From Muricea muricata (lineage: Eukaryota > Cnidaria > Anthozoa > Malacalcyonacea > Plexauridae), in NCBI GenBank assembly GCA_963855995.1, contig OY979723.1:129001-193000 (forward strand): a DNA stretch of 64,000 nucleotides, in the 5' to 3' direction. The notes under the pieces were generated by a model. It saw only the letters and a list, made by a program, of their open reading frames with translations, ran no database searches and was not told the origin of the DNA. The stretch's first letter is position 1; every line of letters starts with the position of its first letter. The position numbers and the translations under genes are program-made. Below are positions 1 to 64,000 of the stretch, piece after piece.

Positions 1-26
1 TTTCAAAAATGATCGCGTATGCCTTC

Positions 27-36
27 TTTCATGAAA
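27..36. other. Palindrome TTTCATGAAA, first instance of a motif in nearly every monomer
   Basis: Consensus positions 28-37 form a perfect 10-bp palindrome centred on CATG, flanked by T- and A-tracts. Only a handful of monomers break it, for example those with TCAAG near 31158, 32063, 34053 and 61183, TTCTTGAAA near 17763 and 21383, and TAATG at 7448, 15411 and 23916. It is a short dyad that could extrude or be read by a homodimeric protein, but no function is shown. Confidence 0.85.
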
Positions 37-385
37 AAAATCGTTTTGAGCCATTCAAACTCATTTTTGTAAGTTTTCAGAATTTCACCCTTGTCTAAGT
101 CCCAATCCAAGATCTGGTTTGTGGGGAAGTCTGGTGTGAAATATGGTAACTTGTCAAAATGGCTTTAAATCACTTGAAACTTTGCAAAAATGATCGCGTA
201 TGCCTTCTTTCATGAAAAATATCGTTTTGAGCCATTCAAACTCATTTTTGTAAGTTTTCAGAATTTCACCCTTGTCTAAGTCCCAATCCATGATTTGGTT
301 TGTGGGGAAGTCTGGTGTGAAACATGGTAACTTGTCAAAATGGCTTTAAATCACTTGAAACTTTTCAAAAATGATCGCGTATGCC

Positions 386-401
386 TTTTTTCATGAAAAA
401 A
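386..401. other. Extended 16-bp palindrome TTTTTTCATGAAAAAA, example
   Basis: Where the monomer carries GCCTTTTTTC instead of GCCTTCTTTC, and seven A residues follow CATG, the dyad grows to a perfect 16 bp. With the AAAAATATCG variant it is 14 bp. The long form recurs through much of the array, for example in D and E monomers of 38-52 kb. Arms are pure T and A, so a DNA hairpin would be weak but duplex bending is likely. Confidence 0.85.
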
Positions 402-904
402 ATCGTTTTGAGCCATTCAAACTCATTTTTGTAAGTTTTCAGAATTTCACCCTTGTCTAAGCCCCAATCCATGATTTGGTTTGTGGGGAAGTCTGGTGTG
501 AAATATGGTAACTTGTCAAAATGGCTTTAAATCACTTGAAACTTTGCAAAAATGATCGCGTATGCCTTCTTTCATGAAAAATATCGTTTTGAGCCATTCA
601 AACTCATTTTTGTAAGTTTTCAGAATTTCACCCTTGTCTAAGTCCCAATCCATGATTTGGTTTGTGGGGAAGTCTGGTGTGAAATATGGTAACTTGTCAA
701 AATGGCTTTAAATCACTTGAAACTTTTCAAAAATAATCGCGTATGCCTTTTTTCATGAAAAAAATCGTTTTGAGCCATTCAAACTCATTTTTGTAAGTTT
801 TCAGAATTTCACCCTTGTCTAAGCCCCAATCCATGATTTGGTTTGTGGGGAAGTCTGGTGTGAAATATGGTAACTTGTCAAAATGGCTTTAAATCACTTG
901 AAAC

Positions 905-1988
905 TTTGCAAAAATGATCGCGTATGCCTTCTTTCATGAAAAAAATCGTTTTTAGCCAGTCAAATTCATTTTTGTAAGTTTTCAGAATTTCACCCTTGTC
1001 TAAGTCCCAATCCATGATTTGGTTTGTGGGGAAGTCTGGTGTGAAATATGGTAACTTGTCAAAATGGCTTGAAAGCACTTGAAACTTTGCAAAAATGATC
1101 GCGTATGCCTTCTTCATGAAAAATATCGTTTTGAGGCATTCAAACTCATTTTTGTAAGTTTTCAGAATTTCACCCTTGTCTAAGTCCCAATCCATGATTT
1201 GGTTTGTGGGGAAGTCTGATGTGAAATATGGTAACTTGTCAAAATGGCTTTAAATCACTTGAAACTTTGCAAAAATGATCGCGTATGCCTTCTTTCATGA
1301 AAAATATCGTTTTGAGCTATTCAAACTCATTTTTGTAAGTTTTCAGAATTTCACCCTTGTCTAAGCCCCAATCCATGATTTGGTTTGTGGGGAAGTCTGG
1401 TGTGAAATATGGTAACTTGTCAAAATGGCTTTAAATCACTTGAAACTTTGCAAAAATGATCGCGTATGCCTTCTTTCATGAAAAAAATCGTTTTTAGCCA
1501 GTCAAATTCATTTTTGTAAGTTTTCAGAATTTCACCCTTGTCTAAGTCCCAATCCATGATTTGGTTTGTGGGGAAGTCTGGTGTGAAATATGGTAACTTG
1601 TCAAAATGGCTTGAAAGCACTTGAAACTTTGCAAAAATGATCGCGTATGCCTTCTTCATGAAAAATATCGTTTTGAGGCATTCAAACTCATTTTTGTAAG
1701 TTTTCAGAATTTCACCCTTGTCTAAGTCCCAATCCATGATTTGGTTTGTGGGGAAGTCTGATGTGAAATATGGTAACTTGTCAAAATGGCTTTAAATCAC
1801 TTGAAACTTTGCAAAAATGATCGCGTATGCCTTCTTTCATGAAAAATATCGTTTTGAGCTATTCAAACTCATTTTTGTAAGTTTTCAGAATTTCACCCTT
1901 GTCTAAGTCCCAATCCATAATTTGGTTTGTGGGGAAGTCTGGTGTGAAATATGGTAACTTGTCAAAATGGCTTTAAATCACTTGAAAC
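905..1988. repeat. 3-mer HOR, two copies of 542 bp
   Basis: Copies are 905-1446 and 1447-1988. The first two monomers of each copy are the same, including a rare 1-bp deletion (CTTCTTCATG, near 1112 and 1655), GAGGCATTC and GAAAGCAC. Because the deletion is shared, each copy is 542 rather than 543 bp, which marks one duplication event. The third monomers differ slightly: CCCCAATCCATGATT in the first copy, CCCAATCCATAATT in the second. The deletion lets a reverse-strand open frame run 105 codons through two monomers; I regard that as chance. Confidence 0.9.
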
Positions 1989-4900
1989 TTTGCAAAAATG
2001 ATCGCGTATGCCTTCTTTCATGAAAAATATCGTTTTGAGCCATTCAAACTCATTTTTGTAAGTTTTCAGAATTTCACCCTTGTCTAAGTCCCAATCCATG
2101 ATTTGGTTTGTGGGGAAGTCTGGTGTGAAACATGGTAACTTGTCAAAATGGCTTTAAATCACTTGAAACTTTTCAAAAATGATCGCGTATGCCTTCTTTC
2201 ATGAAAAAAATCGTTTTGAGCCATTCAAACTCATTTTTGTAAGTTTTCAGAATTTCACCCTTGTCTAAGTCCCAATCCAAGATCTGGTTTGTGGGGAAGT
2301 CTGGTGTGAAATATGGTAACTTGTCAAAATGGCTTTAAATCACTTGAAACTTTGCAAAAATGATCGCGTATGCCTTCTTTCATGAAAAATATCGTTTTGA
2401 GCCATTCAAACTCATTTTTGTAAGTTTTCAGAACTTCACCCTTGTCTAAGTCCCAATCCATGATTTGGTTTGTGGGGAAGTCTGGTGTGAAACATGGTAA
2501 CTTGTCAAAATGGCTTTAAATCACTTGAAACTGTGCAAAAATGATCGCGTATGCCTTTTTTCATGAAAAATATCGTTTTGAGCCATTCAAACTCATTTTT
2601 GTAAGTTTTCAGAATTTCACTTTTGTCTAAGTCCCAATCCATGATTTGGTTTGTGGGGAAGTCTGGTGTGAAATATGGTAACTTGTCAAAATGGCTTTAA
2701 ATCACTTGAAACTTTTCAAAAAAGATCGCGTATGCCTTTTTTCATGAAAAATATCGTTTTGAGCCATTCAAACTCATTTTTGTAAGTTTTCAGAATTTCA
2801 CCCTTGTCTAAGTCCAAATCCATGATTTGGTTTGTGGGGAAGTCTGATGTGAAATATGGTAACTTGTAAAAATGGCTTGAAATCACTTGAAACTTTGTAA
2901 AAATGATCGCGTATGCCTTTTTTCATGAAAAAAATCGTTTTAAGCCAGTCAAACTCATTTTTGTAAGTTTTCAGAATTTCACCCTTGTCTAAGTCCCAAT
3001 CCATGATTTGGTTTGTGGGGAAGTCTGGTGTAAAATATGGTAACTTGTCAAAATGGCTTTAAATCACTTGAAACTGTGCAAAAATGATCGCGTATGCCTT
3101 TTTTCATGAAAAATATCGTTTTGAGCCATTCAAACTCATTTTTGTAAGTTTTCAGAATTTCACTTTTGTCTAAGTCCCAATCCATGATTTGGTTTGTGGG
3201 GAAGTCTGGTGTGAAATATGGTAACTTGTCAAAATGGCTTGAAATCACTTGAAACTTTTCAAAAAAGATCACGTATGCCTTTTTTCATGAAAAATATCGT
3301 TTTGAGCCATTCAAACTCATTTTTGTAAGTTTTCAGAATTTCACCCTTGTCTAAGTACCAATCCATGATTTGGTTTGTGGGGAAGACTGATGTGAAATAT
3401 GGTAACTTGTCAAAATGGCTTTAAATCACTTGAAACTTTGCAAAAATGATCGCGTATGCCTTCTTTCATGAAAAATATCGTTTTGAGCTATTCAAACTCA
3501 TTTTTGTAAGTTTTCAGAATTTCACCCTTGTCTAAGTCCCAATCCATAATTTGGTTTGTGGGGAAGTCTGGTGTTAAATATGGTAACTTGTCAAAATGGC
3601 TTTAAATCACTTGAAACTTTGCAAAAATGATCGCGTATGCCTTCTTTCATGAAAAATATCGTTTTGAGCCATTCAAACTCATTTTTGTAAGTTTTCAGAA
3701 TTTCACCCTTGTCTAAGTCCCAATCCATGATTTGGTTTGTGGGGAAGTCTGGTGTGAAACATGGTAACTTGTCAAAATGGCTTTAAATCACTTGAAACTT
3801 TTCAAAAATGATTGCGTATGCCTTCTTTCATGAAAAAAATCGTTTTGAGCCATTCAAACTCATTTTTGTAAGTTTTCAGAATTTCACCCTTGTCTAAGTC
3901 CCAATCCAAGATCTGGTTTGTGGGGAAGTCTGGTGTGAAATATGGTAACTTGTCAAAATGGCTTTAAATCACTTGAAACTTTGCAAAAATGATCGCGTAT
4001 GCCTTCTTTCATGAAAAATATATTTTTGAGCCATTCAAACTCATTTTTGTAAGTTTTCAGAATTTCACCCTTGTCTAAGTCCCAATCCATGATTTGGTTT
4101 GTGGGGAAGTCTGGTGTGAAACATGGTAACTTGTCAAAATGGCTTTAAATCACTTGAAACTGTGCAAAAATGATCGCGTATACCTTTTTTCATGAAAAAT
4201 ATCGTTTTGAGCCATTCAAACTCATTTTTGTAAGTTTTCAGAATTTCACTTTTGTCTAAGTCCCAATCCATGATTTGGTTTGTGGGGAAGTCTGGTGTGA
4301 AATATGGTAACTTGTCAAAATGGCTTTAAATCACTTGAAACTTTTCAAAAAAGATCGCGTATGCCTTTTTTCATGAAAAATATCGTTTTGAGCCATTCAA
4401 ACTCATTTTTGTAAGTTTTCAGAATTTCACCCTTGTCTAAGTCCAAATCCATGATTTGGTTTGTGGGGAAGTCTGATGTGAAATATGGTAACTTGTAAAA
4501 ATGGCTTGAAATCACTTGAAACTTTGTAAAAATGATCGCGTATGCCTTTTTTCATGAAAAAAATCGTTTTAAGCCAGTCAAACTCATTTTTGTAAGTTTT
4601 CAGAATTTCACCCTTGTCTAAGTCCCAATCCATGATTTGGTTTGTGGGGAAGTCTGGTGTAAAATATGGTAACTTGTCAAAATGGCTTTAAATCACTTGA
4701 CACTGTGCAAAAATGATCGCGTATGCCTTTTTTCATGAAAAATATCGTTTTGAGCCATTCAAACTCATTTTTGTAAGTTTTCAGAATTTCACTTTTGTCT
4801 AAGTCCCAATCCATGATTTGGTTTGTGGGGAAGTCTGGTGTGAAATATGGTAACTTGTCAAAATGGCTTGAAATCACTTGAAACTTTTCAAAAAAGATCA

Positions 4901-5065
4901 CGTATGCCTTTTTTCATGAAAAAAATCGTTTTGAGCCATTCAAACTCATTTTTGTAAGTTTTCAGAATTTCACCCTTGTCTAAGTCCCAATCCATGATTT
5001 GGTTTGTGGTGAAGTCTGATGTGAAATATGGTAACTTGTCAAAATGGCTTTAAATCACTTGAAAT
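1808..5065. repeat. 9-mer HOR, two copies of 1629 bp
   Basis: Copies are 1808-3436 and 3437-5065. Order in both: A, an AAACATGG monomer, a monomer with AGATCT (2280 and 3909), a second AAACATGG monomer, F, a G-like monomer, a TTGTAAAAATG monomer with CTTGTAAAAATGG, F, and G with GATCACG (near 3269 and 4898). Shared rare changes confirm the period. A few private changes separate the copies, such as ATTGCG near 3812 and ATATATTTTTGAG near 4020. Confidence 0.9.
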
Positions 5066-7237
5066 TTTGCAAAAATGATCGCGTATGCCTTCTTTCATGA
5101 AAAATATCGTTTTGAGCTATTCAAACTCATTTTTGTAAGTTTTCAGAATTTCACCCTTGTCTAAGTCCCAATCCATGATTTGGTTTGTGGGGAAGTCTGG
5201 TGTAAAATATGGTAACTTGTCAAAATGGCTTTAAATCACTTGAAACTGTGCAAAAATGATCGCGTATGCCTTTTTTCATGAAAAATATCGTTTTGAGCCA
5301 TTCAAACTCATTTTTGTAAGTTTTCAGAATTTCACTTTTGTCTAAGTCCCAATCCATGATTTGGTTTGTGGGGAAGTCTGATGTGAAATATTGTAACTTG
5401 TCAAAATGGCTTTAAATCACTTGAAACTTTCCAAAAATGATCGCGTATGCCTTATTTCATGAAAAAAATCGTTTTTAGCCAGTCAAATTCATTTTTGTAA
5501 GTTTTCAGAATTTCACCCTTGTCTAAGTCCCAATCCATAATTTGGTTTGAGGGGAAGTCTGGTGTGAAATATGGTAACTGGTCAAAATGGCTTTAAATCA
5601 GTTGAAACTTTGCAAAAATGATCGCGTATGCCTTTTTTCATGAAAAAAATCGTTTTAAGCCAGTCAAACTCATTTTTGTAAGTTTTCAGAATTTCACCCT
5701 TGTCTAAGTCCCAATCCATGATTTGGTTTGTGGGGAAGTCTGGTGTGAAACATGGTAACTTGTCAAAATGGCTTGAAATCATTTGAAACTTTGCAAAAAT
5801 GATCGCGTATGCCTTCTTTCATGAGAAAAATCGTTTTGAGCCAGTCAAAATCATTTTTGTAAGTTTTCAGAATTTCACCCTTGTCTAAGTCCCAATCCAT
5901 GATTTGGTTTGTGGGGAAGTCTGGTGTGAAATATGGTAACTTGTCAAAATGGCTTTAAATCACTTGAAACTTTGTAAAAATGATCGCGTATGCCTTCTTT
6001 CATGAAAAAAATCGTTTTTAGCCAGTCAAACTCATTTTTGTAAATTTTCAGAATTTCGCCCTTGTCTAAGTCCCAATCCATGATTTGGTTTGTGGGGAAG
6101 TCTGATGTGAAATATGGTAACTTGTCAAAATGGCTTGAAATCACTTGAAACTTTGTAAAAATGATCGCGTATGCCTTTTTTCATGAAAAAAATCGTTTTA
6201 AGCCAGTCAAACTCATTTTTGTAAGTTTTCAGAATTTCACCCTTGTCTAAGTCCCAATCCATGATTTGGTTTGTGGGGAAGTCTGATGTGAAATATGGTA
6301 ACTTGTCAAAATGGCTTGAAATCACTTGAAACTTTGCAAAAATGATCGCGTATGCCTTCTTTCATGAAAAATATCGTTTTGAGCCATTCAAACTCATTTT
6401 TGTAAGTTTTCAGAATTTCACCCTTGTCTAAGTCCCAATCCATGATTTGGTTTGTGGGGAAGTCTTGTGTGAAATATGGTAACTTGTCAAAATGGCTTTA
6501 AATCACTTGAAACTTTGCAAAAATGATCGCGTATGCCTTTTTTCATGAAAAAAATCGTTTTGAGCCATTCAAACTCATTTTTGTAAGTTTTCAGAATTTC
6601 ACCCTTGTCTAAGTCCCAATCCATGATTTGGTTTGTGGGGAAGTCTGATGTGAAATATGGTAACTTGTCAAAATGGCTTGAAATCACTTGAAACTTTTCA
6701 AAAAACATCGCGTATGCCTTCTTTCATGAAAAAAATCGTTTTGAGCCATTCAAACTCATTTTTGTAAGTTTTCAGAATTTCACCCTTGTCTAAGTCCCAA
6801 TCCATGATTTGGTTTGTGGGGAAGTCTTGTGTGAAATATGGTAACTTGTCAAAATGGCTTTAAATCACTTGAAACTTTGCAAAAATGATCGCGTATGCCT
6901 TTTTTCATGAAAAAAATCGTTTTGAGCCATTCAAACTCATTTTTGTAAGTTTTCAGAATTTCACCCTTGTCTAAGTCCCAATCCATGATTTGGTTTGTGG
7001 GGAAGTCTGGTGTGAAATATGGTAACTTGTCAAAATGGCTTTAAATCACTTGAAACTTTGCAAAAATGATCGCGTATGCCTTTTTTCATGAAAAATATCG
7101 TTTTGAGCTATTCAAACTCATTTTTGTAAGTTTTCAGAATTTCACCCTTGTCTAAGTCCCAATCCATAATTTGGTTTGTGGGGAAGTCTGGTGTGAAATA
7201 TGGTAACTTGTCAAAATGGCTTTAAATCACTTGAAAC
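5066..7237. repeat. Mosaic satellite; 5247-6151 matches 9229-10133
   Basis: Five monomers from 5247 repeat the order seen from 9229, exactly 22 monomers (3982 bp) away. Markers are an F monomer ending GAAATATTGTAAC, a GCCTTATTTC monomer, a GAAACATGG monomer with AAATCATTTG, and a CATGAGAAAAATCG monomer. The remaining monomers are single-copy in order. Monomers near 6514 and 6876 prefigure the dimer seen at 14477-15200. No gene is visible. Confidence 0.75.
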
Positions 7238-8685
7238 TTTGCAAAAATGATCGCGTATGCCTTCTTTCATGAAAAATATCGTTTTGACCCATTCAAACTC
7301 ATTTTTGTAAGTTTTCAGAATTTCACCCTTGTCTAAGTCCCAATCCATGATTTGGTTTGTGGGGAAGTCTGGTGTGAAACATGGTAACTTGTCAAAATGG
7401 CTTTAAATCACTTGAAACTTTGCAAAAATGATCGCGTATGCCTTCTTTAATGAAAAATATCGTTTTGAGCCATTCAAACTCATTTTTGTAAGTTTTCAGA
7501 ATTTCACCCTTGTCTAAGTCCCAATCCATGATTTGGTTTGTGGGGAAGTCTGGTGTGAAATATGGTAACTTGTCAAAATGGCTTTAAATCACTTGAAACT
7601 TTGCAAAAATGATCGCGTATGCCTTTTTTCATGAAAAAAATCGTTTTAAGCCAGTCAAACCCATTTTTGTAAGTTTTCAGAATTTCGCCCTTGTCTAAAA
7701 CCCAATCCATGATTTGGTTTGTGGGGAAGTCTGATGTGAATTATGGTAACTTGTCAAAATGGCTTGAAATCACTTGAAACTTTGTAAAAATGATCGCGTA
7801 TGCCTTCTTTCATGAAAAATATCGTTTTGAGCCATTCAAACTCATTTTTGTAAGTTTTCAGAATTTCACCCTTGTCTAAGTCCAAATCCATGATTTGGTT
7901 TGTGGGGAAGTCTGGTGTAAAATATGGTAACTTGTCAAAATGGCTTTAAATCACTTGAAACTGTGCAAAAATGATCGCATATGCCTTTTTTCATGAAAAA
8001 TATCGTTTTGAGCCATTCAAACTCATTTTTGTAAGTTTTCAGAATTTCACTTTTGTCTAAGTCCCAATCCATGATTTGGTTTGTGGGGAAGTCTGGTGTG
8101 AAATATGGTAACTTGTCAAAATGGCTTTAAATCACTTGAAACTTTTCAAAAAAGATCGCGTATGCCTTTTTTCATGAAAAATATCGTTTTGAGCCATTCA
8201 AACTCATTTTTGTAAGTTTTCAGAATTTCACCCTTGTCTAAGTCCCAATCCATGATTTGGTTTGTGGGGAAGTCTGATGTGAAATATGGTAACTTGTAAA
8301 AATGGCTTGAAATCACTTGAAACTTTGTAAAAATGATCGCGTATGCCTTTTTTCATGAAAAAAATCGTTTTAAGCCAGTCAAACTCATTTTTGTAGGTTT
8401 TCAGAATTTCACCCTTGTCTAAGTCCCAATCCATGATTTGGTTTGTGGGGAAGTCTGGTGTAAAATATGGTAACTTGTCAAAATGGCTTTAAATCACTTG
8501 AAACTGTGCAAAAATGATCGCGTATGCCTTTTTTCATGAAAAATATCGTTTTGAGCCATTCAAACTCATTTTTGTAAGTTTTCAGAATTTCACTTTTGTC
8601 TAAGTCCCAATCCATGATTTGGTTTGTGGGGAAGTCTGGTGTGAAATATGGTAACTTGTCAAAATGGCTTTAAATCACTTGAAAC
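7238..8685. repeat. Copied 8-monomer block X, copy 1
   Basis: The block opens with a monomer carrying GACCCATTC, then one with TTCTTTAATG, then one with CTAAAACCC, then F- and G-like monomers. The same order occurs at 15201-16648 (offset 7963 bp, 44 monomers less one base) and 23706-25153 (a further 8505 bp, 47 monomers less two bases). Three non-adjacent copies show movement over distances far above the local HOR size. Confidence 0.85.
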
Positions 8686-11600
8686 TTTGCAAAAATGATC
8701 GCGTATGCCTTCTTTCATGAAAAATATCGTTTTGAGCCATTCAAACTCATTTTTGTAAGTTTTCAGAATTTCACCCTTGTCTAAGTCCCAATCCATGATT
8801 TGGTTTGTTGGGAAGTCTGGTGTGAAATATGGTAACTTGTCAAAATGGCTTTAAATCACTTGAAACTTTGCAAAAATGATCGCGTATGCCTTTTTTCATG
8901 AAAAAAATCGTTTTAAGCCAGTCAAACCCATTTTTGTAAGTTTTCAGAATTTCGCCCTTGTCTAAAACCCAATCCATGATTTGGTTTGTGGGGAAGTCTG
9001 ATGTGAAATATGGTAACTTGTCAAAATGGCTTGAAATCACTTGAAACTTTGTAAAAATGATCGCGTATGCCTTCTTTCATGAAAAAAATCGTTTTGAGCC
9101 ATTCAAACTCATTTTTGTAAGTTTTCAGAATTTCACCCTTGTCTAAGTCCCAATCCATGATTTGGTTTGTGGGGAAGTCTGGTGTAAAATATGGTAACTT
9201 GTCAAAATGGCTTTAAATCACTTGAAACTGTGCAAAAATGATCGCGTATGCCTTTTTTCATGAAAAATATCGTTTTGAGCCATTCAAACTCATTTTTGTA
9301 AGTTTTCAGAATTTCACTTTTGTCTAAGTCCCAATCCATGATTTGGTTTGTGGGGAAGTATGATGTGAAATATTGTAACTTGTCAAAATGGCTTTAAATC
9401 ACTTGAAACTTTGCAAAAATGATCGCGTATGCCTTATTTCATGAAAAAAATCGTTTTTAGCCAGTCAAATTCATTTTTGTAAGTTTTCAGAATTTCACCC
9501 TTGTCTAAGTCCCAATCCATAATTTGGTTTGTGGGGAAGTCTGGTGTGAAATATGGTAACTTGTCAAAATGGCTTTAAATCACTTGAAACTTTGCAAAAA
9601 TGATCGCGTATGCCTTTTTTCATGAAAAAAATCGTTTTAAGCCAGTCAAACTCATTTTTGTAAGTTTTCAGAATTTCACCCTTGTCTAAGTCCCAATCCA
9701 TGATTTGGTTTGTGGGGAAGTCTGGTGTGAAACATGGTAACTTGTCAAAATGGCTTGAAATCATTTGAAACTTTGCAAAAATGATCGCGTATGCCTTCTT
9801 TCATGAGAAAAATCGTTTTGAGCCAGTCAAAATCATTTTTGTAAGTTTTCAGAATTTCACCCTTGTCTAAGTCCCAATCCATGATTTGGTTTGTGGGGAA
9901 GTCTGGTGTGAAATATGGTAACTTGTCAAAATGGCTTTAAATCACTTGAAACTTTGTAAAAATGATCGCCTATGCCTTCTTTTATGAAAAAAATCGTTTT
10001 AAGCCAGTCAAACTCATTTTTGTAAGTTTTCAGAATTTCACCCTTGTCTAAGTCCCAATCCATTATTTCGTTTGTGGGGAAGTCTGATGTGAAATATGGT
10101 AACTTGTCAAAATGGCTTGAAATCACTTGAAACTTTGCAAAAATGATCGCGTATGCCTTCTTTCATGAAAAATATCGTTTTGAGCTATTCAAACTCATTT
10201 TTGTAAGTTTTCAGAATTTCACCCTTGTCTAAGTCCCAATCCATGATTTGGTTTGTGGGGAAGTCTGGTGTAAAATATGGTAACTTGTCAAAATGGCTTT
10301 AAATCACTTGAAACTGTGCAAAAATGATCGCGTATGCCTTTTTTCATGAAAAATATCGTTTTGAGCCATTCAAACTCATTTTTGTAAGTTTTCAGAATTT
10401 CACCCTTGTCTAAGTCCCAATCCATGATTTGGTTTGTGGGGAAGTCTGGTGTGAAATATGGTAACTTGTCAAAATGGCTTTAAATCACTTGAAACTGTGC
10501 AAAAATGATCGCATATGCCTTTTTTCATGAAAAATATCGTTTTGAGCCATTCAAACTCATTTTTGTAAGTTTTCAGAATTTCACTTTTGTCTAAGTCCCA
10601 ATCCATGATTTGGTTTGTGGGGAAGTCTGGTGTGAAATATGGTAACTTGTCAAAATGGCTTTAAATCACTTGAAACTTTTCAAAAAAGATCGCGTATGCC
10701 TTTTTTCATGAAAAATATCGTTTTGAGCCATTCAAACTCATTTTTGTAAGTTTTCAGAATTTCACCCTTGTCTAAGTCCCAATCCATGATTTGGTTTGTG
10801 GGGAAGTCTGATGTGAAATATGGTAACTTGTAAAAATGGCTTGAAATCACTTGAAACTTTGTAAAAATGATCGCGTATGCCTTTTTTCATGAAAAAAATC
10901 GTTTTAAGCCAGTCAAACTCATTTTTGTAAGTTTTCAGAATTTCACCCTTGTCTAAGTCCCAATCCATGATTTGGTTTGTGGGGAAGTCTGGTGTAAAAT
11001 ATGGTAACTTGTCAAAATGGCTTTAAATCACTTGAAACTGTGCAAAAATGATCGCGTATGCCTTTTTTCATGAAAAATATCGTTTTGAGCCATTCAAACT
11101 CATTTTTGTAAGTTTTCAGAATTTCACTTTTGTCTAAGTCCCAATCCATGATTTGGTTTGTGGGGAAGTCTGGTGTGAAACATGGTAACTTGTCAAAATG
11201 GCTTTAAATCACTTGAAACTTTGCAAAAATGATCGCGTATGCCTTCTTTCATGAAAAATATCGTTTTGAGCCATTCAAACTCAATTTTGTAAGTTTTCAG
11301 AATTTCACCCTTGTCTAAGTCCCAATCCATGATTTGGTTTGTTGGGAAGTCTGGTGTGAAATATGGTAACTTGTCAAAATGGCTTTAAATCACTTGAAAC
11401 TTTGCAAAAATGATCGCGTATGCCTTTTTTCATGAAAAAAATCGTTTTAAGCCAGTCAAACCCATTTTTGTAAGTTTTCAGAATTTCGCCCTTGTCTAAA
11501 ACCCAATCCATGATTTGGTTTGTGGGGAAGTCTGATGTGAAATATGGTAACTTGTCAAAATGGCTTGAAATCACTTGAAACTTTGTAAAAATGATCGCGT

Positions 11601-13029
11601 ATGCCTTCTTTCATGAAAAAAATCGTTTTGAGCCATTCAAACTCATTTTTGTAAGTTTTCAGAATTTCACCCTTGTCTAAGTCCCAATCCATGATTTGGT
11701 TTGTGGGGAAGTCTGGTGTAAAATATGGTAACTTGTCAAAATGGCTTTAAATCACTTGAAACTGTGCAAAAATGATCGCGTATGCCTTTTTTCATGAAAA
11801 ATATCGTTTTGAGCCATTCAAACTCATTTTTGTAAGTTTTCAGAATTTCACTTTTGTCTAAGTCCCAATCCATGATTTGGTTTGTGGGGAAGTATGATGT
11901 GAAATATTGTAACTTGTCAAAATGGCTTTAAATCACTTGAAACTTTGCAAAAATGATCGCGTATGCCTTATTTCATGAAAAAAATCGTTTTTAGCCAGTC
12001 AAATTCATTTTTGTAAGTTTTCAGAATTTCACCCTTGTCTAAGTCCCAATCCATAATTTGGTTTGTGGGGAAGTCTGGTGTGAAATATGGTAACTTGTCA
12101 AAATGGCTTTAAATCACTTGAAACTTTGCAAAAATGATCGCGTATGCCTTTTTTCATGAAAAAAATCGTTTTAAGCCAGTCAAACTCATTTTTGTAAGTT
12201 TTCAGAATTTCACCCTTGTCTAAGTCCCAATCCATGATTTGGTTTGTGGGGAAGTCTGGTGTGAAACATGGTAACTTGTCAAAATGGCTTGAAATCATTT
12301 GAAACTTTGCAAAAATGATCGCGTATGCCTTCTTTCATGAGAAAAATCGTTTTGAGCCAGTCAAAATCATTTTTGTAAGTTTTCAGAATTTCACCCTTGT
12401 CTAAGTCCCAATCCATGATTTGGTTTGTGGGGAAGTCTGGTGTGAAATATGGTAACTTGTCAAAATGGCTTTAAATCACTTGAAACTTTGTAAAAATGAT
12501 CGCCTATGCCTTCTTTCATGAAAAAAATCGTTTTAAGCCAGTCAAACTCATTTTTGTAAGTTTTCAGAATTTCACCCTTGTCTAAGTCCCAATCCATGAT
12601 TTGGTTTGTGGGGAAGTCTGATGTGAAATATGGTAACTTGTCAAAATGGCTTGAAATCACTTGAAACTTTGCAAAAATGATCGCGTATGCCTTCTTTCAT
12701 GAAAAATATCGTTTTGAGCTATTCAAACTCATTTTTGTAAGTTTTCAGAATTTCACCCTTGTCTAAGTCCCAATCCATGATTTGGTTTGTGGGGAAGTCT
12801 GGTGTAAAATATGGTAACTTGTCAAAATGGCTTTAAATCACTTGAAACTGTGCAAAAATGATCGCGTATGCCTTTTTTCATGAAAAATATCGTTTTGAGC
12901 CATTCAAACTCATTTTTGTAAGTTTTCAGAATTTCACCCTTGTCTAAGTCCCAATCCATGATTTGGTTTGTGGGGAAGTCTGGTGTGAAATATGGTAACT
13001 TGTCAAAATGGCTTGAAATCACTTGAAAC
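7962..13029. repeat. 14-mer HOR, two tandem copies of 2534 bp
   Basis: Copies are 7962-10495 and 10496-13029. Both begin with an F monomer carrying GCATATGCC and run through the same 14 monomers, including CTAAAACCC, AAGTATGATG (9356 and 11890), GCCTTATTTC, AAATCATTTG and CATGAGAAAAATCG. Private differences are few, such as TTTTATG and CATTATTTCG in the first copy (9980-10070) and CTCAATTTTG near 11281 in the second. Length is exactly 14 x 181 in both, so no indel has accumulated. Confidence 0.9.
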
Positions 13030-14657
13030 TTTTCAAAAAAGATCGCGTATGCCTTCTTTCATGAAAAAAATCGTTTTGAGCCATTCAAACTCATTTTTGT
13101 AAGTTTTCAGAATTTCACCCTTGTCTAAGTCCCAATCCATGATTTGGTTTGTGGGGAAGTCTTGTGTGAAATATGGTAACTTGTCAAAATGGCTTTAAAT
13201 CACTTGAAACTTTGCAAAAATGATCGCGTATGCCTTTTTTCATGAAAAATATCGTTTTGAGCCATTCAAACTCATTTTTGTAAGTTTTCAGAATTTCACT
13301 TTTGTCTAAGTCCCAATCCATGATTTGGTTTGTGGGGAAGTATGATGTGAAATATTGTAACTTGTCAAAATGGCTTTAAATCACTTGAAACTTTGCAAAA
13401 ATGATCGCGTATGCCTTATTTCATGAAAAAAATCGTTTTTAGCCAGTCAAATTCATTTTTGTAAGTTTTCAGAATTTCACCCTTGTCTAAGTCCCAATCC
13501 ATAATTTGGTTTGTGGGGAAGTCTGGTGTGAAATATGGTAACTTGTCAAAATGGCTTTAAATCACTTGAACTTTGCAAAAATGATCGCGTATGCCTTTTT
13601 TCATGAAAAAAATCGTTTTAAGCCAGTCAAACTCATTTTTGTAAGTTTTCAGAATTTCACCCTTGTCTAAGTCCCAATCCATGATTTGGTTTGTGGGGAA
13701 GTCTGGTGTGAAACATGGTAACTTGTCAAAATGGCTTGAAATCATTTGAAACTTTGCAAAAATGATCGCGTATGCCTTCTTTCATGAGAAAAATCGTTTT
13801 GAGCCAGTCAAAATCATTTTTGTAAGTTTTCAGAATTTCACCCTTGTCTAAGTCCCAATCCATGATTTGGTTTGTGGGGAAGTCTGGTGTGAAATATGGT
13901 AACTTGTCAAAATGGCTTTAAATCACTTGAAACTTTGTAAAAATGATCGCCTATGCCTTCTTTCATGAAAAAAATCGTTTTAAGCCAGTCAAACTCATTT
14001 TTGTAAGTTTTCAGAATTTCACCCTTGTCTAAGTCCCAATCCATGATTTGGTTTGTGGGGAAGTCTGATGTGAAATATGGTAACTTGTCAAAATGGCTTG
14101 AAATCACTTGAAACTTTGCAAAAATGATCGCGTATGCCTTCTTTCATGAAAAATATCGTTTTGAGCTATTCAAACTCATTTTTGTAAGTTTTCAGAATTT
14201 CACCCTTGTCTAAGTCCCAATCCATGATTTGGTTTGTGGGGAAGTCTGGTGTAAAATATGGTAACTTGTCAAAATGGCTTTAAATCACTTGAAACTGTGC
14301 AAAAATGATCGCGTATGCCTTTTTTCATGAAAAATATCGTTTTGAGCCATTCAAACTCATTTTTGTAAGTTTTCAGAATTTCACCCTTGTCTAAGTCCCA
14401 ATCCATGATTTGGTTTGTGGGGAAGTCTGGTGTGAAATATGGTAACTTGTCAAAATGGCTTGAAATCACTTGAAACTTTTCAAAAAAGATCGCGTATGCC
14501 TTCTTTCATGAAAAAAATCGTTTTGAGCCATTCAAACTCATTTTTGTAAGTTTTCAGAATTTCACCCTTGTCTAAGTCCCAATCCATGATTTGGTTTGTG
14601 GGGAAGTCTTGTGTGAAATATGGTAACTTGTCAAAATGGCTTTAAATCACTTGAAAC
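11763..14657. repeat. 8-mer HOR, copies of 1448 and 1447 bp
   Basis: Copies are 11763-13210 and 13211-14657. The second begins with a composite monomer: it starts TTTGC like its left neighbours but continues as F with CACTTTTG and AAGTATGATG, as at 11763. This places a recombination joint inside monomer 13211-13391. The second copy also lost one A near 13571 (CTTGAACTTTGC), which shortens the reverse-strand open frame there. The first copy lies mostly within the second 14-mer unit, so this duplication is younger than the 14-mer. Confidence 0.88.
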
Positions 14658-15200
14658 TTTGCAAAAATGATCGCGTATGCCTTTTTTCATGAAAAAAATC
14701 GTTTTGAGCCATTCAAACTCATTTTTGTAAGTTTTCAGAATTTCACCCTTGTCTAAGTCCCAATCCATGATTTGGTTTGTGGGGAAGTCTGGTGTGAAAT
14801 ATGGTAACTTGTCAAAATGGCTTGAAATCACTTGAAACTTTTCAAAAAAGATCGTGTATGCCTTCTTTCATGAAAAAAATCGTTTTGAGCCATTCAAACT
14901 CATTTTTGTAAGTTTTCAGAATTTCACCCTTGTCTAAGTCCCAATCCATGATTTGGTTTGTGGGGAAGTCTTGTGTGAAATATGGTAACTTGTCAAAATG
15001 GCTTTAAATCACTTGAAACTTTGCAAAAATGATCGCGTATGCCTTTTTTCATGAAAAAAATCGTTTTGAGCCATTCAAACTCATTTTTGTAAGTTTTCAG
15101 AATTTCACCCTTGTCTAAGTCCCAATCCATGATTTGGTTTGTGGGGAAGTCTGGTGTGAAATATGGTAACTTGTCAAAATGGCTTTAAATCACTTGAAAC
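14477..15200. repeat. 2-mer duplication, 362-bp period
   Basis: The pair of a G-like TTTTCAAAAAAGATC monomer with GTCTTGTGTG and a TTTGC monomer with GCCTTTTTTC occurs twice, at 14477-14838 and 14839-15200. The second copy has GATCGTG instead of GATCGCG near 14853. A related pair lies near 6695-7056. Confidence 0.8.
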
Positions 15201-16648
15201 TTTGCAAAAATGATCGCGTATGCCTTCTTTCATGAAAAATATCGTTTTGACCCATTCAAACTCATTTTTGTAAGTTTTCAGAATTTCACCCTTGTCTAAG
15301 TCCCAATCCATGATTTGGTTTGTGGGGAAGTCTGGTGTGAAACATGGTAACTTGTCAAAATGGCTTTAAATCACTTGAAACTTTGCAAAAATGATCGCGT
15401 ATGCCTTCTTTAATGAAAAATATCGTTTTGAGCCATTCAAACTCATTTTTGTAAGTTTTCAGAATTTCACCCTTGTCTAAGTCCCAATTCATGATTTGGT
15501 TTGTGGGGAAGTCTGGTGTGAAATATGGTAACTTGTCAAAATGGCTTTAAATCACTTGAAACTTTGCAAAAATGATCGCGTATGCCTTTTTTCATGAAAA
15601 AAATCGTTTTAAGCCAGTCAAACCCATTTTTGTAAGTTTTCAGAATTTCGCCCTTGTCTAAAACCCAATCCATGATTTGGTTTGTGGGGAAGTCTGATGT
15701 GAAATATGGTAACTTGTCAAAATGGCTTGAAATCACTTGAAACTTTGTAAAAATGATCGCGTATGCCTTCTTTCATGAAAAATATCGTTTTGAGCCATTC
15801 AAACTCATTTTTGTAAGTTTTCAGAATTTCACCCTTGTCTAAGTCCCAATCCATGATTTGGTTTGTGGGGAAGTCTGGTGTAAAATATGGTAACTTGTCA
15901 AAATGGCTTTAAATCACTTGAAACTGTGCAAAAATGATCGCATATGCCTTTTTTCATGAAAAATATCGTTTTGAGCCATTCAAACTCATTTTTGTAAGTT
16001 TTCAGAATTTCACTTTTGTCTAAGTCCCAATCCATGATTTGGTTTGTGGGGAAGTCTGGTGTGAAATATGGTAACTTGTCAAAATGGCTTTAAATCACTT
16101 GAAACTTTTCAAAAAAGATCGCGTATGCCTTTTTTCATGAAAAATATCGTTTTGAGCCATTCAAACTCATTTTTGTAAGTTTTCAGAATTTCACCCTTGT
16201 CTAAGTCCCAATCCATGATTTGGTTTGTGGGGAAGTCTGATGTGAAATATGGTAACTTGTAAAAATGGCTTGAAATCACTTGAAACTTTGTAAAAATGAT
16301 CGCGTATGCCTTTTTTCATGAAAAAAATCGTTTTAAGCCAGTCAAACTCATTTTTGTAAGTTTTCAGAATTTCACCCTTGTCTAAGTCCCAATCCATGAT
16401 TTGGTTTGTGGGGAAGTCTGGTGTAAAATATGGTAACTTGTCAAAATGGCTTTAAATCACTTGAAACTGTGCAAAAATGATCGCGTATGCCTTTTTTCAT
16501 GAAAAATATCGTTTTGAGCCATTCAAACTCATTTTTGTAAGTTTTCAGAATTTCACTTTTGTCTAAGTCCCAATCCATGATTTGGTTTGTGGGGAAGTCT
16601 GGTGTGAAATATGGTAACTTGTCAAAATGGCTTGAAATCACTTGAAAC
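15201..16648. repeat. Copied 8-monomer block X, copy 2
   Basis: It repeats the order at 7238-8685 with very few differences, such as CCCAATTC near 15485. The A-type monomer that precedes GACCCATTC at 7057 and 23525 is missing here, so the left joint of this copy differs from the other two. Confidence 0.85.
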
Positions 16649-17913
16649 TTTTCAAAAAAGATCGCGTATGCCTTTTTTCATGAAAAATATCGTTTTGAGC
16701 CATTCAAACTCATTTTTGTAAGTTTTCAGAATTTCACCCTTGTCTAAGTCCCAATCCATAATTTGGTTTGTGGGGAAGTCTGGTGTGAAATATGGTAACT
16801 TGTCAAAATGGCTTTAAATCACTCGAAACTTTGCAAAAATGATCGCGTATGCCTTCTTTCTAAAAAATATCGTTTTGAGCCATTCAAACTCATTTTTGTA
16901 AGTTTTCAGAATTTCACTTTGTCTAAGTCCCAATCCATGATTTGGTTTGTGGGGAAGTCTGGTGTGAAACATGGTAACTTGTCAAAATGGCTTTAAATCA
17001 CTTGAAACTTTTCAAAAAAGATCGCGTATGCCTTTTTTCATGAAAAATATCGTTTTGAGCCATTCAAACTCATTTTTGTAAGTTTTCAGAATTTCACCCT
17101 TGTCTAAGTCCCAATCCATGATTTGGTTTGTGGGGAAGTCTGATGTGAAATATGGTAACTTGTAAAAATGGCTTGAAATCACTTGAAACTTTGTAAAAAT
17201 GATCGCGTATGCCTTTTTTCATGAAAAAAATCGTTTTAAGCCAGTCAAACTCATTTTTGTAAGTTTTCAGAATTTCACCCTTGTCTAAGTCCCAATCCAT
17301 GATTTGGTTTGTGGGGAAGTCTGGTGTAAAATATGGTAACTTGTCAAAATGGCTTTAAATCACTTGAAACTGTGCAAAAATGATCGCGTATGCCTTTTTT
17401 CATGAAAAATATCGTTTTGAGCCATTCAAACTCATTTTTGTAAGTTTTCAGAATTTCACTTTTGTCTAAGTCCCAATCCATGATTTGGTTTGTGGGGAAG
17501 TCTGGTGTGAAATATGGTAACTTGTCAAAATGGCTTGAAATCACTTGAAACTTTTCAAAAAAGATCGCGTATGCCTTTTTTCATGAAAAATATCGTTTTG
17601 AGCCATTCAAACTCATTTTTGTAAGTTTTCAGAATTTCACCCTTGTCTAAGTCCCAATCCATAATTTGGTTTGTGGGGAAGTCTGGTGTGAAATATGGTA
17701 ACTTGTCAAAATGGCTTTAAATCACTTGAAACTTTGCAAAAATGATCGCGTATGCCTTCTTTCTTGAAAAATATCGTTTTGAGCCATTCAAACTCATTTT
17801 TGTAAGTTTTCAGAATTTCACTTTTGTCTAAGTCCCAATCCATGATTTGGTTTGTGGGGAAGTCTGGTGTGAAACATGGTAACTTGTCAAAATGGCTTTA
17901 AATCACTTGAAAC
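16106..17913. repeat. 5-mer HOR, copies of 903 and 905 bp
   Basis: Copies are 16106-17008 and 17009-17913. Order: TTTTCAAAAAAGATC monomer, TTGTAAAAATG monomer with the CTTGTAAAAATGG change, F, a G-like monomer ending CCATAATTT, and a TTTGC monomer with CACTTTTG. The first copy is 2 bp shorter because its last monomer has two deletions. Confidence 0.88.
16830..17008. repeat. 179-bp monomer with two 1-bp deletions
   Basis: Compared with its partner at 17733-17913, this monomer reads TTTCTAAAAAA instead of TTTCTTGAAAAA and CACTTTGTC instead of CACTTTTGTC, losing one base at each place. The central CATG palindrome is destroyed. The two shifts produce the only forward-strand open frame above 60 codons (16808-16996), which is therefore an artefact. 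Confidence 0.85.
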
Positions 17914-18637
17914 TTTTCAAAAATGATCGCGTATGCCTTCTTTCATGAAAAAAATCGTTTTGAGCCATTCAAACTCATTTTTGTAAGTTTTCAGAATTTC
18001 ACCCTTGTCTAAGTCCCAATCCAAGATCTGGTTTGTGGGGAAGTCTGGTGTGAAATATGGTAACTTGTCAAAATGGCTTTAAATCACTTGAAACTTTGCA
18101 AAAATGATCGCGTATGCCTTCTTTCATGAAAAATATCGTTTTGAGCCATTCAAACTCATTTTTGTAAGTTTTCAGAATTTCACCCTTGTCTAAGTCCCAA
18201 TCCATGATTTGGTTTGTGGGGAAGTCTGGTGTGAAACATGGTAACTTGTCAAAATGGCTTTAAATCACTTGAAACTTTTCAAAAATGATCGCGTATGCCT
18301 TTTTTCATGAAAAAAATCGTTTTGAGCCATTCAAACTCATTTTTGTAAGTTTTCAGAATTTCACCCTTGTCTAAGTCCCAATCCATGATTTGGTTTGTGG
18401 GGAAGTCTGGTGTGAAATATGGTAACTTGTCAAAATGGCTTTAAATCACTTGAAACTTTGCAAAAATGATCGCGTATGCCTTCTTTCATGAAAAAAATCG
18501 TTTTTAGCCAGTCAAATTCATTTTTGTAAGTTTTCAGAATTTCACCCTTGTCTAAGTCCCAATCCATGATTTGGTTTGTGGGGAAGTCTGGTGTAAAATA
18601 TGGTAACTTGTCAAAATGGCTTTAAATCACTTGAAAC
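17914..18637. repeat. Partial copy (4 monomers) of the AGATCT-led 8-mer block W
   Basis: This segment opens with the AGATCT monomer (site 18024-18029) and continues in the order also seen from 20086, 21534 and 26783: AAACATGG monomer, TTTTCAAAAATG/GCCTTTTTTC monomer, then a TTTAGCCAGTCAAAT monomer. It then switches to F, so only half of block W is present. Confidence 0.75.
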
Positions 18638-19542
18638 TGTGCAAAAATGATCGCATATGCCTTTTTTCATGAAAAATATCGTTTTGAGCCATTCAAACTC
18701 ATTTTTGTAAGTTTTCAGAATTTCACTTTTGTCTAAGTCCCAATCCATGATTTGGTTTGTGGGGAAGTCTGGTGTGAAATATGGTAACTTGTCAAAATGG
18801 CTTTAAATCACTTGAAACTTTTCAAAAAAGATCGCGTATGCCTTTTTTCATGAAAAATATCGTTTTGAGCCATTCAAACTCATTTTTGTAAGTTTTCAGA
18901 ATTTCACCCTTGTCTAAGTCCCAATCCATGATTTGGTTTGTGGGGAAGTCTGGTGTGAAATATGGTAACTTGTCAAAATGGCTTTAAATCACTTGAAACT
19001 TTGCAAAAATGATCGCGTATGCCTTCTTTCATGAAAAAAATCGTTTTTAGCCAGTAAAATTCATTTTTGTAAGTTTTCAGAATTTCACCCTTGTCTAAGT
19101 CCCAATCCATGATTTGGTTTGTGGGGAAGTCTGGTGTAAAATATGGTAACTTGTCAAAATGGCTTTAAATCACTTGAAACTGTGCAAAAATGATCGCATA
19201 TGCCTTTTTTCATGAAAAATATCGTTTTGAGCCATTCAAACTCATTTTTGTAAGTTTTCAGAATTTCACTTTTGTCTAAGTCCCAATCCATGATTTGGTT
19301 TGTGGGGAAGTCTGGTGTGAAATATGGTAACTTGTCAAAATGGCTTTAAATCACTTGAAACTTTTCAAAAAAGATCGCGTATGCCTTTTTTCATGAAAAA
19401 TATCGTTTTGAGCCATTCAAACTCATTTTTGTAAGTTTTCAGAATTTCACCCTTGTCTAAGTCCCAATCCATGATTTGGTTTGTGGGGAAGTCTGATGTG
19501 AAATATGGTAACTTGTAAAAATGGCTTGAAATCACTTGAAAC
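18457..19542. repeat. 3-mer HOR, two copies of 543 bp
   Basis: Copies are 18457-18999 and 19000-19542. Each has a TTTAGCCAG monomer ending GTGTAAAAT, an F monomer with GCATATGCC, and a TTTTCAAAAAAGATC monomer. One difference in the second copy is CCAGTAAAATTC near 19052. Confidence 0.88.
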
Positions 19543-19723
19543 TTTGTAAAAATGATCGCGTATGCCTTTTTTCATGAAAAAAATCGTTTTAAGCCAGTCA
19601 AACTCATTTTTGTAAGTTTTCAGAATTTCACCCTTGTCTAAGTCCCAATCCATGATTTGGTTTGTGGGGAAGTCTGGTGTAAAATATGGTAACTTGTCAA
19701 AATGGCTTTAAATCACTTGAAAC

Positions 19724-20085
19724 TGTGCAAAAATGATCGCGTATGCCTTTTTTCATGAAAAATATCGTTTTGAGCCATTCAAACTCATTTTTGTAAGTTT
19801 TCAGAATTTCACTTTTGTCTAAGTCCCAATCCATGATTTGGTTTGTGGGGAAGTCTGGTGTAAAATATGGTAACTTGTCAAAATGGCTTTAAATCACTTG
19901 AAACTGTGCAAAAATGATCGCGTATGCCTTTTTTCATGAAAAATATCGTTTTGAGCCATTCAAACTCATTTTTGTAAGTTTTCAGAATTTCACTTTTGTC
20001 TAAGTCCCAATCCATGATTTGGTTTGTGGGGAAGTCTGGTGTGAAATATGGTAACTTGTCAAAATGGCTTGAAATCACTTGAAAC
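19724..20085. repeat. Adjacent duplicate F monomers
   Basis: Two F monomers (19724-19904 and 19905-20085) sit side by side, both with TGTGCAAAAATG and CACTTTTG. They differ mainly at the end (GTGTAAAAT and GGCTTTAAATC versus GTGTGAAAT and GGCTTGAAATC). Elsewhere single F monomers are followed by other types, so this is a one-monomer duplication. Confidence 0.8.
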
Positions 20086-22981
20086 TTTTCAAAAAAGATC
20101 GCGTATGCCTTTTTTCATGAAAAAAATCGTTTTGAGCCATTCAAACTCATTTTTGTAAGTTTTCAGAATTTCACCCTTGTCTAAGTCCCAATCCAAGATC
20201 TGGTTTGTGGGGAAGTCTGGTGTGAAATATGGTAACTTGTCAAAATGGCTTTAAATCACTTGAAACTTTGCAAAAATGATCGCGTATGCCTTCTTTCATG
20301 AAAAATATCGTTTTGAGCCAATCAAACTCATTTTTGTAAGTTTTCAGAATTTCACCCTTGTCTAAGTCCCAATCCATGATTTGGTTTGTGGGGAAGTCTG
20401 GTGTGAAACATGGTAACTTGTCAAAATGGCTTTAAATCACTTGAAACTTTTCAAAAATGATCGCGTATGCCTTTTTTCATGAAAAAAATCGTTTTGAGCC
20501 ATTCAAACTCATATTTGTAAGTTTTCAGAATTTCACCCTTGTCTAAGTCCCAATCCATGATTTGGTTTGTGGGGAAGTCTGGTGTGAAATATGGTAACTT
20601 GTCAAAATGGCTTTAAATCACTTGAAACTTTGCAAAAATGATCGCGTATGCCTTCTTTCATGAAAAAAATCGTTTTTAGCCAGTCAAATTCATTTTTGTA
20701 AGTTTTCAGAATTTCACCCTTGTCTAAGTCCCAATCCATGATTTGGTTTGTGGGGAAGTCTGGTGTGAAATTTGGTAACTTGTCAAAATGGCTTGAAAGC
20801 ACTTGAAACTTTGCAAAAATGATCGCGTATGCCTTTCTTCATGAAAAATATCGTTTTGAGGCATTCAAACTCATTTTTGTAAGTTTTCAGAATTTCACCC
20901 TTGTCTAAGTCCCAATCCATGATTTGGTTTGTGGGGAAGTCTGGTGTAAAATATGGTAACTTGTCAAAATGGCTTTAAATCACTTGAAACTTTGCAAAAA
21001 TGATCGCGTATGCCTTTTTTCATGAAAAAAATCGTTTTTAGCCAGTCAAATTCATTTTTGTAAGTTTTCAGAATTTCACCCTTGTCTAAGTCCCAATCCA
21101 TGATTTGGTTTGTGGGGAAGTCTGGTGTGAAACATGGTAACTTGTCAAAATGGCTTGAAATCATTTGAAACTTTGCAAAAATGATCGCGTATGCCTTCTT
21201 TCATGAGAAAAATCGTTTTGAGCCAGTCAAAATCATTTTTGTAAGTTTTCAGAATTTCACCCTTGTCTAAGTCCCAATCCATGATTTGGTTTGTGGGGAA
21301 GTCTGGTGTGAAATATGGTAACTTGTCAAAATGGCTTTAAATCACTTGAAACTTTGTAAAAATGATCGCGTATGCCTTCTTTCTTGAAAAATATCGTTTT
21401 GAGCTATTCAAACTCATTTTTGTAAGTTTTCAGAATTTCACCCTTGTCTAAGTCCCAATCCATGATTTGGTTTGTGGGGAAGTCTGGTGTGAAACATGGT
21501 AACTTGTCAAAATGGCTTTAAATCACTTGAAACTTTTCAAAAATGATCGCGTATGCCTTCTTTCATGAAAAAAATCGTTTTGAGCCATTCAAACTCATTT
21601 TTGTAAGTTTTCAGAATTTCACCCTTGTCTAAGTCCCAATCCAAGATCTGGTTTGTGGGGAAGTCTGGTGTGAAATATGGTAACTTGTCAAAATGGCTTT
21701 AAATCACTTGAAACTTTGCAAAAATGATCGCGTATGCCTTCTTTCATGAAAAATATCGTTTTGAGCCATTCAAACTCATTTTTGTAAGTTTTCAGAATTT
21801 CACCCTTGTCTAAATCCCAATCCATGATTTGGTTTGTGGGGAAGTCTGGTGTGAAACATGGTAACTTGTCAAAATGGCTTTAAATCACTTGAAACTTTTC
21901 AAAAATGATCGCGTATGCCTTTTTTCATGAAAAAAATCGTTTTGAGCCATTCAAACTCATTTTTGTAAGTTTTCAGAATTTCACCCTTGTCTAAGTCCCA
22001 ATCCATGATTTGGTTTGTGGGGAAGTCTGGTGTGAAATATGGTAACTTGTCAAAATGGCTTTAAATCACTTGAAACTTTGCAAAAATGATCGCGTATGCC
22101 TTCTTTCATGAAAAAAATCGTTTTTAGCCAGTCAAATTCATTTTTGTAAGTTTTCAGAATTTCACCCTTGTCTAAGTCCCAATCCATGATTTGGTTTGTG
22201 GGGAAGTCTGGTGTGAAATATGGTAACTTGTCAAAATGGCTTGAAAGCACTTGAAACTTTGCAAAAATGATCGCGTATGCCTTTCTTCATGAAAAATATC
22301 GTTTTGAGGCATTCAAACTCATTTTTGTAAGTTTTCAGAATTTCACCCTTGTCTAAGTCCCAATCCATGATTTGGTTTGTGGGGAAGTCTGGTGTAAAAT
22401 ATGGTAACTTGTAAAAATGGCTTTAAATCACTTGAAACTTTGCAAAAATGATCGCGTATGCCTTATTTCATGAAAAAAATCGTTTTTAGCCAGTCAAATT
22501 CATTTTTGTAAGTTTTCAGAATTTCACCCTTGTCTAAGTCCCAATCCATGATTTGGTTTGTGGGGAAGTCTGGTGTGAAACATGGTAACTTGTCAAAATG
22601 GCTTGAAATCATTTGAAACTTTGCAAAAATGATCGCGTATGCCTTCTTTCATGAGAAAAATCGTTTTGAGCCAGTCAAAATCATTTTTGTAAGTTTTCAG
22701 AATTTCACCCTTGTCTAAGTCCCAATCCATGATTTGGTTTGTGGGGAAGTCTGGTGTGAAATATGGTAACTTGTCAAAATGGCTTTAAATCACTTGAAAC
22801 TTTGTAAAAATGATCGCGTATGCCTTCTTTCATGAAAAAAATCGTTTTAAGCCAGTCAAACTCATTTTTGTAAGTTTTCAGAATTTCACCCTTGTCTAAG
22901 TCCCAATCCATGATTTGGTTTGTGGGGAAGTCTGATGTGAAATATGGTAACTTGTCAAAATGGCTTGAAATCACTTGAAAC
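20086..22981. repeat. 8-mer HOR block W, two copies of 1448 bp
   Basis: Copies are 20086-21533 and 21534-22981. Each starts with the AGATCT monomer (20196 and 21644) and includes a GAAAGCAC monomer, a CTTTCTTCATG/GAGGCATTC monomer and a CATGAGAAAAATCG monomer. The last monomers differ: TTCTTGAAA/GAGCTATTC at 21353, TTAAGCCAG at 22801. The sixth also differs: GCCTTTTTTC against GCCTTATTTC. The tail of the second copy looks replaced by sequence from another block. Confidence 0.85.
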
Positions 22982-23705
22982 TTTGCAAAAATGATCGCGT
23001 ATGCCTTCTTTCATGAAAAATATCGTTTTGAGCTATTCAAACTCATTTTTGTAAGTTTTCAGAATTTCACCCTTGTCTAAGTCCCAATCCATGATTTGGT
23101 TTGTGGGGAAGTCTTGTGTAAAATATGGTAACTTGTCAAAATGGCTTTAAATCACTTGAAACTGTGCAAAAATGATCGCGTATGCCTTTTTTCATGAAAA
23201 ATATCGTTTTGAGCCATTCAAACTCATTTTTGTAAGTTTTCAGAATTTCACCCTTGTCTAAGTCCCAATCCATGATTCGGTTTGTGGGGAAGTCTGGTGT
23301 GAAATATGGTAACTTGTCAAAATGGCTTGAAATCACTTGAAACTTTTCAAAAAAGATCGCGTATGCCTTCTTTCATGAAAAAAATCGTTTTGAGCCATTC
23401 AAACTCATTTTTGTAAGTTTTCAGAATTTCACCCTTGTCTAAGTCCCAATCCATGATTTGGTTTGTGGGGAAGTCTGGTGTGAAATATGGTAACTTGTCA
23501 AAATGGCTTTAAATCACTTGAAACTTTGCAAAAATGATCGCGTATGCCTTTTTTCATGAAAAATATCGTTTTGAGCTATTCAAACTCATTTTTGTAAGTT
23601 TTCAGAATTTCACCCTTGTCTAAGTCCCAATCCATAATTTGGTTTGTGGGGAAGTCTGGTGTGAAATATGGTAACTTGTCAAAATGGCTTTAAATCACTT
23701 GAAAC

Positions 23706-25153
23706 TTTGCAAAAATGATCGCGTATGCCTTCTTTCATGAAAAATATCGTTTTGACCCATTCAAACTCATTTTTGTAAGTTTTCAGAATTTCGCCCTTGT
23801 CTAAGTCCCAATCCATGATTTGGTTTGTGGGGAAGTCTGGTGTGAAACATGGTAACTTGTCAAAATGGCTTTAAATCACTTGAAACTTTGCAAAAATGAT
23901 CGCGTATGCCTTCTTTAATGAAAAATATCGTTTTGAGCCATTCAAACTCATTTTTGTAAGTTTTCAGAATTTCACCCTTGTCTAAGTCCCAATCCATGAT
24001 TTGGTTTGTGGGGAAGTCTGGTGTGAAATATGGTAACTTGTCAAAATGGCTTTAAATCACTTGAAACTTTGCAAAAATGATCGCGTATGCCTTTTTTCAT
24101 GAAAAAAATCGTTTTAAGCCAGTCAAACCCATTTTTGTAAGTTTTCAGAATTTCGCCCTTGTCTAAAACCCAATCCATGATTTGGTTTGTGGGGAAGTCT
24201 GATGTGAAATATGGTAACTTGTCAAAATGGCTTGAAATCACTTGAAACTTTGTAAAAATGATCGCGTATGCCTTCTTTCATGAAAAATATCGTTTTGAGC
24301 CATTCAAACTCATTTTTGTAAGTTTTCAGAATTTCACCCTTGTCTAAGTCCCAATCCATGATTTGGTTTGTGGGGAAGTCTGGTGTAAAATATGGTAACT
24401 TGTCAAAATGGCTTTAAATCACTTGAAACTGTGCAAAAATGATCGCGTATGCCTTTTTTCATGAAAAATATCGTTTTGAGCCATTCAAACTCATTTTTGT
24501 AAGTTTTCAGAATTTCACTTTTGTCTAAGTCCCAATCCATGATTTGGTTTGTGGGGAAGTCTGGTGTGAAATATGGTAACTTGTCAAAATGGCTTTAAAT
24601 CACTTGAAACTTTTCAAAAAAGATCGCGTATGCCTTTTTTCATGAAAAATATCGTTTTGAGCCATTCAAACTCATTTTTGTAAGTTTTCAGAATTTCACC
24701 CTTGTCTAAGTCCCAATCCATGATTTGGTTTGTGGGGAAGTCTGATGTGAAATATGGTAACTTGTAAAAATGGCTTGAAATCACTTGAAACTTTGTAAAA
24801 ATGATCGCGTATGCCTTTTTTCATGAAAAAAATCGTTTTAAGCCAGTCAAACTCATTTTTGTAAGTTTTCAGAATTTCACCCTTGTCTAAGTCCCAATCC
24901 ATGATTTGGTTTGTGGGGAAGTCTGGTGTAAAATATGGTAACTTGTCAAAATGGCTTTAAATCACTTGAAACTGTGCAAAAATGATCGCGTATGCCTTTT
25001 TTCATGAAAAATATCGTTTTGAGCCATTCAAACTCATTTTTGTAAGTTTTCAGAATTTCACTTTTGTCTAAGTCCCAATCCATGATTTGGTTTGTGGGGA
25101 AGTCTGGTGTGAAATACGGTAACTTGTCAAAATGGCTTGAAATCACTTGAAAC
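23706..25153. repeat. Copied 8-monomer block X, copy 3
   Basis: This has the GACCCATTC, TTCTTTAATG and CTAAAACCC order also found at 7238 and 15201. Small differences include CGCCCTT in the first monomer (near 23793) and GAAATACGG near 25114. It runs into the 6-mer HOR described next, which was built from its own monomers. Confidence 0.85.
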
Positions 25154-26420
25154 TTTTCAAAAAAGATCGCGTATGCCTTTTTTCATGAAAAATATCGTTT
25201 TGAGCCATTCAAACTCATTTTTGTAAGTTTTCAGAATTTCACCCTTGTCTAAGTCCCAATCCATGATTTGGTTTGTGGGGAAGTCTGATGTGAAATATGG
25301 TAACTTGTCAAAATCGCTTTAAATCACTTGAAACTTTGTAAAAATGATCGCGTATGCCTTCTTTCATGAAAAATATCGTTTTGAGCCATTCAAACTCATT
25401 TTTGTAAGTTTTCAGAATTTCACCCTTGTCTAAGTCCCAATCCATGATTTGGTTTGTGGGGAAGTCTGGTGTAAAATATGGTAACTTGTCAAAATGGCTT
25501 TAAATCACTTGAAACTGTGCAAAAATGATCGCGTATGCCTTTTTTCATGAAAAATATCGTTTTGAGCCATTCAAACTCATTTTTGTAAGTTTTCAGAATT
25601 TCACTTTTGTCTAAGTCCCAATCCATGATTTGGTTTGTGGGGAAGTCTGGTGTGAAATATGGTAACTTGTCAAAATGGCTTTAAATCACTTGAAACTTTT
25701 CAAAAAAGATCGCGTATGCCTTTTTTCATGAAAAATATCGTTTTGAGCCATTCAAACTCATTTTTGTAAGTTTTCAGAATTTCACCCTTGTCTAAGTCCC
25801 AATCCATGATTTGGTTTGTGGGGAAGTCTGATGTGAAATATGGTAACTTGTAAAAATGGCTTGAAATCACTTGAAACTTTGTAAAAATGATCGCGTATGC
25901 CTTTTTTCATGAAAAAAATCGTTTTAAGCCAGTCAAACTCATTTTTGTAAGTTTTCAGAATTTCACCCTTGTCTAAGTCCCAATCCATGATTTGGTTTGT
26001 GGGGAAGTCTGGTGTAAAATATGGTAACTTGTCAAAATGGCTTTAAATCACTTGAAACTGTGCAAAAATGATCGCGTATGCCTTTTTTCATGAAAAATAT
26101 CGTTTTGAGCCATTCAAACTCATTTTTGTAAGTTTTCAGAATTTCACTTTTGTCTAAGTCCCAATCCATGATTTGGTTTGTGGGGAAGTCTGGTGTGAAA
26201 TACGGTAACTTGTCAAAATGGCTTGAAATCACTTGAAACTTTTCAAAAAAGATCGCGTATGCCTTTTTTCATGAAAAATATCGTTTTGAGCCATTCAAAC
26301 TCATTTTTGTAAGTTTTCAGAATTTCACCCTTGTCTAAGTCCCAATCCATGATTTGGTTTGTGGGGAAGTCTGATGTGAAATATGGTAACTTGTCAAAAT
26401 CGCTTTAAATCACTTGAAAC
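24249..26420. repeat. 6-mer HOR, two copies of 1086 bp
   Basis: Copies are 24249-25334 and 25335-26420. Order: TTGTAAAAATG/GTGTAAAAT monomer, F, TTTTCAAAAAAGATC monomer, TTGTAAAAATG monomer, F, G. Shared rare changes GAAATACGG (25114 and 26200) and CAAAATCGCTTT (25311 and 26397) show the copies are nearly identical and recent. Confidence 0.92.
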
Positions 26421-26782
26421 TTTGCAAAAATGATCGCGTATGCCTTCTTTCATGAAAAATATCGTCTTGAGCTATTCAAACTCATTTTTGTAAGTTTTCA
26501 GAATTTCACCCTTGTCTAAGTCCCAATCCATAATTTGGTTTGTGGGGAAGTCTGGTGTGAAATATGGTAACTTGTCAAAATGGCTTTAAATCACTTGAAA
26601 CTTTGCAAAAATGATCGCGTATGCCTTCTTTCATGAAAAATATCGTTTTGAGCCATTCAAACTCATTTTTGTAAGTTTTCAGAATTTCACCCTTGTCTAA
26701 GTCCCAATCCATGATTTGGTTTGTGGGGAAGTCTGGTGTGAAACATGGTAACTTGTCAAAATGGCTTTAAATCACTTGAAAC

Positions 26783-27868
26783 TTTTCAAAAATGATCGCG
26801 TATGCCTTCTTTCATGAAAAAAATCGTTTTGAGCCATTCAAACTCATTTTTGTAAGTTTTCAGAATTTCACCCTTGTCTAAGTCCCAATCCAAGATCTGG
26901 TTTGTGGGGAAGTCTGGTGTGAAATATGGTAACTTGTCAAAATGGCTTTAAATCACTTGAAACTTTGCAAAAATGATCGCGTATGCCTTCTTTCATGAAA
27001 AATATCGTTTTGAGCCATTCAAACTCATTTTTGTAAGTTTTCAGAATTTCACCCTTGTCTAAGTCCCAATCCATGATTTGGTTTGTGGGGAAGTCTGGTG
27101 TGAAACATGGTAACTTGTCAAAATGGCTTTAAATCACTTGAAACTTTTCAAAAATGATCGCGTATGCCTTTTTTCATGAAAAAAATCGTTTTGAGCCATT
27201 CAAACTCATTTTTGTAAGTTTTCAGAATTTCACCCTTGTCTAAGTCCCAATCCATGATTTGGTTTGCGGGGAAGTTTTGTGTGAAATATGGTAACTTGTC
27301 AAAATGGCTTTAAATCACTTGAAACTTTGCAAAAATGATCGCGTATGCCTTCTTTCATGAAAAAAATCGTTTTTAGCCAGTCAAATTCATTTTTGTAAGT
27401 TTTCAGAATTTCACCCTTGTCTAAGTCCCAATCCATGATTTGGTTTGTGGGGAAGTCTGGTGTGAAATATGGTAACTTGTCAAAATGGCTTGAAAGCACT
27501 TGAAACTTTGCAAAAATGATCGCGTATGCCTTTCTTCATGAAAAATATCGTTTTGAGGCATTCAAACTCATTTTTGTAAGTTTTCAGAATTTCACCCTTG
27601 TCTAAGTCCCAATCCATGATTTGGTTTGTGGGGAAGTCTGGTGTAAAATATGGTAACTTGTCAAAATGGCTTTAAATCACTTGAAACTTTGCAAAAATGA
27701 TCGCGTATGCCTTATTTCATGAAAAAAATCGTTTTTAGCCAGTCAAATTCATTTTTGTAAGTTTTCAGAATTTCACCCTTGTCTAAGTCCCAATCCATGA
27801 TTTGGTTTGTGGGGAAGTCTGATGTGAAATATGGTAACTTGTCAAAATGGCTTGAAATCACTTGAAAC
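26783..27868. repeat. Third, partial copy of block W
   Basis: Six monomers repeat the order at 21534, offset 5249 bp (29 monomers): AGATCT at 26893, AAACATGG, a monomer with GCGGGGAAGTTTTG, GAAAGCAC, GAGGCATTC and GCCTTATTTC. It then diverges. Two monomers in front, 26421 and 26602, are an A monomer with CGTCTTGAG and a B-like monomer, resembling those at 31670 and 36737. Confidence 0.8.
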
Positions 27869-30040
27869 TTTGTAAAAATGATCGCGTATGCCTTTTTTCA
27901 TGAAAAAAATCGTTTTAAGCCAGTCAAACTCATTTTTTTAAGTTTTCAGAATTTCGCCCTTGTCTAAGTCCCAATCCATGATTTGGTTTGTGGGGAAGTC
28001 TTGTGTGAAATATGGTAACTTGTCAAAATAGCTTGAAATCATTTGAAACTTTGCAAAAATGATCGCGTATGCCTTCTTTCATGAGAAAAATCGTTTTGAG
28101 CCAGTCAAAATCATTTTTGTAAGTTTTCAGAATTTCACCCTTGTTTAAGTCCCAATCCATGATTTGGTTTGTGGGGAAGTCTGGTGTGAAATATGGTAAC
28201 TTGTCAAAATGGCTTTAAATCACTTGAAACTTTGCAAAAATGATCGCGTATGCCTTCTTTCATGAAAAAAATCGTTTTTAGCCAGTCAAACTCATTTTTG
28301 TAAGTTTTCAGAATTTCACCTTTGTTTAAGTCCCAATCCATGATTTGGTTTGTGGGGAAGTCTGGTGTTAAATATGGTAACTTGTCAAAATGGCTTGAAA
28401 TCACTTGAAACTTTGCAAAAATGATCGCGCATGCCTTTTTTCATGAAAAATATCGTTTTGAGGCATTCAAACTCATTTTTGTAAGTTTTCAGAATTTCAC
28501 CCTTGTCTAAGTCCCAATCCATGATTTGGTTTGTGGGGAAGTCTGGTGTGAAATATTGTAACTTGTCAAAATGGCTTTAAATCACTTGAAACTTTGCAAA
28601 AATGATCGCGTATGCCTTCTTTCATGAAAAATATCGTTTTGAGCTATTCAAACTCATTTTTGTAAGTTTTCAGAATTTCACCCTTGTCTAAGTCCCAATC
28701 CATAATTTGGTTTGTGGGGAAGTCTGGTGTGAAATATGGTAACTTGTCAAAATGGCTTTAAATCACTTGAAACTTTGCAAAAATGATCGCGTATGCCTTC
28801 TTTCATGAAAAATATCGTTTTGAGCCATTCAAACTCATTTTTGTAAGTTTTCAGAATTTCACCCTTGTCTAAGTCCCAATCCATGATTTGGTTTGTGGGG
28901 AAGTCTGGTGTGAAACATGGTAACTTGTCAAAATGGCTTTAAATCACTTGAAACTTTTCAAAAATGATCGCGTATGCCTTCTTTCATGAAAAAAATCGTT
29001 TTTAGCCAGTCAAACTCATTTTTGTAAATTTTCAGAATTTCACCCTTGTCTAAGTCCCAATCCATGATTTGGTTTGTGGGGAAGTCTGGTGTGAAATATG
29101 GTAACTTGTCAACATGGCTTGAAATCACTTGAAACTTTGCAAAAATTATCGCGCATGCCTTTTTTCATGAAAAATATCGTTTTGAGGCATTCAAACTCAT
29201 TTTTGTAAGTTTTCAGAATTTCACCCTTGTCTAAGTCCCAATCCATGATTTGGTTTGTGGGGAAGTCTGATTTGAAATATTGTAACTTGTCAAAATGGCT
29301 TTAAATCACTTGAAACTTTGCAAAAATGATCGCGTATGCCTTCTTTCATGAAAAATAATGTTTTGAGCTATTCAAACTCATTTTTGTAAGTTTTCAGAAT
29401 TTCACCCTTGTCTAAGTCCCAATCCATGATTTGGTTTGTGGGGAAGTCTGGTGTGAAATATGGTAACTTGTCAAAATAGCTTGAAATCATTTGAAACTTT
29501 GCAAAAATGATCGTGTATGCCTTCTTTCATGAGAAAAATCGTTTTGAGCCAGTCAAAATCATTTTTGTAAGTTTTCAGAATTTCACCCTTGTTTAAGTCC
29601 CAATCCATGATTTGGTTTGTGGGGAAGTCTGGTGTGAAATATGGTAACTTGTCAAAATGGCTTTAAATCACTTGAAACTTTGCAAAAATGATCGCGTATG
29701 CCTTCTTTCATGAAAAAAATCGTTTTTAGCCAGTCAAACTCATTTTTGTAAGTTTTCAGAATTTCACCTTTGTTTAAGTCCCAATCCATGATTTGGTTTG
29801 TGGGGAAGTCTGGTGTGAAATATGGTAACTTGTCAAAATGGCTTGAAATCACTTGAAACTTTGCAAAAATGATCGCGTATGCCTTTTTTCATGAAAAATA
29901 TCGTTTTGAGGCATTCAAACTCATTTTTGTAAGTTTTCAGAATTTCACCCTTGTCTAAGTCCCAATCCATGATTTGGTTTGTGGGGAAGTCTGGTGTGAA
30001 ATATGGTAACTTGTCAAAATGGCTTTTAATCACTTGAAAC
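27869..30040. repeat. 4-mer and 8-mer duplications with GCGCATGCC monomers
   Basis: Monomers 28050, 28231 and 28412 match 29498, 29679 and 29860 at 1448 bp (8 monomers), marked by AAAATAGCTTGAAATCAT, CATGAGAAAAATCG, and TTTGTTTAAGTC. Within this, 28231-28773 matches 28955-29497 at 724 bp (4 monomers), marked by GCGCATGCC at 28428 and 29152. Nested periods show duplication of parts already duplicated. Confidence 0.75.
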
Positions 30041-30402
30041 TTTTCAAAAATGATCGCGTATGCCTTTTTTCATGAAAAATATCGTTTTGAGCCATTCAAA
30101 CTCATTTTTGTAAGTTTTCAGAATTTCACTTTTGTCTAAGTCCCAATCCATGATTTGGTTTGTGGGAAAGTCTGGTGTGAAATATGGTAACTTGTCAAAA
30201 TGGCTTTTAATCACTTGAAACTTTTCAAAAATGATCGCGTATGCCTTTTTTCATGAAAAATATCGTTTTGAGCCATTCAAACTCATTTTTGTAAGTTTTC
30301 AGAATTTCACTTTTGTCTAAGTCCCAATCCATGATTTGGTTTGTGGGGAAGTCTGATGTGAAATATGGTAACTTGTCAAAATGGCTTTAAATCACTTGAA
30401 AC
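30041..30402. repeat. Single-monomer tandem duplication
   Basis: Two monomers in a row share TTTTCAAAAATG, GCCTTTTTTC, CACTTTTG and a preceding rare GGCTTTTAATC. They differ near the end (GTGGGAAAG/GTCTGGTG versus GTGGGGAAG/GTCTGATG). The type is found nowhere else that I noticed. Confidence 0.75.
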
Positions 30403-31126
30403 TTTGCAAAAATGATCGCGTATGCCTTCTTTCATGAAAAATATCGTTTTGAGCTATTCAAACTCATTTTTGTAAGTTTTCAGAATTTCACCCTTGTCTA
30501 AGTCCCAATCCATAATTTGGTTTGTGGGGAAGTCTGGTGTGAAATATGGTAACTTGTCAAAATGGCTTTAAATCACTTGAAACTTTGCAAAAATGATCGC
30601 GTATGCCTTCTTTCATGAAAAATATCGTTTTGAGCCATTCAAACTCATTTTTGTAAGTTTTCAGAATTTCACCCTTGTCTAAGTCCCAATCCATGATTTG
30701 GTTTGTGGGGAAGTCTGGTGTGAAACATGGTAACTTGTCAAAATGGCTTTAAATCACTTGAAACTTTTCAAAAATGATCGCGTATACCTTCTTCAATGAA
30801 AAAAATCGTTTTGAGCCATTCAAACTCATTTTTGTAAGTTTTCAGAATTTCACCCTTGTCTAAGTCCCAATCCATGATTTGGTTTGTGGGGAAGTCTGGT
30901 GTGAAATATATTAACTTGTCAAAATGGCTTTAAATCACTTGAAACTTTGCAAAAATGATCGCGTATGCCTTTTTTCATGAAAAAAATCGTTTTAAGCCTG
31001 TCAAACCCATTTTTGTAAGTTTTCAGAATTTCGCCCTTGTCTAAAACCCAATCCATGATTTGGTTTGTGGGGAAGTCTGGTGTGAAATATGGTAACTTGT
31101 CAAAATGGCTTTAAATCACTTGAAAC
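30403..31126. repeat. Four non-repeated monomers, left flank of the 5-mer HOR
   Basis: The order is A, B-like, a monomer with CGTATACC and CTTCAATG, and a CTAAAACCC monomer with GCCTGTC. The last is related to that at 33842, 16 monomers away. No gene or other element is visible. Confidence 0.7.
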
Positions 31127-32936
31127 TTTGCAAAAATGATCGCGTATGCCTTCTTTCAAGAAAAATATCGTTTTGAGCCATTCAAACTCATTTTTGTAAG
31201 TTTTCAGAATTTCACCCTTGTCTAAGTCCCAATCCATGATCTGGTTTGTGGGGAAGTCTGGTGTGAAATATGGTAACTTGTCAAAATGGCTTTAAATCAC
31301 TTGAAACTTTGCAAAAATGATCGCGTATGCCTTCTTTCATGAAAAATATCGTTTTGAGCCATTCAAACTCATTTTTGTACGTTTTCAGAATTTCACCCTT
31401 GTCTAAGTCCCAATCCATGATTTGGTTTGTGGGGAAGTCTTGTGTGAAACATGGTAACTTGTCAAAATGGCTTTAAATCACTTGAAACTTTTCAAAAATG
31501 ATCGCGTATGCCTTTTTTCATGAAAAAAATCGTTTTGAGCCATTCAAACTCATTTTTGTAAGTTTTCAGAATTTCACCCTTGTCTAAGTCCCAATCCATG
31601 ATTTGGTTTGTGGGGAAGTCTGGTGTGAAATATGGTAACTTGTCAAAATGGCTTTAAATCACTTGAAACTTTGCAAAAATGATCGCGTATGCCTTCTTTC
31701 ATGAAAAATATCGTCTTGAGCTATTCAAACTCATTTTTGCAAGTTTTCAGAATTTCACCCTTGTCTAAGTCCCAATCCATAATTTGGTTTGTGGGGAAGT
31801 CTGGTGTGAAATATGGTAACTTGTCAAAATGGCTTTAAATCACTTGAAACTTTGCAAAAATGATCGCGTATGCCTTCTTTCATGAAAAATATCGTTTTGA
31901 GCCATTTAAACTCATTTTTGTAAGTTTTCAGAATTTCACCCTTGTCTAAGTCCCAATCCATGATTTGGTTTGTGGGGAAGTCTGGTGTGAAACATGGTAA
32001 CTTGTCAAAATGGCTTTAAATCACTTGAAACTTTGCAAAAATGATCGTGTATGCCTTCTTTCAAGAAAAATATCGTTTTGAGCCATTCAAACTCATTTTT
32101 GTAAGTTTTCAGAATTTCACCCTTGTCTAAGTCCCAATCCATGATCTGGTTTGTGGGGAAGTCTGGTGTGAAATATGGTAACTTGTCAAAATGGCTTTAA
32201 ATCACTTGAAACTTTGCAAAAATGATCGCGTATGCCTTCTTTCATGAAAAATATCGTTTTGAGCCATTCAAACTCATTTTTGTAAGTTTTCAGAATTTCA
32301 CCCTTGTCTAAGTCCCAATCCATGATTTGGTTTGTGGGGAAGTCTGGTGTGAAACATGGTAACTTGTCAAAATGGCTTTAAATCACTTGAAACTTTTCAA
32401 AAATGATCGCGTATGCCTTTTTTCATGAAAAAAATCGTTTTGAGCCATTCAAACTCATTTTTGTAAGTTTTCAGAATTTCACCCTTGTCTAAGTCCCAAT
32501 CCATGATTTGGTTTGTGGGGAAGTCTGGTGTGAAATATGGTAACTTGTCAAAATGGCTTTAAATCACTTGAAACTTTGCAAAAATGATCGCGTATGCCTT
32601 CTTTCATGAAAAATATCGTCTTGAGCTATTCAAACTCATTTTTGTAAGTTTTCAGAATTTCACCCTTGTCTAAGTCCCAATCCATAATTTGGTTTGTGGG
32701 GAAGTCTGGTGTGAAATATGGTAACTGGTCAAAATGGCTTTAAATCACTTGAAACTTTGCAAAAATGATCGCGTATGCCTTCTTTCATGAAAAATATCGT
32801 TTTGAGCCATTCAAACTCATTTTTGTAAGTTTTCAGAATTTCACCCTTGTCTAAGTCCCAATCCATGATTTGGTTTGTGGGGAAGTCTGGTGTGAAACAT
32901 GGTAACTTGTCAAAATGGCTTTAAATCACTTGAAAC
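31127..32936. repeat. 5-mer HOR, two copies of 905 bp
   Basis: Copies are 31127-32031 and 32032-32936. Order: TTTCAAG monomer with CATGATCTGG (31241 and 32146), AAACATGG monomer, TTTTCAAAAATG/GCCTTTTTTC monomer, A with CGTCTTGAG (31711 and 32616), AAACATGG monomer. The TCAAG change breaks the CATG palindrome in the lead monomer of each unit. Confidence 0.9.
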
Positions 32937-35651
32937 TTTTCAAAAATGATCGCGTATGCCTTTTTTCATGAAAAAAATCGTTTTGAGCCATTCAAACTCA
33001 TTTTTGTAAGTTTTCAGAATTTCACCCTTGTCTAAGTCCCAATCCATGATTTGGTTTGTGGGGAAGTCTGGTGTGAAATATGGTAACTTGTCAAAATGGC
33101 TTTAAATCACTTGAAACTTTGCAAAAATGATCGCGTATGCCTTCTTTCATGAAAAATATCGTTTTGAGCTATTCAAACTCATTTTTGTAAGTTTTCAGAA
33201 TTTCACCCTTGTCTAAGTCCCAATCCATAATTTGGTTTGTGGGGAAGTCTGGTGTGAAATATGGTAACTTGTCAAAATGGCTTTAAATCACTTGAAACTT
33301 TGCAAAAATGATCGCGTATCCCTTTTTTCATGAAAAATATCGTTTTTAGCCAGTCAAACTCATTTTTGTAAGTTTTCAGAATTTCACCCTTGTCTAAGTC
33401 CCAATCCATGATTTGGTTTGTGGGGAAGTCTGGTGTGAAATGTGGTAACTTTTCAAAATGGCTTTACATCACCTGAAACTTTGCAAAAATGATCGCGTAT
33501 GCCTTCTTTCATGAAAAATATCGTTTTGAGCCATTCAAACTCATTTTTGTAAGTTTTCAGAATTTCACCCTTGTCTCAGTCCCAATCCATGATTTGGTTT
33601 GTGGGGAAGTCTGGTGTGAAATATGGTAACTTGTCAAAATGGCTTGAAAGCACTTGAAACTTTGCAAAAATGATCGCGTATGCCTTTCTTCATGAAAAAT
33701 ATCGTTTTGAATAATTCAAACTCATTTTTGTAAGTTTTCAGAATTTCACCCTTGTCTAAGTCCCAATCCATGATTTGGTTTGTGGGGAAGTCTGATGTGA
33801 AATATGGTAACTTGTCAAAATGGCTTGAAATCACTTGAAACTTTGTAAAAATGATCGCGTATGCGTTTTTTCATGAAAAAAATCGTTTTAAGCCAGTCAA
33901 ACTCATTTTTGTAAGTTTTCAGAATTTCGCCCTTGTCTAAAACCCAATCCATGATTTGGTTTGTGGGGAAGTCTGGTGTGAAATATGGTAACTTGTCAAA
34001 ATGGCTTTAAATCACTTGAAACTTTGCAAAAATGATCGCGTATGCCTTCTTTCAAGAAAAATATCGTTTTGAGCCATTCAAACTCATTTTTGTAAGTTTT
34101 CAGAATTTCACCCTTGTCTAAGTCCCAATCCATGATCTGGTTTGTGGGGAAGTCTGGTGTGAAATATGGTAACTTGTCAAAATGGCTTTAAATCACTTGA
34201 AACTTTGCAAAAATGATCGCGTATGCCTTCTTTCATGAAAAATATCGTTTTGAGCCATTCAAACTCATTTTTGTAAGTTTTCAGAATTTCACCCTTGTCT
34301 AAGTCCCAATCCATGATTTGGTTTGTGGGGAAGTCTGGTGTGAAACATGGTAACTTGTCAAAATGGCTTTAAATCACTTGAAACTTTTCAAAAATGATCG
34401 CGTATGCCTTTTTTCATCAAAAAAATCGTTTTGAGCCATTCAAACTCATTTTTGTAAGTTTTCAGAATTTCACCCTTGTCTAAGTCCCAATCCATGATTT
34501 GGTTTGTGGGGAAGTCTGGTGTGAAATATGGTAACTTGTCAAAATGGCTTTAAATCACTTGAAACTTTGCAAAAATGATCGCGTATGCCTTCTTTCATGA
34601 AAAATATCGTCTTGAGCTATTCAAACTCATTTTTGTAAGTTTTCAGAATTTCACCCTTGTCTAAGTCCCAATCCATAATTTGGTTTGTGGGGAAGTCTGG
34701 TGTGAAATATGGTAACTTGTCAAAATGGCTTTAAATCACTTGAAACTTTGCAAAAATGATCGCGTATGCCTTCTTTCATGAAAAATATCGTTTTGAGCCA
34801 TTCAAACTCATTTTTGTAAGTTTTCAGAATTTCACCCTTGTCTAAGTCCCAATCCATGATTTGGTTTGTGGGGAAGTCTGGTGTGAAACATGGTAACTTG
34901 TCAAAATGGCTTTAAATCACTTGAAACTTTTCAAAAATGATCGCGTATGCCTTTTTTCATGAAAAAAATCGTTTTGAGCCATTCAAACTCATTTTTGTAA
35001 GTTTTCAGAATTTCACCCTTGTCTAAGTCCCAATCCATGATTTGGTTTGTGGGGAAGTCTGGTGTGAAATATGGTAACTTGTCAAAATGGCTTTAAATCA
35101 CTTGAAACTTTGCAAAAATGATCGCGTATGCCTTCTTTCATGAAAAATATCGTTTTGAGCTATACAAACTCATTTTTGTAAGTTTTCAGAATTTCACCCT
35201 TGTCTAAGTCCCAATCCATAATTTGGTTTGTGGGGAAGTCTGGTGTGAAATATAGTAACTTGTCAAAATGGCTTTAAATCACTTGAAACTTTGCAAAAAT
35301 GATCGCGTATGCCTTTTTTCATGAAAAATATCGTTTTTAGCCAGTCAAACTCATTTTTGTAAGTTTTCAGAATTTCACCCTTGTCTAAGTCCCAATCCAT
35401 GATTTGGTTTGTGGGGAAGTCTGGTGTGAAATGTGGTAACTTTTCAAAATGGCTTTACATCACCTGAAACTTTGCAAAAATGATCGCGTATGCCTTCTTT
35501 CATGAAAAATATCGTTTTGAGCCATTCAAACTCATTTTTGTAAGTTTTCAGAATTTCACCCTTGTCTAAGTCCCAATCCATGATTTGGTTTGTGGGGAAG
35601 TCTGATGTGAAATATGGTAACTTGTCAAAATGGCTTGAAATCACTTGAAAC
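32032..35651. repeat. 11-mer HOR, 1991-bp period
   Basis: The first unit is 32032-34022; the second runs 34023-35651, nine monomers, before changing. The first five monomers are the 5-mer above, followed by TTTTCAAAAATG, A, a monomer with GAAATGTGG and TTTACATCACCTG (33441 and 35432), and others. A further partial copy at 36737-37822 carries the same GAAATGTGG marker at 37603. This larger unit therefore contains the smaller 5-mer as a component. Confidence 0.88.
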
Positions 35652-38184
35652 TTTGTAAAAATGATCGCGTATGCGTTTTTTCATGAAAAAAATCGTTTTA
35701 AGCCAGTCAAACTCATTTTTGTAAGTTTTCAGAATTTCGCCCTTGTCTAAGTCCCAATCCATGATTTGGTTTGTGGGGAAGTCTGATGTGAAATATGGTA
35801 ACTTGTCAAAATGGCTTGAAATCACTTGAAACTTTGTAAAAATGATCGCGTATGGCTTTTTTCATGAAAAAAATCGTTTTAAGCCAGTCAAACTCATTTT
35901 TGTAAGTTTTCAGAATTTCACCCTTGTCTAAGTCCCAATCCATGATTTGGTTTGTGGGGAAGTCTGATGTGAAATATGGTAACTTGTCAAAATGGCTTGA
36001 AATCACTTGAAACTTTGTAAAAATGATCGCGTATGCCTTTTTTCATGAAAAAATCGTTTTAAGCCAGTCAAACTCATTTTTGTAAGTTTTCAGAATTTCG
36101 CCCTTGTCTAAGTCCCAATCCATGATTTGGTTTGTGGGGAAGTCTGATGTAAAATATGGTAACTTGTCAAAATGGCTTTAAATCACTTGAAACTGTGCAA
36201 AAATGATCGCGTATGCCTTTTTTCATGAAAAATATCGTTTTGAGCCATTCAAACTCATTTTTGTAAGTTTTCAGAATTTCACTTTTGTCTAAGTCCCAAT
36301 CCATGATTTGGTTTGTGGGGAAGTCTGGTGTGACATATGGTAACTTTTCAAAATGGCTTGAAATCACTTGAAACTTTTCAAAAAAGATCGCGTATGCCTT
36401 TTTTCATGAAAAATATCGTTTTGAGCTATTCAAACTCATTTTTGTAAGTTTTCAGAATTTCACCCTTGTCTAAGTCCCAATCCATGATTTGGTTTGTGGG
36501 GAAGTCTGATGTGAAATATGGTAACTTGTCAAAATGGCTTTAAATCACTTGAAACTTTGCAAAAATGATCGCGTATGCCTTCTTTCATGAAAAATATCGT
36601 TTTGAGCTATTCAAACTCATTTTTGTAGGTTTTCAGAATTTCACCCTTGTCTAAGTCCCAATCCATAATTTGGTTTGTGGGGAAGTCTGGTGTGAAATAT
36701 GGTAACTTGTCAAAATGGCTTTAAATCACTTGAAACTTTGCAAAAATGATCGCGTATGCCTTCTTTCATGAAAAATATCGTCTTGAGCTATTCAAACTCA
36801 TTTTTGTAAGTTTTCAGAATTTCACCCTTGTCTAAGTCCCAATCCATAATTTGGTTTGTGGGGAAGTCTGGTGTGAAATATGGTAACTTGTCAAAATGGC
36901 TTTAAATCACTTGAAACTTTGCAAAAATGATCGCGTATGCCTTCTTTCATGAAAAATATCGTTTTGAGCCATTCAAACTCATTTTTGTAAGTTTTCAGAA
37001 TTTCACCCTTGTCTAAGTCCCAATCCATGATTTGGTTTGTGGGGAAGTCTGGTGTGAAACATGGTAACTTGTCAAAATGGCTTTAAATCACTTGAAACTT
37101 TTCAAAAATGATCGCGTATGCCTTTTTTCATGAAAAAAATCGTTTTGAGCCATTCAAACTCATTTTTGTAAGTTTTCAGAATTTCACCCTTGTCTAAGTC
37201 CCAATCCATGATTTGGTTTGTGGGGAAGTCTGGTGTGAAATATGGTAACTTGTCAAAATGGCTTTAAATCACTTGAAACTTTGCAAAAATGATCGCGTAT
37301 GCCTTCTTTCATGAAAAATATCGTTTTGAGCTATTCAAACTCATTTTTGTAAGTTTTCAGAATTTCACCCTTGTCTAAGTCCCAATCCATAATTTGGTTT
37401 GTGGGGAAGTCTGGTGTGAAATATGGTAACTTGTCAAAATGGCTTTAAATCACTTGAAACTTTGCAAAAATGATCGCGTATGCATTTTTTCATGAAAAAT
37501 ATCGTTTTTAGCCAGTCAAACTCATTTTTGTAAGTTTTCAGAATTTCACCCTTGTCTAAGTCCCAATCCATGATTTGGTTTGTGGGGAAGTCTGGTGTGA
37601 AATGTGGTAACTTTTCAAAATGGCTTTACATCACCTGAAACTTTGCAAAAATGATCGCGTATGCCTTCTTTCATGAAAAATATCGTTTTGAGCCATTCAA
37701 ACTCATTTTTGTAAGTTTTCAGAATTTCACCCTTGTCTAAGTCCCAATCCATGATTTGGTTTGTGGGGAAGTCTGGTGTGAAATATGGTAACTTGTCAAA
37801 ATGGCTTGAAAGCACTTGAAACTTTGCAAAAATGATCGCGTATGCCTTTCTTCATGAAAAATATCGTTTTGAGGCATTCAAACTCATTTTTGTAAGTTTT
37901 CAGAATTTCACCCTTGTCTAAGTCCCAATCCATGATTTGGTTTGTGGGGAAGTCTGATGTGAAATATGGTAACTTGTCAAAATGGCTTGAAATCACTTGA
38001 AACTTTGCAAAAATGATCGCGTATGCCTTCTTTCATGAAAAATATCGTTTTGAGCCATTCAAACTCATTTTTGTAAGTTTTCAGAATTTCACCCTTTTCT
38101 AAGTCCCAATCCATGATTTGGTTTGTGGGGAAGTCTGGTGTGAAACATGGTAACTTGTCAAAATGGCTTTAAATCACTTGAAAC
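35652..38184. repeat. Transition zone joining two HOR systems
   Basis: Monomers run D', D (with TATGGCTTTTTTC), E (one A short near 36050), F, G, A, then an A with CGTCTTGAG (36778) that begins a partial copy of the 11-mer, ending with a GAGGCATTC monomer and a B. The D', D, E, F and G types of the domain to the right first appear together here. Confidence 0.8.
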
Positions 38185-39632
38185 TTTTCAAAAATGATCG
38201 CGTATGCCTTCTTTCATGAAAAAAATCGTTTTGAGCCATTCAAACTCATTTTTGTAAGTTTTCAGAATTTCACCCTTGTCTAAGTCCCAATCCATGATTT
38301 GGTTTGTGGGGAAGTCTGATGTGAAATATGGTAACTTGTCAAAATGGCTTGAAATCACTTGAAACTTTGTAAAAATGATCGCGTATGCGTTTTTTCATGA
38401 AAAAAATCGTTTTAAGCCAGTCAAACTCATTTTTGTAAGTTTTCAGAATTTCGCCCTTGTCTAAGTCCCAATCCATGATTTGGTTTGTGGGGAAGTCTGA
38501 TGTGAAATATGGTAACTTGTCAAAATGGCTTGAAATCACTTGAAACTTTGTAAAAATGATCGCGTATGCCTTTTTTCATGAAAAAAATCGTTTTAAGCCA
38601 GTCAAACTCATTTTTGTAAGTTTTCAGAATTTCACCCTTGTCTAAGTCCCAATCCATGATTTGGTTTGTGGGGAAGTCTGATGTGAAATATGGTAACTTG
38701 TCAAAATGGCTTGAAATCACTTGAAACTTTGTAAAAATGATCGCGTATGCCTTTTTTCATGAAAAAAATCGTTTTAAGCCAGTCAAACTCATTTTTGTAA
38801 GTTTTCAGAATTTCGCCCTTGTCTAAGTCCCAATCCATGATTTGGTTTGTGGGGAAGTCTGATGTGAAATATGGTAACTTGTCAAAATGGCTTTAAATCA
38901 CTTGAAACTTTTCAAAAATGATCGCGTATGCCTTCTTTCATGAAAAAAATCGTTTTGAGCCATTCAAACTCATTTTTGTAAGTTTTCAGAATTTCACCCT
39001 TGTCTAAGTCCCAATCCATGATTTGGTTTGTGGGGAAGTCTGATGTGAAATATGGTAACTTGTCAAAATGGCTTGAAATCACTTGAAACTTTGTAAAAAT
39101 GATCGCGTATGCGTTTTTTCATGAAAAAAATCGTTTTAAGCCAGTCAAACTCATTTTTGTAAGTTTTCAGAATTTCGCCCTTGTCTAAGTCCCAATCCAT
39201 GATTTGGTTTGTGGGGAAGTCTGATGTGAAATATGGTAACTTGTCAAAATGGCTTGAAATCACTTGAAACTTTGTAAAAATGATCGCGTATGCCTTTTTT
39301 CATGAAAAAAATCGTTTTAAGCCAGTCAAACTCATTTTTGTAAGTTTTCAGAATTTCACCCTTGTCTAAGTCCCAATCCATGATTTGGTTTGTGGGGAAG
39401 TCTGATGTGAAATATGGTAACTTGTCAAAATGGCTTGAAATCACTTGAAACTTTGTAAAAATGATCGCGTATGCCTTTTTTCATGAAAAAAATCGTTTTA
39501 AGCCAGTCAAACTCATTTTTGTAAGTTTTCAGAATTTCGCCCTTGTCTAAGTCCCAATCCATGATTTGGTTTGTGGGGAAGTCTGATGTGAAATATGGTA
39601 ACTTGTCAAAATGGCTTTAAATCACTTGAAAC
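38185..39632. repeat. 4-mer HOR C-D'-D-E, two copies of 724 bp
   Basis: Copies are 38185-38908 and 38909-39632 and are almost identical. This is the 6-mer of 48846-52103 lacking its A and B monomers; the next monomers, 39633 A and 39814 B, restore the full order. D' is recognised by GCGTTTTTTC, and E by CGCCCTT at the end of the unit. Confidence 0.92.
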
Positions 39633-40175
39633 TTTGCAAAAATGATCGCGTATGCCTTCTTTCATGAAAAATATCGTTTTGAGCTATTCAAACTCATTTT
39701 TGTAAGTTTTCAGAATTTCACCCTTGTCTAAGTCCCAATCCATAATTTGGTTTGTGGGGAAGTCTGGTGTGAAATATGGTAACTTGTCAAAATGGCTTTA
39801 AATCACTTGAAACTTTGCAAAAATCATCGCGTATGCCTTCTTTCGTGAAAAATATCGTTTTGAGCCATTCAAACTCATTTTTGTAAGTTTTCAGAATTTC
39901 ACCCTTTTCTAAGTCCCAATCCATGATTTGGTTTGTGGGGAAGTCTGGTGTGAAACATGGTAACTTGTCAAAATGGCTTTAAATCACTTGAAACTTTTCA
40001 AAAATGATCGCGTATGCCTTCTTTCATGAAAAAAATCGTTTTGAGCCATTCAAACTCATTTTTGTAAGTTTTCAGAATTTCACCCTTGTCTAAGTCCCAA
40101 TCCATGATTTGGTTTGTGGGGAAGTCTGATGTGAAATATGGTAACTTGTCAAAATGGCTTGAAATCACTTGAAAC

Positions 40176-41799
40176 TTTGTAAAAATGTTCGCGTATGCGT
40201 TTTTTCATGAAAAAAATCGTTTTAAGCCAGTCAAACTCATTTTTGTAAGTTTTCAGAATTTCGCCCTTGTCTAAGTCCCAATCCATGATTTGGTTTGTGG
40301 GGAAGTCTGATGTGAAATATGGTAACTTGTCAAAATGGCTTGAAATCACTTGAAACTTTGTAAAAATGATCGCGTATGCCTTTTTTCATGAAAAAAATCG
40401 TTTTAAGCCAGTCAAACTCATTTTTGTAAGTTTTCAGAATTTCACCCTTGTCTAAGTCCCAATCCATGATTTGGTTTGTGGGGAAGTCTGGTGTAAAATA
40501 TGTTAACTTGTCAAAATGGCTTTAAATCACTTGAAACTGTGCAAAAATGATCGCGTATGCCTTTTTTCATGAAAAATATCGTTTTGAGCCATTCAAACTC
40601 ATTTTTGTAAGTTTTCAGAATTTCACTTTTGTCTAAGTCCCAATCCATGATTTGGTTTGTGGAAAAGTCTGGTGTGAAATATGGTAACTTGTCAAAATGG
40701 CTTGAAATCACTTGAAACTTTTCAAAAAAGATCGCGTATGCCTTTTTTCATGAAAAATATCGTTTTGAGCCATTCAAACTCATTTTTGTAAGTTTTCAGA
40801 ATTTCACCCTTGTCTAAGTCCCAATCCATGATTTGGTTTGTGGGGAAGTCTGATGTGAAATATTGTAACTTGTCAAAATGGCTTTAAATCACTTGAAACT
40901 TTGCAAAAATGATCGCGTATGCCTTCTTTCATGAAAAATATCGTTTTGAGCTATTCAAACTCATTTTTGTAAGTTTTCAGAATTTCACCCTCGTCTAAGT
41001 CCCAATCCATAATTTGGTTTGTGGGGAAGTCTGGTGTGAAATATGGTAACTTGTCAAAATGGCTTTAAATCACTTGAAACTTTTCAAAAATGATCGCGTA
41101 TGCCTTCTTTCATGAAAAATATCGTTTTGAGCCATTCAAACTCATTTTTGTAAGTTTTCAGAATTTCACCCTTGTCTAAGTCCCATGATTTGGTTTGTGG
41201 GGAAGTCTGGTGTGAAACATGGTAACTTGTCAAAATGGCTTTAAATCACTTGAAACTTTTCAAAAATGATCGCGTATGCCTTCTTTCATGAAAAAAATCG
41301 TTTTGAGCCATTCAAACTCATTTTTGTAAGTTTTCAGAATTTCACCCTTGTCTAAGTCCTAATCCATGATTTGGTTTGTGGGGAAGTCTGGTGTGAAACA
41401 TGGTAACTTGTCAAAATGGCTTGAAATCACTTGAAACTTTTCAAAAATGATCGCGTATGCCTTCTTTCATGAAAAAAATCGTTTTGAGCCATTCAAACTC
41501 ATTTTTGTAAGTTTTCAGAATTTCACCCTTGTCTAAGTCCCAATCCATGATTTGGTTTGTGGGGAAGTCTGGTGTGAAACATGGTAACTTGTCAAAATGG
41601 CTTGAAATCACTTGAAACTTTGCAAAAATGATCGCGTATGCCTTCTTTCATGAAAAAAATCGTTTTGAGCCATTCAAACTCATTTTTGTAAGTTTTCAGA
41701 ATTTCACCCTTGTCTAAGTCCCAATCCATGATTTGGTTTGTGGGGAAGTCTGATGTGAAATATGGTAACTTGTCAAAATGGCTTGAAATCACTTGAAAC
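40176..41799. repeat. 9-mer HOR D'-D-F-G-A-B-C-C-C, copy 1 (1624 bp)
   Basis: Monomers start at 40176, 40357, 40538, 40719, 40900, 41081, 41257, 41438 and 41619. Diagnostic changes are GTTCGCG in D', TATGTTAAC before F, GTGGAAAAGTC in F, CACCCTCG in A, and a 5-bp deletion in B. The last C-like monomer starts TTTGC instead of TTTTC. Copies 2 and 3 share most of these markers. Confidence 0.92.
41081..41256. repeat. 176-bp B monomer with 5-bp deletion
   Basis: AATCC is missing between GTCCC and ATGATTTGG (joint at 41184/41185). The same deletion occurs at 45522/45523 and 48230/48231 and nowhere else that I found. It is the best single tag for the 9-mer unit. The short direct repeat CCAATCCATG around it is compatible with replication slippage. 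Confidence 0.92.
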
Positions 41800-44513
41800 T
41801 TTGTAAAAATGATCGCGTATGCCTTTTTTCATGAAAAAAATCGTTTTAAGCCAGTCAAACTCATTTTTGTAAGTTTTCAGAATTTCACCCTTGTCTAAGT
41901 CCCAATCCATGATTTGGTTTGTGGGGAAGTCTGATGTGAAATATGGTAACTTGTCAAAATGGCTTGAAATCACTTGAAACTTTGTAAAAATGATCGCGTA
42001 TGCCTTTTTTCATGAAAAAAATCGTTTTAAGCCAGTCAAACTCATTTTTGTAAGTTTTCAGAATTTCGCCCTTGTCTAAGTCCCAATCCATGATTTGGTT
42101 TGTGGGGAAGTCTGATGTGAAATATGGTAACTTGTCAAAATGGCTTTAAATCACTTGAAACTTTGCAAAAATGATCGCGTATGCCTTCTTTCATGAAAAA
42201 TATCGTTTTGAGCTATTCAAACTCATTTTTGTAAGTTTTCAGAATTTCACCCTTGTCTAAGTCCCAATCCATAATTTGGTTTGTGGGGAAGTCTGGTGTG
42301 AAATATGGTAACTTGTCAAAAATGCTTTAAATCACTTGAAACTTTGCAAAAATGATCGCGTATGCCTTCTTTCATGAAAAATATCGTTTTGAGCCATTCA
42401 AACTCATTTTTGTAAGTTTTCAGAATTTCACCCTTTTCTAAGTCCCAATCCATGATTTGGTTTGTGGGGAAGTCTGGTGTGAAACATGGTAACTTGTCAA
42501 AATGGCTTTAAATCACTTGAAACTTTTCAAAAATGATCGCGTATGCCTTCTTTCATGAAAAAAATCGTTTTGAGCCATTCAAACTCATTTTTGTAAGTTT
42601 TCAGAATTTCACCCTTGTCTAAGTCCCAATCCATGATTTGGTTTGTGGGGAAGTCTGATGTGAAATATGGTAACTTGTCAAAATGGCTTGAAATCACTTG
42701 AAACTTTGTAAAAATGATCGCGTATGCCTTTTTTCATGAAAAAAATCGTTTTAAGCCAGTCAAACTCATTTTTGTAAGTTTTCAGAATTTCACCCTTGTC
42801 TAAGTCCCAATCCATGATTTGGTTTGTGGGGAAGTCTGATGTGAAATATGGTAACTTGTCAAAATGGCTTGAAATCACTTGAAACTTTGTAAAAATGATC
42901 GCGTATGCCTTTTTTCATGAAAAAAATCGTTTTAAGCCAGTCAAACTCATTTTTGTAAGTTTTCAGAATTTCGCCCTTGTCTAAGTCCCAATCCATGATT
43001 TGGTTTGTGGGAAAGTCTGATGTGAAATATGGTAACTTGTCAAAATGGCTTTAAATCACTTGAAACTTTGCAAAAATGATCGCGTATGCCTTCTTTCATG
43101 AAAAATATCGTTTTGAGCTATTCAAACTCATTTTTGTAAGTTTTCAGAATTTCACCCTTGTCTAAGTCCCAATCCATAATTTGGTTTGTGGGGAAGTCTG
43201 GTGTGAAATATGGTAACTTGTCAAAATGGCTTTAAATCACTTGAAACTTTGCAAAAATGATCGCGTATGCCTTCTTTCATGAAAAATATCGTTTTGAGCC
43301 ATTCAAACTCATTTTTGTAAGTTTTCAGAATTTCACCCTTTTCTAAGTCCCAATCCATGATTTGGTTTGTGGGGAAGTCTGGTGTGAAACATGGTAACTT
43401 GTCAAAATGGCTTTAAATCACTTGAAACTTTTCAAAAATGATCGCGTATGCCTTCTTTCATGAAAAAAATCGTTTTGAGCCATTCAAACTCATTTTTGTA
43501 AGTTTTCAGAATTTCACCCTTGTCTAAGTCCCAATCCATGATTTGGTTTGTGGGGAAGTCTGATGTGAAATATGGTAACTTGTCAAAATGGCTTGAAATC
43601 ACTTGAAACTTTGTAAAAATGATCGCGTATGCGTTTTTTCATGAAAAAAATCGTTTTAAGCCAGTCAAACTCATTTTTGTAAGTTTTCAGAATTTCGCCC
43701 TTGTCTAAGTCCCAATCCATGATTTGGTTTGTGGGGAAGTCTGATGTGAAATATGGTAACTTGTCAAAATGGCTTGAAATCACTTGAAACTTTGTAAAAA
43801 TGATCGCGTATGCCTTTTTTCATGAAAAAAATCGTTTTAAGCCAGTCAAACTCATTTTTGTAAGTTTTCAGAATTTCACCCTTGTCTAAGTCCCAATCCA
43901 TGATTTGGTTTGTGGGGAAGTCTGATGTGAAATATGGTAACTTGTCAAAATGGCTTGAAATCACTTGAAACTTTGTAAAAATGATCGCGTATGCCTTTTT
44001 TCATGAAAAAAATCGTTTTGAGCTATTCAAACTCATTTTTGTAAGTTTTCAGAATTTCACCCTTGTCTAAGTCCCAATCCATAATTTGGTTTGTGGGGAA
44101 GTCTGGTGTGAAATATGGTAACTTGTCAAAATGGCTTTAAATCACTTGAAACTTTGCAAAAATCATCGCGTATGCCTTCTTTCATGAAAAATATCGTTTT
44201 GAGCCATTCAAACTCATTTTTGTAAGTTTTCAGAATTTCACCCTTTTCTAAGTCCCAATCCATGATTTGGTTTGTGGGGAAGTCTGGTGTGAAACATGGT
44301 AACTTGTCAAAATGGCTTTAAATCACTTGAAACTTTTCAAAAATGATCGCTAAGCCTTCTTTCATGAAAAAAATCGTTTTGAGCCATTCAAACTCATTTT
44401 TGTAAGTTTTCAGAATTTCACCCTTGTCTAAGTCCCAATCCATGATTTGGTTTGTGGGGAAGTCTGATGTGAAATATGGTAACTTGTCAAAATGGCTTGA
44501 AATCACTTGAAAC
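41800..44513. repeat. 5-mer and 6-mer variants between 9-mer copies
   Basis: Order by monomer start: D 41800, E 41981, A 42162, B 42343, C 42524, D 42705, E 42886, A 43067, B 43248, C 43429, D' 43610, D 43791, an E/A chimera 43972, B 44153, C 44334. The run 42162-43066 is a 5-mer lacking D'. The next unit has D' but lost one monomer through the chimera. C at 44334 has GATCGCTAAGCC, one base short. Confidence 0.88.
43972..44152. repeat. Chimeric monomer, E front joined to A rear
   Basis: It begins TTGTAAAAATG with GCCTTTTTTC and AAAAAAATCG like E, then switches to GAGCTATTC and CCATAATTT like A. The crossover must lie between the poly-A tract and GAGCTATTC, roughly 43996-44025. Exactly one monomer length was removed, so register was kept. 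This is a direct trace of unequal exchange. Confidence 0.9.
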
Positions 44514-46137
44514 TTTGTAAAAATGATCGCGTATGCGTTTTTTCATGAAAAAAATCGTTTTAAGCCAGTCAAACTCATTTTTGTAAGTTTTCAGAATTTC
44601 GCCCTTGTCTAAGTCCCAATCCATGATTTGGTTTGTGGGGAAGTCTGATGTGAAATATGGTAACTTGTCAAAATGGCTTGAAATCACTTGAAACTTTGTA
44701 AAAATGATCGCGTATGCCTTTTTTCATGAAAAAAATCGTTTTAAGCCAGTCAAACTCATTTTTGTAAGTTTTCAGAATTTCACCCTTGTCTAAGTCCCAA
44801 TCCATGATTTGGTTTGTGGGGAAGTCTGGTGTAAAATATGTTAACTTGTCAAAATGGCTTTAAATCACTTGAAACTGTGCAAAAATGATCGCGTATGCCT
44901 TTTTTCATGAAAAATATCGTTTTGAGCCATTCAAACTCATTTTTGTAAGTTTTCAGAATTTCACTTTTGTCTAAGTCCCAATCCATGATTTGGTTTGTGG
45001 AAAAGTCTGGTGTGAAATATGGTAACTTGTCAAAATGGCTTGAAATCACTTGAAACTTTTCAAAAAAGATCGCGTATGCCTTTTTTCATGAAAAATATCG
45101 TTTTGAGCCATTCAAACTCATTTTTGTAAGTTTTCAGAATTTCACCCTTGTCTAAGTCCCAATCCATGATTTGGTTTGTGGGGAAGTCTGATGTGAAATA
45201 TTGTAACTTGTCAAAATGGCTTTAAATCACTTGAAACTTTGCAAAAATGATCGCGTATGCCTTCTTTCATGAAAAATATCGTTTTGAGCTATTCAAACTC
45301 ATTTTTGTAAGTTTTCAGAATTTCACCCTCGTCTAAGTCCCAATCCTTAATTTGGTTTGTGGGGAAGTCTGGTGTGAAATATGGTAACTTGTCAAAATGG
45401 CTTTAAATCACTTGAAACTTTGCAAAAATGATCGCGTATGCCTTCTTTCATGAAAAATATCGTTTTGAGCCATTCAAACTCATTTTTGTAAGTTTTCAGA
45501 ATTTCACCCTTGTCTAAGTCCCATGATTTGGTTTGTGGGGAAGTCTGGTGTGAAACATGGTAACTTGTCAAAATGGCTTTAAATCACTTGAAACTTTTCA
45601 AAAATGATCGCGTATGCCTTCTTTCATGAAAAAAATCGTTTTGAGCCATTCAAACTCATTTTTGTAAGTTTTCAGAATTTCACCCTTGTCTAAGTCTCAA
45701 TCCATGATTTGGTTTGTGGGGAAGTCTGGTGTGAAACATGGTAACTTGTCAAAATGGCTTTAAATCACTTGAAACTTTTCAAAAATGATCGCGTATGCCT
45801 TCTTTCATGAAAAAAATCGTTTTGAGCCATTCAAACTCATTTTTGTAAGTTTTCAGAATTTCACCCTTGTCTAAGTCCCAATCCATGATTTGGTTTGTGG
45901 GGAAGTCTGGTGTGAAACATGGTAACTTGTCAAAATGGCTTTAAATCACTTGAAACTTTTCAAAAATGATCGCGTATGCCTTCTTTCATGAAAAAAATCG
46001 TTTTTAGCAATTCAAACTCATTTTTGTAAGTTTTCAGAATTTCACCCTTGTCTAAGTCCCAATCCATGATTTGGTTTGTGGGGAAGTCTGGTGTGAAATA
46101 TGGTAACTTGTCAAAATGGCTTTAAATCACTTGAAAC
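44514..46137. repeat. 9-mer HOR D'-D-F-G-A-B-C-C-C, copy 2 (1624 bp)
   Basis: It has the same monomer order and tags as copy 1, including GTGGAAAAGTC in F, CACCCTCG in A and the 5-bp deletion in B at 45522/45523. Private changes include CCTTAATTT in A (near 45347) and TTTAGCAATTC in the last C. Confidence 0.92.
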
Positions 46138-47223
46138 TTTGCAAAAATGATCGCGTATGCCTTCTTTCATGAAAAATATCGTTTTGAGCCATTCAAACTC
46201 ATTTTTGTAAGTTTTCAGAATTTCACCCTTGTCTAAGTCCCAATCCATGATCTGGTTTGTGGGGAAGTCTGGTGTGAAATATGGTAACTTGTCAAATTGG
46301 CTTTAAATCACTTGAAACTTTGTAAAAATGATCGCGTATGCGTTTTTTCATGAAAAAAATCGTTTTAAGCCAGTCAAACTCATTTTTGTAAGTTTTCAGA
46401 ATTTCGCCCTTGTCTAAGTCCCAATCCACGATTTCGTTTGTGGGGAAGTCTGATGTGAAATATGGTAACTTGTCAAAATGGCTTGAAATCACTTGAAACT
46501 TTGTAAAAATGATCGCGTATGCCTTTTTTCATGAAAAAAATCGTTTTAAGCCAGTCAAACTCATTTTTGTAAGTTTTCAGAATTTCGCCCTTGTCTAAGT
46601 CCCAATCCATGATTTGGTTTGTGGGGAAGTCTGATGTGAAATATGGTAACTTGTCAAAATGGCTTTAAATCACTTGAAACTTTGCAAAAATGATCGCGTA
46701 TGCCTTCTTTCATGAAAAATATCGTTTTGAGCTATTCAAACTCATTTTTGTAAGTTTTCAGAATTTCACCCTTGTCTAAGTCCCAATCCATAATTTGGTT
46801 TGTGGGGAAGTCTGGTGTGAAATATGGTAACTTGTCAAAATGGCTTTAAATCACTTGAAACTTTGCAAAAATCATCGCGTATGCCTTCTTTCATGAAAAA
46901 TATCGTTTTGAGCCATTCAAACTCATTTTTGTAAGTTTTCAGAATTTCACGCTTTTCTAAGTCCCAATCCATGATTTGGTTTGTGGGGAAGTCTGGTGTG
47001 AAACATGGTAACTTGTCAAAATGGCTTTAAATCACTTGAAACTTTTCAAAAATGATCGCGTATGCCTTCTTTCATGAAAAAAATCGTTTTGAGCCATTCA
47101 AACTCATTTTTGTAAGTTTTCAGAATTTCACCCTTGTCTAAGTCCCAATCCATGATTTGGTTTGTGGGGAAGTCTGATGTGAAATATGGTAACTTGTCAA
47201 AATGGCTTGAAATCACTTGAAAC
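46138..47223. repeat. Six-monomer spacer A*-D'-E-A-B-C (1086 bp)
   Basis: The first monomer carries CATGATCTGG and CAAATTGGC and matches 49389, where it takes the A position. D' at 46319 carries CCACGATTTCG, shared with D' at 48846. The D monomer is missing between D' and E. B has CACGCTTTTCTAAG near 46950. Confidence 0.85.
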
Positions 47224-48845
47224 TTTGTAAAAATGATCGCATATGCGTTTTTTCATGAAAAAATCGTTTTAAGCCAGTCAAACTCATTTTTGTAAGTTTT
47301 CAGAATTTCGCCCTTGTCTAAGTCCCAATCCATGATTTGGTTTGTGGGGAAGTCTGATGTGAAATATGGTAATTTGTCAAAATGGCTTGAAATCACTTGA
47401 AACTTTGTAAAAATGATCGCGTATGCCTTTTTTCATGAAAAAAATCGTTTTAAGCCAGTCAAACTCATTTTTGTAAGTTTTCAGAATTTAACCCTTGTCT
47501 AAGTCCCAATCCATGATTTGGTTTGTGGGGAAGTCTGGTGTAAAATATGTTAACTTGTCAAAATGGCTTTAAATCACTTGAAACTGTGCAAAAATGATCG
47601 CGTATGCCTTTTTTCATGAAAAATATCGTTTTGAGCCATTCAAACTCATTTTTGTAAGTTTTCAGAATTTCACTTTTGTCTAAGTCCCAATCCATGATTT
47701 GGTTTGTGGAAAAGTCTGGTGTGAAATATGGTAACTTGTCAAAATGGCTTGAAATCACTTGAAACTTTTCAAAAAAGATCGCGTATGCCTTTTTTCATGA
47801 AAAATATCGTTTTGAGCCATTCAAACTCATTTTTGTAAGTTTTCAGAATTTCACCTTGTCTAAGTCCCAATCCATGATTTGGTTTGTGGGGAAGTCTGAT
47901 GTGAAATATTGTAACTTGTCAAAATGGCTTTAAATCACTTGAAACTTTGCAAAAATGATCGCGTATGCCTTCTTTCATGAAAAATATCGTTTTGAGCTAT
48001 TCAAACTCATTTTTGTAAGTTTTCAGAATTTCACCCTCGTCTAAGTCCCAATCCATAATTTGGTTTGTGGGGAAGTCTGGTGTGAAATATGGTAACTTGT
48101 CAAAATGGCTTTAAATCACTTGAAACTTTGCAAAAATGATCGCGTATGCCTTCTTTCATGAAAAATATCGTTTTGAGCCATTCAAACTCATTTTTGTAAC
48201 TTTTCAGAATTTCACCCTTGTCTAAGTCCCATGATTTGGTTTGTGGGGAAGTCTGGTGTGAAACATGGTAACTTGTCAAAATGGCTTTAAATCACTTGAA
48301 ACTTTTCAAAAATGATCGCGTATGCCTTCTTTCATGAAAAAAATCGTTTTGAGCCATTCAAACTCATTTTTGTAAGTTTTCAGAATTTCACCCTTGTCTA
48401 AGTCCCAATCCATGATTTGGTTTGTGGGGAAGTCTGGTGTGAAACATGGTAACTTGTCAAAATGGCTTTAAATCACTTGAAACTTTTCAAAAATGATCGC
48501 GTATGCCTTCTTTCATGAAAAAAATCGTTTTGAGCCATTCAAACTCATTTTTGTAAGTTTTCAGAATTTCACCCTTGTCTAAGTCCCAATCCATGATTTG
48601 GTTTGTGGGGAAGTCTGGTGTGAAACATGGTAACTTGTCAAAATGGCTTTAAATCACTTGAAACTTTTCAAAAATGATCGCGTATGCCTTCTTTCATGAA
48701 AAAAATCGTTTTGAGCAATTCAAACTCATTTTTGTAAGTTTTCAGAATTTCACCCTTGTCTAAGTCCCAATCCATGATTTGGTTTGTGGGGAAGTCTGAT
48801 GTGAAATATGGTAACTTGTCAAAATGGCTTGAAATCACTTGAAAC
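47224..48845. repeat. 9-mer HOR D'-D-F-G-A-B-C-C-C, copy 3 (1622 bp)
   Basis: It has the same order and the 5-bp deletion in B at 48230/48231. It is two bases shorter than copies 1 and 2 because D' has one A fewer (near 47262) and G reads CACCTTGTC (near 47856). D' also has GCATATGCG. Confidence 0.92.
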
Positions 48846-51800
48846 TTTGTAAAAATGATCGCGTATGCGTTTTTTCATGAAAAAAATCGTTTTAAGCCAG
48901 TCAAACTCATTTTTGTAAGTTTTCAGAATTTCGCCCTTGTCTAAGTCCCAATCCACGATTTCGTTTGTGGGGAAGTCTGATGTGAAATATGGTAACTTGT
49001 CAAAATGGCTTGAAATCACTTGAAACTTTGTAAAAATGATCGCGTATGCCTTTTTTCATGAAAAAAATCGTTTTAAGCCAGTCAAACTCATTTTTGTAAG
49101 TTTTCAGAATTTCACCCTTGTCTAAGTCCCAATCCATGATTTGGTTTGTGGGGAAGTCTGATGTGAAATATGGTAACTTGTCAAAATGGCTTTAAATCAC
49201 TTGAAACTTTGTAAAAATGATCGCGTATGCCTTTTTTCATGAAAAAAATCGTTTTAAGCCAGTCAAACTCATTTTTGTAAGTTTTCAGAATTTCGCCCTT
49301 GTCTAAGTCCCAATCCATGATTTTGTTTGTGGGGAAGTCTGATGTGAAATATGGTAACTTGTCAAAATGGCTTTAAATCACTTGAAACTTTGCAAAAATG
49401 ATCGCGTATGCCTTCTTTCATGAAAAATATCGTTTTGAGCCATTCAAACTCATTTTTGTAAGTTTTCAGAATTTCACCCTTGTCTAAGTCCCAATCCATG
49501 ATCTGGTTTGTGGGGAAGTCTGGTGTGAAATATGGTAACTTGTCAAATTGGCTTTAAATCACTTGAAACTTTGCAAAAATGATCGCGTATGCCTTCTTTC
49601 ATGAAAAATATCGTTTTGAGCCATTCAAACTCATTTTTGTAAGTTTTCAGAATTTCACCCTTGTCTAAGTCCCAATCCATGATTTGGTTTGTGGGGAAGT
49701 CTGGTGTGAAACATGGTAACTTGTCAAAATGGCTTTAAATCACTTGAAACTTTTCAAAAATGATCGCGTATGCCTTCTTTCATGAAAAAAATCGTTTTGA
49801 GCCAGTCAAACTCATTTTTGTAAGTTTTCAGAATTTCACCCTTGTCTAAGTCCCAATCCATGATTTGGTTTGTGGGGAAGTCTGATGTGAAATATGGTAA
49901 CTTGTCAAAATGGCTTTAAATCACTTGAAACTTTGTAAAAATGATCGCGTATGCGTTTTTTCATGAAAAAAATCGTTTTAAGCCAGTCAAACTCATTTTT
50001 GTAAGTTTTCAGAATTTCGCCCTTGTCTAAGTCCCAATCCATGATTTGGTTTGTGGGGAAGTCTGATGTGAAATATGGTAACTTGTCAAAATGGCTTGAA
50101 ATCACTTGAAACTTTGTAAAAATGATCGCGTATGCCTTTTTTCATGAAAAAAATCGTTTTAAGCCAGTCAAACTCATTTTTGTAAGTTTTCAGAATTTCA
50201 CCCTTGTCTAAGTCCCAATCCATGATTTGGTTTGTGGGGAAGTCTGATGTGAAATATGGTAACTTGTCAAAATGGCTTGAAATCACTTGAAACTTTGTAA
50301 AAATGATCGCGTATGCCTTTTTTCATGAAAAAAATCGTTTTAAGCCAGTCAAACTCATTTTTGTAAGTTTTCAGAATTTCGCCCTTGTCTAAGTCCCAAT
50401 CCATGATTTGGTTTGTGGGGAAGTGTGATGTGAAATATGGTAACTTGTCAAAATGGCTTTAAATCACTTGAAACTTTGCAAAAATGATCGCGTATGCCTT
50501 CTTTCATGAAAAATATCGTTTTGAGCTATTCAAACTCATTTTTGTAAGTTTTCAGAATTTCACCCTTGTCTAAGTCCCAATCCATAATTTGGTTTGTGGG
50601 GAAGTCTGGTGTGAAATATGGTAACTTGTCAAAATGGCTTTAAATCACTTGAAACTTTGCAAAAATGATCGCGTATGCCTTCTTTCATGAAAAATATCGT
50701 TTTGAGCCATTCAAACTCATTTTTGTAAGTTTTCAGAATTTCACCCTTTTCTAAGTCCCAATCCATGATTTGGTTTGTGGGGAAGTCTGGTGTGAAACAT
50801 GGTAACTTGTCAAAATGGCTTTAAATCACTTGAAACTTTTCAAAAATGATCGCGTATGCCTTCTTTCATGAAAAAAATCGTTTTGAGCCATTCAAACTCA
50901 TTTTTGTAAGTTTTCAGAATTTCACCCTTGTCTAAGTCCCAATCCATGATTTGGTTTGTGGGGAAGTCTGATGTGAAATATGGTAACTTGTCAAAATGGC
51001 TTGAAATCACTTGAAACTTTGTAAAAATGATCGCGTATGCGTTTTTTCATGAAAAAAATCGTTTTAAGCCAGTCAAACTCATTTTTGTAAGTTTTCAGAT
51101 TTTCGCCCTTGTCTAAGTCCCAATCCATGATTTGGTTTGTGGGGAAGTCTGATGTGAAATATGGTAACTTGTCAAAATGGCTTGAAATCACTTGAAACTT
51201 TGTAAAAATGATCGCGTATGCCTTTTTTCATGAAAAAAATCGTTTTAAGCCAGTCAAACTCATTTTTGTAAGTTTTCAGAATTTCACCCTTGTCTAAGTC
51301 CCAATCCATGATTTGGTTTGTGGGGAAGTCTGATGTGAAATATGGTAACTTGTCAAAATGGCTTGAAATAACTTGAAACTTTGTAAAAATGATCGCGTAT
51401 GCCTTGTTTCATGAAAAAAATCGTTTTAAGCCAGTCAAACTCATTTTTGTAAGTTTTCAGAATTTCGCCCTTGTCTAAGTCCCAATCCATGATTTGGTTT
51501 GTGGGGAAGTCTGATGTGAAATATGGTAACTTGTCAAAATGGCTTTAAATCACTTGAAACTTTGCAAAAATGATCGCGTATGCCTTCTTTCATGAAAAAT
51601 ATCGTTTTGAGCTATTCAAACTCATTTTTGTAAGTTTTCAGAATTTCACCCTTGTCTAAGTCCCAATCCATAATTTGGTTTGTGGGGAAGTCTGGTGTGA
51701 AATATGGTAACTTGTCAAAATGGCTTTAAATCACTTGAAACTTTGCAAAAATCATCGCGTATGCCTTCTTTCATGAAAAATATCGTTTTGAGCCATTCAA

Positions 51801-52103
51801 ACTCATTTTTGTAAGTTTTCAGAATTTCACCTTTTTCTAAGTCCCAATCCATGATTTGGTTTGTGGGGAAGTCTGGTGTGAAACATGGTAACTTGTCAAA
51901 ATGGCTTTAAATCACTTGAAACTTTTCAAAAATGATCGCGTATGCCTTCTTTCATGAAAAAAATCGTTTTGAGCCATTCAAACTCATTTTTGTAAGTTTT
52001 CAGAATTTCACCCTTGTCTAAGTCCCAATCCATGATTTGGTTTGTAGGGAAGTCTGATGTGAAATATGGTAACTTGTCAAAATGGCTTGAAATCACTTGA
52101 AAC
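48846..52103. repeat. 6-mer HOR D'-D-E-A-B-C, three copies of 1086 bp
   Basis: Units are 48846-49931, 49932-51017 and 51018-52103, each exactly 6 x 181. Monomer starts in the second unit are 49932, 50113, 50294, 50475, 50656 and 50837. The first unit uses the CATGATCTGG monomer in place of A and a B with CCCTTGTCTAAG. Units 2 and 3 are nearly identical; private changes include GAAGTGTGATG near 50423 and CAGATTTTCGCC near 51097. This is the most regular HOR run in the window. Confidence 0.95.
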
Positions 52104-53370
52104 TTTGTAAAAATGATGGCGTATGCGTTTTTTCATGAAAAAAATCGTTTTAAGCCAGTCAAACTCATTTTTGTAAGTTTTCAGAATTTCGCCCTTGTCT
52201 AAGTCCCAATCCATGATTTGGTTTGTGGGGAAGTCTGATGTGAAATATGGTAACTTGTCAAAATGGCTTGAAATCACTTGAAACTTTGTAAAAATGATCG
52301 CGTATGCCTTTTTTCATGAAAAAAATCGTTTTAAGCCAGTCAAACTCATTTTTGTAAGTTTTCAGAATTTCACCCTTGTCTAAGTCCCAATCCATGATTT
52401 GGTTTGTGGGGAAGTCTGGTGTAAAATATGGTAACTTGTCAAAATGGCTTTAAATCACTTGAAACTGTGCAAAAATGATCGCGTATGCCTTTTTTCATGA
52501 AAAATATCGTTTTGAGCCATTCAAACTCATTTTTGTAAGTTTTCAGAATTTCACTTTTGTCTAAGTCCCAATCCATGATTTGGTTTGTGGGGAAGTCTGG
52601 TGTGAAATATGGTAACTTGTCAAAATGGCTTTAAATCACTTGAAACTTTTCAAAAAAGATCGCGTATGCCTTTTTTCATGAAAAATATCGTTTTGAGCCA
52701 TTCAAACTCATTTTTGTAAGTTTTCAGAATTTCACCCTTGTCTAAGTCCCAATCCATGATTTGGTTTGTGGGGAAGTCTGATGTGAAATATTGTAACTTG
52801 TCAAAATGGCTTTAAATCACTTGAAACTTTGCAAAAATGATCGCGTATGCCTTCTTTCATGAAAAATATCGTTTTGAGCTATTCAAACTCATTTTTGTAA
52901 GTTTTCAGAATTTCACCCTCGTCTAAGTCCCAATCCATAATTTGGTTTGTGGGGAAGTCTGGTGTGAAATATGGTAACTTGTCAAAATGGCTTTAAATCA
53001 CTTGAAACTTTGCAAAAATGATCGCGTATGCCTTCTTTCATGAAAAATATCGTTTTGAGCCATTCAAACTCATTTTTGTAAGTTTTCAGAATTTCACCCT
53101 TGTCTAAGTCCCAATCCATGATTTGGTTTGTGGGGAAGTCTGGTGTGAAACATGGTAACTTGTCAAAATGGCTTTAAATCACTTGAAACTTTTCAAAAAT
53201 GATCGCGTACGCCTTCTTTCATGAAAAAAATCGTTTTGAGCCATTCAAACTCATTTTTGTAAGTTTTCAGAATTTCACCCTTGTTTAAGTCCCAATCCAT
53301 GATTTGGTTTGTGGGGAAGTCTGGTGTGAAATATGGTAACTTGTCAAAATGGCTTTAAATCACTTGAAAC
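52104..53370. repeat. 9-mer HOR, partial copy 4, at the domain boundary
   Basis: Monomers D' 52104, D 52285, F 52466, G 52647, A 52828 (CACCCTCG), B 53009 and C 53190 follow the 9-mer order. Unlike copies 1-3, B here is full length, and F keeps GTGGGGAAG and is preceded by TATGGTAAC. It therefore looks like the form that existed before the 5-bp deletion. After C the array changes to the right-hand subfamily. Confidence 0.88.
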
Positions 53371-54456
53371 TTTGCAAAAATGATCGCGTATTCCTTCTTT
53401 CATGAAAAAAATCGTTTTGAGCCAGTCAAAATCATTTTTGTAAGTTTTCAGAATTTCACCCTTTTTTAAGTCCCACTCCATGATTTGGTTTGTGGGGAAG
53501 TCTGGTGTGAAATATGGTAACTTGTCAAAATGGCTTTAAATCACTTGAAACTTTGCAAAAATGATCGCGTATGCCTTCTTTCATGAAAAAAATCGTTTTT
53601 AGCCACTCAAACTCATTTTTGTAAGTTTTCAGAATTTCACCCTTGTCTAAGTCCGAATCCATGATTTGGTTTGTGGGGAAGTCTGGTGTGAAATATGGTA
53701 ACTAGTCAAAATGGCTTGAAATCACTTGAAACTTTGCAAAAATGATCGCGTATGCCTTCTTTCATGAAAAATATCGTTTTGAGCCATTCAAACTCATTTT
53801 TTTAAGTTTTCAGAATTTCACCCTTGTCTAAGTCCCAATCCATGATTTGGTTAGTGGGGAAGTCTAGTGTGAAATATGGTAACTTGTCAAAATGGCTTTA
53901 AATCACTTGAAACTTTGTAAAAATGATCGCGTATGCCTTCTTTCATGAAAAAAATCGTTTTGAGCCAGCCAAAATCATTTTTGTATGTTTTCAGAATTTC
54001 ACCCTTGTTTAAGTCCCAATCCATGATTTGGTTTGTGGGGAGGTCTGGTGTGAAATATGGTAACTTGTCAAAATGGCTTTAAATCACTTGAAACTTTGCA
54101 AAAATGATCGCGTATGTCTTCTTTCATGAAAAAAATCGTTTTAAGCCAGTCAAACTCATTTTTGTAAGTTTTCAGAATTTCACCCTTGTCTAAGTCCCAA
54201 TCCAAGATTTGGTTTGTGGGGAAGTCTAGTGTGAAATATGGTAACCTGTCAAAATGGCTTGAAATCACTTGAAACTTTGGAAAAATGATCGCGTATGCCT
54301 TTTTTCATGAAAAAAATCGTTTTAAGCCAGTCAAACTCATTTTTGTATGTTTTCAGAATTTCGCCCTTGTCTAAGTCCCAATCCATGATTTGGTTTGTGC
54401 GGAAGTCTGGTGTGAAATATGGTAACTTGTCAAAATGGCTTTAAATCACTTGAAAC
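53371..54456. repeat. Right-domain block V, copy 1 (6 monomers)
   Basis: Order: CGTATTCC monomer with TTTTTTAAGTC, CCACTC monomer with GTCCGAATCC, a monomer with TTTTTTAAG, GTCAAAATC monomer, TATGTCTTC monomer with CCAAGATTT, and a TTTGGAAAAATG monomer. The same order starts at 56448 (3077 bp later, 17 monomers) and 58078 (a further 1630 bp). Confidence 0.85.
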
Positions 54457-56265
54457 TTTGCAAAAATGGTCACGTATACCTTCTTTCATGAAAAAAATCG
54501 TTTTTAGCCAGTCAAACTCATTTTTGTAAGTTTTCAGAATTTCACCCTTGTCTAAGTCCTAATCCATGATTTGGTTTGTGCGGAACTCAGGTGTGAAATA
54601 TGGTAACTTGTCAAAATGGCTTTAAATCACCTGAAACTTTTCAAAACTGATCGCGTATGCCTTTTTTCATGAAAAAAATCGTTTTAAGCCAGTCAAACTC
54701 ATTTTTGTAAGTTTTCAGAATTTCGCCCTTGTCTAAGTCCCAATCCATAATTTGGTTTTTGGGGAAGTCTGGTGTGAAATATAGTAACTTGTCAAAATGG
54801 CTTGAAATCACTTGAAACTTTGCAAAAATGATCGCGTAAGCCTTCTTTCACGAAAAAAATCGTTTCAAGCCAGTCAAATTCATTTTTGTAAGTTTTCAGA
54901 ATTTCGCCCTTGTCTAGGTCTCAATCCATGACTTGGTTTGTGGGGAAGTCTCATGTGAAATAAAGTAACTTGTCAAAATTGCTTGAAATCACTTGAAACT
55001 TTTCAAAAATGATCGCGTATGCCTTTTTTCATGAAAAATATCGTTTAGAGCCATTCAAACTCATTTTTGTAAGTTTTCAGAATTTCGCCCTTGTCTAAGT
55101 CCCACTCCATGATTTGGTTTGTGGGGAAGTCTTGTGTGAAATATGGTAACTTGTCAAAATGGCTTTAAATCACTTGAAACTTTGCAAAAATGATCGCGTA
55201 TGCCTTCTTTCATGAAAAAAATCGTTTTTAGCCACTCAAACTCATTTTTGTAAGTTTTCAGAATTTCACCCTTGTCTAAGTCCGAATCCATGATTTGGTT
55301 TGTGGGGAAGTCTGGTGTGAAATATGGTAACTTGTCAAAATGGCTTGAAATCACTTGAAACTTTGCAAAAATGATCGCGTATGCCTTCTTTCATGAAAAA
55401 TATCGTTTTGAGCCATTCAAACTCATTTTTTTAAGTTTTCAGAATTTCACCCTTGTCTAACTCCCAATCCATGATTTGGTTTATGGGGAAGTCTAGTGTG
55501 AAATATGGTAACTTGTCAAAATGGCTTTAAATCACTTGAAACTTTGCAAAAATGATCGCGTATGCCTTCTTTCATGAAAAAATCGTTTTGAGCCAGTCAA
55601 AATCATTTTTGTAAGTTTTCAGAATTTCACCCTTGTTTAAGTCCCAATCCATGATTTTGTTTGTGGGGAAGTCTTGTGTGAAATATGGTAACTTGTCAAA
55701 ATGGCTTTAAATCACTTGAAACTTTGCAAAAATGATCGCGTATGCCTTCTTTCATGAAAAAAATCGTTTTAAGCTAGTCAAACTCATTTTTGTAAGTTTT
55801 CAGAATTTCACCCTTGTCTAAGTCCCAATCCAAGATTTGGTTTGTGGGGAAGTCTAGTGTGAAATATGGTAACTTGTCAAAATGGCTTGAAATCACTTGA
55901 AACTTTGCAAAAATGATCGCGTATGCCTTTTTTCATGAAAAAAATCGTTTTAAGCTTGTCAAACTCATTTTTGTAAGTTTTCAGAATTTCGCCCTTGTCT
56001 AAGTCCCAATCCATGATTTGGTTATTGGGGAAGTCTGGTGTGAAATATGGTAACTTGTCAAAATGGCTTGAAATCACTTGAAACTTTGCAAAAATGATCG
56101 CGTATGCCTTTTTTCATGAAAAAAATCGTTTTAAGCAAGTCAAACTCATTTTTGTAAGTTTTCAGAATTTCGCCCTTGTCTAAGTCCCAATCCATAATTT
56201 GGTTTGTGGGGAAGTCACGTGTGAAATATGGTAACTTGTCAAAATGGCTTGAAATCACTTGAAAC
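54457..56265. repeat. Diverged monomers incl. a partial block V at 55181-55903
   Basis: Monomers near 54457-55180 carry many private changes (GGTCACGTATACC, CGGAACTCAGG, TTTCAAGCC, CTAGGTCTC, TAAAGTAAC), making this the most divergent stretch of the window. From 55181 four monomers resemble block V: CCACTC/GTCCGAATCC, TTTTTTAAG, GTCAAAATC (one A short near 55580), and a CCAAGATTT monomer. Two further monomers at 55904 and 56085 have TTAAGCTTG and TTAAGCAAG; the second carries GTCACGTGTG. Confidence 0.75.
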
Positions 56266-59200
56266 TTTGCAAAAATGATCGCGTATGCCTTCTTTCATGA
56301 AAAAAATCGTTTTGAGCCAGTCAAAATCATTTTTGTAAGTTTTTCAGAATTTCACCCTTGTTTAAGTCTCAATCCATGATTTGGTTTGTGGGGAAGTCTG
56401 GTGTGAAATATGGTAACTTGTCAAAATGGCTTTAAATCACTTGAAACTTTGCAAAAATGATCGCGTATTCCTTCTTTCATGAAAAAAATCGTTTTGAGCC
56501 AGTCAAAATCATTTTTGTAAGTTTTCAGAATTTCACCCTTTTTTAAGTCCCACTCCATGATTTGGTTTGTGGGGAAGTCTGATGTGAAATATGGTAACTT
56601 GTCAAAATGGCTTTAAATCACTTGAAACTTTGCAAAAATGATCGCGTATGCCTTCTTTCATGAAAAAAATCGTTTTTAGCCACTCAAACTCATTTTTGTA
56701 AGTTTTCAGAATTTCGCCCTTGTCTAAGTCCCAATCCATGATTTGGTTTGTGGGGAAGTCTGGTGTGAAATATGGTAACTTGTCAAAATGGCTTTAAATC
56801 ACTTGAAACTTTGTAAAAATGATCGCGTATGCCTTCTTTCATGAAAAATATCGTTTTGAGCCATTCAAACTCATTTTTTTAAGTTTTCAGAATTTCACCC
56901 TTGTCTAAGTCCCAATCCATGATTTGGTTTGTGGGGAAGTCTAGTGTGAAATATGGTAACTTGTCAAAATGGCTTTAAATCACTTGAAACTTTGCAAAAA
57001 TGATCGCGTATGCCTTCTTTCATGAAAAAAATCGTTTTGAGCCAGTCAAAATCATTTTTGTAAGTTTTCAGAATTTCACCCTTGTTTAAGTCCCAATCCA
57101 TGATTTGGTTTGTGGGGAGGTCTGGTGTGAAATATGGTAACTTGTCAAAATGGCTTTAAATCACTTGAAACTTTGCAAAAATGATCGCGTATGTCTTCTT
57201 TCATGAAAAGAATCGTTTTAAGCCAGTCAAACTCATTTTTGTAAAATTTCAGAATTTCACCCTTGTCTAAGTCCCAATCCAAGATTTGGTTTGTGGGGAA
57301 GTCTAGTGTGAAATATGGTAACATGTCAAAATGGCTTGAAATCACTTGAAACTTTGGAAAAATGATCGCGTATGCCTTTTTTCATGAAAAAAATCGTTTT
57401 AAGCCAGTCAAACTCATTTTTGTAAGTTTTCAGAATTTCGCCCTTGTCTAAGTCCCAATCCATGATTTGGTTTTTGCGGAAGTCTAGTGTGAAATATGGT
57501 AACTTGTCAAAATGGCTTTAAATCACTCTAAACTTTGCAAAAATGATCGCGTATGCCTTTTTTCATGAAAAATATCGTTTTGAGCCATTCAAACTCATTT
57601 TTGTAAGTTTTCAGAATTTCACCCTTGTCTAAGTCTCAATATATGGTTTGGTTTGTGGGGAAGTCTGGTGTGAAATATGGTAACTTGTCAAAATGGCTTT
57701 AAATCACTTGAAACTTTGCAAAAATGATCGCGTATGCCTTTTTTCATGAAAAAAATCGTTTTAAGCCAGTCAAACTCATTTTTGTAAGTTTTCAGAATTT
57801 CGCCCTTGTCTAAGTCCCAATCCATAATTTGGTTTGTGGGGAAGTCACGTGTGAAATATGGTAACTTGTCAAAATGGCTTGAAATCACTTGAAACTTTGC
57901 AAAAATGATCGCGTATGCCTTCTTTCATGAAAAAAATCGTTTTGAGCCAGTCAAAATCATTTTTGTAAGTTTTTCAGAATTTCACCCTTGTTTAAGTCCC
58001 AATCCATGATTTGGTTTGTGGGGAAGTCTGGTGTGAAATATGGTAACTTGTCAAAATGGCTTTAAATCACTTGAAACTTTGCAAAAATGATCGCGTATTC
58101 CTTCTTTCATGAAAAAAATCGTTTTGAGCCAGTCAAAATCATTTTTGTAAGTTTTCAGAATTTCACCCTTTTTTAAGTCCCACTCCATGATTTGGTTTGT
58201 GGGGAAGTCTTGTGTGAAATATGGTAACTTGTCAAAATGGCTTTAAATCACTTGAAACTTTGCAAAAATGATCGCGTATGCCTTCTTTCATGAAAAAAAT
58301 CGTTTTTAGCCACTCAAACTCATTTTTGTAAGTTTTCAGAATTTCACCCTTGTCTAAGTCCGAATCCATGATTTGGTTTGTGGGGAAGTCTGGTGTGAAA
58401 TATGGTAACTAGTCAAAATGGCTTGAAATCACTTGAAACTTTGCAAAAATGATCGCGTATGCCTTCTTTCATGAAAAATATCGTTTTGAGCCATTCAAAC
58501 TCATTTTTTTAAGTTTTTAGAATTTCACCCTTGTCTAAGTCCCAATCCATGATTTGATTTGTGGGGAAGTCTAGTGTGAAATATGGTATTTTGTCAAAAT
58601 GGCTTTAAATCACTTGAAACTTTGCAAAAATGATCGCGTATGCCTTCTTTCATGAAAAAAATCGTTTTGAGCCAGTCAAAATCATTTTTGTAAGTTTTCA
58701 GAATTTCACCCTTGTTTAAGTCCCAATCCATGATTTGGTTTGTGGGGAGGTCTGGTGTGAAATATGGTAACTTGTCAAAATGGCTTTAAATCACTTGAAA
58801 CTTTGCAAAAATGATCGCGTATGTCTTCTTTCATGAAAAAAATCGTTTTAAGCCAGTCAAACTCATTTTTGTAAGTTTTCAGAATTTCACCCTTGTCTAA
58901 GTCCCAATCCAAGATTTGGTTTGTGGGGAAGTCTAGTGTGAAATATGGTAACCTGTCAAAATGGCTTGAAATCACTTGAAACTTTGGAAAAATGATCGCG
59001 TATGCCTTTTTTCATGAAAAAAATCGTTTTAAGCCAGTCAAACTCATTTTTGTAAGTTTTCAGAATTTCGCCCTTGTCTAAGTCCCAATCCATGATTTGG
59101 TTTTTGCGGAAGTCTAGTGTGAAATATGGTAACTTGTCAAAATGGCTTTAAATCACTCTAAACTTTGCAAAAATGATCGCGTATGCCTTTTTTCATGAAA

Positions 59201-59344
59201 AATATCGTTTTGAGCCATTCAAACTCATTTTTGTAAGTTTTCAGAATTTCACCCTTGTCTAAGTCTCAATCCATGGTTTGGTTTGTGGGGAAGTCTGGTG
59301 TGAAATATGGTAACTTGTCAAAATGGCTTGAAATAACTTGAAAC
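56266..59344. repeat. Right-domain 9-mer HOR, 1630-bp period
   Basis: The unit starting 56266 recurs at 57896. Eight monomers match (56266-57714 and 57896-59344) with one separating monomer at 57715-57895. The lead monomer has an extra T (GTTTTTCAG, near 56342 and 57972), making it 182 bp and the period 9 x 181 + 1. Other shared marks are CGTATTCC, TATGTCTTC, TTTGGAAAAATG, TTTTTGCGGAAG and CACTCTAAACTTT. GTCACGTGTG ends the monomer before each copy (56214 and 57844). Confidence 0.9.
57172..57714. repeat. 3-monomer segment copied to 63139-63681
   Basis: Rare changes shared only by these two places include CATGAAAAGAATCG, GTAAAATTTCAG, GGTAACATGTC and CAATATATGGTTTGG. The offset is 5967 bp (33 monomers less 6 bases). 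The version in the neighbouring 9-mer copy (58802-59344) lacks these four marks, so the distant copy is closer than the adjacent one. Confidence 0.9.
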
Positions 59345-60067
59345 TTTGCAAAAATGTTCACGTATGCCTTCTTTCATGAAAAAAATCGTTTTTAGCCAGT
59401 CAAACTCATTTTTGTAAGTTTTCAGAATTTCACCCTTGTCTAAGTCCTAATCCATGATTTGGTTTGTGCGGAACTCAGGTGTGAAATATGGTAACTTGTC
59501 AAAATGGCTTTAAATCACCTGAAACTTTTCAAAACTGATCGCGTATGCCTTCTTTCATGAAAAATATCGTTTTGAGCCATTCAAACTCATTTTTGTAAGT
59601 TTTCAGAATTTCACCCTTGTTTAAGTCCCAATCCATGATTTGGTTTGTGGGGAAGTCTGGTGTGAAATATGGTAACTTGTCAAAATGGCTTTAAATCACT
59701 TGAAACTTTGCAAAAATGATCGCGTATGGCTTCTTTCATGAAAAAATCGTTTTGAGCCAGTCAAAATCATTTTTGTAAGTTTTCAGAATTTCACCCTTGT
59801 TTAAGTCCCAATCCATGATTTGGTTTGTGGGGAAGTCTGGTGTGAAATATGGTAACTTGTCAAAATAGCTTTAAATCACTTGAAACTTTGCAAAAATGAT
59901 CGCGTATGCCTTCTTTCATGAAAAAAATCGTTTTGAGCCAGTCAAAATCATTTTTGTAAGTTTTCAGAATTTCACCCTTGTCTAAGTCCCAATCCATGAT
60001 TTGGTTTGTGGGGAAGTCTGGTGTGAAATATGGTAACTTCTCAAAATGGCTTTAAATCACTTGAAAC
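59345..60067. repeat. Link between the 9-mer and the 722-bp units
   Basis: Four monomers: one with ATGTTCACG and CGGAACTCAGG, one starting TTTTCAAAACTG, one with TATGGCTTC and one A short near 59747, and one GTCAAAATC monomer ending TAACTTCTC. The first two foreshadow the 722-bp unit that follows. Confidence 0.75.
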
Positions 60068-61511
60068 TTTGCAAAAATGATCGCGTATGCCGTCTTTCAT
60101 GAAAAAAATCGTTTTGAGCCAGTCAAAATCATTTTTGTAAGTTTTCAGAATTTCACCCTTGTCTAAGTCCTAATCCATGATTTGGTTTGTGCGGAACTCA
60201 GGTGTGAAATATGGTAACTTGTCAAAATGGCTTTAAATCACCTGAAACTTTTCAAAACTGATCGCGTATGCCTTCTTTCATGAAAAATATCGTTTTGAGC
60301 CATTCAAACTCATTTTTGTAAGTTTTCAGAATTTCACCCTTGTTTAAGTCCCAATCCATGATTTGGTTTGTGGGGAAGTCTGGTGTGAAATATGGTAACT
60401 TGTCAAAATGGCTTGAAATCACTTGAAACTTTGCAAAAATGATCGCGTATGCCTTTTTTCATGAAAAAATCGTTTTAAGCCAGTCAAACTCATTTTTGTA
60501 AGTTTTCAGAATTTCGCCCTTGTCTAAGTCCCAATCCATGATTTGGTTTGTGGGGAAGTCTAGTGTGAAATATGGTAACTTGTCAAAATGGCTTGAAATC
60601 ACTTGAAACTTTGCAAAAATGATCGCGTATGCCTTCTTTCATGAAAAAATCGTTTTGAGCCAGTCAAAATCATTTTTGTATGTTTTCAGAATTTCACCCT
60701 TGTTTAAGTCCCAATCCATGATTTGGTTTGTGGGGAAGTCTGGTGTGAAATCTGGTAACTTGTCAAAATGGCTTTAAATCACTTGAAACTTTGCAAAAAT
60801 GATCGCGTATGCCTTCTTTCATGAAAAAAATCGTTTTGAGCCAGTCAAAATCATTTTTGTAAGTTTTCAGAATTTCACCCTTGTCTAAGTCCTAATCCAT
60901 GATTTGGTTTGTGCGGAACTCAGGTGTGAAATATGGTAACTTGTCAAAATGGCTTTAAATCACCTGAAACTTTTCAAAACTGATCGCGTATGCCTTCTTT
61001 CATGAAAAATATCGTTTTGAGCCATTCAAACTCATTTTTGTAAGTTTTCAGAATTTCACCCTTGTTTAAGTCCCAATCCATGATTTGGTTTGTGGGGAAG
61101 TCTGGTGTGAAATATGGTAACTTGTCAAAATGGCTTGAAATCACTTGAAACTTTGCAAAAATGATCGCGTATGCCTTTTTTCAAGAAAAAATCGTTTTAA
61201 GCCAGTCAAACTCATTTTTGTAAGTTTTCAGAATTTCGCCCTTGTCTAAGTCCCAATCCATGATTTGGTTTGTGGGGAAGTCTAGTGTGAAATATGGTAA
61301 CTTGTCAAAATGGCTTGAAATCACTTGAAACTTTGCAAAAATGATCGCGTATGCCTTCTTTCATGAAAAAATCGTTTTGAGCCAGTCAAAATCATTTTTG
61401 TAAGTTTTCAGAATTTCACCCTTGTTTAAGTCCCAATCCATGATTTGGTTTGTGGGGAAGTCTGGTGTGAAATCTGGTAACTTGTCAAAATGGCTTTAAA
61501 TCACTTGAAAC
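60068..61511. repeat. 4-mer HOR Y, two copies of 722 bp
   Basis: Copies are 60068-60789 and 60790-61511. Each contains a monomer with GTCCTAATCC and CGGAACTCAGG, a TTTTCAAAACTG monomer, and two monomers each one A short in the poly-A tract, giving 4 x 181 - 2. A third copy is at 62417-63138. The shared short tracts show the four monomers moved as one unit. Confidence 0.92.
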
Positions 61512-62416
61512 TTTGCAAAAATGATCGCGTATGCCTTCTTTCATGAAAAAAATCGTTTTGAGCCAGTCAAAATCATTTTTGTAAGTTTTCAGAATTTCAC
61601 CCTTGTCTAAGTCCCAATCCATGATTTGGTTTGTGGGGAAGTCTGGTGTGAAATATGGTAACTTCTCAAAATGGCTTTAAATCACTTGAAACTTTGCAAA
61701 AATGATCGCGTATGCCGTCTTTCATGAAAAAAATCGTTTTGAGCCAGTCAAAATCATTTTTGTAAGTTTTCAGAATTTCACCCTTGTTTAAGTCCCAATC
61801 CATGATTTGGTTTGTGGGGAAGTCTGGTGTGAAATATGGTAACTTTTCAAAATGGCTTTAAATCACTTGAAACTTTGCAAAAATGATCGCGTATGCCTTC
61901 TTTCATGAAAAAAATCGTTTTGAGCCAGTCAAAATCATTTTTGTAAGTTTTCAGAATTTCACCCTTGTCTAAGTCCCAATCCATGATTTGGTTTGTGGGG
62001 AAGTCTGGTGTGAAATATGGTAACTTCTCAAAATGGCTTTAAATCACTTGAAACTTTGCAAAAATGATCGCGTATGCCGTCTTTCATGAAAAAAATCGTT
62101 TTGAGCCAGTCAAAATCATTTTTGTAAGTTTTCAGAATTTCACCCTTGTTTAAGTCCCAATCCATGATTTGGTTTGTGGGGAAGTCTGGTGTGAAATATG
62201 GTAACTTTTCAAAATGGCTTTAAATCACTTGAAACTTTGCAAAAATGATCGCGTATGCCTTCTTTCATGAAAAAAATCGTTTTGAGCCAGTCAAAATCAT
62301 TTTTGTAAGTTTTCAGAATTTCACCCTTGTCTAAGTCCCAATCCATGATTTGGTTTGTGGGGAAGTCTGGTGTGAAATATGGTAACTTCTCAAAATGGCT
62401 TTAAATCACTTGAAAC
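61512..62416. repeat. Dimer HOR Z, 362-bp period
   Basis: Pairs start at 61512, 61874 and 62236. The first monomer has TCTAAGTC and TAACTTCTC; the second has GCCGTCTTTC (61715, 62077, 62439) with TTTAAGTC and TAACTTTTC. In the third pair the second monomer, 62417, keeps GCCGTC but continues as the first monomer of unit Y. Another pair closes the window at 63682-64000. Confidence 0.92.
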
Positions 62417-63138
62417 TTTGCAAAAATGATCGCGTATGCCGTCTTTCATGAAAAAAATCGTTTTGAGCCAGTCAAAATCATTTTTGTAAGTTTTCAGAAT
62501 TTCACCCTTGTCTAAGTCCTAATCCATGATTTGGTTTGTGCGGAACTCAGGTGTGAAATATGGTAACTTGTCAAAATGGCTTTAAATCACCTGAAACTTT
62601 TCAAAACTGATCGCGTATGCCTTCTTTCATGAAAAATATCGTTTTGAGCCATTCAAACTCATTTTTGTAAGTTTTCAGAATTTCACCCTTGTTTAAGTCC
62701 CAATCCATGATTTGGTTTGTGGGGAAGTCTGGTGTGAAATATGGTAACTTGTCAAAATGGCTTGAAATCACTTGAAACTTTGCAAAAATGATCGCGTATG
62801 CCTTTTTTCATGAAAAAATTGTTTTAAGCCAGTCAAACTCATTTTTGTAAGTTTTCAGAATTTCGCCCTTGTCTAAGTCCCAATCCATGATTTGGTTTGT
62901 GGGGAAGTCTAGTGTGAAATATGGTAACTTGTCAAAATGGCTTGAAATCACTTGAAACTTTGCAAAAATGATCGCGTATGCCTTCTTTCATGAAAAAATC
63001 GTTTTGAGCCAGTCAAAATCATTTTTGTAAGTTTTCAGAATTTCACCCTTGTTTAAGTCCCAATCCATGATTTGGTTTGTGGGGAAGTCTGGTGTGAAAT
63101 ATGGTAACTTGTCAAAATGGCTTTAAATCACTTGAAAC
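62417..63138. repeat. 4-mer HOR Y, copy 3 (722 bp)
   Basis: It matches 60068-60789, including the GCCGTC front of the first monomer, which copy 2 lacks. One private change is AAAAAATTGTTTT near 62818. It is followed directly by the long-range copy from 57172. Confidence 0.9.
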
Positions 63139-64000
63139 TTTGCAAAAATGATCGCGTATGTCTTCTTTCATGAAAAGAATCGTTTTAAGCCAGTCAAACT
63201 CATTTTTGTAAAATTTCAGAATTTCACCCTTGTCTAAGTCCCAATCCAAGATTTGGTTTGTGGGGAAGTCTAGTGTGAAATATGGTAACATGTCAAAATG
63301 GCTTGAAATCACTTGAAACTTTGGAAAAATGATCGCGTATGCCTTTTTTCATGAAAAAAATCGTTTTAAGCCAGTCAAACTCATTTTTGTAAGTTTTCAG
63401 AATTTCGCCCTTGTCTAAGTCCCAATCCATGATTTGGTTTTTGCGGAAGTCTAGTGTGAAATATGGTAACTTGTCAAAATGGCTTTAAATCACTCTAAAC
63501 TTTGCAAAAATGATCGCGTATGCCTTTTTTCATGAAAAATATCGTTTTGAGCCATTCAAACTCATTTTTGTAAGTTTTCAGAATTTCACCCTTGTCTAAG
63601 TCTCAATATATGGTTTGGTTTGTGGGGAAGTCTGGTGTGAAATATGGTAACTTGTCAAAATGGCTTTAAATCACTTGAAACTTTGCAAAAATGATCGCGT
63701 ATGCCTTTTTTCATGAAAAAAATCGTTTTGAGCCAGTCAAAATCATTTTTGTAAGTTTTCAGAATTTCACCCTTGTCTAAGTCCCAATCCATGATTTGGT
63801 TTGTGGGGAAGTCTGGTGTGAAATATGGTAACTTCTCAAAATGGCTTTAAATCACTTGAAACTTTGCAAAAATGATCGCGTATGCCGTCTTTCATGAAAA
63901 AAATCGTTTTGAGCCAGTCAAAATCATTTTTGTAAGTTTTCAGAATTTCACCCTTGTTTAAGTCCCAATCCATGATTTGGTTTGTGGGGAAGTCTGGTGT
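63139..64000. repeat. Right edge: copied segment plus partial Z dimer
   Basis: Monomers 63139, 63320 and 63501 copy those at 57172-57714. Similarity drops soon after 63728, in monomer 63682, which takes the Z-dimer form (GTCAAAATC, TAACTTCTC). The window ends 138 bases into monomer 63863, which carries GCCGTC. The array continues beyond the window. Confidence 0.85.

What the first reader, a model, noticed from the sequence alone, without database searches (positions are those of the whole stretch)
1..64000. Unrecognised 181-bp satellite with HORs whose size changes along the array
Distinct HOR periods of 2, 3, 4, 5, 6, 8, 9, 11 and 14 monomers occur within 64 kb, often nested. Well-known alpha satellite HOR arrays usually keep one period over long distances, so this looks like an array in active turnover. 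I do not recognise the monomer from any family I know.
Basis: partly seen in the sequence, partly recalled or inferred. Interest (0 to 1): 0.7.

Follow-up and report, generated by a model that had tools for sequence, protein, structure and literature searches.

The report
Octocoral chromosome-end satellite in turnover
This stretch is part of an 81-kb run of a 181-letter DNA repeat that sits near the ends of many chromosomes of an octocoral (the group of soft corals and sea fans); its mixed super-repeats look like ordinary local copying, and the many sister runs make it a good natural experiment on how such repeats change.

Summary
The window is one uninterrupted 181-bp tandem array, the middle of an 81.2-kb array at G000:C8:124158-205342. 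The mixed super-repeats are real: 84 multi-monomer runs against 0.69 in shuffled order. They are local tandem duplications of 2-3 copies; no period runs through the array. Seven of the nine listed periods hold strictly, 9 at a looser cut-off, and 11 falls short of two copies. The genome is an octocoral (mitochondrial mutS). The satellite is subtelomeric: 15 identical left and 14 identical right junctions give at least 18 arrays on 12 of 16 large contigs, at both ends of six, which argues against a centromere. Best explanation: one founding array, born where a duplicated armadillo-repeat (delta-catenin-like) gene meets a PLAT-like gene, spread between chromosome ends with its flanks, while interiors turn over by in-register unequal exchange. 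Some array pairs keep monomer order at their edges, then lose it abruptly. Monomers are little differentiated between arrays (Fst-like 0.05); block order is shared less between arrays than within one. Literature searches found no description; Repbase and Dfam could not be searched. Known kind (analogue: bean khipu satellite), probably new member.

The parts
1..64000 (+). 181-bp satellite array, middle part; whole array is G000:C8:124158-205342 (about 448 monomers)
768..1854 (+). 3-monomer block, 2 copies
1671..5291 (+). 9-monomer block, 2.2 copies (only at 4 differences or fewer per monomer; run of 8 monomers at 2 or fewer)
7825..12893 (+). 14-monomer block, 2 copies
11807..14703 (+). 8-monomer block, 2 copies, overlapping the 14-monomer pair
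18320..19406 (+). 3-monomer block, 2 copies
24293..26465 (+). 6-monomer block, 2 copies
32076..35515 (+). lag-11 partial duplication (run of 6 monomers at 2 differences or fewer, 8 at 4 or fewer; less than two full copies)
38229..39677 (+). 4-monomer block, 2 copies
41663..43835 (+). 5-monomer block, 2.4 copies
49614..52329 (+). 6-monomer block, 2.5 copies (3.5 at the looser cut-off, from 48528)
57035..62465 (+). 30-monomer segment repeated 43 monomers further on (copy lies outside the window, C8 about 193.8-199.2 kb), 1 difference in all
60112..61560 (+). 4-monomer block, 2 copies
61375..62461 (+). 2-monomer block, 3 copies
61918..64000 (+). 10-monomer block, 2 identical copies, running 1.5 kb past the window end

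Best explanation
The window is the inside of a subtelomeric satellite array of an octocoral. SHOWN: the array begins 124 kb from a contig end that carries TTAGGG-type repeats. At least 18 arrays of the same satellite exist near ends of 12 of the 16 large contigs; 16 of 18 have the same orientation towards the nearer contig end, and each has at least one of two base-identical boundaries. The distal flank also exists in copies without satellite in which the sequence reads on. Arrays differ in length; some pairs of arrays on different chromosomes keep the same monomer order for 3-18 monomers from an edge and then lose it abruptly; and the local block duplications are in register. INFERRED: the distal boundary lies just inside an exon of an armadillo-repeat (delta-catenin-like) gene copy and the proximal boundary next to a PLAT-like gene; the satellite-bearing state is derived. 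A founding array formed once at that rearrangement joint and spread to other ends by ectopic exchange between subtelomeres, carrying its flanks. Within each array, unequal exchange between misaligned sister chromatids (or gene conversion) duplicates and deletes blocks of whole monomers, which creates transient super-repeats of many sizes. The satellite probably codes for nothing and serves as chromosome-end heterochromatin and as homology for exchange.
For: CCCTAA repeats occupy C8:5001-10000, the first 5,000 bases reading N. Genome-wide, 5,650 places carry the satellite 29-mer with up to 2 mismatches, against 0 for the reversed control. Left junction: 15 places, all 0 mismatches. Right junction: 14 places, all 0 mismatches. 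Distal flank: 24 near-full-length copies at 99-100% (40 of 1,329 candidates scored). Proximal flank: 11 full-length copies at 99-100%, plus 3 split by an indel (40 of 2,482 candidates scored). Satellite-free site: 14 places, 12 of them exact, 9 of which coincide with near-full-length flank copies. Twenty of 20 spot samples inside 9 further arrays were satellite, with 34-83% consensus 11-mers. Edge order: C8L/C7R about 10 monomers from the right edge, C5L/C16R about 17-18, C7L/C5R about 9 from the left, C8L/C16L 3. Mean identity within arrays 0.949-0.966, between arrays 0.945-0.962. Block order: 54 monomers of C15R share 19 runs (longest 4) with C8L, against a median of 29 (longest median 9) for same-size pieces of C8L; 1 of 66 pieces had as few runs. 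Block runs far exceed shuffles. A neutral model of random in-register block duplication and deletion gives mixed tandem periods in 24 of 24 runs.
Against: The model makes more runs (208-1,299) than the 129 seen in the whole array, so purely local turnover at equilibrium does not fit; input from other arrays or rarer events is needed. Between-array block sharing is lower than within but well above shuffle (C15R 19 against 0.4, C2L 6 against 0.2, C3L 2 against 0.07), so short blocks are not private; for C2L (13 monomers) the deficit is not distinguishable (17 of 73 pieces as low). Differentiation is small but above every permutation (0.050 against a maximum of 0.024). At the left edge 8 of 10 compared pairs share no order beyond background. 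No raw reads: recent near-identical blocks could be assembly errors. Arrays at C2L and C13L run the other way. Seven of 18 arrays show only one canonical junction. Gene names of the flanks rest on short pieces: the armadillo piece and the PLAT piece are below Pfam cut-offs, and two further pieces gave no match. The role as chromosome-end heterochromatin is untested.
Confidence: 0.8

Rival explanations
1. Centromeric satellite with evolving higher-order repeats, as the first reader's proposed CENP-A test implies.
For: Nucleosome-sized monomer and super-repeats, as in many centromeres (recalled); the array structure itself is.
Against: Arrays at both ends of C5, C7, C8, C12, C13 and C16; no junction on C1, C4, C9 or C14 and no exact 29-mer for C1 or C4 among the 100 listed rows (a partial listing); 0 CENP-B-box-like sites with up to 1 mismatch, where 4.25 are expected by chance, a weak test outside mammals.
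Confidence: 0.04
2. Assembly artefact: collapsed or wrongly ordered repeats create the block structure.
For: No reads available; a 5.4-kb copy with 1 difference and 10 identical monomers at lag 10 could come from mis-assembly; contigs C2 and C11 begin inside the satellite.
Against: Many duplicated blocks carry 1-2 differences per monomer; edge order agrees between some different chromosomes; junctions are identical at 14-15 places at different distances from the contig ends.
Confidence: 0.07
3. A mobile cassette: array plus gene-bearing flanks bounded by inverted repeats, spreading and flipping as a unit.
For: Satellite-bearing and satellite-free copies of the flank face each other at C3L, C5L, C5R, C6L, C13L and C16R; at C13L the satellite side is flipped although the first bases of the contig have the orientation of C7L.
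Against: No transposase or target duplication was looked for. The shared flank reaches about 7.5 kb distally between C2 and C15, limited by what was fetched, as expected of plain subtelomeric exchange. The terminal sequence is a poor compass: at C7R it runs opposite to C5R and C12R. The C13L flip could be a scaffolding error.
Confidence: 0.1
4. A tandemly repeated coding sequence (long minus-strand frames).
For: Two 123-aa open stretches on the minus strand.
Against: 181 is not a multiple of 3; only 2 stop-free stretches of 120 aa or more in 64 kb; no Pfam match above its cut-off, the best being Transgly at 19.2 bits against 27.
Confidence: 0.02

Closest known systems
khipu subtelomeric satellite of common bean (PMC3797529, passages seen)
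   Same: Subtelomeric; related units spread among non-homologous chromosome ends plus local duplication; very uneven numbers between ends (0-555 units per arm).
   Different: 528-bp unit, plant, blocks of 2-55 copies; sequences not compared. Here arrays reach 88 kb (about 486 monomers by length) and share base-identical junctions.
Human alpha-satellite higher-order arrays (recalled)
   Same: Nucleosome-sized head-to-tail monomers with multi-monomer repeats.
   Different: Centromeric, one long-running period per array and chromosome-specific variants; here subtelomeric, no running period, monomers little differentiated between sampled arrays.
Arabidopsis CEN178 local higher-order repeats (recalled; listing only)
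   Same: Short, local, variable-size higher-order repeats without a fixed period.
   Different: Centromeric and plant; not compared by sequence.
Human subtelomeric segmental duplications (named in a passage and reference of PMC3797529)
   Same: Blocks shared among many chromosome ends by interchromosomal exchange.
   Different: Here many of the shared blocks carry a satellite array that ends at the same base.

Membership tests
Subtelomeric satellite DNA | Long head-to-tail array of near-identical units | tested here: met
Subtelomeric satellite DNA | Located near the ends of several chromosomes | tested here: met
   all 29 junctions lie within about 2-222 kb of a contig end, on 12 of the 16 large contigs; telomere repeats were read at the left ends of C1, C6 and C8 only; not every end was read
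Subtelomeric satellite DNA | Cytological location at chromosome ends | not testable with these tools
   needs FISH
Centromeric satellite | One array region per monocentric chromosome | tested here: not met
   both ends of six large contigs
Centromeric satellite | CENP-A occupancy | not testable with these tools
   needs ChIP
Alpha-type higher-order array | One period dominating over many copies | tested here: not met
   identity flat with lag; 2-3 copies per block at 2 differences or fewer
Alpha-type higher-order array | Chromosome-specific monomer variants | tested here: inconclusive
   Fst-like 0.05, small but above all permutations (maximum 0.024), 9 arrays, 18 monomers each, several of them edge samples
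Already described satellite family | Sequence match in Repbase or Dfam | not testable with these tools
   libraries not available

The most novel reading that the evidence does not exclude
The arrays are the filling of an inverted-repeat-bounded subtelomeric cassette (armadillo-gene flank, satellite, PLAT-like gene, facing satellite-free flank) that moves between non-homologous chromosome ends as a unit and flips by recombination between its inverted flanks, so that one genome holds 18 or more replicate lineages of a single satellite founding event.
Probability: 0.2. Interest if true: 0.6.

Novelty: new member of a known kind. Interest (0 to 1): 0.42.

Why it matters
Satellite turnover is often inferred from single arrays. 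Here one genome holds 11 arrays with the same two junctions but different lengths, and, where sampled, different interiors. Some edges preserve a shared order while interiors record later exchange, so the rates and block sizes of unequal exchange, and of exchange between chromosomes, could be estimated with internal replicates. The ground also seems little charted in octocorals: the main texts of two octocoral genome papers hold neither 'satellite' nor 'telomer'.

Tried and rejected
Centromere reading: dropped because arrays occupy both ends of six large contigs. CENP-B-box-like motif: none. Known RNA in flanking samples: no Rfam match in L010, L013 or L017. Coding satellite: two 123-aa open stretches only, no Pfam match above cut-off. 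Naming the distal gene: one 33-aa piece matches armadillo proteins in the PDB (engineered protein 2.7e-5, Vac8 3.3e-4, catenin delta-1 0.004); the neighbouring 44-aa piece matched nothing in Pfam or the PDB and the 29-aa exon piece nothing in the PDB, so 'delta-catenin-like' is partly my recall. Species name: mtMutS and cox2 (Pfam COX2) point to Octocorallia; Gorgonia ventalina (339 Mb, 16 chromosomes, abstract) and Eunicella cavolini (490 Mb, 17, passages) do not fit 453 Mb, and the species stayed unidentified. Published description: searches listed none for an octocoral subtelomeric satellite; the other searches had other aims. The simulation shows sufficiency only and overshoots the number of runs. 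C3L comparisons from the right edge are unusable because C3L carries insertions; one search shows C3L sharing the last few pieces. After the filing check I added a same-size control for block sharing, which weakened 'private' to 'shared less', and the C7R orientation, which lowered the cassette reading from 0.25 to 0.2 (its rival entry from 0.12 to 0.10) and the main confidence from 0.82 to 0.8.
Full report
What is there. The window is G000:C8:129001-193000 of a 453-Mb, 74-contig eukaryotic genome. TRF describes 4-64000 as one array, period 181, 353.7 copies, 95% matches. Wrap-around alignment gives 352 whole monomers with 97.2% mean identity to consensus; 331 are exactly 181 bp. The full array is C8:124158-205342, 81,185 bp; of its 450 pieces 411 are 181 bp, and a 103-bp and a 37-bp piece sit at the right edge.

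The super-repeats. In the window, 84 runs of at least 3 consecutive monomer pairs with 2 or fewer differences occur at lags up to 60, against a mean of 0.69 and a maximum of 5 in 500 shuffles; 272 of 353 monomers lie in such a block. For the whole array the count is 129 against a mean of 0.64, with a longest run of 30 against 4 (200 shuffles). Periods with at least two adjacent copies at this cut-off inside the window are 2, 3, 4, 5, 6, 8 and 14; period 10 crosses the window's end. Period 9 needs a looser cut-off and lag 11 does not reach two copies at either cut-off tried. Mean identity is flat with lag, so there is no running higher-order period.

Organism. The left ends of C1, C6 and C8 carry CCCTAA repeats (the first bases of C1 and C8 read N). 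Contig C74 has cox1, cox2 and a MutS domain. mtMutS is called unique to Octocorallia, with one octocoral genus member known to lack it (PMC10167242, passages). So this is an octocoral; the species is not identified.

Place in the genome. A conserved 29-mer of the satellite occurs 5,650 times with up to 2 mismatches, 0 in the reversed control; this is about 1.0 Mb by multiplication, a lower bound. The left boundary, where flank turns into satellite, occurs at 15 places and the right boundary at 14, all without a mismatch. Pairing them gives 11 arrays with both boundaries: C3L 10.2 kb, C5L 78.5, C5R 51.0, C6L 36.8, C7L 88.0, C8L 81.2, C8R 66.7, C13L 68.7, C15R 77.8, C16L 39.8 and C16R 73.8. Seven more have one boundary: C2L, C7R, C10R, C11L, C12L, C12R and C13R; C2 and C11 begin inside the satellite. 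Only C8L and C3L were read whole. Twenty of 20 spot samples of 200 bp in the nine other two-boundary arrays were satellite. Seen from the nearer contig end, 16 of 18 arrays have the same orientation; C2L and C13L are reversed. Six large contigs have arrays at both ends, which speaks against a simple centromere reading.

Flanks. The distal flank holds armadillo-repeat coding pieces: a 33-aa piece matches engineered and Vac8 armadillo proteins and catenin delta-1 (E 0.004) in the PDB but stays below the Pfam Arm cut-off; two further pieces matched nothing. It also holds an MFS transporter frame, above cut-off. The proximal flank holds a PLAT-like piece (E 0.001, below cut-off). The 1.9-kb distal flank has 24 near-full-length copies at 99-100% identity. 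Fifteen of them belong to the satellite junctions. The other nine coincide with satellite-free sites, where the sequence reads on; this was read directly at C3:351001-351200 only. By my reading of the splice sites, the array begins a few bases into an exon. The satellite-free site occurs at 14 places, 12 exact, one of them 6.45 Mb inside C8, so I take the satellite-bearing state as derived. Older copies of the proximal flank on C14 and C16 (80-93% near the joint) match from the joint on and show no satellite before it.

Turnover. I compared 3.9 kb at edges of five arrays per side. From the right edge, C8L and C7R stay in step for about 10 monomers, C5L and C16R for about 17-18, and all four for about 5. 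From the left edge, C7L and C5R stay in step for about 9 and C8L and C16L for 3 (C2L joins the latter two); the other 8 of 10 left-edge pairs show no shared order. Beyond the shared part, differences return abruptly to background. Mean monomer identity is 0.949-0.966 within and 0.945-0.962 between the ten sampled arrays (monomers under 88% identity or with more than 6 gaps were dropped). Differentiation is small but above all permutations: Fst-like 0.050, maximum 0.024, on nine arrays of 18 monomers each. Block order is shared between arrays above shuffle (C8L/C15R 19 runs against 0.4, longest 4; C8L/C2L 6 against 0.2; C8L/C3L 2 against 0.07), but less than within C8L: same-size pieces of C8L share a median of 29 runs with the rest (range 19-47) and a longest run of median 9; 1 of 66 pieces had as few runs and 2 of 66 as short a longest run as C15R. 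For C2L the difference is not distinguishable. So the arrays draw on one pool of monomers and short blocks, and the longer block repeats are mostly local, as far as sampled.

Mechanism. A model of random in-register block duplication and deletion with mutation, tuned towards the observed divergence, gives many tandem periods in each of 24 runs. It makes more runs (208-1,299) than observed (129), so either block events are rarer or part of the diversity comes from exchange with other arrays; the shared pool fits the latter. In-register joints favour homology-driven exchange. No maintained higher-order structure is needed.

What is known. The khipu satellite of common bean behaves alike: related units spread between non-homologous ends plus local duplication (PMC3797529, passages). 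This octocoral satellite is therefore filed as a new member of a known kind, with the unusual asset of replicate arrays sharing exact boundaries. Whether it is in Repbase or Dfam is unchecked.

Flipping. At C13L the order from the end is satellite-free flank (+), right junction (-), left junction (-), satellite-bearing flank (-), while the contig's first bases have the orientation of C7L. This is what recombination between the inverted flank copies would give. Against it, the terminal sequence is itself found in both senses at right ends (C7R against C5R and C12R), and a scaffolding error is not excluded.

Noticed in passing
L010 (G000:C8:60000-69999): A 7.5-kb unit repeated in tandem (2,504 bp seen twice at 99.96%) between telomere and satellite, with a short-period minisatellite that, by eye, also starts contig C9.
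   Followed up: partly
L048 (G000:C3:169501-179500): The short C3 array is interrupted by a 1.7-kb insertion with inverted-repeat-like ends (by eye) and a second one of about 0.8 kb, unlike the uninterrupted window array.
   Followed up: no
L024 (G000:C1:38414782-38416095): Nuclear copy of mitochondrial cox1 with one in-frame stop, a cox2-like frame alongside.
   Followed up: no
G000:C1-C16: Very uneven contig sizes: 124, 72 and 61 Mb, then thirteen of 11.6-19.2 Mb; satellite junctions are mostly on the small ones.
   Followed up: no
G000:C10:1-200 and C10:13900596-13900795: Both ends of contig C10 share another sequence motif in the same orientation (by eye), possibly a second terminal repeat.
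   Followed up: no
G000:C8:6452504-6452863: An interior copy of the satellite-free exon site with a 79% similar stretch before it, perhaps nearer the ancestral gene.
   Followed up: no
left junction, e.g. C3:169561-169628: A 36-bp tandem duplication of the intron-exon joint directly precedes the satellite, a possible footprint of the founding event.
   Followed up: partly
L046, L047 (C16 and C14 relatives of the proximal flank): At the joint the satellite-free relatives carry a word resembling the satellite monomer; the C14 copy shares 10 bases with it, perhaps microhomology, perhaps chance.
   Followed up: no
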